The position numbers were made by a program, and so were the translations under genes. The notes beneath the pieces are model-generated. The model was not told the DNA's origin, made no database searches, and saw nothing but the letters and a program-made list of their open reading frames with translations. A stretch of DNA of 64,000 bases from Microlunatus parietis (GTDB lineage: Bacteria; Actinomycetota; Actinomycetes; Propionibacteriales; Propionibacteriaceae). Of the stretch, positions 1-64,000 are shown in pieces. Where the stretch lies: contig NZ_JACCBU010000001.1 in assembly GCF_013407955.1 (NCBI RefSeq), forward strand, positions 744,001 to 808,000. Direction: 5' to 3'. Position 1 is the stretch's first letter. Every line of letters begins with the position of its first letter.

Positions 1-65
1 ACGCGCCGGCCGTGATCGCTGCCGCCGAGCGGCTCAGCGAGGTCCTGCGCCGCAGCGGCGACTGA
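1..65 (+). CDS. C-terminal end of an unidentified protein (partial)
   Basis: An open frame enters from the left edge and ends at the TGA at 63-65. The visible tail reads AAERLSEVLRRSGD, a short charged helix-like end. Too little is present to assign a family. The stop lies just before the TGGTCTAA word at 76-83, so this gene probably ends upstream of the promoter of the next one. Confidence 0.45.
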   Translation, partial: APAVIAAAERLSEVLRRSGD

Positions 66-74
66 CCCGCGCGG

Positions 75-83
75 GTGGTCTAA
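75..83 (+). promoter_or_regulatory. GntR operator half-site (GTGGTCTAA)
   Basis: GTGGTCTAA lies 47 nt before the ATG at 130. The same TGGTCTAA core appears at 4791-4799 and, on the other strand, at 3936-3944, in front of the other two transcription units of this locus. The core resembles the DasR box (TGGTCTAGACCA), the known site of HutC-type GntR regulators of amino-sugar use. Binding by the regulator at 3968-4717 is inferred. Confidence 0.5.
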
Positions 84-129
84 CGGAGTTGGGTGTCGGG
101 CCCGGTCATGATCACTAGCGTGACGGTCC

Positions 130-2184
130 ATGAACCGGATTCTGTTCTGCTGCACGGCGGACAACGACCTGCTCCGAGCGCTGACCACCGATGATCACCG
201 TCCACTCCGGTACGAGGAGCCGGCCGCGGCCCTGGACGCCGCCGCGGCCGGTGACACGGTGCTGGTGCTCGCCGACGGCTATCCGGAGCGGCGGACCGCC
301 TTTCCGGCGGAGTTGATCACCGTCGCGGCCGAACGACAGGTGTCGGTGCTGGTCGAGTACCCGGCCGAGTTGCCCGGACTCGACGCCGAGCCGGAGACGG
401 CGACGCTGGAGCGGTTGGTGATCACCGATCCCCGGCTCGGCCCTGAGTTGGGTCTGCTCGCCGTGCACGCCTGTCGCTATCTGCCGACTCGGCAGCCGGA
501 CACGTTGCTCTGGCTGGCCCGGGTGGCCGGGTTCGACACCGCCGTGTACGGGCTGCCGGAGACGGCCTGGTCGGCCCTCTACCGGTTGCCGGACGCACCG
601 GTGCTGGTCGCCACCACCCAGCTGAGCCGCTTCGGCCGCGGCCGGTACGAGCCCCAGTCGGCCTGGATCGCCCTGTGGCAGGGAATCCTGCGCGTCCTGC
701 AGCCGACCGTCGAGCCGCCGGCGATGATCATCCCGGGAGCGGTGTCGCCACGGTTCGGCCGCGACGACGTGCTGCCCGCCGACGCGGCCGCCGCGGCCGT
801 GACGGCCTATCAGGACTGGCTGCGCCGGGCCGGCCTGCTGCTCGACCAAGATCAGGAACGCGCGGTGCGGGAGCTCATGATCACCGGCGAGGCGGTGCAG
901 CGGGACCGGCTGCCGGCCGGCACCGGCGACGGCAGCCACGGGGTCGCGGAGGGTTTCGAGTCGACGATCCAGCCGGACGGCAGCCAGCGGATCCGGCTGC
1001 CGCTGCGGGCGGACTGCATCGCCGAGACCGCGATGGTGCTGGCCCTCGACGACCGCGGGTCGGACGGTCCGCGGACCGCGCGCAACCTGATCGACTACCT
1101 CCGCGGACCGTCCGGGTTGTGCGGCGGCGAGCGGTCCGATCCGGCGCGGCCCTCGTACGGACTGATCGGTTGGGGCGTCGGGACGCCCGCCTGGGAGATC
1201 GCGAACTACGGCGATGACAACGCCCGGGTCATCCTGGCCTGGCTGCTCGCCGACGCGACGCTCGCCGTACCGGACGGGCACCGCGAGTTGATCAGCGCCA
1301 TCACCGCGAACTTCCGCACCACCGGCCGGACCGGCTTCCGCGGTGACCGGATCGATCAGCCGCAGCTCGCCGAGCACGGCTGGCAGCACTACTTCGACGG
1401 ATCCTTGATCAATCCCAGTGCGCACTTCGAGGCGTACCTGTGGGCCTGTTACCAGTGGGCCTACGCCGCGACCGGCTATCGGCCGTTCCTGGACCGGACC
1501 CGGACCGCCCTGATCACCATGATGGAACGCTTCCCGGGCGGCTGGCGGCGCAACGACGTCACCGAGCTGGCCCGGATCCTGCTGCCGCTGGCCTGGCAGC
1601 TCCGGGTCGAGCCGTCGGACCGGTTCCGCGGCTGGCTGTCCGACGTGATCGACGCCCTGCTCAGCCGCCAGGACGCGAGCGGCGGGATCGGTGAGGTCGA
1701 GGCGGGCGGCATCGATCTGTTCCAGGTCGCGCGCAGCAACGAGGAGTACGGCACCACCGAGGAGCCGATCATCTTCGCGACCGGCGACCCCGCCTCCGAC
1801 CAGCTCTACTCCTCCGGCTTCGCCCTGCTCGGCCTGTACGAGGCGGCCGGCGTCCTCGATGATCATCGAGTGACCGATGCCGCCGACCGGCTGGCGGACT
1901 ATCTGATCAGGATCCAACTTCGCAGCGACCGGCCGGAGCTGGACGGGAGCTGGTTCCGCTCCTTCGACTTCCGCCGCTGGGCCTACTGGGGCAGTTCCGG
2001 CGACGCCGGCTGGGGCGCCTGGTGCCTCGAGCTCGGCTGGGCGCCGGCCTGGGGCGTCACCGCCCTTGCCCTGCGCGACCGCGGCAGCACCCTCTGGGAC
2101 GAGCTGGCCAAGGTCCGGCCCGACCCGGCCGAGGCGCAGGACGTGATCAACTCGATGATCCCGGTCACCGTCGGGACTGAGTGA
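130..2184 (+). CDS. Unrecognised 684-aa protein, possible alpha/alpha-toroid carbohydrate-active enzyme
   Basis: I do not recognise the family. The first ~230 residues alternate strand-like and helix-like stretches (GDTVLVLADGYPERR near residue 40; a segment near 200 ending in MIIPGAV), like a Rossmann or amidotransferase-like beta-galactosidase domain. Residues ~270-660 are rich in Trp, Tyr and regularly spaced helices (HFEAYLWACYQWAYAATGY, DASGGIGEVEAGG, WAYWGSSGDAGWGAW), as in six-hairpin toroid glycosidases. No signal peptide is seen, so it is probably cytoplasmic. It faces nanE tail to tail and carries the locus operator word upstream, so a role in cleaving an imported amino-sugar oligosaccharide is inferred only. 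Confidence 0.6.
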   Translation: MNRILFCCTADNDLLRALTTDDHRPLRYEEPAAALDAAAAGDTVLVLADGYPERRTAFPAELITVAAERQVSVLVEYPAELPGLDAEPETATLERLVITDPRLGPELGLLAVHACRYLPTRQPDTLLWLARVAGFDTAVYGLPETAWSALYRLPDAPVLVATTQLSRFGRGRYEPQSAWIALWQGILRVLQPTVEPPAMIIPGAVSPRFGRDDVLPADAAAAAVTAYQDWLRRAGLLLDQDQERAVRELMITGEAVQRDRLPAGTGDGSHGVAEGFESTIQPDGSQRIRLPLRADCIAETAMVLALDDRGSDGPRTARNLIDYLRGPSGLCGGERSDPARPSYGLIGWGVGTPAWEIANYGDDNARVILAWLLADATLAVPDGHRELISAITANFRTTGRTGFRGDRIDQPQLAEHGWQHYFDGSLINPSAHFEAYLWACYQWAYAATGYRPFLDRTRTALITMMERFPGGWRRNDVTELARILLPLAWQLRVEPSDRFRGWLSDVIDALLSRQDASGGIGEVEAGGIDLFQVARSNEEYGTTEEPIIFATGDPASDQLYSSGFALLGLYEAAGVLDDHRVTDAADRLADYLIRIQLRSDRPELDGSWFRSFDFRRWAYWGSSGDAGWGAWCLELGWAPAWGVTALALRDRGSTLWDELAKVRPDPAEAQDVINSMIPVTVGTE

Positions 2185-2193
2185 TCGACCGGC

Positions 2194-2886
2194 TCAGCTG
2201 GCGAAGGTGCCCAGGCGGTCCACGAAGCGGCGGGTGGTCAGGACCGGGTTCGTGATCGCGCTGCCGACGACGACCGCGTAGGCGCCGGCGGCCAGGGCAG
2301 CCAGGGCCTCGGACTCGTCCCGGATCCGGCCCTCGGCGATCACCGGGCAGTCGACGGCGGCGGCCAGGGCAGTGACCAGGCCGAGGTCGGGGCCGGGACC
2401 GCCGTCGCCGGTGCCGGTGTAGCCCGACAGCGTGGTGGCCACGACGTCCGCGCCGGCCCGCCGGGCCGCCATCCCGGCCTCGACGGTGTCGACGTCGGCC
2501 ATGATCGGCACCTGGGTCTCGGCCTTGATCATCGCGAGCTGGTCCGCCAGCGAGCTGCCGTCCGGCCGCGGCCGCTGGGTCCCGTCCAGGGCGATGATCG
2601 TCGCCCCCGCGTCGACGATCTCCAGTGCCGCCTGGACACTCGGGGTGATGAAGACGCCCGCAGGGTCGCCGAGCTTGTTGATCCCGATCAGCGGCAGGTC
2701 GACCCGCGAGCTGATCATGGCGACGTCCGCCGTCCCGTTGGCGCGCAACCCGGCCGCGCCGCCCAGCTCCGCCGACTCGGCCATCAGCGCCATGATCATC
2801 GACTCGCGCAACGGCGAACCGGTGGTCGCCTGGCAGGAGACGATCAGCCCGTGCTGCGGAATCTGTTCGGTGAACGTCGCGGTCAT
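2194..2886 (-). CDS. nanE: N-acylglucosamine-6-phosphate 2-epimerase (NanE)
   Basis: Cytoplasmic TIM-barrel enzyme converting ManNAc-6-phosphate to GlcNAc-6-phosphate. The 230-aa length is typical of NanE. Family landmarks are visible: QHGLIVSCQ at the start, LIGINK, IALDGTQRPRP, PIMADVDTVEAGMAA, ATTLSGYTG and PVIAEGRI. The ATG at 2886 shares one base with the stop of the kinase upstream (TGATG), so the two are translationally coupled and the longer frame reading into the kinase gene is rejected. With the kinase it gives the pair expected for turning free ManNAc into GlcNAc-6-phosphate. No nanA lyase or nagA/nagB is present here. Confidence 0.9.
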   Translation of the reverse strand: MTATFTEQIPQHGLIVSCQATTGSPLRESMIMALMAESAELGGAAGLRANGTADVAMISSRVDLPLIGINKLGDPAGVFITPSVQAALEIVDAGATIIALDGTQRPRPDGSSLADQLAMIKAETQVPIMADVDTVEAGMAARRAGADVVATTLSGYTGTGDGGPGPDLGLVTALAAAVDCPVIAEGRIRDESEALAALAAGAYAVVVGSAITNPVLTTRRFVDRLGTFAS

Positions 2887-3839
2887 CACGATCCCTTCCG
2901 AAAGTGGCCCAGCGAAGCATGCAGGCCCGGCGAGTCTCCGGCGAGCAGCACCGTGCCGTCCAGTACGGTCCCGTCGGCCGGGACCACCCGCCAGTCGGCC
3001 AGGTCGAGCGCGGCCCGGAACGGCTGGGCCAGCGCATCGCTCGCGAACATCCCACCGACACAGGCGATCCGGCGGTCCTCGGCGGCCGGTTCGATCAGGG
3101 CGGCGCAGGCTCGCACGGTCGCGGCCAGGTCCGCCGCCGCCTGCCCGACCAGCCGGGCCGCGACCTGATCGCCGGCCTGGGCGGAGTCGATCACCGGCCG
3201 GGCGAACGCGGCGACGAGCTTGACCCGATCCGGCAGCCAGCACAGCCGGCGGAGGGAGGCGCCGAGGTCGTCGCCGAGGTCGAGGTCGTCCAGGAGGTGG
3301 CGCCGCGCCGCCTCGTACAGGGCCGACGCCGCTTCCCGTCGTTCCTGGTGCCAGACCGCCTGGCGCAGGCCGGCCCGGCCGAGGTCGTACGCACTCCCGG
3401 CGTCACCGACCAGGTGACCGACGCCGTCGACGCGGGCCGCCCGGCCGGCGCTGTCGACACCGAGGCAGACGGTGCCGGTCCCGGCCGCCACGACGACGCC
3501 GGCCCGCCCCGACAGTGCCCCGGCATGCGCCGTCACCGCGTCCGGGAACAACCGCACCTCGCTCACCACCGGCAGCTCGGCCAAGATCAACTTCGCTACC
3601 GCATCCAGTCCCTCCGCCGGCTCGGGCAACCCAGTGTGGCCGATCGCCAGCACGACCGGCACGTCGTCGATCATGGAGCCGGCGAACGCCGCGAGGATCG
3701 GCCGCACGGCACCGAAGGCGGCCGCGACCGGGTCCGCCGCCGGGTCGTGGAAGCCGGGCGCGGTGATCACCTCCGACGTCCAGGAGGTACGCACGCGTAC
3801 CGTCGTCTGGCCGACGTCGATCGCCATCCAGCGCCTCAC
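2886..3839 (-). CDS. BadF/BadG-type N-acetylhexosamine kinase
   Basis: 317-aa ASKHA-fold kinase of the BadF/BadG/BcrA/BcrD group that includes GlcNAc kinases. Visible motifs are the phosphate-1 loop AIDVGQTTVR at residues 6-15, VLAIGHTGLPEPAEGL near 65, the second phosphate loop VVAAGTGTVCLG near 117, VGDAGSAYDLGR near 145, and the adenosine-region motif IACVGGMFAS near 260. It is transcribed with nanE (1-nt overlap), which suggests ManNAc or GlcNAc as substrate. A TTAGACCAG operator word lies 97 nt upstream. The exact sugar cannot be read from sequence. Confidence 0.8.
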   Translation of the reverse strand: MRRWMAIDVGQTTVRVRTSWTSEVITAPGFHDPAADPVAAAFGAVRPILAAFAGSMIDDVPVVLAIGHTGLPEPAEGLDAVAKLILAELPVVSEVRLFPDAVTAHAGALSGRAGVVVAAGTGTVCLGVDSAGRAARVDGVGHLVGDAGSAYDLGRAGLRQAVWHQERREAASALYEAARRHLLDDLDLGDDLGASLRRLCWLPDRVKLVAAFARPVIDSAQAGDQVAARLVGQAAADLAATVRACAALIEPAAEDRRIACVGGMFASDALAQPFRAALDLADWRVVPADGTVLDGTVLLAGDSPGLHASLGHFRKGS

Positions 3840-3935
3840 GCCCGCCTCCTCGGCCTCGGTCCGGCAACGGCCCTGCCAACGGGAACGAAGCTAGGTGGCC
3901 GGGACGGTCCCGGCCAGGGACTCCGGCGATCCGGA

Positions 3936-3944
3936 TTAGACCAG
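3936..3944 (-). promoter_or_regulatory. GntR operator half-site upstream of kinase-nanE
   Basis: TTAGACCAG, which on the minus strand reads CTGGTCTAA, identical to the left part of the operator at 4791-4803. It lies 97 nt before the kinase start at 3839, inside the 128-nt gap between the kinase and the GntR gene. Function as an operator is inferred from the three-fold recurrence of the word in this locus. Confidence 0.45.
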
Positions 3945-3967
3945 CTGACCATGTTGATCATCGGGCC

Positions 3968-4717
3968 TCAACGCGCGTTCGGCCGGGCCCGCCGCGGGCC
4001 CAGATCGCCGCGGGAGAACGAACTGCTGAGCCGATACCGGTCACCGCGGAACAGGCTGCGGCCGATCTCCACCACCCGGCCGGTCTGGTCCAGTCCGAAC
4101 CCGCGGAGCTGAATGCATGGCTGGCTCACCGGGATGGTCAGCAGTTCCGCACTGCGGGCGTCCGGCATCACGGCCTCGAGATCGACCGTCGCCCCGTTGA
4201 TCTTGACGCCGTACCGCCGCTCCAACGACTCGTACAGCGAACCGGTCAGGTCCTCCTCGGTCAGGTCCGGCACCGCGTCGGCCACCAGCGTGCAGTGCTG
4301 CAGCGCCATCGGAACCCCGTCGGCCAGCCGCAGCCGGGTGTAGAAGTAGGCGAAGTCGTTGACCGGGATCCTCAGCTGGCGGGCGACGTTGCGGTCGGCC
4401 CGGCCCTTCCGGAACGCGATCACCCGGGTCCCGGGCGTGAGGCCGCGCCGCCGGGTGTCCTCGGAGAACGACGACACGGCCAGCCTGCCGGCCACCTTCG
4501 GCCGCGCCGTGAACACGCCGCGCCCGTGCTGCCGGACGATCAGGCCGTCGAAGGCAAGATCATCCATGGCCCGGCGCAGCGTCATCCGCGCGACCTGGAA
4601 CCGGGCCGCCAAGATCCGTTCCGAGGGCAGCGCCGTACCCTCCTCGGTCTGGTCGATCAGGTTTAGCAGCTGGGTCCGGACCAGGTCGACCTTCGAGGTC
4701 ACCGCCTCCTGCGTCAC
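3968..4717 (-). CDS. GntR/HutC-family (DasR-like) transcriptional regulator
   Basis: An N-terminal winged helix-turn-helix (LPSERILAARFQVARMTLRR, residues ~31-50, then GLIVRQHGRGVFTA) is followed by a UTRA ligand-binding domain (~80-235), which in this family binds sugar phosphates such as GlcN-6-P or GlcNAc-6-P. I chose the GTG at 4717 because GAAGGAG lies 6 nt upstream of it; a GTG 16 codons earlier lacks such a site. The gene is divergent from the transporter operon and shares the CTGGT-CTA-ACCAG operator at 4791. NanE makes GlcNAc-6-phosphate, so effector and pathway fit. Confidence 0.85.
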   Translation of the reverse strand: MTQEAVTSKVDLVRTQLLNLIDQTEEGTALPSERILAARFQVARMTLRRAMDDLAFDGLIVRQHGRGVFTARPKVAGRLAVSSFSEDTRRRGLTPGTRVIAFRKGRADRNVARQLRIPVNDFAYFYTRLRLADGVPMALQHCTLVADAVPDLTEEDLTGSLYESLERRYGVKINGATVDLEAVMPDARSAELLTIPVSQPCIQLRGFGLDQTGRVVEIGRSLFRGDRYRLSSSFSRGDLGPRRARPNAR

Positions 4718-4790
4718 GTTCGCTCCTTCGGGTCCCACGACGAGCTGTGCTGAACCAGTCTGCACCGAGTCGGGCGGAAACAGGTAACGA

Positions 4791-4803
4791 CTGGTCTAAC
4801 CAG
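4791..4803. promoter_or_regulatory. Palindromic GntR operator CTGGT-CTA-ACCAG
   Basis: Perfect 5-bp arms around CTA, in the divergent region between the GntR gene (start 4717) and the first permease gene (start 4893). It is close to the DasR consensus TGGTCTAGACCA. Related half-sites lie at 75-83 and 3936-3944. The position suits control of both divergent units. Confidence 0.6.
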
Positions 4804-4892
4804 GGCGGTTGTGGCGGCACCTGCGCCCGTTCGACGATGACTGCGTCGGCTCAGTGCGACATCCTGCGCGACGACCCAAGGAGCGTGTGTCC

Positions 4893-5882
4893 GTGATCAG
4901 CGAAACCGGCCCCGAACTGGGCCGGCTCGGGGCGCGAGCCGCGGTGCCGGATCGGGCCGCCGCAACGTCCGGGCGGGTCCGACGTCGGCGCTGGCTGCTG
5001 GCCCGGCGGCACTGGCGCATGTATGCCTTCGTCCTGCCCGGATTGATCTTCTTCGTGATCTTCGCCTACGTGCCGATGCTGGGCAACGTCGCGGCGTTCC
5101 AGGACTACTCCCCGTTCCTCGGCTTCGCCAACAGCCCCTGGGTCGGGTTGGAGAACTTCCGGCGGTTGATCACCGACCCGGACGTCGGACACGCGGTGAT
5201 CAACACGTTGCAGTTGTCGCTGTTGCAGATCATCTTCGCCTTCCCGGCGCCGATCGCGCTGGCCCTGCTGCTGAACTCCTTGATCAGCACGCGGGTGAAG
5301 CGGTGGCTGCAGTCGATCGTCTATCTGCCGCACTTCATCTCCTGGGTGATCGTGATCTCGATCTGGCAGCAGATCCTCGGCGGCACCGGGATCGTCACCG
5401 ACGTGCTGAGCCGGGTCGGCATCGAGCACGTCAATCTGATGAGCAACCCGGAGACGTTCCACCTGCTGGTCACCTCGCAGGTGATCTGGAAGGACTCGGG
5501 CTGGGGCACGATCATCTTCTTCGCCGCCCTCACCACCATCCCGACCGAGCTGTACGAGAGCGCGGCGGTGGACGGTGCCGGCGCCTGGCGGCGGATCGTG
5601 CACGTCACCCTGCCCGGGCTGCTGCCGGTCATCCTGCTGCTGTTGATCTTGCGCCTCGGTGACGTGCTGACCGTCGGCTTCGAGCAGATCTACCTGCAGT
5701 ACAACACGGTCGGAGCGGCGGCGGCCGAGGTGCTGGACACGTTCGTCTACTTCCGCGGGGTGGTCGGCAGCGACTGGGGCTTCTCCACGGCGGTCGGCCT
5801 GGTCAAGGGCGTCGTCGGCACGCTGCTCGTCCTCGGCGCGAACGCCCTGTCCAAGCGGTTCGGCGCGGAGGGACTGTTCTGA
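4893..5882 (+). CDS. ABC transporter permease, LplB/YteP type
   Basis: 329-aa carbohydrate (CUT1) permease of the inner membrane. It starts with a basic cytoplasmic stretch, then six predicted transmembrane helices from YAFVLPGLIFFVIFAYVPML onward. The EAA loop for ATPase contact is seen as ESAAVDGAGAWRRIVHVTLP. AAGGAG at 4878-4883 sits 9 nt from the GTG at 4893, which is preferred over GTG 4887 and over the upstream ATG at 4809. Its stop overlaps the next ATG (TGATG). LplB-type systems import oligosaccharides and use a shared MsmX-like ATPase encoded elsewhere; none is present here. Confidence 0.85.
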   Translation: MISETGPELGRLGARAAVPDRAAATSGRVRRRRWLLARRHWRMYAFVLPGLIFFVIFAYVPMLGNVAAFQDYSPFLGFANSPWVGLENFRRLITDPDVGHAVINTLQLSLLQIIFAFPAPIALALLLNSLISTRVKRWLQSIVYLPHFISWVIVISIWQQILGGTGIVTDVLSRVGIEHVNLMSNPETFHLLVTSQVIWKDSGWGTIIFFAALTTIPTELYESAAVDGAGAWRRIVHVTLPGLLPVILLLLILRLGDVLTVGFEQIYLQYNTVGAAAAEVLDTFVYFRGVVGSDWGFSTAVGLVKGVVGTLLVLGANALSKRFGAEGLF

Positions 5883-6802
5883 TGGCGACTCTCTCGAGTG
5901 CGACAGGACGGCGGCCACGGGTCCGGGAGACCCGGCCGATCTGGGTCGGCAAGCCGTCGCCGCCGGTCCAGGCGCTCAAGATCATCGTCATCGTGCTGAT
6001 CACGGTGCTGATGCTCTACCCGTTCCTCAACGTGATCGCCGTGTCGCTCGCCGACTCGGCCGAGGTCGGATTCGGCGGCCTGCTGCCGGAGCGGTTCAGT
6101 CTGGAGGCGTACACCTCGATCCTCCGCGGCGGCATCGTCACCCGGGCCCTGCTGGTGTCGATCGGCGTGACGCTCGTCGGCACCGCCTGCTCGATGGTCT
6201 GCACGTCGATGATGGCGTACGGGCTGACCCGGACCGCCGACCTGCCGGGGATGCGGGTGATCTTGTATCTGGCACTCTTCACCATGCTGTTCGGGGCCGG
6301 GATGATCCCGAACTTCCTGTTGATCAAGAGCCTCGGCCTGCTGGACAGTTACGCCGCGATGATCCTGCCCGGCCTGATCAGCGCGTTCAACCTGGTGGTG
6401 TTGCGGAACTTCTATCTGCAGCTGCCCCGGGAACTGATCGAGGCGGCCCGGATCGACGGCTGCAACGACCGGCAGATCTTCACCAGCATCGTGCTGCCGC
6501 TGTCCAAGGCGGTCAGCGCAGTGATCGCCCTGTTCTACGCGGTGGGCTACTGGAACACGTTCTTCACCGCGCTCCTCTACATCAACGACGCCACCAAGTG
6601 GCCGATCCAGTTGGTCCTCAATCTCTATGTGGTGCAGGGATCCCCGATGCCGCAGATCGAGGACCCGAACCACACCCCACCGCAGCCGGAGTCGGTACAG
6701 ATGGCCGTCGTCGCCCTCGCCGTGCTGCCGATCCTGCTCGTCTATCCCTTCCTGCAGAAGTACTTCACCAAGGGCGTGCTGACCGGTGCGATCAAGGGCT
6801 GA
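5882..6802 (+). CDS. ABC transporter permease, YtcP/LplC type
   Basis: 306-aa partner of the preceding permease, coupled to it by a 1-nt overlap. Six transmembrane helices are predicted, beginning with IIVIVLITVLMLYPFLNVIA. The EAA loop is ELIEAARIDGCNDRQIFTSI. The C-terminus contains the extended loop typical of YtcP/LplC proteins (GSPMPQIEDPNHTPPQPESV) and ends FLQKYFTKGVLTGAIKG, a very conserved tail of this subfamily. It forms the heterodimeric channel for the lipoprotein encoded next. Confidence 0.87.
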   Translation: MATLSSATGRRPRVRETRPIWVGKPSPPVQALKIIVIVLITVLMLYPFLNVIAVSLADSAEVGFGGLLPERFSLEAYTSILRGGIVTRALLVSIGVTLVGTACSMVCTSMMAYGLTRTADLPGMRVILYLALFTMLFGAGMIPNFLLIKSLGLLDSYAAMILPGLISAFNLVVLRNFYLQLPRELIEAARIDGCNDRQIFTSIVLPLSKAVSAVIALFYAVGYWNTFFTALLYINDATKWPIQLVLNLYVVQGSPMPQIEDPNHTPPQPESVQMAVVALAVLPILLVYPFLQKYFTKGVLTGAIKG

Positions 6803-6833
6803 TCGCCGGCGCACGCAGAGAGGTCGACTTGTC

Positions 6834-8522
6834 ATGAGTGATCATGGAATTCCCGCCCTGACCGAGGGCCCGCTGGGCCGGCGCCGCCTGCTCCGGGCCG
6901 GGATCGGCGCATCGCTGGCGGTGGCCGGCGCCGGCTGCTCGGCGATCACCGGCGAGGGTGCCGGTGCGCCGCCGGTCGCGTCCGGCGGGCCCGCCGAAGT
7001 GCCGAAGCACATCCCGGCGCCGCCGGTGGAGGGCGAGATCCGAAGCAAGGTGCCCGGCCTGCCGAACGCCTACGCCAAGGTGCCGGACCCGCTGCGGGTG
7101 TCCTGGCCGGAGAAGCCCGGCGACGGCACCTCGATGTCGATGTTCTCGATCATCTGGTCGCCGCCGCCTCCCCCGGTCGGCCAGAATCCCTTCTGGGCGG
7201 ACCTGAACGACCGGCTCGGGATGGACCTGAGGAAGGTGTGGGGTCCGTCGGATGCCTACGAGTCGAAACTGGCCACGCTGCTCGCCGGCGGCGACCTGCC
7301 GGACGTGACCGGGCTGCTGCCGAACCCGATCGGTGACAAGGCGCTGAAGCAGGGCGCCTTCGCCGATCTGACCGACCACCTCGCCGGCGACAAGATGCAG
7401 AACTATCCCAACCTGGCAGCCAACATCCCGGTGGCGGCCTGGCAGAACACCATGATCAACGGCCGGGTGATGGGCGTGGCGAACCCGGTGCCCGCCGTGG
7501 ACACGGTCTTCATCTTCCGCGGCGACTGGGCCGAGAAGATCGGATTGGCCGGACCGCCGGCCAACGCCGAGGAGTTCCGGGAGTTCCTGATCAACATCCC
7601 GAAGGCGATCCCGCCGCAGAACGGTCAGACCCCGTACGGCATCGGCGCCTTCCCCGGGTCGATCATGCCGTTCATCCTCTCGATGTTCCGGGTCGGCCCG
7701 GACTGGCAGGTCACCGACGGCGGGCTGGTCGCCCGGGTCGACACCCCCGAGTACGAGCAGGCCATCACCTGGTGTCGCGACCTCTGGCAGGCCGGCGGCT
7801 ACCATCCGGACGCGCTGGCCCTGAACGCGCAGGAGATCAAGGTCCTCGGCATGTTCACCTCGAGTCAGATCGGGATCGCCAAGGGCGGCATCGGGTACGC
7901 CTTCGCCGCGACCTCCGAGGGCCGGCAGATGATCGTCAAGCATCCGGGCACGATCCCGCTGCTGCCGCCCGGCCACGACGGCGGCCAGGGAAAGTGGGTC
8001 AAGACGACCGGCTGGTTCTCCCGCGCCGCGATCTCCGCCAAGGCCGCCGAGAAGCCGGGCCGGATCGAGACGATCCTGCGCTGCCTCGACTACCTGGCCG
8101 CCGGCTTCGGCACCAAGGAATACATGATCAACCGGTTCGGCATTGAGGGCCGGCACTGGAACTACAACGACGATCACGAGCCGACGTCGGTCGACGACCC
8201 GACCCTGCAGGCCGAGCTGACCGGTCTCACCGGCTACCCGCATGCGTACTACTACCCGGGAACGCCGACCGGGTATTCCGACGCGCTCGCCTATGCCGAG
8301 GCGCTGGCCGCCGACGGCTTCGACAACCCGGTGGCCAGCCTGCCGTCCGAGGTCGGTGATCGGCTCGGCGGCGTGCTGGAGAAGATCACCGACGACTACA
8401 TCAACCAGATCGTCTCCGGCCGCCGGCCGCTGTCGGACTTCGAGGCGTTCAAGACCGAGTGGCATCGGCGCGGCGGTGATCAGATCAAGGCAGACCTGGA
8501 GCAGCAGCTCGCCACCCGCTGA
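6834..8522 (+). CDS. ABC transporter substrate-binding lipoprotein, LplA type
   Basis: 562-aa extracellular solute-binding protein. The N-terminus has a twin-arginine-like GRRRLLRAG, a hydrophobic core and a lipobox (VAGAGCS), so it is exported and lipid-anchored, possibly by Tat. The large size matches LplA-type proteins for oligosaccharides. The start ATG at 6834 is chosen because it directly precedes the signal sequence, with AGAGAGG upstream. It is the third gene of the operon. Together with NanE and the kinase the likely ligand is an acetamido-sugar-containing oligosaccharide, which is inference. Confidence 0.82.
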   Translation: MSDHGIPALTEGPLGRRRLLRAGIGASLAVAGAGCSAITGEGAGAPPVASGGPAEVPKHIPAPPVEGEIRSKVPGLPNAYAKVPDPLRVSWPEKPGDGTSMSMFSIIWSPPPPPVGQNPFWADLNDRLGMDLRKVWGPSDAYESKLATLLAGGDLPDVTGLLPNPIGDKALKQGAFADLTDHLAGDKMQNYPNLAANIPVAAWQNTMINGRVMGVANPVPAVDTVFIFRGDWAEKIGLAGPPANAEEFREFLINIPKAIPPQNGQTPYGIGAFPGSIMPFILSMFRVGPDWQVTDGGLVARVDTPEYEQAITWCRDLWQAGGYHPDALALNAQEIKVLGMFTSSQIGIAKGGIGYAFAATSEGRQMIVKHPGTIPLLPPGHDGGQGKWVKTTGWFSRAAISAKAAEKPGRIETILRCLDYLAAGFGTKEYMINRFGIEGRHWNYNDDHEPTSVDDPTLQAELTGLTGYPHAYYYPGTPTGYSDALAYAEALAADGFDNPVASLPSEVGDRLGGVLEKITDDYINQIVSGRRPLSDFEAFKTEWHRRGGDQIKADLEQQLATR

Positions 8523-8629
8523 CCTCCCCATGCCGACTTGAGGGTGATCGGCGTCGGCGCTGTAGAGCCATCGGGCTGCGCGGCATTAGATTGATGGCCG
8601 ACGACCTTGACTCCAATGGAGGAGACACG

Positions 8630-10153
8630 ATGGCGGGACTCAGTAGACGAGCATTCATGGCATGGCTTTCCACGAGTGGGCTGGCACTCACGGGAATCGC
8701 GGCGGCGCCGGCGGCATTCGCCGAGGGAAAGGGCGACGTGCTCGTCCTGGTCGGCGGCACCCTCATCGATGGCACCGGGAAGAAGCCGCTCAGCCGGGCC
8801 ACGATCGTCATCGTCGGCGACCGGATCATCGCCGTTGGTGGTCAGTCACGTCACGAATTTCCAGCCGGTGTCAAGGTCGTGGACGTACGGGGCAAGTACG
8901 TGCTGCCCGGCCTGTGGGACATGCACGCTCACACTGAGAACTACCCGAAGCTCCTGCTCCCGTTGTTCATCGCGAACGGAGTCACGGCGGTCCGCGAAAT
9001 GATGGGGTTTCCCCACCTCAGCGGGATGCGCGACCAGATCGAGGCCGGCCAGATCCTCGGCCCCCGCATGATCATCGGGAGCAAGCTGATGGACGGCCCG
9101 ATCGCACAAGCCGCGTTCCCGGGCGCGAGCCTTGTCGTCAAGACGCCGGAGGAGGCGCGCGCCGCCGTACGCGAGGCCAAGGAGACCGGGGCCGACTTCG
9201 TCAAGCACTGGTCGCTCATGTCGCCCGAGCTGTTCGAGGTCATCGCCCGCGAGGCGCGCCGTCAGGGCCTACCGTTCTCCGGCCACGTGCCCGACAAGGT
9301 CTCCCTCTCCCGGGCGGCCGAGCTGGGAATCCGGACGCAGGAGCACCTGCACGGCATCCCGATCGACACTTCGGCGATGGCGGACGAGTACCGCACACTC
9401 ATCGCGAACAGGCCCGTCGACCCCGCCAATCCCTACGAGTCGTACTTCTTCGTCCGCAACCTCGAAATGGAGGCGATCAAGTCCTACGACGAGCGTCGTG
9501 CGGAGCGGCTCTACGCCACCCTGCGCCGCCACAACACGTTCCTCACGCCGACCCTCACCGTGCACCGGTTCTTCAATCTTCCGCCCGAGGTCCACCAGGA
9601 CGACCCGCGCGCGAAGTACCTGCCGCCTTGGCTGATCGAGCGTTGGAACGACTCGCTCGGCCCGCCGTGGAGCCCGGAGCAGACGGCGACCCGTCAGGCG
9701 TACCACGAGGAAACCCTCCGACTGGTGGGCAAGCTCGCCGAGGCCGAGCTCCCGTTGATCGCCGGCACCGATGGCGGCACGTTGGTGGCGTACATCTTCG
9801 CCGGGTTCGGCGTCCACGACGAGCTCGGCTGGCTCGTCGACGGCGGACTCACTCCCATGCAGGCGATCCTCGCGGCGACACGCGACGCGGCCCGGGCAGT
9901 CGATCTCGGCCATCTGAGCGGGACGGTGCGGCCGGGCAAGTGGGCCGACCTCCTCGTCGTCGACGCCGACCCGCTGGCGAACATCCGCAACACCCAGAAG
10001 ATCCACGCGGTGATCACGCGCGGCAAGCTGATCACTCGGGCAGAACGAGAGAAGATGCTCGCCGATGTCGAGGCCGAGGCGAAGGTGACTCCGCCGCCGG
10101 CCGCGGAGACCGTCGTCGCCCGCTGCTGCGGTATCAGGTCCGACCGCAACTGA
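8630..10153 (+). CDS. Exported amidohydrolase (COG1228-like)
   Basis: 507-aa metal-dependent hydrolase. A Tat-type signal (SRRAFMAW, hydrophobic stretch, then AAPAAFAEG cleavage region) predicts export. The fold starts with GGTLIDGTGKKPLS and the metal-binding HxH is in LWDMHAHTEN. Further likely ligands are in FSGHVPDKVS and RTQEHLHGIP, with the catalytic Asp in AGTDGGTL. It ends with the composite beta domain LGHLSGTVRPGKWADLLVVD. GGAGGAG lies 6 nt before the chosen ATG. The substrate (an amide, lactone or dipeptide) is unknown. It stands alone after the transporter operon and overlaps the convergent gene by 20 nt. Confidence 0.8.
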   Translation: MAGLSRRAFMAWLSTSGLALTGIAAAPAAFAEGKGDVLVLVGGTLIDGTGKKPLSRATIVIVGDRIIAVGGQSRHEFPAGVKVVDVRGKYVLPGLWDMHAHTENYPKLLLPLFIANGVTAVREMMGFPHLSGMRDQIEAGQILGPRMIIGSKLMDGPIAQAAFPGASLVVKTPEEARAAVREAKETGADFVKHWSLMSPELFEVIAREARRQGLPFSGHVPDKVSLSRAAELGIRTQEHLHGIPIDTSAMADEYRTLIANRPVDPANPYESYFFVRNLEMEAIKSYDERRAERLYATLRRHNTFLTPTLTVHRFFNLPPEVHQDDPRAKYLPPWLIERWNDSLGPPWSPEQTATRQAYHEETLRLVGKLAEAELPLIAGTDGGTLVAYIFAGFGVHDELGWLVDGGLTPMQAILAATRDAARAVDLGHLSGTVRPGKWADLLVVDADPLANIRNTQKIHAVITRGKLITRAEREKMLADVEAEAKVTPPPAAETVVARCCGIRSDRN

Positions 10154-10685
10154 CGCCGATCCGGTGGGTGATGAACAACTCTTGGGCCCGGGTTTCGATG
10201 GCTTTCGGGCAGTAGGTGGTACGGGTCCAGGCGACCGCGTCGGCGGCCGGGTGTCCGGTCAGGACGGCCAGAGCAGCGAGGGCGGTGCCGGTGCGTCCGT
10301 GGCCGCCGAGGCAGCCGAGCTCGACCCGCTCCCCCGCCCGCGCCCGGTCCAGCACCCGGCGCAGGCTTGTGATCATGGCTTCCTGATCCGTGGGGAGGCC
10401 GAAGTCGGGCCAGTCGAGATGATCATGCGGCCACGGCGGCTGCCAGGCCCGGTCCAGGTAGACGCCGTAGTCGGGCCGCCGGTCCCGGGCGTACGGATCC
10501 GTCACGTCGAAGGACACCGCGGTCACCCGGGTCGCGTCGGGCAGCTCGACGATGTCGCGATGCCGATGCACCTCGTGCCGCTGATGATCATGGCCCGGAG
10601 CGGAACACCGGGCCGGACCGCCCACCGGCCAGAACGTCCGGCACTGCGGACAGACGACGACCTGACTGACCTGCACCAGCTCCAC
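10134..10685 (-). CDS. Protein-tyrosine-phosphatase-like protein with N-terminal Cys motif
   Basis: 183 aa. The C-terminal half carries a Cys-based phosphatase P-loop, CLGGHGRTG (CX5R followed by Thr/Gly), near residues 124-132, with a possible general-acid loop in DHLDWPDFGLP. The N-terminus has CPQC and, after a short spacer, ARCSAPGHDH, which could bind a metal ion. Starting GTG at 10685 has GGGAGG closely upstream. The phosphatase assignment is from the motif only; the substrate is unknown. It converges with the amidohydrolase, whose end it overlaps. Confidence 0.6.
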   Translation of the reverse strand: MELVQVSQVVVCPQCRTFWPVGGPARCSAPGHDHQRHEVHRHRDIVELPDATRVTAVSFDVTDPYARDRRPDYGVYLDRAWQPPWPHDHLDWPDFGLPTDQEAMITSLRRVLDRARAGERVELGCLGGHGRTGTALAALAVLTGHPAADAVAWTRTTYCPKAIETRAQELFITHRIGVSCGRT

Positions 10686-10715
10686 CTCCCGAAAACCCTT
10701 GTCGCGGCCGGCCTG

Positions 10716-11948
10716 TCAGTAGGGCAGGTAGTAGCTGAGCACGTCGGCGGTGAGCGGCGGGAAGATCGCGCCGTAGAACTCCGCGTCGGCAGCGTACACA
10801 TCCGGCCTCAGCCGGGTCAGGCCGTCGAGCCCGCGTGGTCCGAACAGCAGCGCCCCGAGCTGGTCCGGCGCAACGCCGACCGCACCGGCAACACCGGGGC
10901 TCTGCATCGGACCGCCGGTGATCACCGGGCCCAGGCCGTCGTCGCCGGTCGGCAGCCGGTAGTGCGCACCGAAGGTGGAGATCACCAGGTCCCGGCCGCC
11001 GGCGTCCAGTCCGGCACCGGCCAACCGCCGCCAGAACAACGGCCGCAGCCGGTCCAACAGGGCAGCCGCGTCGGGGATCCGGACGTAGTACTCCTCGGCC
11101 CGCTGGGGCGCTTCGTGATCAAGGTGAGGCCGCCAGGCCGTCGCGGCCAGGGTGCCCGGCCGTTCCACCACGCGCAATGCCGCGTCGGGATCCAGGCCGG
11201 CGACGCCGCGCAGCAGGTCCAGCGCCGCCGGTTCGTCGTCCGCGGCGGCCTCGGCGAGCAATAGCTCGTCGTCGCCGCGCCGGACCCGGCCCCCGGCGGC
11301 CAGGTTGCCGGCCCGCTCCAGCACCCAGAGTTCGCTGGCGTCCTGGTGCAGCAGCCAGCGCCAGCGGGCCGCCGGATGGGGCACGGCAAGATCGAAGCCG
11401 GCCTGGCTGCGCTGCTGTAGTGCGGCCAGGCCGGGCAGGTCCTCTTCGCGGGCCGGCCGGAAGCCTGCCCCGACGGGCCCGGTCGGCGCCTGGGCCGGTC
11501 GGGCGGGGTTGATGTCGATCGCGTACTCGTACCCGAAGAGCCGGTAGAAGTACGGGATCCCGATCATGATCTGCAGCAGTTGACCGCGGGCGGCGGACCG
11601 GCGGTGGGCCCAGGCCATCAGGGCGCGGACCAGGCCACGTCCCTCGTACGCCCGGTCGGTGGCGACCAGCTCGACCTGGCCGGCCGGCAGCAGCACGTCG
11701 CCGACCCGGATCACCTCGTCGAGCAGCGTCGCCGTCGAGACCACCCGCTCGCCGTCGACGACCACGGCACAGGCCGGCCAGCCGAGATCGGGGTCCTGGA
11801 CGACCAGCCGATGATCAAGGGCATCGCCCGGCTCTCCGCGATCGGTGAGCAGCGCGCCGATCTGATCCAGCTCGGCGGCCCGGGCCTGCCGCAGCACCAG
11901 GCCGTCGGCGAGCGGGACAAGATCATCGGCGGCCGTCGGGTCGGTCAT
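10716..11948 (-). CDS. GNAT-family N-acetyltransferase, Eis-like length
   Basis: 410 aa, about the size of Eis-type acetyltransferases with two GNAT lobes and a C-terminal sterol-carrier-like domain. The acetyl-CoA site is seen at residues ~90-110 as LVATDRAYEGRGLVRALM (V..D..YxGxG/RGL). The segment GIPYFYRLFGYEYAIDI follows the usual GNAT beta-alpha pattern. The acceptor (amine, aminoglycoside or protein) cannot be told. It is separate from the downstream apionate-type operon by 48 nt and is read in the same direction. Confidence 0.72.
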   Translation of the reverse strand: MTDPTAADDLVPLADGLVLRQARAAELDQIGALLTDRGEPGDALDHRLVVQDPDLGWPACAVVVDGERVVSTATLLDEVIRVGDVLLPAGQVELVATDRAYEGRGLVRALMAWAHRRSAARGQLLQIMIGIPYFYRLFGYEYAIDINPARPAQAPTGPVGAGFRPAREEDLPGLAALQQRSQAGFDLAVPHPAARWRWLLHQDASELWVLERAGNLAAGGRVRRGDDELLLAEAAADDEPAALDLLRGVAGLDPDAALRVVERPGTLAATAWRPHLDHEAPQRAEEYYVRIPDAAALLDRLRPLFWRRLAGAGLDAGGRDLVISTFGAHYRLPTGDDGLGPVITGGPMQSPGVAGAVGVAPDQLGALLFGPRGLDGLTRLRPDVYAADAEFYGAIFPPLTADVLSYYLPY

Positions 11949-11996
11949 GTCCGCACTATGACACCCCGCTGACGGCGGTTCCAGCGATTTCGTACG

Positions 11997-12851
11997 TCAG
12001 CGCTGGATGGACTCCAGGTGCAGCATCCGGGCCAGGTTCTTGTCCAGTTCGTCGTCGGAGAAGATCTTCTTCCAGTCCTCCTTGATGATCGTCTCCTGGC
12101 CGTAGTCCATGGCGATCAGGCAGGCGTCGCTGAACGGGTTGTCGCCGCGCAGCCCGTTGGCCAGCGCCACCTGGGTGTGGCCAAGCAGCATCGCGCGAGC
12201 GGCCGGTTCCGGCACGCCCATCGTGTGGACGGCCTCCTCCAGCGCCTCGTTCAGCAGCCGGCCGATCATGCAGGCCACGGTCTCGACCAGCGTCGGCTCC
12301 AGCTGGGCCAACTGCTTGACGGTCACCCAGTGCACGTCGATCACCGGCGCGTAGATCGCCCGGATCACGGTCTCCAAGATCGACTTCTGGGCCGGGTCGT
12401 CGGACTCGATCGCCGCCACCGCGTCCTGCGGCGCGGCGATCCCGCCGAACGTGTCGGCCCACTCCTCCTTGCTGGTCCGCTCCAGGAACACCGACGGATG
12501 GCAGGGATGCGCGACGCCCATGATCACGTCGTCCCGGGTGGTCAGCAGCCCGGCGTACGCGGCGGCCGGATCGAGGGTGAGCACGATCGCCCCGGGCTCG
12601 GCGAGCGGCACCAGCTCCTCGGTCACCGGGCCGAGGGCCAGGTCCGGCACCGCCAGCACGATCACCTGCGCGCCCTTGACGGCCTCGGCGGAGTCCACGA
12701 CCTCGCGACCGGCGTCGGTCACCCGGTCCCGGCCGGCCGGCGAGGTCTCGGCGTAGCGGACGGCATGAGCGGTGCGCTGCAGGTTGTTCGAGATCCGCAT
12801 GCCCATCTTGCCGCCGGCTCCGATCACGGCGATGGTCAGTTGCTCGGTCAT
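11997..12851 (-). CDS. apnO: NAD-dependent oxidoreductase, probable D-apionate oxidoisomerase
   Basis: 284 aa with an N-terminal Rossmann motif AVIGAGGKMG (residues 8-17) and the 6-phosphogluconate-dehydrogenase-like C-terminal domain (VAHPCHPSVF near residue 115, LAQLEPTLVETVACMIGRLL near 190). Proteins of this type include ApnO, which oxidises and rearranges D-apionate to 3-oxo-isoapionate. The call rests mainly on its being the last gene of an operon with a xylose-isomerase-family enzyme, a TIM-like isomerase, a DhaKL kinase and an MFS carrier, exactly the set of the decarboxylase variant of D-apionate degradation. The ATG overlaps the preceding stop by 4 nt (ATGA). It might act on another sugar acid. 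Confidence 0.65.
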   Translation of the reverse strand: MTEQLTIAVIGAGGKMGMRISNNLQRTAHAVRYAETSPAGRDRVTDAGREVVDSAEAVKGAQVIVLAVPDLALGPVTEELVPLAEPGAIVLTLDPAAAYAGLLTTRDDVIMGVAHPCHPSVFLERTSKEEWADTFGGIAAPQDAVAAIESDDPAQKSILETVIRAIYAPVIDVHWVTVKQLAQLEPTLVETVACMIGRLLNEALEEAVHTMGVPEPAARAMLLGHTQVALANGLRGDNPFSDACLIAMDYGQETIIKEDWKKIFSDDELDKNLARMLHLESIQR

Positions 12852-13654
12852 GTCAGGTGCTCCTTCATTCTGGTGATCGTCTGATCGGTCCATTCGCCTT
12901 CCAGCCGGGCGGTTTCGGCGTAGTCGCCGCGCCAGGTCAGCCAGTGCTCGGTGATCATGGTGATGCCGCGGCCGACCGGGTCGACCGTGGCCAGCAGGTG
13001 ATCGAGATCGAGCAGCCCGGTGCCGAGCGGCACGCCCTCCAGCGTGAAGCCGATCCAGCCGCCGGTCCGGGTGAAGGCGAAGTCCTTGACGTGCACGTTC
13101 TTCGTGTACGGCGCACAGCGCTCGACCACGTCGCGCGGATGCTCCAGGGCGGCCACGTTGTTGGCCGGGTCCAGGCAGATCCCGAGCGCAGGGTCGGCCA
13201 CGTTCTCGATCAGGGCGACCAGGTCGGTGGACGGCAGCTGCTCGTACGTCTCGAGGGCGAGGACGATCCCGGCCTCGGCGAACCGCGGCAGTACCTGGCG
13301 CAGGCCGGCCTCGACCTCGGCCAACCCGGCGTCCCGGTCGGCCGGCAGCACCATGCTGCGGACCAGCCGCGCGTTCAAGATCACGGCCAGCTCGGCGAAC
13401 CGCGTCAGGTGATCGACGGCGACGCCCTTGGTGCCGAGTTCGAGCTCGACCCCGCAGTCGTCCGCGACCGCCCTGGTCGCGCGCAACTCGGCCTCGGTGA
13501 AGTCCAGCAGCGGCGCGTAGTCGCAGATCTGGAACAGGTCGAGGCCGGCGTCCCAGGTCTGGCGCAGCTCGTCGGCCAGCGTCAGCGGCTCCGGCGCACG
13601 CTCCGAATGCCGCCAGAAGTACGCGTAGCTGCCGAGACCCAGCCTGCCGTTCAC
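12848..13654 (-). CDS. oiaT: Xylose-isomerase-family TIM barrel, probable 3-oxo-isoapionate decarboxylase
   Basis: 268-aa AP-endonuclease-2/xylose isomerase fold. The four metal ligands of the family are visible as E135 (LALETYE), D162 (CLDPAN), H188 (NVHVKD) and E236 (ITEHW). In the D-apionate pathway a member of this family decarboxylates 3-oxo-isoapionate to L-erythrulose; neighbours for both the step before (ApnO-like) and after (kinase, isomerase) are in the same operon. The start overlaps the isomerase stop by ATGA. A generic ketose epimerase activity is the alternative. Confidence 0.62.
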   Translation of the reverse strand: MNGRLGLGSYAYFWRHSERAPEPLTLADELRQTWDAGLDLFQICDYAPLLDFTEAELRATRAVADDCGVELELGTKGVAVDHLTRFAELAVILNARLVRSMVLPADRDAGLAEVEAGLRQVLPRFAEAGIVLALETYEQLPSTDLVALIENVADPALGICLDPANNVAALEHPRDVVERCAPYTKNVHVKDFAFTRTGGWIGFTLEGVPLGTGLLDLDHLLATVDPVGRGITMITEHWLTWRGDYAETARLEGEWTDQTITRMKEHLT

Positions 13655-14412
13655 CGAGCGTCCTCCTTGATCACCAGTGCCGCCGCCTCGTCGAGCACGG
13701 TGGCCAGCGCGGCCGGGTCGTGCGCGAACCGGCCCAGGAACAGGCCGTCGACGGTCCCCTCGAGCCGGCCGAGCAGGCCCGGCCCGGCGGCGCCGCCGTA
13801 GATCACCGAAGCCGTGTCACGGCCGCTGCCGCGCAGGGCGGCACAGACGGCCCGGATGTGCTCGTCCGGTGCCGGCTGCGGCGCCCCGATGGCCCAGACC
13901 GGCTCGTACGCGATGATCACCCGGCCGGCCGGCGCCTCGGCCAGCGCGGCATCGAGTTGATCATGGACGATGCCGATCGCCGCGTCCGCGTCGACCCGGT
14001 CCGGTTCGCCGACGCAGAGCACCGGGACCAGGCCGTGCCGCAGGGCGGCGGCGGTCTTGAGCTTGATCACCTCGTCGGTCTCGCCGAACAGCCGGCGCCG
14101 CTCGGCGTGCCCGACCTCGACGTACCGGACGCCGAGTTCGGCCAGCTCGACCGCCGACACCTCGCCCGTATAAGCGCCGGAGTCGGCCCAGTGCAGGTCC
14201 TGGGCGCCCACCGCCACCGGAGCCCCGTCGATCGCCGTGATCGCGGGCGCCAGCGCCGGGAACGTGGGCAGCACGAACAACTCCACCCGCTCCGGCACGA
14301 TGCCCGGCCGCTGTGCCGCGACCCGCGCGACGTCGCGGCACCAGGCGAGCGTCCGGGCGTGCCCGAAGTACATCTTCAGGCTCACGCCGATGGTGATCTT
14401 GTGCTGACTCAT
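13651..14412 (-). CDS. lerI: Triosephosphate-isomerase-like enzyme, probable L-erythrulose-1-phosphate isomerase
   Basis: 253 aa, full-length TIM fold. The catalytic residues Lys13 (GVSLKMYFG), His102 (VEVGHAERR) and Glu170 (AYEPVWAIG) are all kept. The usual NWKMN is replaced by VSLKMY and the usual GHSERR serine by Ala, changes that set it apart from housekeeping TpiA and fit the LerI paralogue acting on L-erythrulose 1-phosphate. It is coupled by ATGA overlaps on both sides, between the kinase and the decarboxylase-like gene. The final isomerase to erythrose 4-phosphate (RpiB-like) is not in this window. Confidence 0.75.
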   Translation of the reverse strand: MSQHKITIGVSLKMYFGHARTLAWCRDVARVAAQRPGIVPERVELFVLPTFPALAPAITAIDGAPVAVGAQDLHWADSGAYTGEVSAVELAELGVRYVEVGHAERRRLFGETDEVIKLKTAAALRHGLVPVLCVGEPDRVDADAAIGIVHDQLDAALAEAPAGRVIIAYEPVWAIGAPQPAPDEHIRAVCAALRGSGRDTASVIYGGAAGPGLLGRLEGTVDGLFLGRFAHDPAALATVLDEAAALVIKEDAR

Positions 14413-16142
14413 CCGCCGACGGCACCGTCCAGGACGTCGCCGACGGCGACGACGATCAGGGCGAACGAGTGCGCACCCGGGTCCGGCGTGCCGAGGCTCT
14501 TCTCGGCATGCGGCCGCGCCCTTCCCTTGCGGGGAAGCAGATCCGACGTCGCCGCGGCGGCCTTGGTCGCGGAGTCCGCCGCGCGGCGCCAGGCCTCGAC
14601 CAGGTCGGCACCCTCACCGAGGGCAGCGGCCAGGGTGTCCGCGAACGGAACCAGCGCGTCGACCATGGTCTTGTCGCCGACCTCGGCCTTGCCGTAGTTG
14701 ATCACTCCGTCGCGGGCCGCCGCGACGCCTTCCACCACCGCAGCCGAGAAGGCCGGGTCGGCATCGCCGAGCCGCTCCCCCAGCGCCCGTAGTGCGACAC
14801 CCCAGAGCGCGCCCGAGGTGCCGCCGGCCCGGTCGGCCCAGGCGTCCGCGGCCTTGATCAACAGCGTCCCGGCGCCCGCGCCGGCGGCCAGCGCTTCCGC
14901 CGCGGCAGCCCGGCCGGCCCGGGCCCCGCGCTGCATGCCGATCCCATGATCACCGTCGCCCGCGATCGCGTCCAGCCGGCCCAGTTCGTCCACGGAGCGG
15001 TCGAGGGTGTCCTGGATCGCCGCCAGCGCCGCATCGATGATCACCGCGGCCGCGCGGGACTCGTCACTGGCCGGCGGGACGTCTGCGTCGGCGGCGGCGT
15101 CGAGCGTCGCCTGGTCCACCGCCGCGGCCGCCGTCACGGAACCCTTCCGGTACGCCGGAGTGTCGGCCGGGGCCAGCCACAGCGCCTCGAGCTCGTCGTC
15201 CAGCCAGAACAGGGTCAGCGAGGCGCCGGCCATGTCGAGGCTGGTGCAGAACTCGCCGACCTCCGGCTCGACGATCACCGCGCCCGCGTCCTCGAGCAGT
15301 TGGGCGACCCGCCGGTAGACGACGTACAGCTCCTCGTACTTCACCGAACCGAGCCCGTTCAAGATCGGCACCACGCGCGCGCCGGCCGGAGTCGGCACGC
15401 CGTCCGGCAGTTCCCGCAGCAGGTTGCCTACCAGCAGTTCGGCCAATTCGTCGGCGGTCGGCACGTCCGTCTCGGACAGGCCCGGTTCGCCGTGGATGCC
15501 GAGGCCGACGGCCATCTTGCCGGCCGGCACCTCGAATAGCGGCGCCCCCGCACCGGGCAGCGTGCATCCCCCGAACGCCACGCCCATCGAACGGGTCCGG
15601 TCGTTGGCCAGCCGGGCCAGCCGGACCACCTCGGCCAGCTCGCGGCCCTCCTCGGCGGCGGCCGCGGCGATCTTGAACACGCACAGGTTGCCGGCCACGC
15701 CACGGCGGCGATCCCGTTCCGCCGGGCCGGCGCTGGAGATGTCGTCGGTCGTCGTGACGGTCTCGCAGGCGATCCCCTCGGCCCGGAGGCGATCTTGGGC
15801 CGCGTCGAAGTTGAGCACGTCGCCCGCATAGTTGCCGTACGTGAGCAGCACACCGCCGCCGGTCTCGGCGGCCTTCGCCACCGAGTAGACCTGGCCGGCC
15901 GACGGCGACGCGAAGATGTTGCCGAGCGCGGCGCCGTGGGCGAGGCCCTGGCCGACCAGCCCGCCGAAGGCCGGGTAGTGGCCGGAGCCGCCGCCGATGA
16001 TCACTGCCACTTGGCCGGGCGGGACGGCGGTCGCGCGCACCACACCGCCGGACACGGCGCGGACGGTGCGCCGATTGGCGGCGACGAAGCCCTCGGCGAA
16101 CTCGTCGGCGAACGCGGTGGGGTCGTTGAACAGTCGGGTCAT
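14409..16142 (-). CDS. lerK: DhaK-DhaL fusion kinase, probable L-erythrulose kinase
   Basis: 577-aa ATP-dependent ketose kinase. The N-terminal DhaK domain (1-~330) has GGGSGHYPAFGGLVGQG at 50-66 and the GIHGEPG segment whose His217 corresponds to the residue that binds the ketone substrate covalently in DhaK. The C-terminal DhaL domain (~365-575) has the nucleotide-binding DGDHGIGMQRG and ADAWADRAGGTSGALWG. Single-chain ATP-type kinases of this build act on dihydroxyacetone or erythrulose; the operon favours L-erythrulose. It overlaps both neighbours by ATGA. Confidence 0.8.
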   Translation of the reverse strand: MTRLFNDPTAFADEFAEGFVAANRRTVRAVSGGVVRATAVPPGQVAVIIGGGSGHYPAFGGLVGQGLAHGAALGNIFASPSAGQVYSVAKAAETGGGVLLTYGNYAGDVLNFDAAQDRLRAEGIACETVTTTDDISSAGPAERDRRRGVAGNLCVFKIAAAAAEEGRELAEVVRLARLANDRTRSMGVAFGGCTLPGAGAPLFEVPAGKMAVGLGIHGEPGLSETDVPTADELAELLVGNLLRELPDGVPTPAGARVVPILNGLGSVKYEELYVVYRRVAQLLEDAGAVIVEPEVGEFCTSLDMAGASLTLFWLDDELEALWLAPADTPAYRKGSVTAAAAVDQATLDAAADADVPPASDESRAAAVIIDAALAAIQDTLDRSVDELGRLDAIAGDGDHGIGMQRGARAGRAAAAEALAAGAGAGTLLIKAADAWADRAGGTSGALWGVALRALGERLGDADPAFSAAVVEGVAAARDGVINYGKAEVGDKTMVDALVPFADTLAAALGEGADLVEAWRRAADSATKAAAATSDLLPRKGRARPHAEKSLGTPDPGAHSFALIVVAVGDVLDGAVGG

Positions 16143-17521
16143 CTGGCCTCCTCGTCAGGGTTCAGGGCGACGCTACCCCGCCGGGCCAGCACCACCATGA
16201 CGACCGCCGAGAGGGCAAGGAAGCCGCCGACGATGAACATCGGCACCTGATAGCCGCCGGTCAGGTCGTGCACCGCGCCGGTGACGTACGGCGCCGAGAA
16301 GCCGGCCAGGTTGCCCACCGTGTTGATCAACGCGATCCCGGCCGCCGCGGCGGCGCCGGACAGGAACCGGGTCGGCAAGGTCCAGAAGTTCGGCAGCACG
16401 GAGAAGATCGACATCGCAGTGATCGTGATGATCGCGATCGTCAGCGCCGGGCTCTGCGCGAACAGGGCCAGCGGGATGCTGACCGCACCGAGCACCGCCG
16501 GGATGACGATGTGCCAGGTGCGCAGACCGCGCCGGGTCACGTCGCGCGACCAGAGGTAGAGGGCCACCGCCGCCGGCAGGTACGGGATCGCGGTGATCAG
16601 CCCCTGCTGCACCACGTCGAACGTGGTCCCGCTCGCCGCCTGGAACCCCTTGATGATCGTCGGCAGGAAGAACGCGAGCGCGTACAGGCCGTAGATGAAC
16701 CCGAAGTACATGATCGACAACAGCCAGACCCGACCACTGCCGAACGCGTGCCTGATCGACGTGTGCGGCCGCTGGTCCCCGCTGTTCTCGGCGCGCAACT
16801 CCGCGGTCAGCCAGTCCCGCTCCGCGTCGGTGAGCCAGCGCGCGTCCTTGGGGCTGTCCTTGAGGTAGAACCAGGCGATCACGCCGACGACGATGGCCGG
16901 CAACGCGACTCCGAGGAACATGAACCGCCAACCCTCGAGCCCGAAGAACACGCCGTGCTGGTTGATCAACACGCCGGCCAGCGGAGCGCCGATCACCGTG
17001 GTCAGCGGCTGGGCCAGGTAGAATAGGGCCAGGATCTTGCTGCGGTGCCGGGCCGGCACCCACAGGCTGAGGAACAGGATCGCGCCCGGGAAGAAGCCGG
17101 CCTCGGCGACGCCGAGCAGGAACCGCAGCACGACCAACTGCTCGAACCCCTGCACCCAGGTGAACAGCGCCGCCACGATGCCCCAGGTGATCATGATCCG
17201 GGCCAGCCAGCGGCGGGCCCCGAACCGGTGCAGAGCGAGGTTCGACGGCACCTCCAGCAGGATGTAGCCGATGAAGAACACCCCGGAGGCGAACCCGAAC
17301 TGCGCCGCCGACAGCGCGAGATCGGTGTTCATCCCGTTCGGTGCGGCGAACCCGATCGCCGTCCGATCCAGGTAGTTGATGAAGAACATCAATGCGACGA
17401 ACGGGACCAGCCGCACGGCGATCTTCCGAATCGCCGACCGCTCCACCGTTCCTGCTGCCGCTGTCGGATGCTGCCGAGGCTCCTGGCCACTTTGCACTGC
17501 CCTCATGCGCATCATGTTCAC
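16139..17521 (-). CDS. MFS transporter, anion:cation symporter type (sugar-acid uptake)
   Basis: 460 aa, twelve predicted transmembrane helices, with the ACS-family hallmark FFINYLDRTAIGFAAP in helix 1 and GYILLEVPSNLALHRFGARRW between helices 2 and 3. ACS members import sugar acids such as galactonate, tartrate and threonate, which fits uptake of apionate. It is the first gene of the five-gene operon. The GTG at 17521 lies 18 nt downstream of a perfect 14-bp palindrome; the ATGs a few codons inside are possible alternative starts. Confidence 0.83.
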   Translation of the reverse strand: MNMMRMRAVQSGQEPRQHPTAAAGTVERSAIRKIAVRLVPFVALMFFINYLDRTAIGFAAPNGMNTDLALSAAQFGFASGVFFIGYILLEVPSNLALHRFGARRWLARIMITWGIVAALFTWVQGFEQLVVLRFLLGVAEAGFFPGAILFLSLWVPARHRSKILALFYLAQPLTTVIGAPLAGVLINQHGVFFGLEGWRFMFLGVALPAIVVGVIAWFYLKDSPKDARWLTDAERDWLTAELRAENSGDQRPHTSIRHAFGSGRVWLLSIMYFGFIYGLYALAFFLPTIIKGFQAASGTTFDVVQQGLITAIPYLPAAVALYLWSRDVTRRGLRTWHIVIPAVLGAVSIPLALFAQSPALTIAIITITAMSIFSVLPNFWTLPTRFLSGAAAAAGIALINTVGNLAGFSAPYVTGAVHDLTGGYQVPMFIVGGFLALSAVVMVVLARRGSVALNPDEEAR

Positions 17522-17538
17522 CCGCCCGCCGCGAATCT

Positions 17539-17552
17539 GTCAACCGGTTGAC
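17539..17552. promoter_or_regulatory. Perfect 14-bp palindrome GTCAACCGGTTGAC, likely operator
   Basis: The palindrome lies 18 nt upstream of the MFS start at 17521. GntR/FadR-type regulators bind short palindromes of about this size, and a FadR-type regulator is encoded at 19095-19838, so it is the likely ligand-responsive repressor of the operon. Binding is inferred; no second copy was found upstream of the regulator gene. Confidence 0.45.
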
Positions 17553-17568
17553 CAATCCCATTTCCGCT

Positions 17569-17623
17569 GACCGGTCACAAAAGCAGCGGTTTTGACGGCG
17601 TGTCGCTGCACTTGTGACCGGTC
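17569..17623 (+). repeat. 55-bp inverted-repeat element, copy 1
   Basis: The ends are GACCGGTCACAA and TTGTGACCGGTC, a perfect 12-bp terminal inverted repeat, with imperfect inner symmetry around GCAGCG. Near-identical copies occur at 19007-19061 (opposite orientation) and 39029-39083 (same orientation as copy 2). No coding function is visible; it can form a strong hairpin. Confidence 0.85.
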
Positions 17624-17823
17624 GATCGGCCCGAGGGTGAGCGAACCCGAGACTCCGGGTAAGGGCGCGACGCCGACCGGACGCGTCAAGGTGCCGGCTT
17701 CGCCATCGAGGCTCCCCCAGTCCCGGAACGCGCGCGAGGATCGCAGCGTGTTCTGCACCCCGGATCATCGCGCCGAGCTCCCGAGCCCGGCCCACCCGGC
17801 AACCGCAGCCTCGCCCCAGTCGG

Positions 17824-18115
17824 CCCCCGCCGCGGCTATCGGTTCAGGTCCTGGCTTCGCCCCGCCTCGGCCCCCGCCCCGCCTCTGGTCCGCGCCCACG
17901 GCCCGCCCCGCCTCGGCCCCCGCCCCGCCTCTGGTCCGCGCCCACGGCCCGCCCCGACTCTGCCCCGCCCGCTCGGAGTCCGCCCCACCTCGGCCCAGCC
18001 CAGCCCCGGCTTCGCCCCGCCTCGGCCCCCTCGCCCCACCTCTGGTCCGCGCCCCGAGTCCGGCCCGCCGCTCCCCAAATCGGCACCCCCGCCGCTGCGG
18101 CTAACGGGCTCAGGG
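17824..18115. repeat. C-rich low-complexity region, left block
   Basis: The plus strand is dominated by CCCCGCC, GGCCCC and similar runs, with strong C over G asymmetry. A 46-bp unit beginning CCCGCCTCGG and ending CACGGCCCGC is repeated exactly twice in tandem at 17861-17952, with a degenerate partial copy around 18020-18060. Long open frames occur in several frames, but they are products of the base composition: Pro/Arg/Ala-rich with no start signals. I see no gene here. Confidence 0.8.
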
Positions 18116-18192
18116 TGTCGCCAGAACTCCGCAACTCGAGCACTAGGAGCCGAATACGGCCTCCAGGTCACGACTCGTGGAGTTTGGCGACA
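18116..18192. repeat. 77-bp extended imperfect palindrome
   Basis: The left arm starts TGTCGCCAGAACTCC and the right arm ends GGAGTTTGGCGACA. Inside, CTAGGAGCCG and CGGCCTCCAG form a second pair of arms around AATA. The whole segment can fold into one long hairpin. It lies between the two C-rich blocks and has normal, less biased composition. It could be a separate small repeat that inserted here. Confidence 0.65.
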
Positions 18193-18790
18193 GGACTCCG
18201 GCGAGATGCGTCCGTCCCACCCCGCCTCGACTTCGCCCCATCGCACGCAACGAGCTTGCCCCCTTCGGCCCCGCCCGCCCCCGACTCGCCCCGGTCTCTA
18301 CCCCGCCCGGAGTCCGCCCCACCTCGACCCCGCCCTGCCCGGCCCATCCCCACCTCGGCCCCGAGCCCCGAGTTCGCCTCGCCCGCCCGACTTCGCCCCG
18401 CCAGCCCGAAGTCCGCCCACCTCGACCCCGCCCCTGCCGGCCCCGCCCCACCTCGGCCCCGCCCAGCCCCGAGTTCCCCTCGCCCGCCCGACTTCGCCCC
18501 GCCAGCCCGAGTTCGGCCCGCCACGGCGCTGCTGCCCGGCCCGGGTCCCACCCGCCTCGACCCCGCCCGATCCGAGTCCGCCCCCCTCGACTCCGATCCG
18601 AGTCCGCCCCACCTCGACCCCCGATCCGAGTCCACCCCACCTCGACCCGACCCGGCCCGACCTCACCCACCTCGACCCACCCAGCCCCGAGTTCGCCTCG
18701 CCCGCCCCGACCTCGCCCGACCTCGACCCCGACCCGCCCGGAGTCCGCCCGTCTGTCCCGCCTCCACGCCGGGCGGCCCGACCCCGCGGC
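18193..18790. repeat. C-rich low-complexity region, right block
   Basis: This continues the C-rich strand bias with irregular repeats of the type CCCGAGTTCGCC, CTCGACCCCGCCC, GATCCGAGTCC. A unit containing GCCCGACTTCGCCCCGCC is repeated near 18386 and 18488. All six frames are largely open for compositional reasons; none has a credible start or protein-like composition. From 18790 to 19006 the composition returns towards normal and no gene is evident. Confidence 0.75.
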
Positions 18791-19006
18791 AGGCAACCCC
18801 ACTCGGGCCCTCGCGACGTCGGGCCTCCGTCGACCGGACAGCACCGCCGCCGACTGGCGAGAAGTCGACGCGGCAATCGCCGAACCGCGTCGACGACTCG
18901 CCCTGATCCCGACCGCCCGCCAACGATCACCACGAAGGAATCGAGCCGCCGCTTGGTCAGTCGCCCAGCAGTCTTCGCCCCACCCCGACGGCTGCCCGCG
19001 CTCGCC

Positions 19007-19061
19007 GACCGGTCACAAGTGCAGCGACACGCCGTAGAAACCGCTGCTTTTGTGACTGGTC
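19007..19061 (-). repeat. 55-bp inverted-repeat element, copy 2
   Basis: It starts GACCGGTCACAAGTGCAGCG and ends TTTTGTGACTGGTC. Compared with copy 1 read on the other strand it has only a few substitutions. Copies 1 and 2 are in inverted orientation and delimit the 1.49-kb non-coding segment 17569-19061. It ends 34 nt before the start of the FadR-type regulator gene. Confidence 0.85.
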
Positions 19062-19094
19062 GGCGGGATGGGGGTGGGGGTTAGGGTTTGCGAC

Positions 19095-19838
19095 ATGCCT
19101 GCGTACCGGGATCAATCGGCCGAGATCAGCGCCGCGCTCGGGGCGCTGCCGACCGGGTCCGCGGTGTCGGCGGTGGCCAACCGGCTGCTCGACCTGTTCA
19201 CCGGCGGCTCGATCGCGCCCGGCACCCGGCTCCCGCCGGAACGGCAGCTCGCGACGACGCTCGGGGTCGGCCGGTCGGCGGTTCGGGAAGCGCTGGCGGC
19301 ATTGGAGATCCTCGGCATCGTCGACGTACGGCCCGGGTCGGGCACCTACCTGCGCGGCCACGCCAGCGAGTTGCTGCCGCAGTCGTTGCGCTGGGGCATG
19401 GTGATCGGCGAGCGGAGCACGCTGGAGTTGATCGAGGTCCGGTCCGGCCTGGAGATCTTCGCCGCCCGGCTCGCCGCGGAGCGGCTGGACGATGATCAAC
19501 TCGCCCGGCTCGGCGAGCACCTGGACGGGATGCGGGCCGGCGTCGGTGATCTTGCCGCGTTCGTCGACGCCGATCTCGCCTTCCATCATCTGCTGGCCAC
19601 CAGTACCGGCAACGCGGTCCTGCTCGACCTGCTCCAGATCGTCCGTTCCCTGCTGCGGATCTGGGTCGACCGCGCGGTCCAGGACGGCGAGCACGCCGAG
19701 ACCGCCGTACGTGAGCACGCCGCGATCTACGACGCGCTGCGCCAGCGGGACCCGGATGCCGCCGCATCGGCGATGGCCGCCCACATGGCCACCGCCTCGG
19801 CCCGGCTCGCCGCGATCGAACCGGGGCCTGCCACATGA
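19095..19838 (+). CDS. FadR-type GntR transcriptional regulator (FCD domain)
   Basis: 247 aa. An N-terminal winged HTH (LPPERQLATTLGVGRSAVRE at ~45-64, then IVDVRPGSGTYL) is followed by an all-helical FCD domain with metal or ligand residues in DADLAFHHLL and AAHMATA near residue 230. FCD regulators usually sense organic or sugar acids. The closest catabolic unit is the apionate-type operon, read away from it on the other side of the repeat element, with a palindrome at its promoter. ATG 19095 is chosen; an upstream GTG in frame lies too close to the repeat. Confidence 0.82.
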   Translation: MPAYRDQSAEISAALGALPTGSAVSAVANRLLDLFTGGSIAPGTRLPPERQLATTLGVGRSAVREALAALEILGIVDVRPGSGTYLRGHASELLPQSLRWGMVIGERSTLELIEVRSGLEIFAARLAAERLDDDQLARLGEHLDGMRAGVGDLAAFVDADLAFHHLLATSTGNAVLLDLLQIVRSLLRIWVDRAVQDGEHAETAVREHAAIYDALRQRDPDAAASAMAAHMATASARLAAIEPGPAT

Positions 19839-19885
19839 TCGGCGCCGCCTCATGATCGGCCACGCCACATGATCGACAACGCGGT
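19835..19885. repeat. Three ATGATC words at 17-bp spacing
   Basis: ATGATCG begins at 19835, 19852 and 19869 (ATGATCGGC in the first two). The array starts in the last codons of the FadR-type gene and fills most of the 59-nt gap before the next gene. It could be an operator array or decayed tandem duplication. Confidence 0.5.
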
Positions 19886-19897
19886 GATCAGCGCGCG

Positions 19898-20350
19898 ATG
19901 AACGTCGCGGATCCGCTCACCCTGCTCGGCACCTGGCAGCTGGACCGGGTGATCGACGACCGCCGCAACAACGTCCGCGGTACGGCCACCGGGCGGCTCA
20001 CCCTCGCTCCGGAGCCGGCCGGAGACCGGCTCCGCTGGTTCGAGGAATGCCTTCTGGAGTGGCGCGACTACCGCGGCCCGGCGACCCGCACCTACTACCT
20101 GGCGCCCGGCCCCGACGGCTGGCGGCTCACCTTCGACGACGGCCGGCTCTTCCATCGCTGGCGGCCCGGCGAAACGGTCCGGCACGATTGCGGGGACGAC
20201 GACTACGCAGGCACCGTCGAACCCGCTCCGGAGACGGGCGGCATGATCATCGTGTGGCGGGTGACCGGGCCGCGCAAGGACTACACGAGCACCACCAGGC
20301 TCACCTTTACCAGACCGTACGGGGCCGACGCGACCGCCGAGGCGACGTGA
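19898..20350 (+). CDS. DUF6314-like small protein
   Basis: 150 aa, predicted mostly beta-strand. It opens with DPLTLLGTWQLDRVIDDRR and has FEECLLEWRDY, TRTYYLAPG, LTFDDGRLFHRW, HDCGDDDYAGTV and IVWRVTGPRKDY, the pattern I associate with DUF6314 proteins, likely a lipocalin-like barrel. The function is unknown. It lies 59 nt downstream of the FadR-type gene in the same direction. Confidence 0.6.
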   Translation: MNVADPLTLLGTWQLDRVIDDRRNNVRGTATGRLTLAPEPAGDRLRWFEECLLEWRDYRGPATRTYYLAPGPDGWRLTFDDGRLFHRWRPGETVRHDCGDDDYAGTVEPAPETGGMIIVWRVTGPRKDYTSTTRLTFTRPYGADATAEAT

Positions 20351-20437
20351 GATGACGCGATTCCGGATGGCATTCGTGGCAACATCACGCGTGGCAACAC
20401 CGTGCAGCGGACCGGGGGACGAGGGAGGTGCCACACG

Positions 20438-21388
20438 ATGACCGACGGGTACGCCGACGCCGGCGTCACCGACCGGGTCACCGGCGCCCGGAGCCTGCTC
20501 CGGCGTCTTCGCGCCGACCCGGGTGCGGTCTTCGGAGCGGTCACGATCGCCGTGTTCGTGCTGGCAGCGATCTTCGCCCCGGTGATCACGATGGTCTCCG
20601 GCCACGACCCGTACACCTATGACCTGGACGCCCTCGACGCCACCGGCGCCCCGGCCGGGTTCGGCGGCGGGATCAGCGCCCGGCACTGGTTCGGCGTCGA
20701 GCCGCTGACCGGCCGGGACCTGTTCGCCATCGTCGTGCACGGGTCGCGGACCTCGCTCGTGGTCGGCATCGCGGCGACCGTCGTGTCGGTGGTGATCGGT
20801 GTCGTCGTTGGCCTGCTGGCCGGCTACTTCGGCGGCTGGACCGACCGCATCCTCGGCCGGACCGCCGACGTCGTGTTCGGCTTCCCCGGCCTGGTGTTCA
20901 TGATCGCGTTGGGAGCGATCGTGCCGGCCTGGCTGCCGAAACCGGTGTTGATCGTCGTCGTGATCGGCTTCTTCGGCTGGCCCGGCATCGCCCGGGTGGT
21001 CCGGTCGCAGACGCTGGTGCTGAAGGACCGCAACTTCGTGATCGCGTCCCAGATCGCCGGCGGCGGCACGGCGCACGTCCTGTTCCGCCAGTTGCTGCCG
21101 AACCTCGCGGCGACCGTGATCGTCTTCGCCACGATCTCGATCCCGGGCAAGATCGGCACCGAGGCGGCGCTGTCCTTCCTCGGCGTCGGCGTGCCACCGC
21201 CGACACCGGCCTGGGGTCGCTCCATCGGCGAGGCGATCGGCTGGGTCGGGACCGACCCGATGTTCCTGATCTTCCCCGGTGCGGCGCTGTTCCTGATCAC
21301 GCTGGCGTTCAACCTGTTCGGCGACGGACTGCGCGACGCGTTGGATCCGCGCACGGCCGTCACGGCCCGGGCCGGGATCGGGAGATGA
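20438..21388 (+). CDS. Oligopeptide/nickel-type ABC transporter permease, DppC-like
   Basis: 316 aa. An N-terminal cytoplasmic stretch precedes VFGAVTIAVFVLAAIFAPVI (first helix) and the periplasmic loop containing HWFGVEPLTGRDLFAIVVHG, the usual DppC/OppC 'GTDxxGRD' region in a variant form. Five further helices follow, with the EAA-type loop NFVIASQIAGGGTAHVLFRQ. ATG 20438 is chosen since GGGAGGTG lies upstream. It is the first gene of a four-gene importer operon in the unusual order C-B-A-ATPase. Confidence 0.83.
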   Translation: MTDGYADAGVTDRVTGARSLLRRLRADPGAVFGAVTIAVFVLAAIFAPVITMVSGHDPYTYDLDALDATGAPAGFGGGISARHWFGVEPLTGRDLFAIVVHGSRTSLVVGIAATVVSVVIGVVVGLLAGYFGGWTDRILGRTADVVFGFPGLVFMIALGAIVPAWLPKPVLIVVVIGFFGWPGIARVVRSQTLVLKDRNFVIASQIAGGGTAHVLFRQLLPNLAATVIVFATISIPGKIGTEAALSFLGVGVPPPTPAWGRSIGEAIGWVGTDPMFLIFPGAALFLITLAFNLFGDGLRDALDPRTAVTARAGIGR

Positions 21389-21412
21389 GCCCAAACCGAT
21401 GAGCACTGTGCG

Positions 21413-22417
21413 ATGAACCTGCTGCGCTACCTGACCGGCCGCATCGGCGGCATGCTGCTGGTGTTGGTGATCTTGACGTTCGTCACGTACGCCGTCTTCT
21501 ACCTGTCCCCCGCCGACCCGGCCCAGCTGTCCTGCGGCCGCCCGTGCACCCCGGAACGGCTGGAACAGGCCCGCACGTTCATGGGCTTCGACTCGCCCTG
21601 GTACACCCAGGTGGTCCAGTTCGGCCTCGGCATCGTCGCCGGCCGCACGTTCGGCTCCGGCCCGGCCGCGATCCAGTGCGACGCGCCCTGTTTCGGCTAC
21701 TCGTTCCGGCTCAGCGAGCCGGTCACCGAGCTGATCATGGACCGGATCGGCGTGACGTTCTCGCTGGCCATCGGCGCGGCGGTGCTCTGGCTGATCATCG
21801 GCGTCGGCACCGGGACCATCTCCGCGCTGCGCCGGGGCAGTCTGCTGGACCGGTCCCTGATGACGCTGTCCATCGCCGGAGTCTCCGCACCCTCTTATCT
21901 GGTGGGGTTGCTGGGCATCCTACTGTTCGGCTTCACGCTCGACATGGTGCCGATCGGCGGCTACTCACCGATCGCCGACGGCATGATCGACTGGCTCTGG
22001 CACCTGGTGCTGCCCTGGTGTGTGCTGGCCTTGATCAACGCCGCCATCTACACCCGGCTGACCCGCGGCCAACTGCTCGAGGTGCTCAACGAGGACTACA
22101 TCCGCACCGCCCGGGCCAAGGGACTCAGGGAGCGCCGGATCATCCCGTTGCATGCGCTGCGCAACGTGCTGCTGCCGATCGCGACGGTGTTCGGTCTCGA
22201 CCTCGGCGGCCTGCTCGGCGGCGCCGTGATCACCGAGCGGGTGTTCTCGATGCCCGGGCTCGGTGCCCTGCTGCTGGATGCCGTCGGCAATCTCGATCTT
22301 CCCGTGATCGTCGGGGTGACCCTGTTCTCGGCGTTCCTGATCATCCTGGCCAACCTGGTCATCGACCTGGCGTACGGCCTCCTCGACCCCCGCGCCCGAC
22401 GCGCTGCGGTGCACTGA
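21413..22417 (+). CDS. Oligopeptide/nickel-type ABC transporter permease, DppB-like
   Basis: 334 aa, six transmembrane helices. The typical DppB N-terminus is present (LLRYLTGRIGGMLLVLVILT, then AVFYLSPADPA). A Cys-containing loop, CGRPCTPERLEQAR, and a second pair QCDAPCFGYSF lie outside the membrane, which is uncommon and could form disulphides. The EAA loop is DYIRTARAKGLRERRIIPLH. It pairs with the DppC-like protein 24 nt upstream. Confidence 0.85.
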   Translation: MNLLRYLTGRIGGMLLVLVILTFVTYAVFYLSPADPAQLSCGRPCTPERLEQARTFMGFDSPWYTQVVQFGLGIVAGRTFGSGPAAIQCDAPCFGYSFRLSEPVTELIMDRIGVTFSLAIGAAVLWLIIGVGTGTISALRRGSLLDRSLMTLSIAGVSAPSYLVGLLGILLFGFTLDMVPIGGYSPIADGMIDWLWHLVLPWCVLALINAAIYTRLTRGQLLEVLNEDYIRTARAKGLRERRIIPLHALRNVLLPIATVFGLDLGGLLGGAVITERVFSMPGLGALLLDAVGNLDLPVIVGVTLFSAFLIILANLVIDLAYGLLDPRARRAAVH

Positions 22418-22437
22418 ACGGAAGGATCCACCTGATC

Positions 22438-24105
22438 ATGAAGAGACTGAAACTCGCGGGAGCGGTGATCGCCGCGGCGGTGATCGCGCTGACCGGCTGC
22501 AACGCCAATGCGCCCAGCCCGGGCGGCGGGAACTCGGCCCCGCCGACCACCGGCGGCTCACTGACGATCTTCACGTCGGCCACCGAGATGGCGTTCGACC
22601 CGGCCAAGAGCCAGGGCCTGGCGATCACCTCCAACGCCCTGGTGCACCGCCGGCTGACCGCCTGGGACATCGCCCCGGGCAAGCCGCCGGCCGTGGTCCC
22701 GGACCTCGCCACCGACACCGGCACGCCCAGCGAGGACGGCAAGACCTGGACCTTCACCCTGAAGGACGGGCTGACCTTCGACGACGGCACGCCGATCACC
22801 AGCGCCGACATCAAGTACGGCATCGAGCGGTCCTTCGCGCCGGAGCTGTCCGGCGGACTCTCGTACCACAAGACGCTGTTGACCGGCGGCGGCGACTACG
22901 ACGGTCCGTACCAGGGCCAGGAGCTCGATTCGATCAAGACGCCGGACGACAGGACGATCGTCTTCGAGCTCGACGTGCCCTACGGCGACTGGCCGTGGGT
23001 GGCGTCGACGGTCGCGTTCTCGCCGGTGCCGAAGGCGAAGGACAACGACCCGGCGACGTACGGCCAGAAGCCGGCCGCCTCCGGTCCGTACACGGTCGAG
23101 AGCTACGACCAGGGCGTCGCGATGCGGCTGACCCGCAACGAGAACTGGAAGCGGGAGACCGACCAGGTCCGCACCGCCGGCCCGGACAAGATCACGTTCA
23201 AGCTCAGCCAGGACGACACGGTCGCCGCCCAGGCACTGATCGCCGACTCCGGCGAGGCGAAGGACGCGTTCGGCGCGGGCTTCGTACCGGCCGCCCAACT
23301 GGCCCAGGCCCAGGCGAACCCGCAGGCCAAGGAACGGCTGGTCACGTCCGAGCCGGGTGCCCTGTCCTACCTCGCGATGAACACCCAGCGCGGCGCGCTG
23401 AAGGACGTGAAGGTTCGCCAGGCGCTGCAGTACGCGGTCGACCGCAAGGCGTACCTGACCGCGGTCGGCGGACCGATCTCCGGCGACTACGCGACCACGT
23501 TGATCACGCCCGGCATCCCCGGCCGCCAGGTGTACGACCTCTACCCGGCCCCGGCGACCGGCGACATCGAGAAGGCCAAGTCGCTGCTCGCCGACGCGGG
23601 CCAGTCCGACCTGAAACTGACCTTGATCGTCGGCGACGACGGTTCCGACCAGGCCCAGGCGCAGGCGCTACAGCAGGGCTTCGCGAAGGCCGGCGTGACG
23701 GTCACCCTGCGGCCGCTGGACTCCAACGCACTGATCCAGACGGCGACCGGGCCGAAGGGCGACTACGACCTGTACCTGGGCAGTTGGCAGCCGGACTTCC
23801 CGTCGGCCAACGGCAACATCCAGCCGCTGTTCGCGTCCAGCCAGATCGGCAACGGTAACTACAACATCTCCCGCTACAGCAATCCGGAGGTGGACGAGTT
23901 GGTCAAGAAGGCGACCGGGACGATCGACCCGGCCGCGGCCGAGGCGATCTGGGCGGAGATCGACAAGAAGATCATGACCGACGCTCCGGTGATCCCGCTG
24001 ACGTACACGAAGAACTCGTTCCTGCACGGCTCCAACGTGCAGAACTTCGCGATCGGCACGTTCCCGGCCTATCCGAACTACACCAAGGTCACGCTCAAGC
24101 AATGA
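22438..24105 (+). CDS. ABC transporter substrate-binding lipoprotein, family 5 (DppA/OppA)
   Basis: 555 aa. Lipoprotein signal with lipobox IALTGCN. SBP family 5 landmarks are LVHRRLTAWD, LATDTGTPSEDGKTWTFTLK, GLTFDDGTPITSADIKYGIE and VRQALQYAVDRKAYL. GAAGGA lies 12 nt before ATG 22438, and the much longer frame starting at 21544 overlaps the DppB gene and is rejected. It binds a peptide or similar ligand outside the cell for the two permeases upstream; its stop overlaps the ATPase start (ATGA). Confidence 0.87.
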   Translation: MKRLKLAGAVIAAAVIALTGCNANAPSPGGGNSAPPTTGGSLTIFTSATEMAFDPAKSQGLAITSNALVHRRLTAWDIAPGKPPAVVPDLATDTGTPSEDGKTWTFTLKDGLTFDDGTPITSADIKYGIERSFAPELSGGLSYHKTLLTGGGDYDGPYQGQELDSIKTPDDRTIVFELDVPYGDWPWVASTVAFSPVPKAKDNDPATYGQKPAASGPYTVESYDQGVAMRLTRNENWKRETDQVRTAGPDKITFKLSQDDTVAAQALIADSGEAKDAFGAGFVPAAQLAQAQANPQAKERLVTSEPGALSYLAMNTQRGALKDVKVRQALQYAVDRKAYLTAVGGPISGDYATTLITPGIPGRQVYDLYPAPATGDIEKAKSLLADAGQSDLKLTLIVGDDGSDQAQAQALQQGFAKAGVTVTLRPLDSNALIQTATGPKGDYDLYLGSWQPDFPSANGNIQPLFASSQIGNGNYNISRYSNPEVDELVKKATGTIDPAAAEAIWAEIDKKIMTDAPVIPLTYTKNSFLHGSNVQNFAIGTFPAYPNYTKVTLKQ

Positions 24106-25781
24106 GCGTTCCCGTCCTCGACGTCGCCGACCTCGGCGTCACGTTCCGGCCCCGGTCGGGACGCGGCGCCGAGGTCGAGGCCGTCGCCGGGGTGAGCTTC
24201 GCGGTCCAGCGCGGCCGGGTGCTCGCGCTGGTCGGCGAGTCGGGTTCCGGCAAGAGCGTCAGCGCGCTGGCGACGCTCGGCCTGCTGCCGGACACCGCGC
24301 GCGTCGCCGGCAGTATCCGGCTCGCCGGTGAGGAACTGCTCGGCGCACCGCCGGAACGGCTGCGCCAAGTCCGCGGCGGCACCATCGGGACGATCTTCCA
24401 GGAGCCGGCCAGCGCGCTGAACCCGGTCTACTCGGTCGGCTGGCAGATCACCGAGGCGCTCCGGGCGCATGATCGGAACCTGTCCCCGGCCGACGCCCGG
24501 CACCGGGTCCGCGAACTGCTGGCCCAGGTCGGGCTCACCGACGGCCTGCGGATCGCCCGGTCCTATCCGCACGAGTTGTCCGGCGGTCAACTGCAGCGCT
24601 GCATGATCGCGATGGCGATCGGCAACGGCCCGCAGGTGTTGATCGCCGACGAGCCGACCACGGCGCTCGACGTCACGGTGCAGGCCGGCATCCTCGCCCT
24701 GCTCCGGCGACTCCGCGACGAGCTCGGCATGGCGATCTTGTTGATCACTCACGACATGGGCGTGGTGGCCGATCTGGCCGACGACGTGGCCGTGCTGCGG
24801 TCGGGCCTGCTGGTCGAATCGGCGCCGGTACGGCAGCTGTTCGCCGACCCGGGCGACGACTACACCCGAACCCTGCTCGGCGCCGTACCGAAACTGGCCG
24901 GGCTGACCATCACCGAGGCCGAGCCCGCGCCGGATCCCTTACCGGACAGCGAATCCGACACTCCGCCGGCGGCCGAGCTGAGACAGGTGACGGTGACCTA
25001 CCCGGGCGGCGGGTTCGGCCGGGCGGTCACCGCGGCCGAGCAGGTGAACCTGCGGATCGGCCGCGGTGACCTGGTCGGGCTGGTCGGCGAGTCCGGCTCC
25101 GGCAAGTCCACCATCGGGCGGGCGCTGGCCGGGCTGGTCCGCGCCGCCGCCGGTTCGGTGGAGTTGGCCGGGATCGACATCACCCGGGCCAACCGGCGGG
25201 TGCTGCACCGGGCCCGATCGCGGCTCGGCATGATCTTCCAGGACCCGGGGTCGAGCCTCAATCCGCGGCACCCGATCGAGCACAGCATCGCCGAGCCGCT
25301 GCAGTTGGCCGGAGCGGCGCCGACAGCTCGCCGGCGCCGCGTCCTGGAACTGCTCGACGCGGTCCGGCTCGGGCCGGCGCTCGCCCAGCGGCTGCCGCAC
25401 GAGCTGTCCGGCGGGCAGCGGCAACGGGTGGCGATCGCCCGCGCGCTGGCGAACGACCCGGAGCTGTTGATCGCGGACGAACCCACCAGTGCGCTGGACG
25501 TCTCGGTCCAGCAGACGATCATCGAGCTGCTGGCCGACCTGCACCGCGAGCTCGGCTTCGGCTGCCTGTTCATCTCGCACGACCTGGCCGTGGTCGGCCA
25601 GCTGACGGACCGGATCGCCGTCATGCGGCAGGGCCGGGTCGTGGAGACCGGGCCGACCGAGCGGGTGCTCAGCCGGCCCGCGGAGCCTTACACGCAACGG
25701 TTGCTGGCCGCCGTGCCGGTCGCCGATCCGGACCAGCAGCGGGAGCGCCGCGAGGCCTGGCTGCAGCTCTCCGGCGAATGA
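24102..25781 (+). CDS. Fused double ATPase of an oligopeptide-type ABC importer (DppD-DppF)
   Basis: 559 aa with two complete nucleotide-binding domains. Domain 1 (~1-265): Walker A GESGSGKSVS, signature LSGGQLQR, Walker B VLIADEPTTALD. Domain 2 (~290-550): Walker A GESGSGKSTIG, signature LSGGQRQR, Walker B LLIADEPTSALD. The linker region 270-290 is acidic. Fusion of the D and F ATPases in one chain is known for actinobacterial systems. Start overlaps the lipoprotein stop by 4 nt, so the operon is tightly coupled. Confidence 0.9.
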   Translation: MSVPVLDVADLGVTFRPRSGRGAEVEAVAGVSFAVQRGRVLALVGESGSGKSVSALATLGLLPDTARVAGSIRLAGEELLGAPPERLRQVRGGTIGTIFQEPASALNPVYSVGWQITEALRAHDRNLSPADARHRVRELLAQVGLTDGLRIARSYPHELSGGQLQRCMIAMAIGNGPQVLIADEPTTALDVTVQAGILALLRRLRDELGMAILLITHDMGVVADLADDVAVLRSGLLVESAPVRQLFADPGDDYTRTLLGAVPKLAGLTITEAEPAPDPLPDSESDTPPAAELRQVTVTYPGGGFGRAVTAAEQVNLRIGRGDLVGLVGESGSGKSTIGRALAGLVRAAAGSVELAGIDITRANRRVLHRARSRLGMIFQDPGSSLNPRHPIEHSIAEPLQLAGAAPTARRRRVLELLDAVRLGPALAQRLPHELSGGQRQRVAIARALANDPELLIADEPTSALDVSVQQTIIELLADLHRELGFGCLFISHDLAVVGQLTDRIAVMRQGRVVETGPTERVLSRPAEPYTQRLLAAVPVADPDQQRERREAWLQLSGE

Positions 25782-25841
25782 TGATCACGACCCGACCCGA
25801 ACTCGCCGCCGCACCGGCCGCCGGTGCCTGCCACTGCTGCC

Positions 25842-25858
25842 TGCCACTGCCAGTGGCA
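25842..25858. promoter_or_regulatory. 17-bp palindrome TGCCACTG-C-CAGTGGCA, candidate XRE operator
   Basis: Perfect palindrome in the 162-nt gap before the small ORF at 25944. The 15-nt word TGCTGCCTGCCACTG that leads into it (25835-25849) recurs at 26955-26969, next to the XRE regulator gene. This makes it a candidate binding site for that regulator. Confidence 0.4.
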
Positions 25859-25943
25859 CCCGCGCCGCGGTCTGGTTGTGCCACGGATTCCCGCCCAAGC
25901 TGGGATCCGGGCCGGACCGGCCGGCTCGAGGAAGGAGTTGATC

Positions 25944-25997
25944 ATGACCGAGCTCATCTTGATGATCACCGATCGCTGCGCCGGGTGGCGGCGATGA
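25944..25997 (+). CDS. Possible 17-aa leader peptide
   Basis: ATG at 25944 is preceded by GAAGGAG with 7-nt spacing, better than any site in front of the larger downstream gene. The frame encodes MTELILMITDRCAGWRR and stops at a TGA that overlaps the next start (ATGA at 25994). It may serve mainly to couple translation. Too short to judge by homology. Confidence 0.35.
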   Translation: MTELILMITDRCAGWRR

Positions 25998-26395
25998 CCG
26001 CCGGAGGACCAGCCACCGCGATACCGCAGTCGAAGGTCGACCGGCGGCGGCTGTGGTTCGGCCTGGATGCGGCCGTGACGGGACTGAACGGCCTCGGCTA
26101 TCTGGTGTTCGCCGACCGGATCGCCCCGGTGCTGGGCGTCGCGCCGGCCCTCCTGGTCGGGGTCGGGCTGTTCCTGGTGCTCGTGACCGTGCCGCTGATC
26201 ATGGCCGCCCGCGCACCCGAGCCGCGCCCGGCGGACTGGCTGCCGGTGATCATCAATCTCGCCTGGGTGGTGGCGTCGATCGTCTTCGCGCTGGCTGCTG
26301 CCGAGCCGAGCCTCCTGGGCCGCGGCTGGGTGCTGGTCCAGGCGGCGGTGGTCGGGGTGTTCGCCACCCTGCAGTTCCGGTCGCTGCGACGCTGA
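25994..26395 (+). CDS. Small four-helix membrane protein
   Basis: 133 aa. After ~20 polar residues four hydrophobic segments follow: around LWFGLDAAVTGLNGLGYLVF, APALLVGVGLFLVLVTVPLI, LPVIINLAWVVASIVFALAA and LVQAAVVGVFATLQ. This resembles small DoxX-like or DUF-type membrane proteins but no motif fixes a function. The start overlaps the tiny upstream ORF. The stop is followed by a strong hairpin terminator shared with the convergent VOC gene. Confidence 0.6.
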   Translation: MTAGGPATAIPQSKVDRRRLWFGLDAAVTGLNGLGYLVFADRIAPVLGVAPALLVGVGLFLVLVTVPLIMAARAPEPRPADWLPVIINLAWVVASIVFALAAAEPSLLGRGWVLVQAAVVGVFATLQFRSLRR

Positions 26396-26405
26396 GCCGG
26401 ACGGC

Positions 26406-26442
26406 GAACGCCGCCGCCACGCTGGTCGTGGCGGCGGCGTTC
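26406..26442. terminator. Hairpin terminator between convergent genes
   Basis: GAACGCCGCCGCCAC, a 7-nt loop, then GTGGCGGCGGCGTTC: a perfect 15-bp stem, followed by TTCTTCG. It sits between the stops of the membrane protein gene (26395) and the VOC gene (26459) and can serve both. Confidence 0.75.
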
Positions 26443-26458
26443 TTCGTACCCCGTGGGG

Positions 26459-26884
26459 TCAGCCGTCGACCGGCGTCGCCGCGTCGGCGAACTGCTCGAC
26501 GTACTCACCCTGCGGCGGAATGGGCGTGATCACGTCGATCAGCACGCCGTCCGGCCCGCGCACGATGAAGTGCCGCTGGCCGAAGTCCTCCGAGCGCAGC
26601 GGCAACGCGACCTCGACGCCGCGGGCGGTCAGGTCCTGGTACACGGTGTCGACGTCGGCCACCTCGAGGTTGAGCAGGACGCCGCCCGCCGGTGAACCGC
26701 GAAAGCCCTCCGGGATGGTCGGATGGTCCGGGTCGAGCAGAGCCAGCTCCCACAGGCCCTGCCGGAGGCTGACGTACCAGTCGGCCTCGAAGGTGGTCTC
26801 GAACCCGAGGACGTCGCGGTAGAACGCCGCCGCGGCAGCGACATCGCGCGCCATCAGCACCGGGTAGACACTGGTCAACTTCAT
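26459..26884 (-). CDS. VOC-family (glyoxalase/bleomycin-resistance fold) protein
   Basis: 141 aa with the paired beta-alpha-beta-beta-beta layout of VOC proteins: VYPVLMARDVAAAAAFYRDV at the start, NLEVADVDTVYQDL in the middle, and FIVRGPDGVLIDVI near the end. Possible metal ligands are few, so it may be a binding protein rather than an enzyme. The second of two close ATGs (26884) is chosen since AGGAG lies 6 nt upstream of it. It lies downstream of the XRE regulator gene in the same direction, with a shared operator-like word between them. Confidence 0.75.
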   Translation of the reverse strand: MKLTSVYPVLMARDVAAAAAFYRDVLGFETTFEADWYVSLRQGLWELALLDPDHPTIPEGFRGSPAGGVLLNLEVADVDTVYQDLTARGVEVALPLRSEDFGQRHFIVRGPDGVLIDVITPIPPQGEYVEQFADAATPVDG

Positions 26885-26954
26885 GATCATCTCCTGACGT
26901 GGAGGGGCTGGACCACCCACGATGGCGCCTCCGCCGGCAGCGCTCCAGACCGTG

Positions 26955-26969
26955 TGCTGCCTGCCACTG
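26955..26969 (+). promoter_or_regulatory. Second copy of TGCTGCCTGCCACTG
   Basis: Exact 15-nt match to 25835-25849; it continues TCAG, preserving CTGCCACTG-N-CAG. It lies in the 91-nt gap between the XRE gene stop and the VOC gene start, 71 nt upstream of the latter. Candidate operator for the XRE regulator. Confidence 0.4.
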
Positions 26970-26975
26970 TCAGGG

Positions 26976-27812
26976 TCAGGAAGCGCGGCGCCGGTCGAGC
27001 ACTCGGGCGGTCGGGCTTCCCGGCTCGGCCAGGAAGATCAGCAGGCGCAGATCGTCCCGCCCGACCGGGCTCAGCACCACGTCGGACAGCTCGAGCGGTC
27101 CGAGCACCGGATGGGCCAGTCGCACCCCGCTGAGCGGCCGGTCGCGCACCGGATGGCGGTGCCACAGCTCGAGGAACTCCGGACAGCGCTCACCCAGGTC
27201 GGTGATCAACTCCCGCAGCCCGCCGTGGGCCGGCCAGCGCCCCGACGACGTACGCAACCGGCCGACCACGTCGGTGGCGACCTCGGTCCAGTCGACGAAC
27301 AGCCGCCGATACTCCGGATCGACGAACAACAGCCGGATCCAGTTCGACCGCTCCGGTTCCCGGATCGGCAGCTCGAACGTCAGGTGACTGCCGAAGATCA
27401 GGTGACAGGTGCGGTTCCAGCCGAGGATGTCCATCGACGGGCCGAGGACCGCGGCCGGGACCGGATCGATCGCCTTGACCAGCCGGTCCAGGTCTCGGTC
27501 GAGGCCACCCGGCCCGGGCTCCGGCTCGGCCGGCGCCACCTTGGCCAGCCGGAACAGGTGAGCCCGTTCATCGTCGTCCAACTCGAAGGTCCGGGCCAGC
27601 GACTCGAGAACGGCGGCCGAGATGACGCCGGCCGTACCCTGCTCGATCCGGGTGTAGTAGGACGTGCTGACCTGGGCCAGCAACGCGACCTCCTCGCGCC
27701 GGAGGCCGGCGACCCGACGGCTGCCGTAGCTCTGCAGACCGAGGTCTCCCGGCTGCAGTCCGGCCCGGCGAGCGCGCAGGAACGCACCCAGTTCGGCTCC
27801 CGATCGTGACAT
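26976..27812 (-). CDS. XRE-family regulator with MmyB-like ligand-binding domain
   Basis: 278 aa. The helix-turn-helix is at ~32-65 (AGLRREEVALLAQVSTSYYT, RIEQG). Residues ~100-265 form the MmyB-like PAS-type domain (ILGWNRTCHLIFG, WRHP-type segments such as ELWHRHPVRDRPLSGVRLAH, LRLLIFLAEPGS). In actinobacteria these regulators often control a neighbouring oxidoreductase or VOC gene. The 15-nt word flanking the VOC and membrane-protein genes is the likely target. The effector is unknown, possibly a fatty acid. Confidence 0.82.
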   Translation of the reverse strand: MSRSGAELGAFLRARRAGLQPGDLGLQSYGSRRVAGLRREEVALLAQVSTSYYTRIEQGTAGVISAAVLESLARTFELDDDERAHLFRLAKVAPAEPEPGPGGLDRDLDRLVKAIDPVPAAVLGPSMDILGWNRTCHLIFGSHLTFELPIREPERSNWIRLLFVDPEYRRLFVDWTEVATDVVGRLRTSSGRWPAHGGLRELITDLGERCPEFLELWHRHPVRDRPLSGVRLAHPVLGPLELSDVVLSPVGRDDLRLLIFLAEPGSPTARVLDRRRAS

Positions 27813-27884
27813 GGCCTCCCCTCCGACGCCCGCTGGGAGCAGCGTGCCACGAAGCGGGTGCCGCGGGTGCGGATTTCGCCGGGC

Positions 27885-28355
27885 TCAGCCGTACTCGTCG
27901 ACGTCCAGGTCGGCTTCCGCATCGACCAGGAAGGCCATCAGCTCGGCGTCCAGGTCGAAGCCGAGCAACTGGTGCTGGCCCGGCAATCTCTGGAGCTCGG
28001 CGTCGGGCGGGCTGAGCAGCTCCTCCTCGCCGTCCTCGTGATCGAAGTTACGGACCACGAAGAACCGCCCGCCGCCGTGGGTCGGGTCGTCGCGGCGCAG
28101 TTCGCGGGCGAGCTCGGCGATCGTGTCCCGGTGCGGCCGGAGCCGCTCGAGCACCTGCCCGATCTGCTCGTCCACCCGCAGCCCGGGCTCCCGGCAGACC
28201 AACTTCCAGCTGTGCCGCGGCGGTCTCGGCGGATCGGCCCGGCGACTGCCCAGCACCCCGACCTCGTCCGGCTCCAGGCCGATCCGCCGGCCGATCTGAA
28301 CGGCCGAGACCTTGCTGCTGGTCAGGGCGAGGTAGACGTACTGCCGAATTCGCAC
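27885..28355 (-). CDS. DUF4279-like protein
   Basis: 156 aa. The N-terminus, QYVYLALTSSKVSAVQIGRR followed by IGLEPDEVGVLGSRR, and the segment HSWKLVCREPGLRVDEQIGQ match the pattern of DUF4279 proteins, which often act as immunity-like or unassigned cytoplasmic proteins. The C-terminal ~40 residues are acidic (DLDAELMAFLVDAEADLDVD). Start GTG 28355 is chosen; the frame upstream of it is not protein-like. No obvious operon partner. Confidence 0.5.
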   Translation of the reverse strand: MRIRQYVYLALTSSKVSAVQIGRRIGLEPDEVGVLGSRRADPPRPPRHSWKLVCREPGLRVDEQIGQVLERLRPHRDTIAELARELRRDDPTHGGGRFFVVRNFDHEDGEEELLSPPDAELQRLPGQHQLLGFDLDAELMAFLVDAEADLDVDEYG

Positions 28356-28437
28356 CGACCCGAGGCTAGGGCTGCCGGACCAGGAATTCCAGCACCGAGC
28401 AGCAGTCGGTTCACTGATCCGATGTCGAGGGGCAAGC

Positions 28438-28462
28438 CACGACGCTCCCTGAGCGTGTCGTG
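28438..28462. repeat. Hairpin containing GCTCCCTGAGC-TGTCG repeat word
   Basis: CACGAC and GTCGTG arms enclose GCTCCCTGAGCGT. The inner word resembles the CCCTGAGCTTGTCGAAGGG repeat seen at 43145-43200. It lies in the 184-nt gap between divergent genes (28355 and 28540). Confidence 0.4.
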
Positions 28463-28539
28463 CGTGGCGTGGATTCGGGGTAGGGAGAGGTGGAGCGGGG
28501 CCATGGTCCGGTGGGGTGGGGCGGGGCAGGCTCGGGGGC

Positions 28540-30591
28540 ATGAGTTCTGCAGCGTTGCGCCCGCCGGCGGTCCCGTTGATCACCGTCGATCCGTACCTCA
28601 GCGTCTGGTCCATGGCGGACCGGCTGACCGACGCACCGACGAAGCACTGGACGTCGGCGGTGCAGCCGCTGGTCGGTGCGATCCGGATCGATGGCACGGC
28701 GCGGCGGGTGATCGGGCGGCACGGCGCGGAGGCGATGCCGCAGCTCGACGTGGCCGTGCATCCGACCCGGACGGTCTACCGGTTCGAGGAGCTCGGGGTA
28801 CGGCTCACGCTCAGCTTCATCACCCCGGCGCTGCCGGACGACCTGGTCCTGCTGTCCTGGCCGGTCACCTATCTCGAATTCGGCGTCGAGTCGGTCGACG
28901 GTGATGATCATGACGTCGAGCTGTTCTTCCAGCTGCCGGCCCAACTGAGCGTCGACAGCGGCACCCAGTCCGTGGTCGCGGTGCGGCCGGCGGTCGATGG
29001 GCTGATGGTCGCCGGCTTCGGCAACGCCGATCAGCGGGTGCTGAACCGGAGCGGTGATGATCTTCGGATCGACTGGGGCTGGGCCTACCTCGCCTTCGCC
29101 GACGGCCAGTTCGATCGCTCCGTGATGGTGCACGGCGGCGCGGCGCTGGACGCCTTCACCGCCGGTGAACCGCTGCCGGCCAGCGACTCGCTGGAGTTCC
29201 CGGCACCGGCCGGCCGCAAGGCTCCCGCGGCGGCCTGCACGGCCTCCCTCACCGTGGGCCGCGACCGTCCGCAGACCCGCCACCTGATCGTCGCCTACGA
29301 CGACCAGTTCTCGATCGAGTACCACCAGCGCAAGCTGCGGCCGTACTGGCGGGCGCAGGGCCTGACCGCCGAGCAGCTGTTGCGCCGGGCCGCCGCCGAA
29401 TTCGCGTCGATCAAGGCACGCTGCGTCGCCTTCGACGCCGAGGTCGAGGCCGACCTGGCCGCGGTCGGCGGTCCCGAGTACGCGGCCGTCGCCTCGCTCG
29501 CCTATCGGCAGTGCCTCGCGGCGCACAAACTGGTCCAGGACCACGACGGCACGCTGCTCTACTTCTCCAAGGAGAACTACTCCAACGGCTGCATCGGCAC
29601 CGTCGACGTGACCTACCCGTCGGCGCCGATGTTCCTGCTGTTCCGGCCCGAGTTGCTGATCGCCCAGCTGCTGCCGATCATGGACTACGCGGCGTCGCCG
29701 CGCTGGCGCTTCCGGTACGCGCCGCACGACCTCGGCACCTATCCGCTGGCCAACGGCCAGGTGTACGGCGGCGGCGAGGACACCGAGGATCACCAGATGC
29801 CGCTCGAGGAGTGCGGCAACATGTTGATCTTGATCGGGGCGCTCGGGACACTGACCGGCGACTGGAGCCTGGCCGAGCGGCACCCCGAGCTGCTGCGCAC
29901 CTGGGCCGACTACCTGGTCGAGCACGGGGCCTCGCCGGCCGAGCAGCTGTGCACCGACGACTTCGCCGGTCCGTTCGCCGACAACGTCAACCTGGCCGCG
30001 AAGGCGATCGTCGGCATCCGTTGCTACGCGGACATCTCGGCCGCGCTCGGCGATCCGGCCGCGGCGGCCGATTACCGGGCCACGGCCGAGTCCATGATCA
30101 AACAGTGGTACGCCGACGCCGACCTCGATGATCACACGGCGCTCGCGTTCGGCGCCCAGGACACCTGGAGCCAGAAGTACAACCTGGTCTGGGACCGGCT
30201 GCTCGGCCTCGACCTGGTGCCGCGCACGGTGATCGAGCGCGAGCTCGCGTACTACCGGACCAAGATCAACCCGTACGGCCTGCCGCTGGACAACCGGGAG
30301 AGCTACACCAAGTTCGACTGGTCGCTGTGGACCGCTGCGCTGATCGACGACGCCGACTTCCGGGCGATCATGATCAACGCGGCCTACCGCTGGCTGAACG
30401 AGACGCCGTCCCGGATCGCGCTGACCGACGTATACCACACCGACGACGGCCGGGTCGCCGACGTCGGCGGGCCGTTCCAAGCCAGGTCCGTGGTCGGCGG
30501 CGCGTTCGTCGAACTGCTCGCCGATCCGGAGCGCCGGCAGAAGTGGAACACCCGGGTCAGCGGTGCCGGCGGCGCCAGCGGTCGGGACTGA
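28540..30591 (+). CDS. Glutaminase-A-like protein (DUF5127/DUF4965/DUF1793)
   Basis: 683 aa. The layout fits the GtaA-like family: an N-terminal beta-sandwich (DUF5127, ~60-300; DPYLSVWSMADRLTDAPTKHW and NADQRVLNRSGDD), a middle domain (DUF4965, ~300-480; SIEYHQRKLRPYWRA, LYFSKENYSNGCIGTVDVTY), and a C-terminal helical toroid (DUF1793, ~480-660; QDTWSQKYNLVWDRLLGLDL, YGLPLDNRESYTKFDW). Fungal members have been called glutaminases; bacterial members may act on glycans. No signal peptide is seen. It is convergent with, and overlaps by 35 nt, an AraC regulator gene. Confidence 0.78.
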   Translation: MSSAALRPPAVPLITVDPYLSVWSMADRLTDAPTKHWTSAVQPLVGAIRIDGTARRVIGRHGAEAMPQLDVAVHPTRTVYRFEELGVRLTLSFITPALPDDLVLLSWPVTYLEFGVESVDGDDHDVELFFQLPAQLSVDSGTQSVVAVRPAVDGLMVAGFGNADQRVLNRSGDDLRIDWGWAYLAFADGQFDRSVMVHGGAALDAFTAGEPLPASDSLEFPAPAGRKAPAAACTASLTVGRDRPQTRHLIVAYDDQFSIEYHQRKLRPYWRAQGLTAEQLLRRAAAEFASIKARCVAFDAEVEADLAAVGGPEYAAVASLAYRQCLAAHKLVQDHDGTLLYFSKENYSNGCIGTVDVTYPSAPMFLLFRPELLIAQLLPIMDYAASPRWRFRYAPHDLGTYPLANGQVYGGGEDTEDHQMPLEECGNMLILIGALGTLTGDWSLAERHPELLRTWADYLVEHGASPAEQLCTDDFAGPFADNVNLAAKAIVGIRCYADISAALGDPAAAADYRATAESMIKQWYADADLDDHTALAFGAQDTWSQKYNLVWDRLLGLDLVPRTVIERELAYYRTKINPYGLPLDNRESYTKFDWSLWTAALIDDADFRAIMINAAYRWLNETPSRIALTDVYHTDDGRVADVGGPFQARSVVGGAFVELLADPERRQKWNTRVSGAGGASGRD

Positions 30592-31399
30592 TCGACACGA
30601 CGCGTCGGAAGGCGCGGGAGAACGAGAACGCATCCCGGTAGCCGGTCTGCCGGGCGATCGAGGCGAGCGTCAGGTCCGTGGTCCGCAACAGCAGCCGGGC
30701 CTGCTCCATCCGCAGGCCCCGAACCATCGCCGACGGCGTCTGACCGAACTCGCGAAGGCAGAGCCGGCGCAAGTGTTCCGCGCTCATCCCGGCCTGCTCG
30801 GCGAGCCGGTCCAGGGTCCAGTCGTCGGTGAGCCGCTGCCGGACCGTTCGCCACAGGCGGGCCAGCCGCGGATCCGCCCCGGTGTCCAGCTGCCGGGAGA
30901 GGTAGAGCGTGATCAGCCCGCTCAGCATCCGGACAACCTCGGGATCGGCGGCGCCGGCCTGCTCCGTGTGCAGGGCCTTGATCAACTGGGTCCACAGCTC
31001 GGCCTCGACCGGCCGCAGCAGCGGCCCGGCGACGCCGGCCCGGAGCGGCCGGAACGACGCCCAGGCCACCGACCACGGCGTGTTCTCGTAGGCCCGGTAG
31101 GCGTGCGGGGCGTGCGACGGGGTGAGGTAGGCGAAGCCGGGCCGGCAGGTGACCCACTTCCCGTCCACCCAGACCGCGCCGCGGCCGTCCCGGCAGGCGA
31201 GCAGCTGGGCCTCGGCCGGATCCGTACGCACGAAGCGGAATTCGTCCAACACATCCGACAGCCCGACCATCGAGATCCCGGCCTCGGCCAGCTCCGGGCA
31301 GTCCCGGCCGTAGACGATCACCTCGCGGACGCCGGCACCGATCCGGTGATCATCGACGAGCCGAAGATCATCACCACTCCCCCGTGCTCCGACTGTCAT
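30557..31399 (-). CDS. AraC-family transcriptional regulator
   Basis: 280 aa. N-terminal cupin sensor (~25-130, with AVWVDGKWVTCRPGFAYLTP and HAPHAYRAYENTPWS), C-terminal double HTH (~180-278: LDRLAEQAGMSAEHLRRLC, LASIARQTGYRDAFSFSRAF). Such regulators normally sense sugars. It may control the DUF4965-type gene it overlaps or the lower-GC gene divergent from it. Starts at ATG 31399. Confidence 0.83.
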   Translation of the reverse strand: MTVGARGSGDDLRLVDDHRIGAGVREVIVYGRDCPELAEAGISMVGLSDVLDEFRFVRTDPAEAQLLACRDGRGAVWVDGKWVTCRPGFAYLTPSHAPHAYRAYENTPWSVAWASFRPLRAGVAGPLLRPVEAELWTQLIKALHTEQAGAADPEVVRMLSGLITLYLSRQLDTGADPRLARLWRTVRQRLTDDWTLDRLAEQAGMSAEHLRRLCLREFGQTPSAMVRGLRMEQARLLLRTTDLTLASIARQTGYRDAFSFSRAFRRVVSISPDRWRRRHR

Positions 31400-31507
31400 G
31401 ACCCCAACCCTAGCGACGCGGAAATCCCCTGCCCGGACGACGTGCGTCAGGATGGTTCAAGGTCACGGAGAGCACGCAAACCACAGGGAACCTCTGGAGG
31501 GACGACA

Positions 31508-33464
31508 ATGGCGACTGGGTACTCAGCCAGGACGACGCACGCCGCGGATCGCGACAGTCGAGGGATATCGATGTTGAAGGACGCGGTCGATTCGGTACCT
31601 TCCGGAATGCAACAGCGATTCCCCAACCTGATCGGGATTGAGCTCGCTCGGCTAGAACTCGAGCGCCGCGGGGAGACAGTCGCGGCCGCCGAGCGGACCT
31701 CGTACGCGGCAGCCATCCAGGCCATCCGCGATCGGGAGGATTGCTGCGACTTCGCTCAAGCGAGCATTCTCCGAATCCTTTACCGTTACCCGGAGTCGAA
31801 GATCCTGCCGGCCGAGATTCGAGAGGAGTTGCTGGGCACCCTTCAAGCAGACCGCTACTGGATGGACGAACCGGGCGGACCAGGTGGCTGCTACTTCACT
31901 GAGAACCATCAGATCCTTTTTCACTCGAACGAGTACCTCGCGGCAAACCTGCTCGGCCCTGACGCTGTGTTCGGGAATGACGGCAGAAGCGGTCAATGGC
32001 ACCGTGAACATGCGGAGCAGATGCTGACGCGCTGGCTTGACTGGAGAATGCGGTTCAGCTTCAGCGAGTGGAACTCCTCCTGCTACTACGCGGAGGACCT
32101 GGCGGCACTTCTGAACCTCTATGACTTCGCACCGGATGAGGTGATCCGCAAGAAGGCGGGCGACGTGATCAGCCTGATCATGTTTCATACTCTGCTTAAT
32201 TCGTTCGATGGAGACCTTGGCGGCACCCAGGGGCGGACCTACTTCAGACAAGCGATCAATCCGGCACTTCAGGACGTGCGGGGACTGCAGTGGTTGTACT
32301 TGGGGTCATGGCGGCGCGCCGGAACAGTATCATTTCGTCCTCGGGTTCGCGGTGTCATCCTCCTACGTGATTCCCGACGTCCTGGACGCCATCAGCGCGG
32401 ACGATCCTCCTGAGTTCGAGAATCGCGAACGCCACAGCCTGACCGTCGAGGATGCCCCGAAGTACGGCGTTCGGCCGGACGATCCGCGCGACCTCATGTT
32501 CTTCTGGGGTGCGCAGATGTACAACCATCGAGACGTCGTGCAGTCGTCGGTCGAGTTCTGCCCGGAGGATTATGGAATGTACCCTCTGATCAAGGCCTAT
32601 CACGACTACTATCGCATTCTCGATTCAGCGGGCCAGCCGTACGATCGCAATCCAGACCCGACGGCGATGGAGCAGGCCAATGTGTACACCTATCGGACGC
32701 GGGAGTTCATGCTCGGCGCGGTGCAGCAGTATCGGTACGGAAAGGCCGCCTATCAGCAGCAGGTCTGGAAGGCATCGCTCGGCGGAAAGGCAGTGGTCTA
32801 TACGACACATCCGGGCTCTCCGAACCTTGCCGGGCGTCCGAACTATTGGATCGGTGATGGCGTACTACCCAAAGGGATGGCCTACCGGAACATTTTCGTC
32901 GGCTTGTACCACATTCGACCTGACCTCGCGTATCATCCGCAGTATCCCAAGCTTTTCACGCACGCCTATTTTCCGCAGGGCCACTTTGAGGACGTGGTCG
33001 AGCGGGGCAACTGGACTCTGGGGCGACGCAGTGATGCGTACGTGGGTCTGTACTCGTTGATGCCGACGCATTGGCAACGTGACGACCCGGAGACCCGACT
33101 TCCGTCGGAGTGGTTCGCCGATTGTGTTCGTCCCGAGGTCGCCGATCATTACGATCTCGTCGCGCGTGGCCACAACAATGTGTGGATCTGTGAGCTCGGC
33201 AGCGCCAGAACCTGCGGTTCCTTCGAAGAGTTCGTTGACGGCCTTGTGGATTCGGAGGTCTCCGGGGATGCCTGGGGAATGGAGTATGCCTCTCCGTCCT
33301 GCGGACGTGTTCAGTTCGGTTGGAACGACCCGTTTGTCGTGAACGGAGCACCCATCTCACTGGCCGACTACCCGCGGTTCGAGAATGCGTACTGCCGCTC
33401 CGCGTTCGGCGACCGCAAGCTCGAGCTTCGGCACCCGACCGGCGACCTTGTCCTCGGCTGGTAG
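31508..33464 (+). pseudogene. Frameshifted 650-aa unknown protein, possibly toroid-type
   Basis: Two long frames together make one protein: ATG 31508 (GGAGGG 7 nt upstream) to about 32305, then a shifted frame to the TAG at 33464. At the G4 run 32302-32305 skipping one G joins TACTTG (Tyr-Leu) to GGT-CAT-GGC and continues GAPEQYHFVLGFAVSSSY. So there is one extra base, a mutation or a sequencing error. I do not recognise the family; helix-rich N-terminal half with TENHQILFHSNEYLAANLL suggests a polysaccharide-lyase-like toroid. GC content and codon use are clearly lower than in neighbours (many A/T-ended codons), and TGATCA is rare (two seen), which suggests acquisition. Confidence 0.6.
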
Positions 33465-33632
33465 GTCACGAGCTCGGAACTGAAGGGGCCCAGCCGGCCG
33501 TGGTCACGCGATCCCGGGTGCGTCAGGGCCGGACCCGGTCGCCGCGATCGGCCGGATCGTACGTCGCAGGAAGCGGGCCCCGTGAGTCCCATCAGCTGAC
33601 CCGGTCGCCCCACGAGCACGTACCTGCTCTAT

Positions 33633-33657
33633 CTTATTGACATCCATTTTCAATAAG
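33633..33657. promoter_or_regulatory. Metalloregulator-type operator CTTATTGA-N9-TCAATAAG
   Basis: Perfect 8-bp arms in an otherwise GC-rich region, ending at the ribosome-binding site of the flavoprotein gene (start 33670). The inner part TGACATC-C-ATTTTCA has the 7-1-7 form of actinobacterial Zur boxes (TGANAAT-N-ATTNTCA) with a perfect right half; the outer arms also fit ArsR/SmtB-type operators. Which regulator binds cannot be settled from sequence. Confidence 0.55.
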
Positions 33658-33669
33658 AGGAGGCCGGGC

Positions 33670-34797
33670 GTGGCGCGACGAACGAGTCGGGAGCTGGACT
33701 GCGTGATCATCGGGGCCGGTCCGGCGGGACTGGGGACGGCGATTGCCCTGACCGCGATCGGGGGCCTGACCTGGACCGTCGTCGAGCGGGGCCGGATCGG
33801 CCAGACGTTTCTGGACTGGCCGGCCGAGCAGCGGTTCCTGACGCCCTCGTTCACCGGCAACGGCTTCGGCGCCACCGACCTCAATGCCGTGCATCCGATG
33901 ACCTCGCCGGCGTTCTCGCTCGGCGTCGACTACCCCGACGGACCCGGCTACGCCCGCTATCTCGGTGCGGTCGCCGAGCACTTCGGGATCGCGGTCCGGT
34001 CCCGTACCGAGGTGCACCGGATCCATGCCGAGCCGCGGCGGTTCCGGCTCGCCACCTCCCGGGGAGCATTGCGGGCCCGGACCGTCGTCTGGGCCGGCGG
34101 CGAGTTCGGCGATCCGGGGCGGCCGACGTTCGACGGCGCCGAACTCGGCCAGCACGCCTCGACCGAGCCGGCCTGGGCTCCGCGCAAGGGCCGGGTGCTG
34201 GTGATCGGCGGGTACGAGTCCGGCATCGACCTCGCCTGCCACCAGATCGGGCACGGCGCGGAGGTGACGGTCGTCGACCCGGAGCACCCGTGGGACGCCC
34301 GGCAGGGCTCGGACCCGTCGTTCCTGCTGGCACCGCGAACCCGGCAACGGCTCCGGACCGCCCAGCAGACCGGGCGGCTCACACTGATCGGCACGGCCCG
34401 GATCACCGAACTCGCCGCGCTGGACGACGGCCGCTACCGAGCCCGCACCAGCACCGGGACGGAGTTGATCACCGACTCGGCGCCGATCGTCGCCACCGGC
34501 TACGGCTCCGGGCTCGGTCCGGCGAGCCCGCTGTTCGCCCGGCGCCCGGACGGGTGGCCACTGGTCGACGCCAACGACGAGTCGACCACCACCCCGGGCG
34601 TCTTCCTGGCCGGCGCCGGCCTGCGGCACGACCAACTGAGATTCTGCTTCATCTACAAGTTCCGGCAGCGGTTCGCTCAGGTGGCCCGGACCGTCGCCGA
34701 CCGGCTGGGCCGCGACGCCTCGGCCCTGGAGTACTGGCGCTCGGCCGGCATGTGGACCGACGATCTCTCCTGCTGTGGTACGGAATGCGCCTGCTGA
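33670..34797 (+). CDS. FAD/NAD(P)-dependent oxidoreductase with Cys-rich C-terminus
   Basis: 375 aa, two-dinucleotide-fold flavoprotein. FAD motif VIIGAGPAGLGTA at the N-terminus, NAD(P) motif VLVIGGYESGIDLA near 180, and ATGYGSGLG near 280. The last eight residues are CCGTECAC, four cysteines that could bind a metal, metalloid or act as a redox tail. GTG 33670 is chosen since GAGGAGG is 6 nt upstream. It is first in a three-gene operon with an ACR3-like transporter (13-nt overlap) and a methyltransferase, behind a metal-type operator. A role in metal or metalloid handling is inferred. Confidence 0.72.
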   Translation: MARRTSRELDCVIIGAGPAGLGTAIALTAIGGLTWTVVERGRIGQTFLDWPAEQRFLTPSFTGNGFGATDLNAVHPMTSPAFSLGVDYPDGPGYARYLGAVAEHFGIAVRSRTEVHRIHAEPRRFRLATSRGALRARTVVWAGGEFGDPGRPTFDGAELGQHASTEPAWAPRKGRVLVIGGYESGIDLACHQIGHGAEVTVVDPEHPWDARQGSDPSFLLAPRTRQRLRTAQQTGRLTLIGTARITELAALDDGRYRARTSTGTELITDSAPIVATGYGSGLGPASPLFARRPDGWPLVDANDESTTTPGVFLAGAGLRHDQLRFCFIYKFRQRFAQVARTVADRLGRDASALEYWRSAGMWTDDLSCCGTECAC

Positions 34798-35783
34798 CCC
34801 CGCCGGCCGCGGCCACCGGCCGGACCGCCGCCGTCGGCCCGCTGCTGCCCGGCCTGCTCGTCGCTGCGGTGATCATCGGAACCCTGGTCGGCCTGGCCAG
34901 TCCGCCGGCCGGCGCCGTACTCGCCACCGGCACCGATGCTCTGGTGCTGCTGCTGGTGTTCCTGCTGCTGTTCGACGTCGGGCTGTCTGGAATACGCCGG
35001 TTCCGCCGCCATCGCCGGGTGATCGTCGTCGCGCTCTTGATCAACTTCCTGCTGGTGCCGCTGCTCGCGGTGCTGATCGCCCGGCTGTTCGGCGGCGACC
35101 GGCCGGAGGTCTGGCTGGGCTTGATCATCTACCTGACCGCTCCCTGCACCGACTGGTTCCTCGGCTTCACCCGGCTCGCCGACGGCAACGTGGCGGCCGG
35201 GTCCGTGCTGCTGCCGATCAACCTGATCGCCCAGTTGCTGCTCTGCCCGGTCTACTGGGCCGTGCTCGGTGCCGCCGACCTCGGCTACCGGCCGGAGGCG
35301 ATCGCGATCACGGTCGGACAGTGGTTCGTCGCTCCCCTGCTGGCCGCGGTCCTCGCCCGGCAACTGATCCGGTCGTTGCTGCCAGGCGCAGCGGTCGACG
35401 TGATCATCGCCACCGCCCGACGGCTGGTGCCGTGGACGATCGCGGCGCTGATCGTCACGATCTTCGCCGGCCACGCCGACACGCTGGTCGCCGAGTTGCC
35501 CGGGCTGCCCCGGATCCTGGGCACGGTCGCGGCCTTCTTCCTGATCATGCTCGCGATCGGCGAGCTGGTTCGGCGGGCGGGCCGCTTCGACCGTCCCGAC
35601 CAGGTCCTCCTGACCATGACGACGTCGGCGCGGAACGCGCCGTTGATGATCGCGATCGCCGCGGTCACCTTCCCGGACCGGCCGGCCGTGGTGGCCACCA
35701 TCGTCGCCGGGATGTTGATCGAGTTCCCGCACCTGATCATGCTCACCGCCCTGCTGCGCCGGCGTCCGGCGGCCGTACGGTGA
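34785..35783 (+). CDS. ACR3/BASS-like transporter (arsenic-resistance type)
   Basis: 332 aa, about ten transmembrane helices. The segment LTAPCTDWFLGFTRLADGN carries the conserved Cys of ACR3-type arsenite carriers (APCT), and VLLPINLIAQLLLCPVYW follows as in that family. ATG 34785 lies inside the end of the flavoprotein gene; its stop overlaps the methyltransferase GTG. True ACR3 exports arsenite; whether this variant does is unproven, and other oxyanions or metal-ligand complexes are possible. Confidence 0.7.
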   Translation: MRLLTPPAAATGRTAAVGPLLPGLLVAAVIIGTLVGLASPPAGAVLATGTDALVLLLVFLLLFDVGLSGIRRFRRHRRVIVVALLINFLLVPLLAVLIARLFGGDRPEVWLGLIIYLTAPCTDWFLGFTRLADGNVAAGSVLLPINLIAQLLLCPVYWAVLGAADLGYRPEAIAITVGQWFVAPLLAAVLARQLIRSLLPGAAVDVIIATARRLVPWTIAALIVTIFAGHADTLVAELPGLPRILGTVAAFFLIMLAIGELVRRAGRFDRPDQVLLTMTTSARNAPLMIAIAAVTFPDRPAVVATIVAGMLIEFPHLIMLTALLRRRPAAVR

Positions 35784-36445
35784 GCGAGCTCGGGATCCTG
35801 GCGGCACGGTTCGAACTGCTGCAGCCAAGGTTCGGCCCCGGCCTGGAGCGCTGTCTTCCGCTCGTGGCCGACCTGACCCGGGCGTCCAGCGGACCGGTCG
35901 TTGAGCTGGGCTGCGGCACCGGATCCCTGCTGGCCGCCCTCCGCGCCCGGGTCGGGGACCGGCCACGGCTCACCGGTGTCGAGGCCGACCCGGTCCTGCT
36001 CCTGCTCGCCCGCGAGGTGCACGCCGTCAACGTGATCGAGGCCGACTTCCGCGACACCGCCTGGCTCGCTGCGTCCCGTCCGCGCGTCGTCGTCGCCGTA
36101 CGGGCGCTGCACTACCCGGGCCGGGACGAGGTGGCCGACCTCTACCGGCGGCTCGCCGAACGACTGCCGGGCGGCGCCACCCTGATCAACGCCGACCGGT
36201 TCGGCCCGACGGTGCCGGACCGGCAGGCGCTGGCCGGCTGGCAGCAGTGGTGGAGCGACGCCCGGCGAGAGCCTCGGCTGGCCGACGCCTTCGCCCGGCG
36301 CGGTGCCGAGGCGCTCGGCGCGGGCAACGCGATGACGATCGAGGATCACCGGGAATCCCTGCTGGCCGCCGGCTTCGGCCGGGTCGCCGCGCACCACGTC
36401 GACCCGGTCCGCGGCGACGCCGTCCTCGCCGCTACCCTCGTCTGA
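35780..36445 (+). CDS. Class I SAM-dependent methyltransferase
   Basis: 221 aa. Motif I is VVELGCGTGSLLAAL (~38-52), followed by the acidic residue of motif II in TGVEADPV. It has only one Cys, so it is not ArsM-like, which needs several. GTG 35780 overlaps the transporter stop by 4 nt (GTGA), so it is the third gene of the operon. The methyl acceptor is unknown. Confidence 0.75.
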   Translation: MSELGILAARFELLQPRFGPGLERCLPLVADLTRASSGPVVELGCGTGSLLAALRARVGDRPRLTGVEADPVLLLLAREVHAVNVIEADFRDTAWLAASRPRVVVAVRALHYPGRDEVADLYRRLAERLPGGATLINADRFGPTVPDRQALAGWQQWWSDARREPRLADAFARRGAEALGAGNAMTIEDHRESLLAAGFGRVAAHHVDPVRGDAVLAATLV

Positions 36446-36509
36446 TGGTCCATGATCACCGGGCTGAATCCATGATCATCCAGCCGCTGCGCCGCGGCCG
36501 GGAGTGTCG

Positions 36510-38084
36510 ATGAGCGACGGGCTGTTCAGCAACGCGAAGGTCTTCACCGGCCGCGCCGAGGACGACTTCGCGACCGCGTTCCGGATCGAGGACGGCCGGG
36601 TCAGCTGGGTCGGCGACGCGGCCGAGGTGACGGGCGAGCCGAGCACCGACCTCGGCGGCCGAGTGGTGTTGCCCGGCCTGCTCGACGTCCACACCCATCC
36701 CGCGGTCATGGCCGCCCAGGCCGACGCGATCGACTGCCTGCCGCCGCGGGTGTCCTCGCTCGCCGCGTTGCTGGACCGGCTTCGCGAGCATCCGTCGTAC
36801 GGCAAGCCGGACACCTGGATCCTCGGCACCGGCTTCGACGACGCGCGATTCCCGGAGGGCCGGACACCGAACGCGGCCGACCTGGACCGCGTGTCGACCA
36901 CGCAGCCGGTGCTGGTCCGGCGCTGCGACGGCCACTCGGCCTCGTGCAACACCCGTGCCCTCGAACTCGCGGGCATCACCGCGGCGACGGCAGACCCGCC
37001 GGGCGCCCGCTTCGAACGCGACGCGGAGGGCAGCCCGACCGGCGTGCTGACCGAGATCGCCGCGGTCGATGCCGTCGCGGAGCGGATCCCGGAGCCCGAC
37101 ACTGCGACGATCGCGCGGCGGCTGGCCGACCTGAACGAGCACTTCCTCTCCCACGGCCTGACCGGCGTCTGCGATCTGCTGTCGAGTTTCGTACCGGACC
37201 CGCTGGCGGCCTTCCGGGCCGCGCGTGAGCTCGGCTTCCGGCCGCGGGTCGCGCTCTATCCCGGTTGGCAGCCCGAACTCGCCGACCTGACCGACGACGA
37301 TCGCACCGGCCCGATCCGGATCGCCGGCATCAAGGTGTTCGCCGACGGCGCCTTCTCGAACCGGACGGCCTGGGTCGAGGACCCGTACCCCGACTCCTGC
37401 GAGCACGGCCTCCGCAGCATCGGCGACGACGAACTGCGCGAGGCCGCCGGCTGGGCCCGCCGCAACCGGGTCCAACTCGCCGTCCACGCGATGGGCGACC
37501 GGGCCCTGAACCGCGTCGTCGACCTGCTCGGCGACGACGAGCCGTGGCTGGACGGCCTTCCGTCGGTACGGATCGAGCACGCGACCCTGGTCGCGCCGGA
37601 GTTGGTGGATCGACTGACCCGGGCCCGGGTCCGGTTCGGCATCGCCACGCACACGATCTTCCTGTTCGCCGAGACCTCGGCCTACCGGAACAACCTCGGG
37701 CCGGACCAGGCGCGAGTCGCGTACCCGATCCGGGCGCTCTACGACTCCGACCTGCCGCTGGCGCTGACTTCGGACCGCCCGGCCACCGCCTGGGACGACG
37801 CCGACGACGTGTTCTGCTCCGTCGCCGCGGCCGTACGCCGGATCGCCCACGACGGCACCGATATCGGCCGCCCCGAGGCCGTCACCGTGCCGCAGGCCCT
37901 ACTGCTCTACACCGGCCGGGCCCGGACGCTTGCCGATCTTGGTCCGGTCGGAGTGCTGGAGCCGGGTGCCGCCGGGGACTTCGTGATCCTGGACCGCGAC
38001 GTGTTCACGGTGCCGGCCGAGGAACTCGCGGAGGTACGGGTCGGCGAGACCTGGATCGCCGGCGAGCGCTGCTGGCCGCGTTGA
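36510..38084 (+). CDS. Amidohydrolase, YtcJ-like
   Basis: 524 aa, amidohydrolase-3 family. LFSNAKVFTGRAEDDFATAF opens the beta domain, GRVVLPGLLDVHTHPAVMAA carries the HxH metal site, WILGTGFDDARFPEGRTPNA and VLVRRCDGHSASCNTRALEL are family signatures, and a Lys in IKVFADGAF is the likely carbamylated or ligand residue. No signal peptide. GGGAG lies 6 nt before ATG 36510. The substrate is unknown. It follows the methyltransferase by 64 nt; two TCCATGATCA direct repeats lie in that gap. Confidence 0.8.
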   Translation: MSDGLFSNAKVFTGRAEDDFATAFRIEDGRVSWVGDAAEVTGEPSTDLGGRVVLPGLLDVHTHPAVMAAQADAIDCLPPRVSSLAALLDRLREHPSYGKPDTWILGTGFDDARFPEGRTPNAADLDRVSTTQPVLVRRCDGHSASCNTRALELAGITAATADPPGARFERDAEGSPTGVLTEIAAVDAVAERIPEPDTATIARRLADLNEHFLSHGLTGVCDLLSSFVPDPLAAFRAARELGFRPRVALYPGWQPELADLTDDDRTGPIRIAGIKVFADGAFSNRTAWVEDPYPDSCEHGLRSIGDDELREAAGWARRNRVQLAVHAMGDRALNRVVDLLGDDEPWLDGLPSVRIEHATLVAPELVDRLTRARVRFGIATHTIFLFAETSAYRNNLGPDQARVAYPIRALYDSDLPLALTSDRPATAWDDADDVFCSVAAAVRRIAHDGTDIGRPEAVTVPQALLLYTGRARTLADLGPVGVLEPGAAGDFVILDRDVFTVPAEELAEVRVGETWIAGERCWPR

Positions 38085-38109
38085 TCACCCATCGGCTTGT
38101 CCGCCCGTG

Positions 38110-38131
38110 ACTTCAAAGGTACCTTTGAAGT
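38110..38131. promoter_or_regulatory. Perfect 22-bp palindrome at toxin-antitoxin promoter
   Basis: The half ACTTCAAAGGT is followed directly by its exact reverse complement, and the next base begins the ATG of the antitoxin gene (38132). Toxin-antitoxin operons are usually autoregulated at such palindromes; here it also covers the ribosome-binding region. Confidence 0.7.
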
Positions 38132-38611
38132 ATGCCGCAGAATCTGCAGGAAGTGACGTTCTCGGAACTGATTCAGTCTCCCAAGGACACGGTGGAGAAG
38201 CTGAACCGGGCACCTCGGCATGCGCTCCGACTCAACCGTCGCGGAGCCGAGGACCTGGTCCTGGTCGCGGCCACTCAAGCCAGCCAAGATCAGGAGGTCG
38301 TCGGTGTCGCCATCCGGCTCCTGCGGGCGATCATGGCCAGCCCGACCACCAGGTCGCAGTACCTGCTCGACCTGCTCCCGATGGTGTTCCGCTGGGTTCG
38401 TTTCCTCCCGGACGAGGACCGGCTGGAGTTCGCCCGAGAGCTGATCGATGTCATGGAGGCCTGCGAAGAACTCGACAACTTCACTCCGATGCTCGATCTC
38501 ATCGAGCAGTGGCGTCATTCCGCCGAGGTCTACGCGGATCCCGAACTGTTCCGCGCCCTTCGCAGTCCGGACACCGTCGATGCGGGCCAGGTCACTCGGC
38601 CGACGGCATAA
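38132..38611 (+). CDS. Antitoxin-like protein of a type II toxin-antitoxin pair
   Basis: 159 aa. The N-terminus (VTFSELIQSPKDTVEKLN, then LRLNRRGAEDLVLVAA) has the Phd/YefM-like DNA-binding pattern; the rest is helical (residues ~60-140), longer than a classical Phd. It starts immediately after a perfect palindrome, with only AAAGG about 12 nt upstream as a weak ribosome-binding site. It ends 6 nt before the toxin gene. Confidence 0.65.
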   Translation: MPQNLQEVTFSELIQSPKDTVEKLNRAPRHALRLNRRGAEDLVLVAATQASQDQEVVGVAIRLLRAIMASPTTRSQYLLDLLPMVFRWVRFLPDEDRLEFARELIDVMEACEELDNFTPMLDLIEQWRHSAEVYADPELFRALRSPDTVDAGQVTRPTA

Positions 38612-38617
38612 CCGGCC

Positions 38618-38959
38618 ATGGCTCCGAAGCGGAGGGAGCGAGTCGCACCACCTCCGGGCCCTGATGAGTGGGAGGTCAGGTATGGCACCAACGAAGCCGC
38701 GCGTGGGTGGGAAGACGTCTGCGCCCAGGCAACCGGGAACGCGCTGCGTGCCTGGCAGGTGCTCCGATCCCATCCCCGACCGAGCCGGCCGGACCATCGG
38801 CAGCACCGACTCAAGGGCGCGCTCGGTACCAAGGACGGCCTCGAGGTGTGGCAACTCGAGGTGACCGGCGGAGGTCGTCTCTGGTATCGGATCGACGACG
38901 GTCGGCAGACGGTGTGGCTGGATGTGGCCACGCTGGGACACCCCAAGGAGACCGACTGA
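38618..38959 (+). CDS. RelE-like toxin of a type II toxin-antitoxin pair
   Basis: 113 aa. Basic helical N-terminus and a C-terminal sheet with HRLKGALGTKDGLEVWQLEV and GRLWYRIDDGRQTVWLDVAT, the pattern of RelE/ParE-fold toxins with a 'YRI' strand. The position right after the antitoxin-like gene supports the call. Target (mRNA or gyrase) is unknown. The 55-bp repeat copy 3 lies 69 nt downstream. Confidence 0.65.
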   Translation: MAPKRRERVAPPPGPDEWEVRYGTNEAARGWEDVCAQATGNALRAWQVLRSHPRPSRPDHRQHRLKGALGTKDGLEVWQLEVTGGGRLWYRIDDGRQTVWLDVATLGHPKETD

Positions 38960-39028
38960 ATCGAGGGCACATCCGGCTCGATGGGCACGGCGACTCGGGG
39001 TGAGGTTGAAGGCGTGGCCGGGCGCCGT

Positions 39029-39083
39029 GACCGGTCAACTCTGCAGCGACACGCCGCCAAAACCGCTGCTTTTGTGACCGGTC
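39029..39083 (-). repeat. 55-bp inverted-repeat element, copy 3 (solo)
   Basis: GACCGGTCAACTCTGCAGCG at the left and TTTTGTGACCGGTC at the right; same orientation as copy 2. Unlike copies 1 and 2 it has no partner here. It lies between the toxin gene and the stop of the convergent regulator gene, 10 nt from the latter, and may act as its terminator hairpin. Confidence 0.8.
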
Positions 39084-39093
39084 GGCGGGGTTT

Positions 39094-39663
39094 TCAGGGG
39101 TCGGTGGGGAAGGCGCGGGCGAAGGCGAGGACGGTGGTCCGCTCGGCGCCGTCGTCGGGGAGTTCGCGCCGCCGCCAGCGGAGCAGCAGCTCGTCCAGTT
39201 CGGCGCCGAGTTCGACCAGTTCGGCCGGGGTGAGCCGGAGCCAGACATGGCTTCCGTACGCGGCCTCGTCCCACGGCTCCTCGGCCGAGGCGAGAAAGGC
39301 CCGGGCGCTCTCGAACTGGCGGGCCAGCAGCGCTCCGTCCGCCGCCGTCGCGACCGCCTCGGCGGCGCTGTCCCGGAACTGGGCGGGGCTCCAGCGCAGG
39401 CCGCGGCTGACCAGCCGCCAACTACGCTGCCGCCGGTCGTCACCGTCCGGCGCCCGCTCCACCAGCCCGGCCTCGGCGAGCACCCTCAGATGGTGCGAGA
39501 TGCTGCCGGTGGCCAGGCCGAGGGCATCGGCCAGTTCTCCGGTGGTCGCCGTGCCGGACACGGCGAGCCGATCGATGATTCGCCACCGGTCCGCATGACC
39601 GAGGGCCGCCAGCGCCCGGGCATCGTGGACCTGCCGGACGTCACCGGGTGAACCGTCTCGCAT
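39094..39663 (-). CDS. ArsR-like (HTH_20) transcriptional regulator
   Basis: 189 aa. Winged HTH at ~15-80 (LAALGHADRWRIIDRLAVSG, TTGELADALGLATGSISHHL, RVLAEAGLVERAPDGDDRRQ). The C-terminal half is helical with no Cys-based metal site, so the inducer is probably not a metal. It is divergent from the aldo/keto reductase, with a 28-bp inverted repeat between them that overlaps the reductase -35 region; autoregulation and control of the reductase are likely. Confidence 0.78.
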   Translation of the reverse strand: MRDGSPGDVRQVHDARALAALGHADRWRIIDRLAVSGTATTGELADALGLATGSISHHLRVLAEAGLVERAPDGDDRRQRSWRLVSRGLRWSPAQFRDSAAEAVATAADGALLARQFESARAFLASAEEPWDEAAYGSHVWLRLTPAELVELGAELDELLLRWRRRELPDDGAERTTVLAFARAFPTDP

Positions 39664-39675
39664 CCGCCCAGCCTA

Positions 39676-39703
39676 GCAAGCATATTTGCGCAAATTTTCT
39701 TGC
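39676..39703. promoter_or_regulatory. 28-bp inverted repeat, operator of the divergent ArsR-like/AKR pair
   Basis: GCAAGCATATTTGC followed by GCAAATTTTCTTGC; 12 of 14 positions are symmetric and the centre ATTTGCGCAAAT is perfect. A possible reductase promoter overlaps it: TTGCGC at 39686-39691, 17 nt, TACTCT at 39709-39714, which places transcription start close to the ATG at 39722. Confidence 0.6.
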
Positions 39704-39721
39704 GGACCTACTCTCGTGATC

Positions 39722-40777
39722 ATGCGCTACCGCAAGCTGGGCCGGACCGGCCTCGAGGTCTCCGAGTACGCCCTCGGCACAATGATGTTCGGCTCGGCCG
39801 GCAATCCCGATCACGAGGCGTGCGCCCGGATCCTGCACGCCGCCCTCGACCGCGGCGTCAATCTGATCGACACCGCCGACATGTACTCGGCCGGCGAATC
39901 CGAGGAGATCGTCGGCAAGGCACTCAAGGGACATCGCGACGACGTCGTGCTGGCGACCAAGGGTCACTATCCGCTCGCCGAGGGTCCGAACCGGAGCGGC
40001 AATTCCCGCCGCCACCTGACCCGGGCCGTGGAGGCGAGCCTGCGCCGGCTGGACACTGATCACGTCGACCTCTACCAGATCCACCGGCCGGACTGGGACA
40101 CCGACCTGACCGAGACGCTGGCCACCCTGACCGACCTGCAGCAGGCCGGCAAGATCGGCGTCTTCGGGTGTTCGGTCTACCCCGCGTTCGAGCTCGTCGA
40201 GGCGCAGCGGATCGCCGACCGGCACGGGTTGCGGCCGTTCCGTACCGAGCAGCCGCCGTACAACCTGCTGGCCCGCGGGATCGAGCGGGACGTGCTGGTC
40301 GTCACCGAGCGGCAGGGCATGGGCGTGCTGACCTGGAGCCCGCTGGCCTGGGGCTTCCTCACCGGCCGCTACCGGCGCGGCGACACCACGACCGAGCCGG
40401 GAGCGCGGGCCAGGCTGCGGCCGGAGTGGTTCGACCCGGCCGACCCGGTGACCGCGCGCAAGCTCGACGCCGTCGAGGAGTTGATCAAGGTCGCCGCGGA
40501 CCTGGGCAGTACCCTGCCGGCCCTCGCGGCAGCCTTCCCGCTGAGCCATCGCGCGGTCAGTGCGGTGCTGCTCGGTCCCCGTACCGAAGATCAACTCACG
40601 TCGATCCTGGACGCGCCGGCCCGGCTCGACGACGCTGCGCTGGACCGGATCGACGAGATCGTCCCGCCCGGCACGAATGTCTACGAGCCGACCGCGCCCG
40701 CACCGCCACCCTGGCTGGCCGACCCGTCCCGGCGGCGGTACGTCGAGCCGCCGAAGCCCAACGCTCCCTGGCGTTGA
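39722..40777 (+). CDS. Aldo/keto reductase
   Basis: 351 aa, NADP(H)-dependent TIM-barrel oxidoreductase. The catalytic tetrad is visible: Asp and Tyr in NLIDTADMYSAGESE, Lys in VVLATKGHYP, His in LYQIHRPDWD. Cofactor segment AVSAVLLGPRTEDQL is near the C-terminus. ATG 39722 is chosen; there is no good ribosome-binding site and the predicted promoter suggests a leaderless or very short-leader mRNA. The stop TGA and the stop of the convergent AraC gene together form TGATCA. Confidence 0.85.
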   Translation: MRYRKLGRTGLEVSEYALGTMMFGSAGNPDHEACARILHAALDRGVNLIDTADMYSAGESEEIVGKALKGHRDDVVLATKGHYPLAEGPNRSGNSRRHLTRAVEASLRRLDTDHVDLYQIHRPDWDTDLTETLATLTDLQQAGKIGVFGCSVYPAFELVEAQRIADRHGLRPFRTEQPPYNLLARGIERDVLVVTERQGMGVLTWSPLAWGFLTGRYRRGDTTTEPGARARLRPEWFDPADPVTARKLDAVEELIKVAADLGSTLPALAAAFPLSHRAVSAVLLGPRTEDQLTSILDAPARLDDAALDRIDEIVPPGTNVYEPTAPAPPPWLADPSRRRYVEPPKPNAPWR

Positions 40778-41617
40778 TCATGGTCGGTACAGCCGCCGGT
40801 AGTCGCTGGGCGTGATCGAGCTGACCTGACGGAAGGCGCGGCTGAAGTAGGACTGGTCCATCCCGACGTCGGCGGCGATCTCCTCGATCGGCCGGTCGGT
40901 GTCGACCAGCTCCCGCTGCGCGTGTTCGATCCGGGCCCGCTTCACGTACTGCTTGGGCGACAGGCCGAATTCGATCTTGAACCGGCGGGCGAACTCGGCC
41001 GGCGGCAGGCCCGCCTCGGCGGCCAGCCGGTCCAGCGTCAGTGACTCGGCGAGCGCACCGTCGACGAACCGGACCACCCGCCGGAAGGCGCCGGCTCCCT
41101 CGGGCTGCGGTCCCCCGGCCAGCCGCACGGAGCCGGGCGGCGCGCTCTCCAGGTAGTGCCCGAACAGTTCCGACAGGGCGGCCCGCAGGCGCAGCGGGGT
41201 GGCCAGCGTCGGCGGGTCCCGGTCGATCGCCGCCACCCGCTCGAAGAGTCCGGCGGCAATCTTGGGATCGCGGCTCGGCACCACGTACGGCAGCTCGAGC
41301 ACCTCGCCGAGATCGCTGTCGCCGATCAGGGCGGAGAAATGCAGCCAGTGCTTGAGGTACGTGTCGTCGCTGACCGTTCCGTACGCCACCGGACGATCGG
41401 CCGGCAGATAGACGAGATCACCCGGGCCCGGTGACAGCTCCGTGTCACCGACCCGCAGCAGACCCTCGCCGGACAAGATCAGATAGAGCCTGCTGTACGG
41501 ATCCGGCTGGCTCGGCCGGGCCCAGGAACGCGGCACCCGGGTGATCCGGCTGGCCACGACGAGGTCGAGCCGGAGCCGGTCGAGCTGGGCACGGACGACC
41601 TCGTCGACGCCGCTCAC
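40778..41617 (-). CDS. AraC-family transcriptional regulator
   Basis: 279 aa. Cupin sensor at ~40-110 (LYLILSGEGLLRVGDTELSP, GDLVYLPADRPVAYGT) and a C-terminal double HTH (~180-275: LDRLAEAEAGLPPAEFARRF-like segment, IEEIAADVGMDQSYFSRAFR). It overlaps the stop of the PL6 lyase gene by ATGA, so it is co-transcribed and probably regulates that lyase in response to released sugars. Confidence 0.85.
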   Translation of the reverse strand: MSGVDEVVRAQLDRLRLDLVVASRITRVPRSWARPSQPDPYSRLYLILSGEGLLRVGDTELSPGPGDLVYLPADRPVAYGTVSDDTYLKHWLHFSALIGDSDLGEVLELPYVVPSRDPKIAAGLFERVAAIDRDPPTLATPLRLRAALSELFGHYLESAPPGSVRLAGGPQPEGAGAFRRVVRFVDGALAESLTLDRLAAEAGLPPAEFARRFKIEFGLSPKQYVKRARIEHAQRELVDTDRPIEEIAADVGMDQSYFSRAFRQVSSITPSDYRRLYRP

Positions 41618-43041
41618 CGGGCCAGCGGTCCCACGTCCGCGGCGACCAGCGGCCGGAACCGGGGCCGCCCGGTCGCGTACTCGTCGGCGCCGACGTCGCG
41701 CAGCCGACCGCGCTGGTCGCCGTCAAGATCATGACCGACGCCTGGGTGCCGGCGCGAGGCGGCACCGATCGCCGGACTCCCCTGCGTCAGCCGGTGCACG
41801 CCGTCCGGTCCGGCAGCCAGCCGTGGGTCGATCCGGCGGAAGCCACCGGCCGGCGCCGTACCGTCCAGAGCCTCGCCCCAGAAGAGATTCCCGGCCCAGG
41901 CCGTACCGTCCTGGAACGGCAGGTTGGTCAGCCGGCCGGCCGCGCCGACCAGGATGTTGTCGGCCAGCACGCAGTCCAGCGGCGGCAGCGTCCGGTGCGA
42001 CTCGCCACTGATCCCGGTGCCGCAGTCGATCACCGTGTTGTGGGCGAGGGTGACCCGGTCCGGCGCGTCGTTGCCGCGCCGCGACTCCGGCGACTCCCCC
42101 GGCAGATGATCACGGACGCTGCCGCTGCCGAGCACGATCCCGGAGCCGGTGATCCCGTGCAGGTAGTTGTTGATCACCAGGTGATCATCGCCGTAGATCC
42201 GGATCCCGTTCCGGCCGCCGAGCAGATGGTTCGCGTCGACCCGGTTGCCGTTGCCGTGCCGGAGCACAATGCCGCCCAGCGAGTCCCGGATCGTGTTGTG
42301 CCGGATCAGGTTGCCGGACGACTTGACCGAGATCGCCTCCGGGTCGCCGTCGACGCGCTCGAACAGGTTCAGTTCCACCAGGGCTCCGGCGTCGCCGAGC
42401 GCCCGCCCGCTGAGGCCGAGCCGGATCGGCTCGCCGCCGTTGCTGCCGGCGAACGTGTGGTCGGTGAAGTGGTTCCTGGTGATCTTGACGCCTTGCGCCA
42501 TCACGTCGGCGCCGGCACCGCCCTCGACGCCGAGGAAGATGCCGAGGGTGGACTTGCCGGAGAACGAGTTGCGATCGACCACGGAATGATCACCGCGGAT
42601 CATCACCCAGTGCAGGCCCTCCAGATCGGCCAGCCGGAACGAGTTCCGGGACAGCTCGACGTGGTGACAGTCGGCCGGCACCTCCAGCGTGGTCGATTGC
42701 CGGAACAGAAAGCCGCTGATCACCAGGTGGGAGGAGTCGGTGAGGTCGAAACTCTGCTCACCGGTCAGCTCCACCCCGCCGACCGAGGCGGCCTTGATCA
42801 TGATCGGTGCCCGCTCGGTGCCGTGCTTGCCGGTGATCGCGAGCGGCTCCCCGGCCGGGACCTGATAGCTGCCGGCGGCCAGGACGATCACCGAACCCGG
42901 CCGGGCCTCGGCAACCGCCCGGCGGAGCCCGTCCAGGCTGTCCACCCGGACCGCGTCGGCGGCCGCCGCGGTGCCCGTGATCATCGACCCGGCCGTGCCC
43001 GCGACGACTCCGCAGGCGGCAAGGAACGTACGACGCTGCAT
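41614..43041 (-). CDS. Polysaccharide lyase family 6 (alginate lyase/chondroitinase B type)
   Basis: 475 aa. Tat-type signal (MQRRTFLAACGVVAGTAG, Ala-rich end), so exported. The mature protein is a right-handed beta-helix with repeated N-rich coils. PL6 active-site pattern is present: the Lys in PEAISVKSSGNLIRHNTIRD and the Arg in GIVLRHGNGNRVDANHLLGG. It cleaves uronate-containing polysaccharide (alginate or dermatan-like) by elimination. ATG 43041 is chosen; the frame extends upstream but the signal starts here. Coupled to an AraC gene downstream. Confidence 0.82.
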   Translation of the reverse strand: MQRRTFLAACGVVAGTAGSMITGTAAAADAVRVDSLDGLRRAVAEARPGSVIVLAAGSYQVPAGEPLAITGKHGTERAPIMIKAASVGGVELTGEQSFDLTDSSHLVISGFLFRQSTTLEVPADCHHVELSRNSFRLADLEGLHWVMIRGDHSVVDRNSFSGKSTLGIFLGVEGGAGADVMAQGVKITRNHFTDHTFAGSNGGEPIRLGLSGRALGDAGALVELNLFERVDGDPEAISVKSSGNLIRHNTIRDSLGGIVLRHGNGNRVDANHLLGGRNGIRIYGDDHLVINNYLHGITGSGIVLGSGSVRDHLPGESPESRRGNDAPDRVTLAHNTVIDCGTGISGESHRTLPPLDCVLADNILVGAAGRLTNLPFQDGTAWAGNLFWGEALDGTAPAGGFRRIDPRLAAGPDGVHRLTQGSPAIGAASRRHPGVGHDLDGDQRGRLRDVGADEYATGRPRFRPLVAADVGPLAR

Positions 43042-43059
43042 GAACCCTCCCCTGTTCAG

Positions 43060-43081
43060 ATTTGCACTGATTCGCGCAAAT
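43060..43081. promoter_or_regulatory. ATTTGC-N10-GCAAAT inverted repeat upstream of PL6 gene
   Basis: A 6-bp inverted repeat (extended by CAGA and TCTG outside) 19 nt before the lyase start, in an AT-richer stretch. Possible operator or promoter element; AraC proteins more often use direct repeats, so the binding protein is uncertain. Confidence 0.3.
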
Positions 43082-43144
43082 TCTGTTACAGAGTAGGTAC
43101 GAGTTCGCGCACCGGTCAAGGATTCATTCGATGAATACTGCACC

Positions 43145-43200
43145 GCTCCCTGAGCTTGTCGAAGGGCAAGTCAGCTGCCCCTTCGACGGGCTCAGGGAAC
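43145..43200. repeat. Inverted CCCTGAGC-TGTCGAAGGG repeat, likely terminator of the PhyH gene
   Basis: GCTCCCTGAGCTTGTCGAAG followed by GGC, a 9-nt loop, then CCCCTTCGACGGGCTCAGGG. Long imperfect stem. The word is a common repetitive extragenic sequence in many bacteria. It begins 10 nt after the stop of the PhyH gene (minus strand) and may end its transcript. Confidence 0.65.
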
Positions 43201-43210
43201 GGCCGTCGGG

Positions 43211-44212
43211 TCAGGCGCAGGCGGCGGCGTCCGGGTCCCAGCGGTTGAAGCGCCGGTCCGAGGGGAGCTCGGAGGCGGCCCGAGCGGCGTACCAGGAGTC
43301 GGCCCAGGCCTGCGGGTCGCGCAGCTCCGCACCGGGATCGGCCGCGCTGCGGGCGACGAAGCCCGGGTAGGCGTCACGGCCGGACGGCTGCCCGATCGGC
43401 TGGTAGCGCAGGTCGAAGCTCCACCGGAGATGATCACTGGTGTTGCGGTGCGCGGCGTGCGGGGTGCGCCGGTGCATGAACAGCACGTCACCGGCCGCCA
43501 TCGGCAGGTCGAGGGTCTCGCCACCGAGGTGGATCCCGGGGATCGCCAGGCCGCCGACGCCGCCCCGGCGGGCGCCCATCGGCGAGTTCCCGGGACAGTG
43601 CGGCAGCAGTCCCTCCCGGTGCCTGCGCGGCTTCACCATCAGGCAGCCGTTGGCCGGATCGGTGTCGCCGAGCGGCAGCCAGACCGTGACCAGTTCGGTG
43701 TCATCGGCGTCCTCGGTGATCACGCCGTTGTCCTGGTGCCACGGAGTGGCGACGTTCTTCGGCCGGCCCGTCTCCGGATCCGGCGGCATCAGGTGCTCGG
43801 GGACCTTGAGCCGGACGTGCTGCACCGGATTCGACCAGATCTCCGGGCCGATGATCGACTCGATCACGTCGAGGATCGCGGCGTTGCGGAGCAAGGCGAA
43901 CACGGCCGGGCCGACCCAGAGCGGGGTGTCCGGCTTGGTCCCGCCCTGCGGCAGCGAGAAGTCGAAGTGCTGGGTGTGGTCCCGGCCACTCTCGGCGAAC
44001 ACCGCGTTCACCCGGTCGGCGAACGGAAGCTCCGCGTACGTCGAGCTGATCATGCCGTCGGCGTGCAGTTGCTCGGCCAGGCCGTCGAGAACGCCCGCGT
44101 ACTCGCTCAGCACCGGCGCAAGATCAGCAGCCGGGTCGAGCAGGCCCCGCTTGAGCAGGAAACCCTCGGTCTCGAAATGGTCCAGTTCGGCGGCAGTCAA
44201 TGTGCCGGTCAT
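43211..44212 (-). CDS. PhyH-family Fe(II)/2-oxoglutarate dioxygenase
   Basis: 333 aa. The iron-binding HxD is in TPWHQDNGVITED and the distal His in MHRRTPHAAHRNTSD, followed by the 2-oxoglutarate-binding Arg (LRWSFDLRYQPIG). It opens with LDHFETEGFLLKRGLLD, the normal PhyH start. ATG 44212 is chosen; the frame runs upstream through non-protein-like sequence. The substrate is unknown; relatives hydroxylate small metabolites or sugar-linked compounds. It lies behind the PL6 gene with a repeat hairpin between. Confidence 0.82.
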   Translation of the reverse strand: MTGTLTAAELDHFETEGFLLKRGLLDPAADLAPVLSEYAGVLDGLAEQLHADGMISSTYAELPFADRVNAVFAESGRDHTQHFDFSLPQGGTKPDTPLWVGPAVFALLRNAAILDVIESIIGPEIWSNPVQHVRLKVPEHLMPPDPETGRPKNVATPWHQDNGVITEDADDTELVTVWLPLGDTDPANGCLMVKPRRHREGLLPHCPGNSPMGARRGGVGGLAIPGIHLGGETLDLPMAAGDVLFMHRRTPHAAHRNTSDHLRWSFDLRYQPIGQPSGRDAYPGFVARSAADPGAELRDPQAWADSWYAARAASELPSDRRFNRWDPDAAACA

Positions 44213-44456
44213 GATCACCCTCACGGTTGGGCCCCGGGCGACGGTGGAAACCTCGCCGTCCCGTTCGAAGCTAAATCGTCGGATGTCGGCAGTCAATCGG
44301 TCGTCCCGATCCGCCCAGCGACTGGAAGATTCATTGAGCTGCCTGAGGTCGGCCATTGCCAGACGTGATCCAACTCGGTGCTGATCAGCGACGATTCTGC
44401 CCTCGCGCGGCGGTCCTACCGGACGACAACCCTTCTCGACCGAAAGGATCACTCTC

Positions 44457-44894
44457 ATGGCAGAGCTCTCACCGCGGCTGCGGCAGATCGTCGACGCCCT
44501 CCCGCTGACCCCGGGCCTGCGGGTGCTCGAGATCGGCGGCGGGCCCGGTGCCGCCGCCCGCGCCGTCGCCGAACGGCTGACCGGCGGCGGGACGATCCTC
44601 ATGATCGACCGCTCGGCGACGGCGATCGAGCAGGCCAGCAACGGTTCCGCGGACCTCATCGCCGCCGGGGTCCTCCGGCTGCGCCGGGTCGCCGTCGAGG
44701 ACTTCGAACTCGAGCCCGGCGAGCCGCAGTACGATCTCGCCTTCGCGGTCCGGGTCGGCGCCCTGGACGGCCGGCATCCGGTCGCCGGCGTGGCTGCGCG
44801 GGCTCGGCTCGCGGCCGCGTTGGCGCCGCACGGCCGGCTCTTCATCGACGGTGGCGATCCGCTCCGCGAGGTGGATCTGCGGTCCGGTTCCTGA
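44457..44894 (+). CDS. Small SAM-dependent methyltransferase
   Basis: 145 aa. Motif I LRVLEIGGGPGAAARAVA (~21-38), motif II acidic residue in ILMIDRSATAI. Short for the family, since the C-terminal strands after LAPHGRLFIDGG are abbreviated. AAAGGA lies 8 nt before the ATG. The stop TGA shares a TGATCA with the stop of the convergent FAD-Rieske gene. Confidence 0.65.
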   Translation: MAELSPRLRQIVDALPLTPGLRVLEIGGGPGAAARAVAERLTGGGTILMIDRSATAIEQASNGSADLIAAGVLRLRRVAVEDFELEPGEPQYDLAFAVRVGALDGRHPVAGVAARARLAAALAPHGRLFIDGGDPLREVDLRSGS

Positions 44895-46397
44895 TCATTC
44901 CGCCGGTTCGTGCCGGGCCAGCGGCTCGACCGCGGGCCCCTCCAGCACCGCGCCGTCGGCGTCGAAGCGCGAGCCGTGGCACCGGCAGTCCCAACTCGTG
45001 TCGGCCTGATTCCAGTGCAGCGGGCAGCCGAGGTGGGTGCAGGTCGGGGTGACAGCGTGCAGGGTTCCGCCGGGATCGCGGTAACCGCCCAGCCGGTTGC
45101 CGTCGAGCATGATCAGACCGCCCCGGCCCGGTGCCAGGTCCGCCGGATCGCCCGCCGCACCGAACCGACCGCCGACGAACTCCGTACCGACCGAGAGGTT
45201 GTCCTTGATCAACCTGCCGACCGACGCGGCGTCACCGATCCGGGTGGCGTCGAAGATCGACTGCCACGGGCGGCCCGGCCGGCCGGCGATCAGGTCCGCC
45301 AGCACCAGGGCGGCCGCGGTGCCGCTGCTGAGGCCCCATTTGGCGAAGCCGGTCGCGGTCAGAATCCGGCTGCTGAAGGGCGTCCGGCCGACGTACGGCA
45401 ATCGGTCCGGCGTCCGGTAATCCTGCGCCGCCCACCGGTGATCGACCGAGACGACGTCGAAGTTCGCCCGGGCCCAGGTCTCCAGGTCGCGATAGCCGGC
45501 TTCGGTGTCGGCCTCCGCACCGGGTTCATGATCATTCCCGACCACGATCAGCCCGTCCGATCGCCACGGCCGCAGTGATCGGGTCGGGGTGTCGTCCACC
45601 GAGATCGTCATCGCCTCGGGAGCCGGACCACGCAGCGTCACCGCGAGGGCGTACGACCGCGTCGGCCGGGTCCGGGCGAAGTAGCCGCCGACCAGGCCGG
45701 GCGGCAGCAGCGTGGCGAGCACGGCCCGGTCCGCGTGCACCCGTACCCCGTTCACCGCGGTGAGCCGCACTCCGTCGTTGCCACGTTTGTCGAACTCCCC
45801 GATCCTGGTCCCGTCGAAGATCATTCCGCCGGCGGCCGACACCGCACCGGCCAATCCGGCCAGATAACGGCCGGGATGGATCAGAAGTTGATCATCAAAC
45901 CGGATCGCCGCCGAGACCGGGAACGGCAGCGGAACGTCCGTGGTCCCGGTCGCCGGCAGGCCGGCCTGCTGCGCCGCCAACACCTCCGCGGCGATCCGCT
46001 CCCGGCCCTCGGGCCGCACCGCGTAGGCGAAGGCCGGCAGCCGAGAATCCTCGCAGTCGACCGGGAGCTGCCCGGCCAGTTCGGCGACCTTCGCCAGTCC
46101 CTCTTGGTTGGCTTCGGCATAGCCGCGGGCGACGTCCCCGCCGTGCCGGTCGGCCAGGTCGGCATAGATCAGCCCGTGCTGCGAGGTCACCTTCCCGGTG
46201 GTCCGGCCGCTGGTGCCGGCGCCGATCCCGGCGGCCTCGAGCACCGCGACCCGGGCACCGTCGCGAGCGACGAGCAGCGCCGTCGTCAGTCCGACCAGTC
46301 CGCCGCCGACCACCGCAACGTCGACCTCGAGATCGGCGGCGAGCGCCGGGTGCCGCGGCAGTTCGGCCGTCGCCAGCCACACGCTGCCCTGCTCCAT
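44895..46397 (-). CDS. FAD-dependent oxidoreductase fused to a Rieske [2Fe-2S] domain
   Basis: 500 aa. N-terminal DAO-type flavin domain (VDVAVVGGGLVGLTTALLVA at ~25-44, ATGFAKWGLSSGTAAALVLA near 350). C-terminal Rieske domain (~415-500): CTHLGCPLHW ... WDCRCHGSRFDADG, with both CxH and CxxH iron ligands. This architecture is known for proteins of the Rieske-DAO type; substrates are not established. It follows the PRC-barrel gene by 16 nt and is probably transcribed from the same GTTT/GGGTAC promoter, a stress-type context. Confidence 0.83.
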   Translation of the reverse strand: MEQGSVWLATAELPRHPALAADLEVDVAVVGGGLVGLTTALLVARDGARVAVLEAAGIGAGTSGRTTGKVTSQHGLIYADLADRHGGDVARGYAEANQEGLAKVAELAGQLPVDCEDSRLPAFAYAVRPEGRERIAAEVLAAQQAGLPATGTTDVPLPFPVSAAIRFDDQLLIHPGRYLAGLAGAVSAAGGMIFDGTRIGEFDKRGNDGVRLTAVNGVRVHADRAVLATLLPPGLVGGYFARTRPTRSYALAVTLRGPAPEAMTISVDDTPTRSLRPWRSDGLIVVGNDHEPGAEADTEAGYRDLETWARANFDVVSVDHRWAAQDYRTPDRLPYVGRTPFSSRILTATGFAKWGLSSGTAAALVLADLIAGRPGRPWQSIFDATRIGDAASVGRLIKDNLSVGTEFVGGRFGAAGDPADLAPGRGGLIMLDGNRLGGYRDPGGTLHAVTPTCTHLGCPLHWNQADTSWDCRCHGSRFDADGAVLEGPAVEPLARHEPAE

Positions 46398-46413
46398 CGG
46401 ACTCCTTCCAAGA

Positions 46414-46788
46414 TCAACGAGAGGTGACGACGGTCCCGTAATAGGTACCCAACTGGCCCCGGTACTCCTCGTCCTGGACCGAGCCGAACTCGGTCTCCGG
46501 CGGCGGCGCGTCCGCCACCTCCTGCTTGCTGAGATCCACGCCGACCGACTCGTGCTCCCAGTCGACCCGCTTGATCGTGCCCGCCGGCAGGACGACCTGG
46601 TGGCCGAAGATCCACGGCCCGGTGTCGACGACGATCCAGCTCGCGTTCTCCTCCGTCGACGCGTCGGTGATCTTGCCGATCTCGCCGTCCGTGGCGTGGA
46701 CCCGGAAGCCGACCAGCTTGGCCATCAACGGCCACGCCTCATTCGGCTCGGACCGGAAGTTCCAGGCGTCCCAGTTCCCGATGGTCAT
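46414..46788 (-). CDS. PRC-barrel domain protein
   Basis: 124 aa. PRC-barrel beta fold: MAKLVGFRVHATDGEIGKIT, ASWIVVDTGPWIFGHQVVLP, AGTIKRVDWEHESVGVDLSK. Such small proteins are common in actinobacterial general-stress regulons, function not defined. GAGGAGG is just before the ATG at 46788. A sigma-B/F-type promoter lies upstream (46842-46817, minus strand). Confidence 0.8.
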   Translation of the reverse strand: MTIGNWDAWNFRSEPNEAWPLMAKLVGFRVHATDGEIGKITDASTEENASWIVVDTGPWIFGHQVVLPAGTIKRVDWEHESVGVDLSKQEVADAPPPETEFGSVQDEEYRGQLGTYYGTVVTSR

Positions 46789-46816
46789 GACCCCTCCTCA
46801 GTCGCTCACCGCTCCC

Positions 46817-46842
46817 GTACCCGGAACCGGTGGGGGTCAATC
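46817..46842 (-). promoter_or_regulatory. Alternative-sigma (SigB/SigF-type) promoter, PRC-barrel/Rieske operon
   Basis: On the minus strand GATT, 16 nt, GGGTAC; the -35 differs in one base from GTTT. The -10 ends 28 nt before the ATG at 46788. It fits the GTTT-N15/16-GGGTAC form found three more times in this region. Confidence 0.55.
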
Positions 46843-46947
46843 CCGCGAGGGGCGCCGAGGTTCGAGCGACCGCGCGACCGGGAAGGCGGCCTGGCGGACA
46901 GTCGCGCGTGCCGTATCCGTTCGCCGCTTCTCGGCTAATCTTTCACT

Positions 46948-47241
46948 GTGCTCATCACCAAGGCCGACCTGGAGCGCTTGCGCGAAGTATGTGAGCGCTA
47001 CGGTGTCGCGTCCTTGGAGGTTTTCGGATCCTCCGCCCGCGAGGAGGATGGACCGGAGAGCGACGTCGATCTTCTGTACGTCTTGAAGCCCCACGCTCGC
47101 CTCGGCTTCAGACTCTTCGACCTCGAGGACGAGCTCGCGGACATCTTTGGTCGCCCGGTCGACTTGGTCGCGCGCAAGTCGATCAACAAGTACATCCGCG
47201 GTCAGATCCTCGCTGATGTGCGGCCGCTCTCTGCGGCGTAA
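46948..47241 (+). CDS. MNT-type nucleotidyltransferase domain protein (MntA-like antitoxin)
   Basis: 97 aa. The minimal nucleotidyltransferase motif is in LEVFGSSAREEDGPESDVDL (GSxxR...SDxD). In MNT-HEPN systems such a protein AMPylates and neutralises a HEPN RNase encoded next to it. Here only a remnant of such a partner follows. A TAATCT element (46936-46941) sits 6 nt before the GTG, which suggests a leaderless mRNA. Antisense open frames on the other strand are shadows. Confidence 0.72.
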   Translation: MLITKADLERLREVCERYGVASLEVFGSSAREEDGPESDVDLLYVLKPHARLGFRLFDLEDELADIFGRPVDLVARKSINKYIRGQILADVRPLSAA

Positions 47242-47310
47242 CTCCTGCTGCTGCGCGAGATGCGCGATGCGGCCTTGACGATGCGTCGGTGGCGCGAGCG
47301 CCGGGTTTGA
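47242..47310 (+). pseudogene. Remnant of a HEPN-type partner gene
   Basis: Immediately after the MNT gene stop, an open stretch reads LLLREMRDAALTMRRWRERR before a TGA at 47308. HEPN partners of MNT proteins commonly open with a helix of the LLxEMxDAA type, so this looks like the first ~20 residues of one, truncated. No RX4-6H motif remains. The match is short, so the call is tentative. Confidence 0.35.
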
Positions 47311-47330
47311 GGACACCGCGGGGAGGGAAC
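47305..47330 (+). promoter_or_regulatory. Possible SigB/SigF-type promoter of the VOC gene
   Basis: GTTT, 16 nt, GGGAAC; the -10 differs in one base from GGGTAC. It ends 38 nt before the ATG at 47369. Weaker than the other examples in this region. Confidence 0.35.
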
Positions 47331-47368
47331 CTCAACCGGCAAGCACTCGACCGAAAGGTGGCCCCCCG

Positions 47369-47743
47369 ATGCCGATCGCCGTTGCCCAGTGGACGCTCGA
47401 TGTCGACGACGTCCAGCGCGAGGCCGAGTTCTGGTCCGCCGCCCTCGGTTACCCGACCGAGCCGGCCCGTACGGAGTCGATCCACCTGCACCCGCCGGAG
47501 GGCAGCACCGGGCCCTCGGTCTGGTTGCAGCCGACCCACGATCCGAAGCGGGTCAAGAACCGGCTGCACCTCGACTTCGGCGCGGCAGACCCGGAGGCCG
47601 AAGTGGCCCGCCTCCTCGAGCTGGGCGCCCGGCACTGCGACGTCGGTCAGACCGGCTCGGAGAGTTTCGTCGTGCTGGCCGATCCGGAGGGCAACGAGTT
47701 CTGCGTGTTCACCGAGCCGCACCCGGAACTCGACCGGCGATGA
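47369..47743 (+). CDS. VOC-family glyoxalase-like protein
   Basis: 124 aa. Pattern of single-domain glyoxalase-like proteins: QWTLDVDDVQREAEFWSAAL, LHLDFGAADPEAEVARLLEL, FVVLADPEGNEFCVF. Function unknown. The frame ends at TGA 47741-47743, which forms TGATCA with the stop of the convergent small gene. Confidence 0.75.
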   Translation: MPIAVAQWTLDVDDVQREAEFWSAALGYPTEPARTESIHLHPPEGSTGPSVWLQPTHDPKRVKNRLHLDFGAADPEAEVARLLELGARHCDVGQTGSESFVVLADPEGNEFCVFTEPHPELDRR

Positions 47744-47962
47744 TCACGTGCGGGCCGGGATCGGGGCGTCAGGCCTCGCCTGGTCGAAGACCCGGCCGTC
47801 CTCGTCGTGGACCATGACCCGCGACGGCTGCACCCGCCGCGCCCGGTCGTTGGCCGCGACGACGGCGGCAGCCAAGCTGTCGTGCCGGCCGAGGGACCGC
47901 CCGGCATGCTCGATCACCCACGCGCCCCGGTCGGGCACGACATGGAACTCGGTACGGGTCAT
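47744..47962 (-). CDS. DUF2188-like small protein
   Basis: 72 aa. FHVVPDRGAWVIEHAGRSLG, then ANDRARRVQPSRVMVHDEDG RVFDQ-type ending fits DUF2188 (a two-strand 'W.V..' repeat protein). ATG 47962 begins the conserved part; the longer frame upstream is antisense to the topoisomerase and rejected. GGTACCC at 48022-48027 could be the -10 of a stress promoter but lacks a clear -35. Confidence 0.6.
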   Translation of the reverse strand: MTRTEFHVVPDRGAWVIEHAGRSLGRHDSLAAAVVAANDRARRVQPSRVMVHDEDGRVFDQARPDAPIPART

Positions 47963-48079
47963 GCGACCTCCATTCGCTCGGGACAGGCCGATCGACGGCC
48001 GAGACCGGCTCGGCCGGCAAGGTACCCAGAATGGCAGGCCATCACGACGGGATCGGGGATTTCCTGAGGACGGTTCCGG

Positions 48080-49081
48080 GTGACCCGCCTGCGCCGGGTG
48101 ACCGACCGGACCAAGGGCTGGCGGCGCCGGCGCTGCGGGCGGGGCTTCAGCTATCTCGACGACGCCGGTTCGGCCCTGGCCGACGACCAGGTCCGCCGGT
48201 GCCGGGCCCTGGCCATCCCGCCGGCCTGGACCGACGTCTGGATCTGCCCGGACCCGAACGGCCACCTCCAAGCCGTGGGTACGGACAGCGACGGCCGGGT
48301 CCAGTACCTCTACCACCCGGACTGGCGCCGGCGGCAGGACGAGGCGAAGTTCGACCGGATCCTCGGCCTCGCCGAGCGGCTGCCGCCCGCCCGGCGGCGT
48401 GTCGTCCGCGACCTCAAGGCGACCGGGCTGCCGCGGGCGAAGGCGCTGGCCGCGGCGTTCCGGTTGCTCGACCGCGGCCTGTTCCGGGTCGGCTCGGAGT
48501 CCTACAAGCAGCGGTACGGCAGCCTCGGCCTGGCCTCGCTCGGGCCGGACCAGGTCCACCTCTCCGGCGCCACGATGACCTTCGTCTTCCCGGCGAAGTC
48601 GGGTGAGCTCGCCGAGATCGAGGTGACCGACCGGCTGGCCGCCGACGTCGTCCGGACCCTCGCCCGGCGGCGGGCGCAGCGCACCGAACTGCTCGCCTTC
48701 AAGGACGGTCGCCGCTGGCACAACCTGACCGCCGACGACATCAACGACTACCTGGCCACGGTGATCGGCCCGGACTTCACCGCCAAGGATTTCCGCACCT
48801 GGCACGCCACCGTCCAGGCCGGGTTCCTGCTGGCGCTGGCGGACCCGGCCGGCACCGACCGGCGCCGCCGGACCCAGGTCCTGCAGGTGATCGACGAGGT
48901 CGCCGAGCGGCTCGGCAACACCCGCTCGATCGCCCGCTCCGCGTACATTCACCCGCGGCTGATCGACCTGTTCCACGAAGGCGCGGTGCTGCCGCCCGCC
49001 GTCGTGGCCGGCCTCCGCGCGGACGCCGCACCGCCCTATCCGCTGCGGGTCGAGCGCGCCGTCGTCGACCTGCTCGGCTGA
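48080..49081 (+). CDS. DNA topoisomerase IB (poxvirus-like)
   Basis: 333 aa. N-terminal beta domain with GFSYLDDAGSALADD, AIPPAWTDVWICPDPNGHLQ and AVGTDSDGRVQYLYHPDWRR; catalytic domain with FRVGSESYKQRYGSLGLASL, TAKDFRTWHATVQAG (active-site Arg region) and RSAYIHPRLIDLF, which holds the nucleophilic Tyr. It relaxes DNA through a 3'-phosphotyrosine. Bacterial members are often stress-induced, and this one lies within a group of SigB-type genes. GTG 48080 is preceded by GAGGA with 9-nt spacing. Confidence 0.87.
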   Translation: MTRLRRVTDRTKGWRRRRCGRGFSYLDDAGSALADDQVRRCRALAIPPAWTDVWICPDPNGHLQAVGTDSDGRVQYLYHPDWRRRQDEAKFDRILGLAERLPPARRRVVRDLKATGLPRAKALAAAFRLLDRGLFRVGSESYKQRYGSLGLASLGPDQVHLSGATMTFVFPAKSGELAEIEVTDRLAADVVRTLARRRAQRTELLAFKDGRRWHNLTADDINDYLATVIGPDFTAKDFRTWHATVQAGFLLALADPAGTDRRRRTQVLQVIDEVAERLGNTRSIARSAYIHPRLIDLFHEGAVLPPAVVAGLRADAAPPYPLRVERAVVDLLG

Positions 49082-49092
49082 CCGCGGCCGGG

Positions 49093-49118
49093 GTTTGTCC
49101 GCGAACCGTGCCGGGTAC
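49093..49118 (+). promoter_or_regulatory. Alternative-sigma (SigB/SigF-type) promoter of the SDR operon
   Basis: GTTT at 49093-49096, 16 nt, GGGTAC at 49113-49118, 37 nt before ATG 49155. Full match to the GTTT-N15/16-GGGTAC form. Confidence 0.65.
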
Positions 49119-49154
49119 CCGAACACCAGGCAGCGACCCGGGTGAGGAGACATG

Positions 49155-50102
49155 ATGCGACGTCAGGTCCTGGTGACCGGTGTCTCGTCCGGGCTCGGCC
49201 GGGCCATCGCCGCCGAGTTGGACGAGGCGGGGTTCGACGTCTGGGGAACGGTCCGTACCGAGGCCGACGCCGCCGCGCTGCGACGCGACGGCGATCGGAT
49301 CCGGCCGGTTCTGCTCGAGCTGACCGATCCCGAGTCGGTCGAGCGCGCGGCCGGCCGGCTCCGGAGCAGCGGCCCGCTCTACGCGGTGATCAACAACGCC
49401 GGCGCTGCCGTACCGACGCCGTTGGAACATGCGGATCCGGCCATGATCACCGAACTGCTGGCGACCAACGTCGTCGGCCCGCTGCGGCTGACCCAGGAAC
49501 TGCTGCCGGCGCTGCGCCAGGCCCGGCACAGCTACGGCGACGCGCGGGTGATCTTCGTCGGCTCCTTGATCACCGCCGTGCCGCTGCCGTTGTTCGGTCC
49601 GTACGCCCTGACCAAGCACGCCCTGGTCGGACTGACCGATTCGCTGCGCGCCGAACTCGCCCCGGAACGGATCCGGGTCAGCCTGATCGAACCCGGCGTC
49701 TTCGCCACCCGGATCTGGCTGCGCGCCCATGATCAAGTTCTGCGGCTGCCGCGGCACCGCTCGGACGACCGCTACCGGGCGCTGCTCGACGCGGCACCGA
49801 CGGTGGCCCTGCTGGCCCATCGCTACGGTGCAGATCCGGCCGCCATGGCCGCGGCCGTGGCCCGCGCCCTGACCCGTTCCGCGCCGCCGGCCCGACAGTT
49901 CGTACCGGGCCACGCCCGACTGGTCGCCGCGGCGACCCGGCTGCTGCCCACCCGCGTGCTGGACGCCGGTGCCGCCGCCCTCGGCACGGATCGCGGCGCG
50001 GCCGGCCTGCGGGCGCTGGCCCGGCGGCTGCTCCGCCTCCGGCGCGCTCGGGGTGCGCGGCAGGCGGCCCGGGACCGGGCCCGGGAGGCCGCGCGTGCGT
50101 GA
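49155..50102 (+). CDS. Short-chain dehydrogenase/reductase
   Basis: 315 aa. NAD(P) motif VLVTGVSSGLGRAIA at the N-terminus, NNAG at ~85, catalytic Ser in VGSLITAVPL and YxxxK in YALTKHALVG. The C-terminal ~70 residues are basic and Ala/Arg-rich. ATG 49155 is preferred over 49152 for spacing to GAGGAG. Transcribed from a stress-type promoter together with the following flavoenzyme (8-nt overlap); both may act on the same lipid or pigment, which is inferred. Confidence 0.82.
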   Translation: MRRQVLVTGVSSGLGRAIAAELDEAGFDVWGTVRTEADAAALRRDGDRIRPVLLELTDPESVERAAGRLRSSGPLYAVINNAGAAVPTPLEHADPAMITELLATNVVGPLRLTQELLPALRQARHSYGDARVIFVGSLITAVPLPLFGPYALTKHALVGLTDSLRAELAPERIRVSLIEPGVFATRIWLRAHDQVLRLPRHRSDDRYRALLDAAPTVALLAHRYGADPAAMAAAVARALTRSAPPARQFVPGHARLVAAATRLLPTRVLDAGAAALGTDRGAAGLRALARRLLRLRRARGARQAARDRAREAARA

Positions 50103-51672
50103 CGCCGTGATCATCGGCTCGGGGCCGAACGGCCTGGTCGCCGCGAACCTGCTCGCCGACCGGGGCTGGAACGTCCTGGTGCTGGAGGCGCAGCCCGAGC
50201 CGGGCGGCGCGGTCCGGTCCGACACCGACGTCCAGCCCGGCTATGTCCACGACACGTTCAGCAGCTTCTATCCGCTGGCCGCCGTCTCGCCCGCCCTGGG
50301 TGGCCTCGGGCTCGAGGCGTTCGGGCTGGACTGGGTGCACGCGCCCGCCGTGATCGGCCATCCGCTCCCCGATGGCGACTGGGCCATCCTGCACCGCGAT
50401 CCCGAGCTGACCGCGACGGACCTCGATCATGATCATCCTGGCGACGGCGACGCCTGGCTCGCGCTGTACGAACGCTGGCGCGCGGCCGGGACTCAGCTCA
50501 CGACGGCGCTGCTGCAGCCGTTCCCGCCGCTCGGGCCAGGGCTCGCGCTGCTGGCCCGGTTGCGCCGCGCCGGCGGGCTCGGCTTCGTCCGGCTGCTGCT
50601 CGAACCGGCCAGCACGCTGGCCGAACGTCGCTTCGGCGGCGAGCGGGCCCGGCTGCTGCTGACCGGCCTGGCCGCCCATGCCGACATCCCGCTGGCGGCG
50701 TCCGGCTCCGGCCTGATGGGCCTCCTGCTCGCCATGGTCGGCCACACCCACGGGTTCCCGGTCCCCCGCGGCGGCGCCGGCTCGCTGACCCGCAGCCTGA
50801 CCGAGCGGCTGGCGACCCGGGGCGGTGAACTGCGATGCGACTCCCGGGTCGACTCCGTCCTGCTGGACCGCGGCCGGGCGGTCGGAGTGCGTACCGCCGA
50901 CGGGGAACGGATCCGCACCCGGGCGGTGATCGCGGACGTGCCCGCCACCAGCCTGTACGGCGACCTGATCGCGGCCGAGGATCTGCCGGCCCGGGTCCGG
51001 GCGGCGATGGCCGTGTTCGACCCGGACCCGGCGACGTTCAAGATCGACTGGGCGCTGTCCGGGCCGGTACCGTGGCGGACTCCGCCGGTGGTGGCGCCCG
51101 GCACGGTGCACCTGGCCGACTCGACCGACGACCTGGCCCTGGCGGTGGCCCAGGTCGCGCATCACCGGGTCCCGGCACGGCCCTTCCTGCTGGTCGGCCA
51201 GATGGCGATCACCGATCCGAGCCGGGCCCCGGCCGGTGCCGAGTCGTTGTGGGCCTACACCCATCTGCCGCGGGAGATCCACGCCGACGAGGCCGGCGTG
51301 ATCAAGGGCGGCCGGCTGTCCGCCGATGATCAAGAACGGTTCGCCGACCGGGTGCAGGATCGGCTGCGCCGCTACGCGCCCGACTTCGACAGTACGGTCC
51401 TCGCCCGCCGCATCCTCGGACCGGCCGAGCTCGAGGAGCGGAACGAGGGGCTGCCCGACGGTGCTCTCGGCGGCGGGACGGCCGGCCTGCACCAGCAGTT
51501 GATCTTCCGGCCGATCCCGGGCACCGGCCGGCCGACCACCCCGTTCCGCGGGCTCTACCTGGCCTCGTCGTCGGCGCACCCGGGCGGCGCGGTGCACGGC
51601 GCCTGCGGCGCGAACGCGGCGCGCGCCGCCCTCACGGCGGCCGCCCTCGGCCGGCTCAGCCGGTCGGCCTGA
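50095..51672 (+). CDS. Phytoene-desaturase-like NAD(P)/FAD-dependent oxidoreductase
   Basis: 525 aa. FAD motif AVIIGSGPNGLVAANLLADR at the N-terminus then VLEAQPEPGGAVRSD; C-terminal FAD-binding signature YLASSSAHPGGAVHGACGAN. This is the CrtI-like/PYROXD2-like fold, but no carotenoid synthase genes are near. GTG 50095 has GGGAGG 6 nt upstream and overlaps the SDR stop. The stop forms TGATCA with that of the SRPBCC gene. Confidence 0.83.
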   Translation: MRDAVIIGSGPNGLVAANLLADRGWNVLVLEAQPEPGGAVRSDTDVQPGYVHDTFSSFYPLAAVSPALGGLGLEAFGLDWVHAPAVIGHPLPDGDWAILHRDPELTATDLDHDHPGDGDAWLALYERWRAAGTQLTTALLQPFPPLGPGLALLARLRRAGGLGFVRLLLEPASTLAERRFGGERARLLLTGLAAHADIPLAASGSGLMGLLLAMVGHTHGFPVPRGGAGSLTRSLTERLATRGGELRCDSRVDSVLLDRGRAVGVRTADGERIRTRAVIADVPATSLYGDLIAAEDLPARVRAAMAVFDPDPATFKIDWALSGPVPWRTPPVVAPGTVHLADSTDDLALAVAQVAHHRVPARPFLLVGQMAITDPSRAPAGAESLWAYTHLPREIHADEAGVIKGGRLSADDQERFADRVQDRLRRYAPDFDSTVLARRILGPAELEERNEGLPDGALGGGTAGLHQQLIFRPIPGTGRPTTPFRGLYLASSSAHPGGAVHGACGANAARAALTAAALGRLSRSA

Positions 51673-52158
51673 TCAGGCCTGGTCCTCGTACGTCCCCGCG
51701 GCGCCCTCGGCCAGGAACCGGAGCCGGCGCAGCGCCTCCCGGTTGCGGACCCGCAACAGGCCCCGGCGTACCGGAGCGAGCACCGCCAGGCCCGGTCCGG
51801 CGGCGACGTCCTCGTCGATCGAGACCACACAGCCGTCGGGGATCGGTTCGAGGGTGATCACGACGGTGGCCTCACCGACCGGCCAGCCGCGGGCCCGCAG
51901 CACCAGCCGGCGTCCGTACTGCCATTCCAGCGCCGTCGTGGTGTCGTTGATCAACAGCGGCCAGACGCCGAACGAGTGGTGCAGTTCGGACCGCGGCAGC
52001 GGCCAGTCCTCGTCGACCTCACGCATCCGGGACGCGCCGACCACCCAGCTCGGATACAGCCAGCCGTTGCCGAGCACGGCGAAGACCTCGGCCGCCGACG
52101 CCGTCATCCGCAGGCTGACCGTGTTGCCCCCAGGGCGGTGCCCGGTCCGGGATTCCAT
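51673..52158 (-). CDS. SRPBCC-family protein
   Basis: 161 aa. Helix-grip pattern: VSLRMTASAAEVFAVLGNGW, WVVGASRMREVDEDWPLPRS, ATVVITLEPIPDGCVVSIDE. It probably binds a hydrophobic ligand; function unknown. GAGGAG lies just upstream of ATG 52158, and a GTTT/GGGTAC promoter 32-56 nt upstream. It is back to back with the haem-oxygenase-like gene. Confidence 0.75.
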   Translation of the reverse strand: MESRTGHRPGGNTVSLRMTASAAEVFAVLGNGWLYPSWVVGASRMREVDEDWPLPRSELHHSFGVWPLLINDTTTALEWQYGRRLVLRARGWPVGEATVVITLEPIPDGCVVSIDEDVAAGPGLAVLAPVRRGLLRVRNREALRRLRFLAEGAAGTYEDQA

Positions 52159-52189
52159 CGGCCACTCCTCCGCTCGGCTCGCCGGACAG

Positions 52190-52214
52190 GTACCCGCGGG
52201 ACGGAGCCGCAAAC
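52190..52214 (-). promoter_or_regulatory. Alternative-sigma (SigB/SigF-type) promoter of the SRPBCC gene
   Basis: On the minus strand GTTT (52214-52211), 15 nt, GGGTAC (52195-52190). Full match to the consensus form, 32 nt before the ATG at 52158. Confidence 0.62.
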
Positions 52215-52236
52215 GCAGCGCCGGGCGCGCCCGGAT

Positions 52237-52261
52237 GTTTCGGGAGCCGGATCCCGGGTAG
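52237..52261 (+). promoter_or_regulatory. Alternative-sigma (SigB/SigF-type) promoter of the haem-oxygenase-like gene
   Basis: GTTT (52237-52240), 15 nt, GGGTAG (52256-52261), 43 nt before the ATG at 52304. It lies back to back with the minus-strand promoter at 52190-52214. Confidence 0.58.
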
Positions 52262-52303
52262 TCCATGATCACCGGCCGCACGGCCGAGACGAGAGGAACG
52301 ATC

Positions 52304-53341
52304 ATGCTGCTGCCCCACCCGCGTGGCCCGCTGAGCGCAGCCGTCACGGCCGCCATCCGCCGGCCGGACGAGTCACTGATCAAGGTGCCCGACCTGCCCG
52401 AGCCCGATGTGGCGTTGCACGATCCCGACTTTCAGCTCACGCTGTGGGTGCTGTACGAGTTGCACTACCGCTCCTTCGACGACGCGCCGGACGCGGCCGA
52501 GTGGTCACCGGTCCTGCTGGCCGTCCGCGGGGCCCTCGAGACGATCTTCGACATCGCCCTGGAGCGCGAATGCGCCGGCCCGGTCGACCTGCTGGCCGCG
52601 GTCCCGGCCGAGGACTTCCCGGATCAGCTGTTCGCGCTCACCGAGAGTTTCGACAGCCCGCCGGTCGCGGAGCACGTCCAGCGGCGCGCGACGCTGGACC
52701 AGGTCCGGGAGCTGCTGCTGTTGCGCAGCATCTACCAACTCAAGGAGGCCGACCCGCACAGCTTCACCATCCCGCGGCTGACCGGAGCGGCGAAGGCTGG
52801 GCTGGTCGAGTTGCAGTACGACGAGTACGGCGACGGCCGGGCCGACCGGGTGCATCAGGACCTCTTCGCGACCGCGCTGCGGGGCGCGGGCCTCGACCCC
52901 GGCTACGGCGCCTACGTCGACGTGGTGCCGGCCGAGACCCTCGCGATCAGCACCGTGATGTCGCGGTTCTGCCTGCATCGTGGCCGCCGGGGTGCGGCGA
53001 TGGGACATCTCGCCGCGTTCGAGGCCACCAGCTCGGTGCCCTCTCGCCGTTACGCAGCGGGGATCCGGCGGGTCGGCCTGGGCGACAACGTGGCCCAGTA
53101 CTTCGACGAGCACGTCGAGGCCGACGCCGTGCACGAACAGCTCGCCGTCCGCGGGATCTGCGCGGCGATGATCAAGGACGAGCCCGGCTTGCAGCGCGAC
53201 ATCGCGCTGGGCGCCGTGGCCTGCCTCGCGGTGGACGACCTGAGTGCCCGGCCGCTGCTGGCGGCCTGGCAGGACGACCGGCACCTGGTCGATCCACCGG
53301 CACCGCCGCGGTCGCTCACCGAGTTCGCGACGTCATCATGA
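52304..53341 (+). CDS. Iron-containing redox enzyme family protein (haem-oxygenase-like fold)
   Basis: 345 aa, all-helical. Likely metal ligands are E and H in WVLYELHYRSF (ELHYRSF is typical of the family), H in RVHQDLFATAL and H/E in QYFDEHVEADAVHEQLAVRG. Members are non-haem di-iron oxidases or oxygenases. AGAGGAA is 7 nt before ATG 52304. It is coupled by ATGA to the CDGSH gene, whose Fe-S protein may deliver electrons; that is inference. Confidence 0.8.
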   Translation: MLLPHPRGPLSAAVTAAIRRPDESLIKVPDLPEPDVALHDPDFQLTLWVLYELHYRSFDDAPDAAEWSPVLLAVRGALETIFDIALERECAGPVDLLAAVPAEDFPDQLFALTESFDSPPVAEHVQRRATLDQVRELLLLRSIYQLKEADPHSFTIPRLTGAAKAGLVELQYDEYGDGRADRVHQDLFATALRGAGLDPGYGAYVDVVPAETLAISTVMSRFCLHRGRRGAAMGHLAAFEATSSVPSRRYAAGIRRVGLGDNVAQYFDEHVEADAVHEQLAVRGICAAMIKDEPGLQRDIALGAVACLAVDDLSARPLLAAWQDDRHLVDPPAPPRSLTEFATSS

Positions 53342-53610
53342 TCAGCTGCCGGATGATCAACGCCGCCGGGACACCGCTGCGGTGCGTCGGCGACGAGACT
53401 CTGGACCTGGAACCGTGCCCGGAGGGCCCGGTGCTGGTCCGCGGCGCCACGATGATCATCGACGAGGACGATCAGGCGCACCCGGTACTCCGGCCCGTCG
53501 TCGCGGTCTGTCGCTGCGGGACCTCGACCCAGCCGCCGTGGTGCGACGGGATGCACAAGCTGGTCCAGCGCCGGCAACGAGCCGCCGGGGCGGACCAGAC
53601 CGAACGATGA
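53338..53610 (+). CDS. CDGSH-type iron-sulphur protein
   Basis: 90 aa. The CDGSH signature is CRCGTSTQPPWCDGMHK (C-x-C-x9-C-D-G-x-H), providing three Cys and one His for a [2Fe-2S] cluster. The N-terminal half (GPVLVRGATMIID) is a short beta unit. It overlaps the haem-oxygenase-like gene by ATGA, a pairing that suggests an electron carrier for it. A hairpin made of two TGATCA-containing arms follows the stop. Confidence 0.85.
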   Translation: MISCRMINAAGTPLRCVGDETLDLEPCPEGPVLVRGATMIIDEDDQAHPVLRPVVAVCRCGTSTQPPWCDGMHKLVQRRQRAAGADQTER

Positions 53611-53628
53611 TCATCACGAGTGATCATC
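53606..53628. terminator. Small hairpin GATGATCA-N7-TGATCATC over the CDGSH gene stop
   Basis: 8-bp perfect arms, each containing TGATCA, with a 7-nt loop; the TGA stop (53608-53610) is in the left arm. No T tract follows. It could be a weak terminator or an effect of the general TGATCA excess. Confidence 0.4.
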
Positions 53629-53839
53629 GCGATCCGGAATCTACGCATCAGGCCAAGCTCGGTACAGGTTCGAAACGGACGAGAATGTTCGCGGAACGGA
53701 CACGCCCCGCGTAGCGAGCGACCACTTTCCAGCTTCTTGATCACAAATTCCTCCATCCCCTTTACTAATGCTGTCGTCCTCGGTCATGATCGGTCTTGCC
53801 CATCTACGCGGACGGCCTCGGGGCCGAGGAGGATCAACG

Positions 53840-55723
53840 ATGTCCTTACATCGAACGGTTGTGCGCGCCAAGAAACACCTGCTGGCCCTGATCGCCGCCG
53901 GCACGGCGCTGATCTTGATGGCCGCCTGCACGGCCGGCACCGCCGGTGGCGGCACGCCGGGCGCCGGTGCCGCCTCCGACCCCACGGCGCCGGGAGACTC
54001 GAGCAAGTTCCTGACGTTCTTCCCCTGCTGCAGCTGGAACACGACCTGGTCGTTCAACCCGTACAACGTGAACGGGCTCGGCATCCAGAACGACTTCGTC
54101 ACGCTGCGGCTGGCGATCGTGAAGTCGCCCAGCCTGACCGAGTTCATCCCGCAGCTGGCCGACACCTGGGAGATCGTCGACGGCAAGCTGAACGTCCACC
54201 TGCGCGAGGACGCGAAGTGGCAGGACGACACCCCGGTCACCAGCAAGGACCTGCACGACACCGCGATCCTGAACGCGCTGCGCGGCGACGGGTTCTGGAA
54301 CGACATCACCAGCGTCGACATCGTCGATGATCACACCGTCGCGTTCACGCTCAAGGAGGGTCAGCCGGAATCGCTGGCCAAGCTGGACATCCTGAACGCG
54401 ATCCGGCCGTACCCGTCCAGCGTGTACGGCAAGCTCGTCACCGACGAGCTGAAGCAGGACGTGATCAAGTACTACACGACCGCGCACCGGGACCCGGAGC
54501 AGGCCGGCAAGCTGCCGGAGTTCAAGCGGATGAGCGCGGCGTTCAAGGACCTGGCCGCGATGAAGGTGGAGAAGCTGATCGGCAATGGCCCGTTCCAGCT
54601 GGAGAACATCACCACCAAGGAAGCCAAGCTGGTCAAGTGGGACGGCTTCTGGGACGCGAACAAGATCACGTTCGCCGGGATCCGCTACCTGAACGGTTCG
54701 ACCCAGACGGTCTACCCGCAGCTGTTCAGCGGCAACGTGCACTTCTCCAACGTGTACATGCCGCCGCCGATCCTGCAGCGCTGGAAGAAGACCCCCGACT
54801 CGAACACGGCGCTGCCGCTCGCCTTCGGGTTCACCATGCTGTTCAACAGCAGCAAGAAGCCGCTCGACTCCAAGGCGGTCCGGCAGGCGCTGGCATACGT
54901 GATCCCGCGGCAGCAGATCAGCGAGGCCGCCTACGGCACCGACGAGGCGGCCGGCGGCACCTGGAAGGAAGTCAACACCGGCATCTCGCCTTCCCTGGAA
55001 GCGATCTATCTGGACCAGGGCAAGCTCGACCAGCTGAACAAGTACCCGGTGGACGAGGCCAAGGCGACCCAACTGCTGGAGGGCGAGGGCTTCACCAAGA
55101 AGGGTGATCAGTGGATCAAGCCGGACGGCGAGCCGTTCACGCTGACCTTCATCGCCAACGCCGAGACGACCGACATCGTCACCTCGTTCAACTCCGCGGC
55201 GAAGGCGCTGACCGCATTCGGGATCAAGTCCGAGGTCAACGCGACCTCCGGCGCCCAGCAGAACGCCGATCAGCACAACGGCGACTTCGACATCGGCTCC
55301 GGCTTCGTCGGCGGCAACAACCCGCTCGGCATGTACAACTCGCTGCTGGGTCCGGGCTACAACTTCAGCAAGCTGGGCAACTACGCCGGCAAGCGCGGCA
55401 TCGGCTTCGGCCCGACGAAGAACGTCCCCGGTCTCGGCGAGGTGGACGTGGTCAGCACCATTGACGGCCAGGTCCGTGCCATCGAGCCGGGTCCGGAGAT
55501 GAATGCCCAGGTCTGGAACTGGGCCCAGCTGGTGAACGAGGAGGTCCCGTACATCTGGTACGCGACCAAGGTCTACCAGTTCCCCTTCTCCACCAAGGAA
55601 TTCACCAACTGGCCGCCGCTGAACGACCAGAACACCAGCGAGCTGTGGGACATCATCGCCGCCGACATGAACGGAGGCGTCTCGCTGGCGATCCAGCAGG
55701 GCTTCATCACCCCGAAGCCCTGA
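53840..55723 (+). CDS. ABC transporter substrate-binding lipoprotein, family 5
   Basis: 627 aa. Lipoprotein signal ending ILMAACTAG. Mature protein has SBP family 5 features: FVTLRLAIVKSPSLTEFIPQ, LNVHLREDAKWQDDTPVTSK, KPLDSKAVRQALAYVIPRQQ. GAGGAGG is 7 nt before ATG 53840. First gene of a complete five-gene importer (A-B-C-D-F). The length and the CCSWN-type segment near residue 60 differ from classical DppA, so the ligand may be an oligosaccharide or glycoside rather than a peptide. Confidence 0.86.
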   Translation: MSLHRTVVRAKKHLLALIAAGTALILMAACTAGTAGGGTPGAGAASDPTAPGDSSKFLTFFPCCSWNTTWSFNPYNVNGLGIQNDFVTLRLAIVKSPSLTEFIPQLADTWEIVDGKLNVHLREDAKWQDDTPVTSKDLHDTAILNALRGDGFWNDITSVDIVDDHTVAFTLKEGQPESLAKLDILNAIRPYPSSVYGKLVTDELKQDVIKYYTTAHRDPEQAGKLPEFKRMSAAFKDLAAMKVEKLIGNGPFQLENITTKEAKLVKWDGFWDANKITFAGIRYLNGSTQTVYPQLFSGNVHFSNVYMPPPILQRWKKTPDSNTALPLAFGFTMLFNSSKKPLDSKAVRQALAYVIPRQQISEAAYGTDEAAGGTWKEVNTGISPSLEAIYLDQGKLDQLNKYPVDEAKATQLLEGEGFTKKGDQWIKPDGEPFTLTFIANAETTDIVTSFNSAAKALTAFGIKSEVNATSGAQQNADQHNGDFDIGSGFVGGNNPLGMYNSLLGPGYNFSKLGNYAGKRGIGFGPTKNVPGLGEVDVVSTIDGQVRAIEPGPEMNAQVWNWAQLVNEEVPYIWYATKVYQFPFSTKEFTNWPPLNDQNTSELWDIIAADMNGGVSLAIQQGFITPKP

Positions 55724-55768
55724 CCCCTCCCCGTCACCCGGTGACACCCCCTTATCCGGAAGGCGCCG

Positions 55769-56836
55769 ATGGTTTCCTATGTCGTGAAGCGACTGGCGAT
55801 GTCGCTGTTGATCATCTACATCGTCATCTCGCTGTCCTTCTTCATGATCCGGCTGATGCCGGGCAACCCGATGGCGGCGCTCGAGGCGCAGCTGCGGATG
55901 CAGGGCGGCCTGAGCGAGGTCGAGATCCAGCAGCGGATCAGCTCCGTCTACGGCGTGACGCCGAACGCGCCGGTCGGCGAGCAGTATCTGCAGTACGTGT
56001 GGGGTGCGATCCGCGGCGATCTCGGGGTTCCGATCATGAACCCCGGGACCACCGTGACCGCGGTGATCGCCGAGGCGCTGCCGTGGACGATCATGGTCGT
56101 CGCGGTGTCGCTGATCATCAGCTTCCTGATCGGGATCGCGATCGGCGCGATGATGGCCGCGTTCCAGAACAGCCGGTTCTCCCAGGCGATGACGTTCATC
56201 GTGTCCTTCCTGAGCGCCGTGCCCAGCTATCTGGTGGCCATCGCGCTGCTGTACTTCCTGACCAGCGTCTACCAGGTCTTCCCGTCCGGTGGCGCCTACG
56301 CGGTCGACGTGACGCCGGGCTTCAACGGGCCGTACCTGCTCAGCGTGCTCTACCACGCCTTCCTGCCGATCGTGGCGTCGGTGATCACTTCCTTCGGCGG
56401 CTGGGCGCTCGGCATGAAGGGCAGCGCGATCTCGGTCCTCGGTTCGGAGTACGTCCGGGCGGCCGAAGCCCGCGGCCTGAGCGACCGCCGGATCACCCAG
56501 TCCTACGTCGGCCGCAACTCGATGCTGCCGATGGTCACCCAGCTGGCCCTCTCGATCGGCTTCATGTTCGGCGGCTCGGTCTTCATCGAGACGTACTTCC
56601 AGTACCCCGGGATCGGGTTCTACATGATCCAGTCGGTCAATCAACGGGACTACTCGCTGATGATGGGCTGCTTCCTATTGATCACCGTCTCGGTGATCGT
56701 CACGAACCTGCTGGTCGACCTGCTCTATCCGCTGGTCGATCCCCGGATCGCCAATCCGGCGGCGCGCAAGCGGGCCGTGGACAAGACCGCCGATCCGGAC
56801 CAGGAAGTGTTGCCGGCCGGAGGGACGATGGCATGA
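55769..56836 (+). CDS. ABC transporter permease, DppB-like
   Basis: 355 aa, six helices. Typical start VVKRLAMSLLIIYIVISLSF FMIRLMPGNP, large periplasmic loop, EAA loop YVRAAEARGLSDRRITQSYV. It follows the lipoprotein gene by 45 nt and overlaps the next permease by ATGA. Confidence 0.88.
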   Translation: MVSYVVKRLAMSLLIIYIVISLSFFMIRLMPGNPMAALEAQLRMQGGLSEVEIQQRISSVYGVTPNAPVGEQYLQYVWGAIRGDLGVPIMNPGTTVTAVIAEALPWTIMVVAVSLIISFLIGIAIGAMMAAFQNSRFSQAMTFIVSFLSAVPSYLVAIALLYFLTSVYQVFPSGGAYAVDVTPGFNGPYLLSVLYHAFLPIVASVITSFGGWALGMKGSAISVLGSEYVRAAEARGLSDRRITQSYVGRNSMLPMVTQLALSIGFMFGGSVFIETYFQYPGIGFYMIQSVNQRDYSLMMGCFLLITVSVIVTNLLVDLLYPLVDPRIANPAARKRAVDKTADPDQEVLPAGGTMA

Positions 56837-57684
56837 GGTTCCTCAGTGACCTGTGGCGGATCCTGCGCAACGACAAGGGTGCCCTGGTCGGCGGCGTGAT
56901 CGTCCTGATCTACGGCCTGGTGGCGATCTTCGGGCCGGTCTTCGTCCAGGTGGGTGACGAGCAGGATGCGAGCCAGGCCTACCAGCCGCCGTCCTGGGAG
57001 CACCCGCTCGGCACCGACTCGCTCGGCCAGGGCGTGCTCGAGCAGATCATCGTCGGCACCCAGCCGATCATGATCGTCGGCGTGATGTCGGCGGTGATCA
57101 CGATCTTCATCGGTGTCGCGGTGGGCCTGCTGACCGGTTACATCGGCGGTGTCGTCGACACGATCGTCATGCGGATCACCGACATCTTCCTGACCATCCC
57201 CGGTCTGCCGTTGATCATCGTCCTGGCCAGCGTGATCCACACCACCAACCCGTTCGTGCTGGCCTGCATCCTGTCGATCACCGCCTGGGCGGGCCTGGCC
57301 CGGGCGATCCGGTCCCAGGCGATGAGCCTGCGCAGCAGCGACTTCGTCGAGGCCGCCCAGCTCCAGGGGGTCTCGCTCGGCAACATGATCGGCCGGCAAT
57401 TGCTGCCGAACGTCGGCCCGTACGTCGCGATCCACTTCCTGCTCGCGATCACCGGCGCGATCTACGCCTCGGTCGGCCTGTTCCTACTCGGCATCGCGCC
57501 GATCAGCGGCAACAACTGGGGCATCATGATCAACCTGGCGATGGCGCAGGGCGCCTTGTACACCACCGACAGCGCCTTCTACCTGTTCTCCCCCATGGCC
57601 GCCATCGTCATCCTGCAGGTGTCCTTCGTGTTCTTCTCCCGGGCGCTGGACAGCGTCTTCAACCCGAGGCTGCGTGTCCAGTGA
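56833..57684 (+). CDS. ABC transporter permease, DppC-like
   Basis: 283 aa, six helices. LPLGTDSLGQGVLEQIIVGT-like segment (HPLGTDSLGQGVLEQ) is the DppC hallmark after helix 1; EAA loop DFVEAAQLQGVSLGNMIGRQ. ATG 56833 overlaps the stop of the DppB-like gene; its end overlaps the first ATPase (GTGA). Confidence 0.88.
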   Translation: MRFLSDLWRILRNDKGALVGGVIVLIYGLVAIFGPVFVQVGDEQDASQAYQPPSWEHPLGTDSLGQGVLEQIIVGTQPIMIVGVMSAVITIFIGVAVGLLTGYIGGVVDTIVMRITDIFLTIPGLPLIIVLASVIHTTNPFVLACILSITAWAGLARAIRSQAMSLRSSDFVEAAQLQGVSLGNMIGRQLLPNVGPYVAIHFLLAITGAIYASVGLFLLGIAPISGNNWGIMINLAMAQGALYTTDSAFYLFSPMAAIVILQVSFVFFSRALDSVFNPRLRVQ

Positions 57685-58706
57685 GCTCCCCCGTGACCAA
57701 CGACGATCAACACCTGCTCGAGGTCGACGACCTGACCGTCGCGTTCGGTGACGGCCCCGGCTCCGTGCGGGCGGTCGAGAACGTCAGCCTCAGCGTCGGT
57801 GCCGGCGAGATCTACGCCCTGGTCGGCGAGTCCGGCTGCGGCAAGTCGACGCTGGCGTACTCGCTGCTGCAGATCGTGCCGCCGCCGGGCCAGATCACCG
57901 GCGGCACGGTACGGTTCCGCGGGGCGAGCACCACCACGATGTCGAAGCGGGAACTGAACGCCCTCCGCGGCGCCGAGCTCGCGATGGTGTTCCAGGGCGC
58001 GATGAACGCGTTCAACCCGGTGCTGACGATCGGCACCCAGGTGGACCACATCCTGCAGGCCCATCCCGAGGTGTTCGCCGACCCGAAGGACGGCCGGGAC
58101 TACTTCCGGCATCTGCTCGACCTGGTCCAACTGCCGGCCGACCGGATCTGGAAGTCGTACGAGAGCCAGCTGTCCGGCGGCATGAAGCAGCGGGTGGCGA
58201 TCGCCGTCGCGCTGCTGCTGCGGCCGTCGGTGGTGATCTTGGACGAGCCGACGACCGCGCTGGACGTGCTCAACCAGCGGTTGGTGATCGACATCCTCAA
58301 GGATCTGCACCGCACGCTCGGGGTGACGATCATCTTCGTCACCCACGACCTCGCCGTGGTCGCGGAGCTCGCCACCCGGGTCGCGGTCATGTACGCCGGC
58401 CGCCTGGTGGAGTCGGGCACCGTCGAGGAGATCTTCAAGGCGGGCCGCCGGCACCCCTACGTCGAGGCGTTGATCAACGCGATCCCGAGCGTGCTGGACG
58501 CCGGGCTCCGGGTCCGGCCGATCGGCGGCGCGGTGCCGAACCTCGCCGAACTGCCGGGCGGCTGCCGGTTCGCGCCGCGCTGTGCCCGGGCCGAGGACCT
58601 GTGCCACGAGACTGAGCCGCCGCTGCTCGGCGATGATCATGGACATCTGGTCGCCTGTCACGTCGTCAACCGCAGGCCCGAACTGGTGGAGGTGTCGAAG
58701 GCGTGA
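57681..58706 (+). CDS. Oligopeptide-type ABC transporter ATPase, DppD-like
   Basis: 341 aa. Walker A GESGCGKSTLAY, signature LSGGMKQR, Walker B VVILDEPTTALD, H-loop IFVTHDLAVV. The C-terminal Dpp/Opp extension contains CRFAPRCARAEDLC, a Cys cluster that in this family can bind a [4Fe-4S] cluster. GTG start overlaps the permease stop by 4 nt. Confidence 0.9.
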   Translation: MSSPVTNDDQHLLEVDDLTVAFGDGPGSVRAVENVSLSVGAGEIYALVGESGCGKSTLAYSLLQIVPPPGQITGGTVRFRGASTTTMSKRELNALRGAELAMVFQGAMNAFNPVLTIGTQVDHILQAHPEVFADPKDGRDYFRHLLDLVQLPADRIWKSYESQLSGGMKQRVAIAVALLLRPSVVILDEPTTALDVLNQRLVIDILKDLHRTLGVTIIFVTHDLAVVAELATRVAVMYAGRLVESGTVEEIFKAGRRHPYVEALINAIPSVLDAGLRVRPIGGAVPNLAELPGGCRFAPRCARAEDLCHETEPPLLGDDHGHLVACHVVNRRPELVEVSKA

Positions 58707-59698
58707 GTCTGCTCGAGATCCAGGATGTGACCCACACGTACGCCACCGGCTCGGGACGTCCGGTGCTGCACGACGTCAACCTGTCCACCGGCGAGGGCGA
58801 GATCGTGGCGCTGGTCGGCGAGTCCGGTTGCGGCAAGACCACGTTGGGCCGGCTGATCGCCGGACTACACGAGCCGAGCAGCGGCCGGATCTCGTTCGAC
58901 GGCACCGACATCGCGGGGCTGCGCGGCAACCGACGCCGGCAGTGGCGGCGCAAGGTGCAGATGGTGCACCAGGACCCGTACGGCTCGCTGAACCCCGGCC
59001 TGACCATCGGCAGCACGCTGGCCCCCGGGATCCTGCAGCACAAGCTGGCCACCTGGCGCACCGTGCAGCCGGAGATGATCAAGCTGCTGCAGCAGGTCGG
59101 CCTGGACGCCACCCCGGCGTTCCTGCAGCGCTACCCGCACCAGTTGTCCGGCGGCCAGCGGCAGCGGGTCTCGATCGCGCGGGCGATCAGCCTGCAGCCG
59201 AGCCTGATCGTCGCCGACGAGGTCACCAGCATGCTCGACGTGTCGATGCGGGTGGCGATCCTCGACCTGCTGCTGTCCTTCCAGCGCGACCGGGGCATCG
59301 GGTACGTGTTCATCAGCCACGACTTCGGGGTGGTGCGGTACTTCGCCCAGGGCGGCCGGATCGCGGTGATGTTCTTCGGCTACATCGTCGAGGAGGGCCC
59401 GGTCGAGGAGTTGATCACGTCACCGAGGCACCCGTACACCCACATGCTGTTGCAGGCGATCCCGGTGCCGGACCCGGTGCTGGTCCGCAAGCGTGACGAG
59501 GAGGGACGGGACCCGGAACGGATGATCGGCGAGCCGGCGACCTCCGGCTGTGTGTTCGCCAACCGCTGCCCGCTGGTACAGGACGTCTGCCGGAAGCAGG
59601 CCCCGGCCCTGACCGAGATCGGCACCGGGCACCGGTCGGCCTGTCACTTCTCCGACGAGGTCCCGCCGCTGGTCCACCTCACCGACGACGCGGCCTGA
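58703..59698 (+). CDS. Oligopeptide-type ABC transporter ATPase, DppF-like
   Basis: 331 aa. Walker A GESGCGKTTLGR, signature LSGGQRQR, Walker B LIVADEVTSMLD (Val where Pro is usual), H-loop VFISHDFGVV. C-terminal Cys cluster CVFANRCPLVQDVC. GTG start overlaps the DppD stop (GTGA), completing the operon. The EVTS in Walker B is a frequent variant in this subfamily. Confidence 0.9.
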   Translation: MSLLEIQDVTHTYATGSGRPVLHDVNLSTGEGEIVALVGESGCGKTTLGRLIAGLHEPSSGRISFDGTDIAGLRGNRRRQWRRKVQMVHQDPYGSLNPGLTIGSTLAPGILQHKLATWRTVQPEMIKLLQQVGLDATPAFLQRYPHQLSGGQRQRVSIARAISLQPSLIVADEVTSMLDVSMRVAILDLLLSFQRDRGIGYVFISHDFGVVRYFAQGGRIAVMFFGYIVEEGPVEELITSPRHPYTHMLLQAIPVPDPVLVRKRDEEGRDPERMIGEPATSGCVFANRCPLVQDVCRKQAPALTEIGTGHRSACHFSDEVPPLVHLTDDAA

Positions 59699-59709
59699 GG
59701 ACGACGATC

Positions 59710-59928
59710 ATGATGAAGACAGCCGCCCGGGTGCTGCTCCGGATGGGCCTCGGCCTGTTGATCATCTGCGTCGTGATCCGGCCGGCGATCCGTACCGAAC
59801 AAGGGATGATGGGCGACAACCTGGCCATCATCGCCTGCCTGCTGCTGATCATCACCGCCGCGCTGGGCCTCAAGTTCGCCCCGGACGACAAGATCAGCAA
59901 GGCCGGCGACGATCGGCAGCGTCCCTGA
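59710..59928 (+). CDS. Small two-helix membrane protein
   Basis: 72 aa. Two hydrophobic segments (LLRMGLGLLIICVVIRPAI and NLAIIACLLLIITAALGLKF) with a charged tail. It follows the importer by 11 nt and may be co-transcribed. No family recognised. The convergent remnant gene on the other strand ends near its stop. Confidence 0.5.
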   Translation: MMKTAARVLLRMGLGLLIICVVIRPAIRTEQGMMGDNLAIIACLLLIITAALGLKFAPDDKISKAGDDRQRP

Positions 59929-60575
59929 GCGCAGCCGCGATCCCGGAGCGACCCGCGAGTCCCAGACGGGCGTGCGCAGCCTCCGTACGGTTGCGGCCAG
60001 GCGCATCAACTCGGCATTGATCTCCAGCCGCCGGCCTCGTTGATAGTGGGCCTCGAGCCGATACAGCGACGCCCAGGCCGCATCCTCGTCGCGCCCCGTT
60101 GCCGCGGCGAGTTCGGCCAGTTCCCGAGCCCGGTCCAGCCGGGTCAGCACCGCGGCCGGTCCGACTGCGGCCGCCAGCTCGGCGTGCAGCCGGGCCGAGG
60201 TCTTCTGCGCCTCGGCGACCGAGATCCTCTTGTTCGGAAGGGATTCCGCAGCATTCCACGGGTCCCGGGTGGCGACCAGCACAGCCTGCAGCAGCACGGC
60301 CCGCTCTGGATCGTCCGCGCCGATCATGGCGAGCGCCTCCTGCGCCGGGCATGCCGCTCGGCCGTCAGGCTCCACGCTCCCACGGCCGGACCCGGGATGA
60401 CGGTCGCGGCGTCGGCCAGGAGGCCCGCATCGCCGGTGGCCCGGCCGATCGCGGCGGCCTCCCGGCAGGCCTGCCAGGCCCGCTCCAGTGACCCCCGCCG
60501 GTACTCGGAGCGGGCCAGGTCGAGCAGCCGGCGCGGGTCGGGCGCCGGCGCGGGAGGTGAGGGGTCGGTACTCAT
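59929..60575 (-). pseudogene. Frameshifted and truncated TPR-type regulator fragment
   Basis: ATG 60575 opens a helical TPR-like stretch (LLDLARSEYRRGSLERAWQA, GLLADAATVIPGPAVGAWSL). Around 60340 the frame must shift by one base to continue with QEALAMIGADDPERAVLLQA, VATRDPWNAAESLPNKRIS and DEDAAWASLYRLEAHYQRGR. Together these match the helical repeats of large LuxR/BTAD-type actinobacterial regulators, but the protein breaks off after RTPVWDSRVAPGSR where antisense of the downstream small gene begins. So both a frameshift and a missing C-terminus with its DNA-binding part. Confidence 0.5.
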
Positions 60576-60647
60576 GGGCGCCCCGAACAGTTGAGTGATT
60601 CCACGGATGTGCGCGGCTGAGCCAGATTCTACGGTCGATCCTCGTAC

Positions 60648-60669
60648 GGGCCCGCAAGATCGCGGGCCC
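60648..60669. promoter_or_regulatory. GGGCCCGC-N6-GCGGGCCC hairpin in the leader of the next gene
   Basis: Perfect 8-bp stem ending 21 nt before ATG 60691. It could be the terminator of an upstream transcript or a leader structure; no downstream T run. Confidence 0.4.
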
Positions 60670-60690
60670 ATCGAGAGGTGGAGGCAGATC

Positions 60691-61370
60691 ATGACGACCA
60701 CGACGGCACGCGTCACAGCGGCGACGATCGACGTTCGCCCGAGAGGCTGGGCGCTGGTCATCGCCGGGCTGACCGGCACGGCGGCGGGGGTCTTCCTCGC
60801 GTTCGTACCGCCTGCGGTCGGAGCGGACCGCTACAGCTTTCCGCTCAGCCCTCCGGGATACACCGCGATCCAGGCATTCTTCTTCGTGCACCAGGTCGCG
60901 CTCGCCTACGGCCTGCTCACGGTGTGGCGCTCGGGACGAGCCGGCGGTGGCCGGTTTTCGCGGCGGTGGGCGGCATTCTCGCCGTGGTCTCGATGAGCCT
61001 GCTGGCGGGAGCCGAACTGGTCGCGATCCTGGCCGCCGATTCGGCTTCCGGATCGGAGTTGGCCGGCGTGATCGGCGGCATCTACGGCGCGGTGTCGTTG
61101 CTGAACGGCGTCTCGCTGATGATCTTCGGGATCGCGGCGCTCACCGCCGGGCAGTGGCGCGGGTGGCGACGGTTGATCTTGCTCGTCCTCGGGATCTACG
61201 TCATCGTTCCGCTCACGCCGGCGATCTTCGGGCCGTTCGTCCTGGCTCGATTGACCATTGCCGGCTGGATGCTGTTGTTCGGCTTCCTCGGCTGGGCACT
61301 GCTCCGGCCCGAGCAGCCCGGGACCGGGTCCGTGAACTCCAGAGCCGGCAACCAGTCCAGCAAGGCCTGA
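60691..61370 (+). pseudogene. Frameshifted multi-helix membrane protein
   Basis: ATG 60691 (GGTGGAGG upstream) starts MTTTTARVTAATIDVRPRGW and two hydrophobic segments (ALVIAGLTGTAAGVFLAFV; AIQAFFFVHQVALAYGLLTV). Near 60945-60955 a shift of one reading frame (about one base lost) is needed to continue FAAVGGILAVVSMSLLAGAE and four more helices to ALLRPEQPG. The combined protein would be ~226 aa with about six helices. Either a real pseudogene or a sequencing error in the GGCGGTGGCCGG stretch. Confidence 0.55.
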
Positions 61371-61571
61371 TCATCAGTTCCTGAGCCGGTCGAGCATCCA
61401 GTGGACGCTCATGGCAACGATCTTGCGCAGAACCTGCCCTTTCCGTCCGCTCGATGATCATTTCGGCATGGCGACGTCGTGGCGGGCCGTTGGTCCCGAC
61501 TCCGCTCCGTTCTGAACCTTCGAGTGCCCGAGCCGCGAGCGGCCGTGCCCTGGTGACTCCCCCGCCAACGG

Positions 61572-62978
61572 TCACTGCGGGGTCGGACGCGGGACCCGGC
61601 GCGGGTTGATCAGGACAAGGGTGGTGAGTACGGCCAGCACCGCCAGCGCCGTGGCCGCCAGGAGGACGGCCCGGACACCGTCGGCAACAGCCTGCGGGCT
61701 GCTCCCCCCGTAGCCAGCGAAGACAGCGCCGAGCATCCCGGTGCCGACACCGGCTCCGAGCGAGGCCAGGCTGGAGACCGTGCCGGCCACCATGCCGACG
61801 CGGTCGGGGTCGGTGACGTTGACGGCCACGGCCATGACGGGGGCACCGGCGATTCCGCCGCCGCCACCCCAGGCGAGCAGCGGGACGAGGAGCACCCACC
61901 ATGGGGTGTCCGGCGTGACCAGGACGGCCAGGGCGGCGAGTCCGACGGCCTTGAGTGCGTACCCGAGGCCGATCACCAGGCCGGGCGGCCAGTAGCTGAG
62001 CAGCTTCGAGCCGACCATGCCGGTGATCATCTGCGCGACGAAGATCGGTGTCATCAGCAGGCCCGCCTCGGTCGGGCCGAGGCGGAGAGCCTCGGCGAAG
62101 TACAGCACCAGGTAGACGGCGCCCCCGGTGGTCAGGGCGCGGGAGAGGAAGATCGCGACCATCGCACCGGAGAACGCCGGTTTCGCGAACAGCCGCGGTT
62201 CCAGGGTCGGCGAACCCACCCGGAACTGAACGATGATGAAGATCATCAACGCCACGGCGGCGACGGCCGCCAGCACGGTGTCGGCGCCCGTCCACGCGGC
62301 CCGGTCCGACCGCAGCATGATCATCGTCGCCGTACCCAGACCGACCATGATCAACAAACTGCCGGCCCAGTCCGGACGTGGACGCGGTTCCGGTCCCGCC
62401 CGCCGTGACCGCGGCAGCACCCGCGCCGCCAGCAGCAGGGCCGCCGCCCCGAGCGGCAGATTGATCGCGAAGACCGCCCGCCAGCCGAAGGTGTCGATCA
62501 GCAGTCCACCGACGGCCGGCGCGATCAGCCCGGCCGCGGTCGCGAAGCTTCCCCACGCGCCGATCGCGAGGTTGCGTTCCTCGCCGTCATAGCGGCCGGC
62601 CAGCAGCGGAATACCGTTCACCATGATCACTGCCGCCCCGACGCCCTGAGCCACCCGGGCGAGGTCGAGGAACACCAGTGTCGGTGCCTGGGTCGCCGCC
62701 AGCGACGCCAGCGTGAACAGGGCGATCCCGGCCAGGACCAGCGGTCGCCGCCCCCATCGGTCGGAGACACTGCCGGCGACCTGGGTGACGGCACCCATCG
62801 TGATCAGATAGGTCACCACCACCGACTCGGCCGACGAACCCCCGGCGAGCTCGGCGCCGATCTGCGGGAGCCCGATGGTCACGATCGTGGCGTCGACGAC
62901 CACCAGGCCCGTGGTGACCATGACGAGCAGCAGGACCCCGGTGAAGGGCGGAACACGGCGGGACTTCTCGGCGGGCAT
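61572..62978 (-). CDS. MFS multidrug efflux transporter (DHA2-type, 14 helices)
   Basis: 468 aa. Motif A GSVSDRWGRRPLVLAGIAL, antiporter motif C ATAAGLIAPAVGGLLIDTFG, and VVDATIVTIGLPQIGAELAG in helix 1 are typical of the DHA2 drug:H+ antiporters. ATG 62978 has GGAGAGAG about 5 nt upstream and is preferred over the upstream in-frame starts. Divergent from a TetR gene with an AT-rich operator-like region between, the standard arrangement of a drug-inducible pump. Confidence 0.87.
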   Translation of the reverse strand: MPAEKSRRVPPFTGVLLLVMVTTGLVVVDATIVTIGLPQIGAELAGGSSAESVVVTYLITMGAVTQVAGSVSDRWGRRPLVLAGIALFTLASLAATQAPTLVFLDLARVAQGVGAAVIMVNGIPLLAGRYDGEERNLAIGAWGSFATAAGLIAPAVGGLLIDTFGWRAVFAINLPLGAAALLLAARVLPRSRRAGPEPRPRPDWAGSLLIMVGLGTATMIMLRSDRAAWTGADTVLAAVAAVALMIFIIVQFRVGSPTLEPRLFAKPAFSGAMVAIFLSRALTTGGAVYLVLYFAEALRLGPTEAGLLMTPIFVAQMITGMVGSKLLSYWPPGLVIGLGYALKAVGLAALAVLVTPDTPWWVLLVPLLAWGGGGGIAGAPVMAVAVNVTDPDRVGMVAGTVSSLASLGAGVGTGMLGAVFAGYGGSSPQAVADGVRAVLLAATALAVLAVLTTLVLINPRRVPRPTPQ

Positions 62979-63036
62979 TCGTACTCTCTCCGGCTGTGCG
63001 AAGGGTGAAAGGGACGTCTTCAGTCTTGGTGGTGCA

Positions 63037-63060
63037 TTCACTAAAGTCAACGCATGTGAA
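63037..63060. promoter_or_regulatory. TetR-type operator candidate TTCAC-N14-GTGAA
   Basis: Inverted repeat in the only AT-rich stretch of the 109-nt divergent region between the MFS and TetR genes. TTGACT on the minus strand overlaps it (candidate -35 for the MFS gene). Confidence 0.4.
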
Positions 63061-63087
63061 GTTTAACGAACGGCGTACCCTGTCGTC

Positions 63088-63774
63088 GTGCCGAGCCAGC
63101 GACGCCGCCCCGCGACCAGGAAGGGACGCCCGGTCCTGACCCGTGCCGCCATCGCTGAGAAGGCTCTCGAACTGGCCGGAGTGCAGGGCTTCCGTGCCGT
63201 CACGATGCGCGCCCTGGCCGGTGAGCTGGGCGTGACCGTACGCGCGCTGTACAACTACGTCGACGACCGCCAGCAGGTGATCGATCTCGCGGTCGGCCTG
63301 ATGATCGAGGCCTGGGAGCCGCCCACGCTCGACCCGGAAGCTTGGGAGCAGTCCATCGCCGATTACGCCGGCTCGCTGCGCCGTCTCTATCGACGGTGGC
63401 CCCGGGCGCTGCTGATCTCGATCGAGGAGGACGCACCCCCGACGGCGGTCCACCCGAATCGCCTGATCAACCTGGAGCGCCTGCTACGACTCCTGTGCGA
63501 CGTCGGGCTCAGCCTGCCGGCCGCACTGGAGGTCCACCGACACCTCGCCCTGCAACTGCTGTCCTTCGCCCTACTGGTCGACTATCCAGCCGACCAGGCC
63601 GGCACGGCGGGCGGCTCGCCACTCGTCCCCCAGGCCTGGCTCGAGGCCCGGGCAGACCTCGACCTCCCGACGCTGCGCGAGGCTGCGGCCCTGCCCGCTC
63701 CGACGCCGGACGAGCAGTTCGAGAGCCTCATCGCCACGGTCACCGCTCAGATCCGGGGCCGGCTCACCGAGTGA
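63088..63774 (+). CDS. TetR-family transcriptional regulator
   Basis: 228 aa. N-terminal HTH at ~18-64 (RAAIAEKALELAGVQGFRAV, TMRALAGELGVTVRALYNYV). Helical ligand-binding C-terminus. It probably represses the divergent drug-efflux gene. GTG 63088 start has no strong ribosome-binding site. Confidence 0.83.
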   Translation: MPSQRRRPATRKGRPVLTRAAIAEKALELAGVQGFRAVTMRALAGELGVTVRALYNYVDDRQQVIDLAVGLMIEAWEPPTLDPEAWEQSIADYAGSLRRLYRRWPRALLISIEEDAPPTAVHPNRLINLERLLRLLCDVGLSLPAALEVHRHLALQLLSFALLVDYPADQAGTAGGSPLVPQAWLEARADLDLPTLREAAALPAPTPDEQFESLIATVTAQIRGRLTE

Positions 63775-64000
63775 TCAGGCCGACGGCGGCCCCCGGCAGG
63801 CTGAGCACCAGCGCCACCCGGCCATCGCAAGGGCAGAGTCGGGTGCAGCCGGCCAGGGTGATCGCGATCGCGTCGGCCCGGAGGGCACGCAGGACCGCTG
63901 ATCGGAACTGCCGCAACCAGCGAGCGGCGTCGTCGGGCCGGCACGCCTTGCACACCGTGAGGACCGCATCCTGCCGCGGCTGCCAGGAGAATCCGGCCGT
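63764..64000 (-). CDS. Cys-rich ferredoxin-like or DUF1636-like protein (partial, 3' end only)
   Basis: The frame is open to the right edge, so the start is outside. The visible ~78 residues include DAVLTVCKACRPDDAARWLR, a helix, then AITLAGCTRLCPCDGRVALV and LSLPG. The CxxC ... CxxxCxC spacing resembles thioredoxin-like [2Fe-2S] proteins and DUF1636 metal-binding proteins. Stop overlaps the convergent TetR end by 11 nt. Other short frames here on the same strand are less protein-like. Confidence 0.5.
   Translation of the reverse strand, partial: TAGFSWQPRQDAVLTVCKACRPDDAARWLRQFRSAVLRALRADAIAITLAGCTRLCPCDGRVALVLSLPGAAVGLITR

Follow-up and report, generated by a model that had tools for sequence, protein, structure and literature searches.

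The palindrome TGATCA is favoured in this genome as a nucleic acid and not as a set of codons, since the same word is reached from three codon frames, at start codons and in the bases that follow stop codons. The window (the whole stretch of 64,000 nt that was analysed) carried 165 copies with 3.9 expected from composition, and the 7.24 Mb genome to which it belongs (G000) carried 13,409, a density of about 1.9 per kb, versus 47 copies of the same word reversed, which was used as a control. Shuffling of synonymous codons within the window genes gave 76.6 ± 4.2 copies versus 136 seen, with a maximum of 89 in 300 runs, and by this test TGATCA reached a z of 14.1 versus 5.6 for the next most enriched palindrome, CGGCCG. 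Palindromes of the same composition were present in the window at much lower counts (AGATCT, 8; TCATGA, 29; ACATGT, 2; TGTACA, 6; AGTACT, 5). A maximum-order Markov model gave 109 expected copies in the window versus the 165 seen; this model is a poor control because TGATCA itself inflates its own sub-words. The initial annotation had proposed a genome-wide iterated palindrome, above chance and acting at synonymous sites rather than through codon bias, and had named a codon-preserving shuffle that reproduced the count, or equal enrichment of unrelated 6-mers of the same composition, as results that would speak against it; neither was seen, and this part of the proposal held. TGATCA is thus a short palindrome found genome-wide, far above both chance and codon-based expectation, as in the HIP class.

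Window sites were assigned to genes by using home-made gene calls, in which start sites are predicted and at least one window gene was missed (Table 1). A recount reproduced exactly the 22 copies previously counted in the first 6.0 kb and the 11 in 55.7-59.7 kb, and the six rare-codon examples listed there were correct with positions off by 0-5 bases. The region at 31.5-33.5 kb, for which two copies had been reported, contained three, one of them inside the called gene of low GC content (32367-33464); the interval 17.57-19.06 kb was indeed free of the word, which is weak evidence given its GC content of 75.5% and the approximately 4 copies expected there at the window average.

Table 1. TGATCA sites in the window, with coordinates counted from its first nucleotide
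Feature	Position	Strand	Context
TGATCA, all sites	1..64000		165 sites; 12 of the stretches are TTGATCAA
TGATCA, in called genes			111 in frame xTG ATC Axx; 25 in frame xxT GAT CAx
TGATCA, elsewhere			9 spanning a gene end; 20 in called gaps, including 3 inside the missed CDGSH gene
TGATCA, gap-assigned	53354, 53453, 53608		within small CDGSH gene (53347-53611) missed by the caller
TGATCA	314..319	.	rare Leu codon TTG: GAG TTG ATC ACC
TGATCA	1289..1294	.	TTG: GAG TTG ATC AGC
TGATCA	5167..5172	.	TTG: CGG TTG ATC ACC
TGATCA	28905..28910	.	other codon frame: GAT GAT CAT
TGATCA	38082..38087	.	TGA stop and following TCA; called gene 36510-38084 (+)
TGATCA	40775..40780	.	double stop; convergent called genes 39716-40777 (+) and 40778-41617 (-)
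TGATCA	44892..44897	.	double stop; convergent called genes 44457-44894 (+) and 44895-46397 (-)
TGATCA	50430..50435	.	CAT GAT CAT (in GAT CAT GAT CAT)
TGATCA	51670..51675	.	double stop; convergent called genes 50095-51672 (+) and 51673-52107 (-)
TGATCA	58471..58476	.	GCG TTG ATC AAC
TGATCA	63772..63777	.	TGA stop and TCA; called gene 63181-63774 (+)

Codon choice in G000 changed sharply wherever TGATCA could be formed. Leu before ATC-A was encoded by TTG in 149 of 227 cases (elsewhere 865/12,996), Val before ATC-A by GTG in 207 of 210 (elsewhere 3,900/9,801), and Asp after T and before CA by GAT in 164 of 168 (elsewhere 1,204/7,861). Synonymous openings were filled by TGATCA in 396 of 401 cases, including 76 of 77 with another site within 50 bp, and genomes of middle density filled 24/25 and 27/29. 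Sites were filled regardless of spacing: in a search for regular spacing or selection on density, openings near other sites were filled equally often and spacing was clustered (CV of 1.39 versus 1.10 for random placing). The effect on synonymous sites that had been claimed earlier was confirmed; start and stop codons were shifted as well, and so were tripeptide frequencies in part of the samples. A start codon lay within TGATCA in 76/991 cases in high genomes versus 6/414 in controls and 3/594 in low and middle genus members. A TGA stop was followed by TCA, with the next same-strand gene at least 30 bp away, in 26/320 cases in high genomes, and by the same criterion in 2/215 in controls and 2/185 in low and middle members. 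The tripeptide [LVM]I[TNKIM] occurred at 2.93 times its composition-based expectation in G000, at 1.86-2.18 times in G006, G011, G007 and G023, and at 0.66-1.75 times in ten other genomes. Off-frame stop codons were rejected as a cause on reasoning, since any TGA would serve and flanks would be irrelevant. Pairing with the anti-Shine-Dalgarno sequence (GGTGATC) was rejected in the same way, as the most favoured flanks are those of TTGATCA and CAA.

The hexamer previously taken as the unit proved to be the core of a longer one. The most favoured form was TTGATCAA, and CTGATCA was hardly favoured: by codon shuffle in G000, CTGATCA was seen 147 times with 146 expected, versus 396 seen and 122 expected for TTGATCA. 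Mirror-image flanks, though read in different codon frames, were preferred about equally, with a ln odds ratio in G000 of 3.00 for T over C on the left (TTG/CTG) and 3.35 for A over G on the right (CAA/CAG); in G006, G011 and G007 combined the values were 1.94 and 2.42, and in controls 0.30 on the left, with too few cases on the right. TTGATCAA occurred 984 times in G000 (136 per Mb), at 5-7 per Mb in G069 and G083, and at 1.6-3.0 per Mb in the low genus members G003, G010 and G018. Plain GATC was dropped as the favoured unit because its excess over codon shuffle in high genomes (1.51-1.66 fold) was similar to that in all five control genomes sampled (1.26-1.50 fold). We tentatively take TGATCA to be the central part of a recognition word of approximately 8 bp that has dyad symmetry, occurs chromosome-wide and has TTGATCAA as its best form.

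The TGATCA excess was strong in certain lineages of a single family; the relatives sampled had it in weaker form or lacked it. Eleven of 69 family genomes (own included) reached 0.89-1.88 copies per kb, with the highest density (1.88 per kb) in G004 (completeness of 97%), and in a sample of 197 other genomes of the phylum the density never rose above approximately 0.6 per kb. High and low genomes differ by degree, because the low group also showed the left-flank preference (TTG in 6/63 versus 140/8,030; ln odds ratio of 1.85) and genomes of middle density filled most of their openings. Separately, G032 and G066 carried only 34 and 28 copies, perhaps reflecting avoidance.

Between genes, copies were counted separately by gene orientation. 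Same-strand gaps held 71 copies in 51,777 nt versus 15 in 48,738 nt in controls, a contrast that is inflated because such gaps contain some genes missed by the caller. Divergent gaps in high genomes held 20 copies in 35,344 nt versus 8 in 16,756 nt in controls, with no detectable excess by the home-made gene calls (rate ratio of 1.19; p of 0.84), and convergent gaps longer than 60 bp were also low, with 5 copies in 12,374 nt versus 3 copies in 4,931 nt of control gaps. The word, claimed earlier for the whole chromosome with intergenic DNA included, was by these home-made calls in excess in genes, behind stops and in same-strand gaps, and was not shown to be so in divergent gaps, which lay near control-genome density; convergent gaps likewise showed no excess over controls.

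The reading that we tentatively prefer is that TGATCA, in the manner of HIP1, is a word spread over the whole chromosome and recognized in duplex DNA by a putative symmetric protein. Duplex TGATCA would be bound by an abundant, hypothetical homodimeric DNA-binding protein and not by a methyltransferase of a common class, and weak selection would favour sites in gene bodies one by one and leave those in promoter gaps unfavoured. A nucleoid factor of gene bodies, or one acting against spurious transcription, is a candidate role that would give such a pattern. A more specific version, in which an abundant, predicted homodimeric DNA-binding protein of one actinobacterial family reads more than 10,000 TTGATCAA-like words as a methylation-free mark of gene bodies with promoter gaps unenriched, we consider rather unlikely; if true, the sites of this mark would be favoured singly, and strongly enough to dictate rare codons, the second residue in certain proteins and the bases behind stops. 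Several points weigh against the preferred reading. Selection would have to act separately on approximately 13,000 sites, many of them at most 50 bp apart, which is much to ask, and a repair bias accounts more simply for the independence of spacing. The deficit in promoter gaps is based on 20 sites and on home-made calls that miss some genes, and the low numbers in convergent gaps are not clearly predicted by a gene-body role. Plain TGATCA is only approximately 2-fold above codon shuffle, a ratio that the low genome G003 nearly matches at 1.96 (53 seen, 27 expected), and CTGATCAG breaks the flank rule (12 seen, 4.8 expected).

The main rival, which we regard as somewhat unlikely, is that biased mutation, repair or gene conversion makes TGATCA from near-matches and protects it, leaving a functionless by-product; Elhai is said to have proposed such a ratchet for HIP1. 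The filling of openings independent of spacing agrees with it, as do the single-step neighbours CGATCA (7), AGATCA (3) and TGACCA (3), the commonest counterparts at unshared sites between the window and G004. It is also favoured by the spill of the excess into amino-acid choice, seen in the tripeptide frequencies given above, and by the observation that Ile in TGATCA was Ile in the homologue less often than Ile in other contexts (36/133 versus 438/1,139; p of 0.010). Within the conserved rpo region, however, Ile in TGATCA was not less conserved (kept in 540/658 versus 6,309/7,958 elsewhere); together these comparisons of predicted proteins support an apparent nonsynonymous drift towards TGATCA in ordinary genes and not in the conserved rpo region. 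A repair bias should moreover enrich the word in divergent promoter gaps, which showed no more copies than expected from controls, and C-to-T change alone cannot turn GTC into the GTG used almost throughout at Val. The Vsr gene (PF03852) was found in 7 of 26 genomes, just one of them high (G007).

An orphan DNA methyltransferase whose mark on GATC or TGATCA would serve repair, replication or gene control, by analogy with the proposal for HIP1 in cyanobacteria, is improbable. The GATC core and dyad symmetry of TGATCA would suit such an enzyme, the part of Elhai's paper covered here (PMC4390886) ties abundant cyanobacterial palindromes to cognate methyltransferases, and G000 itself has one D12-class (Dam-type) gene (248,503-249,213). 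The initial annotation had pointed to an orphan GATC-type enzyme, yet none of the five families searched (PF02086, PF01555, PF00145, PF07669, PF02384) had a match in every high genome. Of the 19 further genus members searched for the D12 family, none gave a match, although the high genomes G004, G006, G007, G011 and G012 were among them, and PF01555, PF00145, PF07669 and PF02384 each failed in some high genome. G004, the densest, was nearly without matches in the five families, with none for D12, PF01555, PF07669 or PF02384 and a single C5 match of 162 bases. A methyltransferase outside these families would rescue the proposal.

We give still less weight to a signal at the level of RNA or translation, in which the favoured feature would be UGAUCA as part of a messenger RNA, or else an effect of codon context. 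The excess does fall in transcribed places (genes, starts, across stops and same-strand gaps, not divergent gaps), but the same-strand-gap contrast is inflated by missed genes, and the two codon frames, the stops with non-coding TCA and the near-equal mirror flanks point to a symmetric duplex, which reading at the RNA level would not predict. A DNA uptake word, or a similar self-recognition signal for DNA exchange, is very doubtful: the density and lineage-limited saturation resemble those of uptake words, but the known uptake words lack palindromic symmetry and are mostly placed close to the ends of genes, unlike the symmetric TGATCA, which lies throughout genes. That GC content, codon bias and the usage of amino acids produce the excess as an artefact is refuted as the whole story, even though the xTG ATC A frame is common in any proteome, shuffling alone yields over half of the window count in genes and the low members G003 and G010 have a GC content near 0.735, because no shuffle reached the count, G023 (GC of 0.713) is high and G009, G019 and G069 (0.668-0.678) are not, and the flank and stop-codon effects fall outside codon usage.

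TGATCA provides a family of related high, middle and low genomes outside the cyanobacteria. Selection and repair should be separable by experiment in this family because it combines graded relatives, no common methyltransferase among the five families, a symmetric flank rule and openings that are nearly all filled. As a caution for work on these lineages, their codon usage and the context of their start codons, and perhaps also their proteins, partly reflect a DNA word.

TGATCA is the restriction site of BclI, and restriction-site palindromes are predicted to be avoided, in contrast to the strong excess here. Very short patch repair by Vsr biases oligonucleotides in E. coli, and TGATCA resembles this case in that repair is able to make a single short word commoner at the expense of similar words; unlike Vsr words, its abundance is not followed by the Vsr gene. 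A literature search for TGATCA overrepresentation as a genome palindrome returned Elhai 2015 alone, and one combining TGATCA, palindrome and actinobacteria, with most subscription papers outside its reach, returned no report. In the part of the Elhai paper covered here (PMC4390886), TGATCA is modestly over-represented, and called weak, in group C1 of marine Synechococcus/Prochlorococcus; the hexamer is the same, whereas the present genomes, at 67-71% GC, have nearly all openings filled, with flank and codon effects measured, and no link between the two is implied. That part also describes some HIP1 genomes without a CGATCG enzyme and treats as open why bacteria fill genomes with one short palindrome. 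Unlike HIP1 (GCGATCGC, cyanobacteria), TGATCA is a different word in an actinobacterial family, with T on its left flank and A on its right, an excess not detected in divergent gaps and none of the five methyltransferase families common to all carriers. It is like HIP1 and other highly iterated palindromes, as far as they are described there (PMC4390886), in its GATC core, its density of approximately 1-2 per kb and its genome-wide, lineage-limited occurrence within genes.

The palindrome TGATCA occurs 165 times in the window, versus 3.9 expected from base composition (70.1% GC). The initial annotation had counted 22 copies up to 6 kb and 11 between 55.7 and 59.7 kb; a recount returned exactly these numbers, and its codon examples of the word were correct on rechecking. 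The window spans positions 744,001-808,000 of a single 7,240,126-bp contig of the Microlunatus parietis genome (G000), which holds 13,409 copies versus 47 of the backward spelling. The proposed chromosome-wide spread of the word was borne out in G000, since every one of twenty 20-kb samples spread along the chromosome contained the word (12 to 53 sites apiece).

Among 116 genomes (G000 and 115 relatives), eleven carried 0.89-1.88 TGATCA per kb (hereafter high: G000, G001, G004, G006, G007, G011, G012, G015, G021, G023 and G046; all of its own family). The remaining 105 carried 0.7 per kb or less by listed, rounded sizes, and none of 197 others drawn from the phylum exceeded about 0.6 per kb. 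The best flanked form, TTGATCAA, occurred 51-154 times per Mb in the high genomes, 14-24 in G002, G009, G016 and G019, 1.6-3.0 in G003, G010 and G018, 5-7 in G069 and G083, and 19 in G086 (another family); the small family genomes G026, G031 and G044 hold 28-49 copies, but 12-27 of the reversed control as well. The high label is not set by GC, because G023 (0.713) is high and G009, G019 and G069 (0.668-0.678) are not. When mapped on a protein tree of rpoB with 25 rows (from a search of 26 genomes; G015 was omitted, its rpoB match being a fragment), the label takes 5 changes, at least 2 of them forced by well-supported branches; a single old origin followed by losses is possible. The window aligns with G004 over 19.5 kb at 81% identity; 32 TGATCA are shared of 45 and 45, and TGATCA is the best-kept palindrome among those with enough copies. 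Five high-genome pairs had enough copies in the rpo region: TGATCA was the best kept in three of them, and in the other two (G000-G004 and G006-G007) it came second, behind GACGTC or GTCGAC. TGATCA is nearly absent from G032 (34 in 2.3 Mb) and G066 (28 in 1.5 Mb), of other genera of the family, with 552 and 365 copies in their same-genus counterparts G053 and G026; this scarcity looks like restriction avoidance of a word saturated elsewhere in the family.

The excess over codon bias and over other palindromes, as initially suspected, was recovered by synonymous shuffling of each called gene in the window (136 seen versus 76.6; SD 4.2, maximum 89 in 300), with CGGCCG next after TGATCA (z 5.6 versus 14.1). 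Genes over 444 kb of G000 held 718 copies versus 342-350 expected, and the shuffle is conservative because rare codons raised by TGATCA itself are retained. After shuffling, GATC ranked first among 4-mers in G000, G006 and G011; five control genomes of other families showed a similar GATC excess (1.26-1.50), and plain GATC is therefore not the special unit. Other words also departed from expectation. GGTACC (2 seen versus 16.7) and CACGTG (1 versus 8.1) were strongly avoided in the window relative to the synonymous shuffle, as if by restriction; another group of words, centred on CGTACC/CCGTACCG, was enriched in G000 genes (129 versus 40), as was CGTACG in G006 gaps (order-2 O/E 5.6). CAGATA/CAGATAG stood 2-4 fold above order-1 expectation in samples of G000, G006 and G011 and was rare in G003 and G010, and C runs (CCCC and longer) were strongly avoided after synonymous shuffling in all five, alike in high and low genomes.

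The unit extends beyond six bases: TTGATCA reached 3.24, 3.19 and 2.67 times the shuffle in G000, G006 and G011, versus 1.00, 1.40 and 1.24 times for CTGATCA. The flanked words in G000 numbered 61 versus 6.9 expected for TTGATCAA, 109 versus 28.2 for GTGATCAA, 130 versus 37.4 for ATGATCAA, 35 versus 43.0 for CTGATCAA, and 12 versus 4.8 for CTGATCAG, which departs from the flank trend. Leu codons (TTG or CTG before ATC-A) served to test the left flank and Gln codons (CAA or CAG after T-GAT) the right, these being mirror positions in differing codon frames. Preferences (ln odds ratio) were similar on the two sides, at 3.00 (left) and 3.35 (right) in G000 and 1.94 and 2.42 in G006, G011 and G007 combined; for these two sets, His (CAT over CAC) gave 2.83 and 1.75, respectively. 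Left-flank values were 0.98 in mid and 1.85 in low samples (poorer genus members; TTG in 6/63 of low) and 0.30 in controls; in all three groups right-flank cases (1 to 7) were too few. A protein dimer bound to duplex DNA would be expected to show such mirror symmetry.

Openings were defined as Leu or Val, then Ile, then Thr, Asn, Lys, Ile or Met, where synonymous choice can yield TGATCA. They were filled at 396/401 in G000 (78/79 in the window), 126/134, 137/143, 54/56 and 61/63 in other high samples, 60/62 in G004, 24/25 and 27/29 in mid, 48/60, 33/42 and 16/26 in low, 22/31, 9/13, 11/16, 29/46 and 4/9 in controls, and 1/7, 17/27 and 9/9 in a further three family genera. Near-saturation thus reaches beyond the high set. 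Asp after T and before His or Gln is GAT in 25/25 codons of the window. Filling did not drop where another TGATCA lay within 50 bp (76/77), and spacing was clustered, not regular (CV 1.39 versus random 1.10). Filling regardless of spacing speaks for biased repair as the source of the excess, the main rival to selection, as does a spill into protein sequence. Relative to composition, the tripeptide class [LVM]I[TNKIM] stood at 2.93 in G000; four further high samples gave 1.86-2.18, and another ten samples 0.66-1.75. The ratio of [LV]I[TNK] to its mirror [TNK]I[LV] was 2.84, 2.83 and 2.85 in G000, G006 and G007 (control ratios 1.61, 1.68 and 1.39), and 1.80 and 1.79 in G011 and G023 (1.46 and 1.70). 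Three of the five high samples therefore show a clear effect on protein sequence; control genome G149 also gave 1.94 versus 1.00. Homologues kept Ile at 36/133 positions inside TGATCA versus 438/1,139 in other contexts (p 0.010); the conserved rpo region showed no deficit (540/658 versus 6,309/7,958).

Gene ends carry the word too. TCA followed TGA stops in 101/839 cases in seven high samples, versus 15/394 in controls (five genomes plus 16 named loci; p 1e-6) and 5/473 in low and mid genus members (p 4e-15). Where the next same-strand gene lay at least 30 bp off, the counts were 26/320, 2/215 (controls here including three further family genomes) and 2/185. In high samples TCA led the triplets found after TGA; after TAG (103 stops) it was outside the top ten, and it followed TAA in 2/38. 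Predicted start codons, from our own gene calls, lay within TGATCA in 76/991 high, 6/414 control and 3/594 low and mid cases.

Evidence from non-coding DNA is mixed. Gap types were split because the order-2 ratio in gaps of controls (4.26) neared that of G000 (4.54) and exceeded that of G006 (2.21). In same-strand gaps of 10-700 bp, which conceal missed genes, high samples had 71 TGATCA across 51,777 nt and controls 15 across 48,738 nt (ratio 4.5). The first 36 nt past stops gave 15 in 8,618 versus 4 in 7,688 where a same-strand gap was at least 70 bp, and 2 in 3,348 versus 2 in 2,418 with a convergent neighbour; convergent gaps over 60 bp gave 5 in 12,374 versus 3 in 4,931. Divergent gaps had no detectable excess (20 in 35,344 versus 8 in 16,756; ratio 1.19, p 0.84), which favours selection over biased repair, and within high samples TGATCA was sparser there than in same-strand gaps (p 2e-4).

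Location and nature of individual features
Location	Strand	Feature	Remark
Window 40775		Shared TGATCA	Forms both TGA stops of a convergent called gene pair
Window 44892		Shared TGATCA	Forms both TGA stops of a convergent called gene pair
Window 51670		Shared TGATCA	Forms both TGA stops of a convergent called gene pair
Window 53347-53611	+	Small CDGSH iron-binding protein gene	In a same-strand gap; missed by gene caller; TGATCA at its end (53608)
G000:C1:248503-249213		Match to D12 (Dam-type) methyltransferase	
G000:C1:263295-263648		C5 methyltransferase match	14 kb beyond D12 match; frame contains one TGA

The orphan GATC-type methyltransferase predicted by the initial annotation did not emerge: no searched family (PF02086, PF01555, PF00145, PF07669 or PF02384) covers all high genomes. 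Among 32 genomes searched, D12 (PF02086) matched G000 and not one of its 19 fellow genus members; G023 was the only other high genome with a match. PF01555 matched in 8/26 genomes, PF00145 in 11/26, PF07669 in 12/26, PF02384 in 14/26 and Vsr (PF03852) in 7/26, each time not in all high ones, of which G001, G015 and G021 are drafts (completeness 82-93%). The telling genome, G004 (97% complete), gave no D12, PF01555, PF07669 or PF02384 match and one short PF00145 match.

A symmetric word of ~8 bp is under strong, spacing-independent pressure at the nucleic-acid level in part of one family, graded among relatives. We tentatively propose that a dimeric DNA-binding protein reads this TGATCA-centred word and that weak selection would favour its sites in gene bodies; biased repair, the main rival, we consider somewhat less likely, and the data do not decide between the two. 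No earlier report of a TGATCA excess in actinobacteria was found in the literature searched, which had most subscription journals outside its reach. HIP1, further palindromes and their methyltransferases were described by Elhai 2015 (PMC4390886), where a mismatch-repair ratchet is proposed and a modest TGATCA excess is noted in marine Synechococcus.
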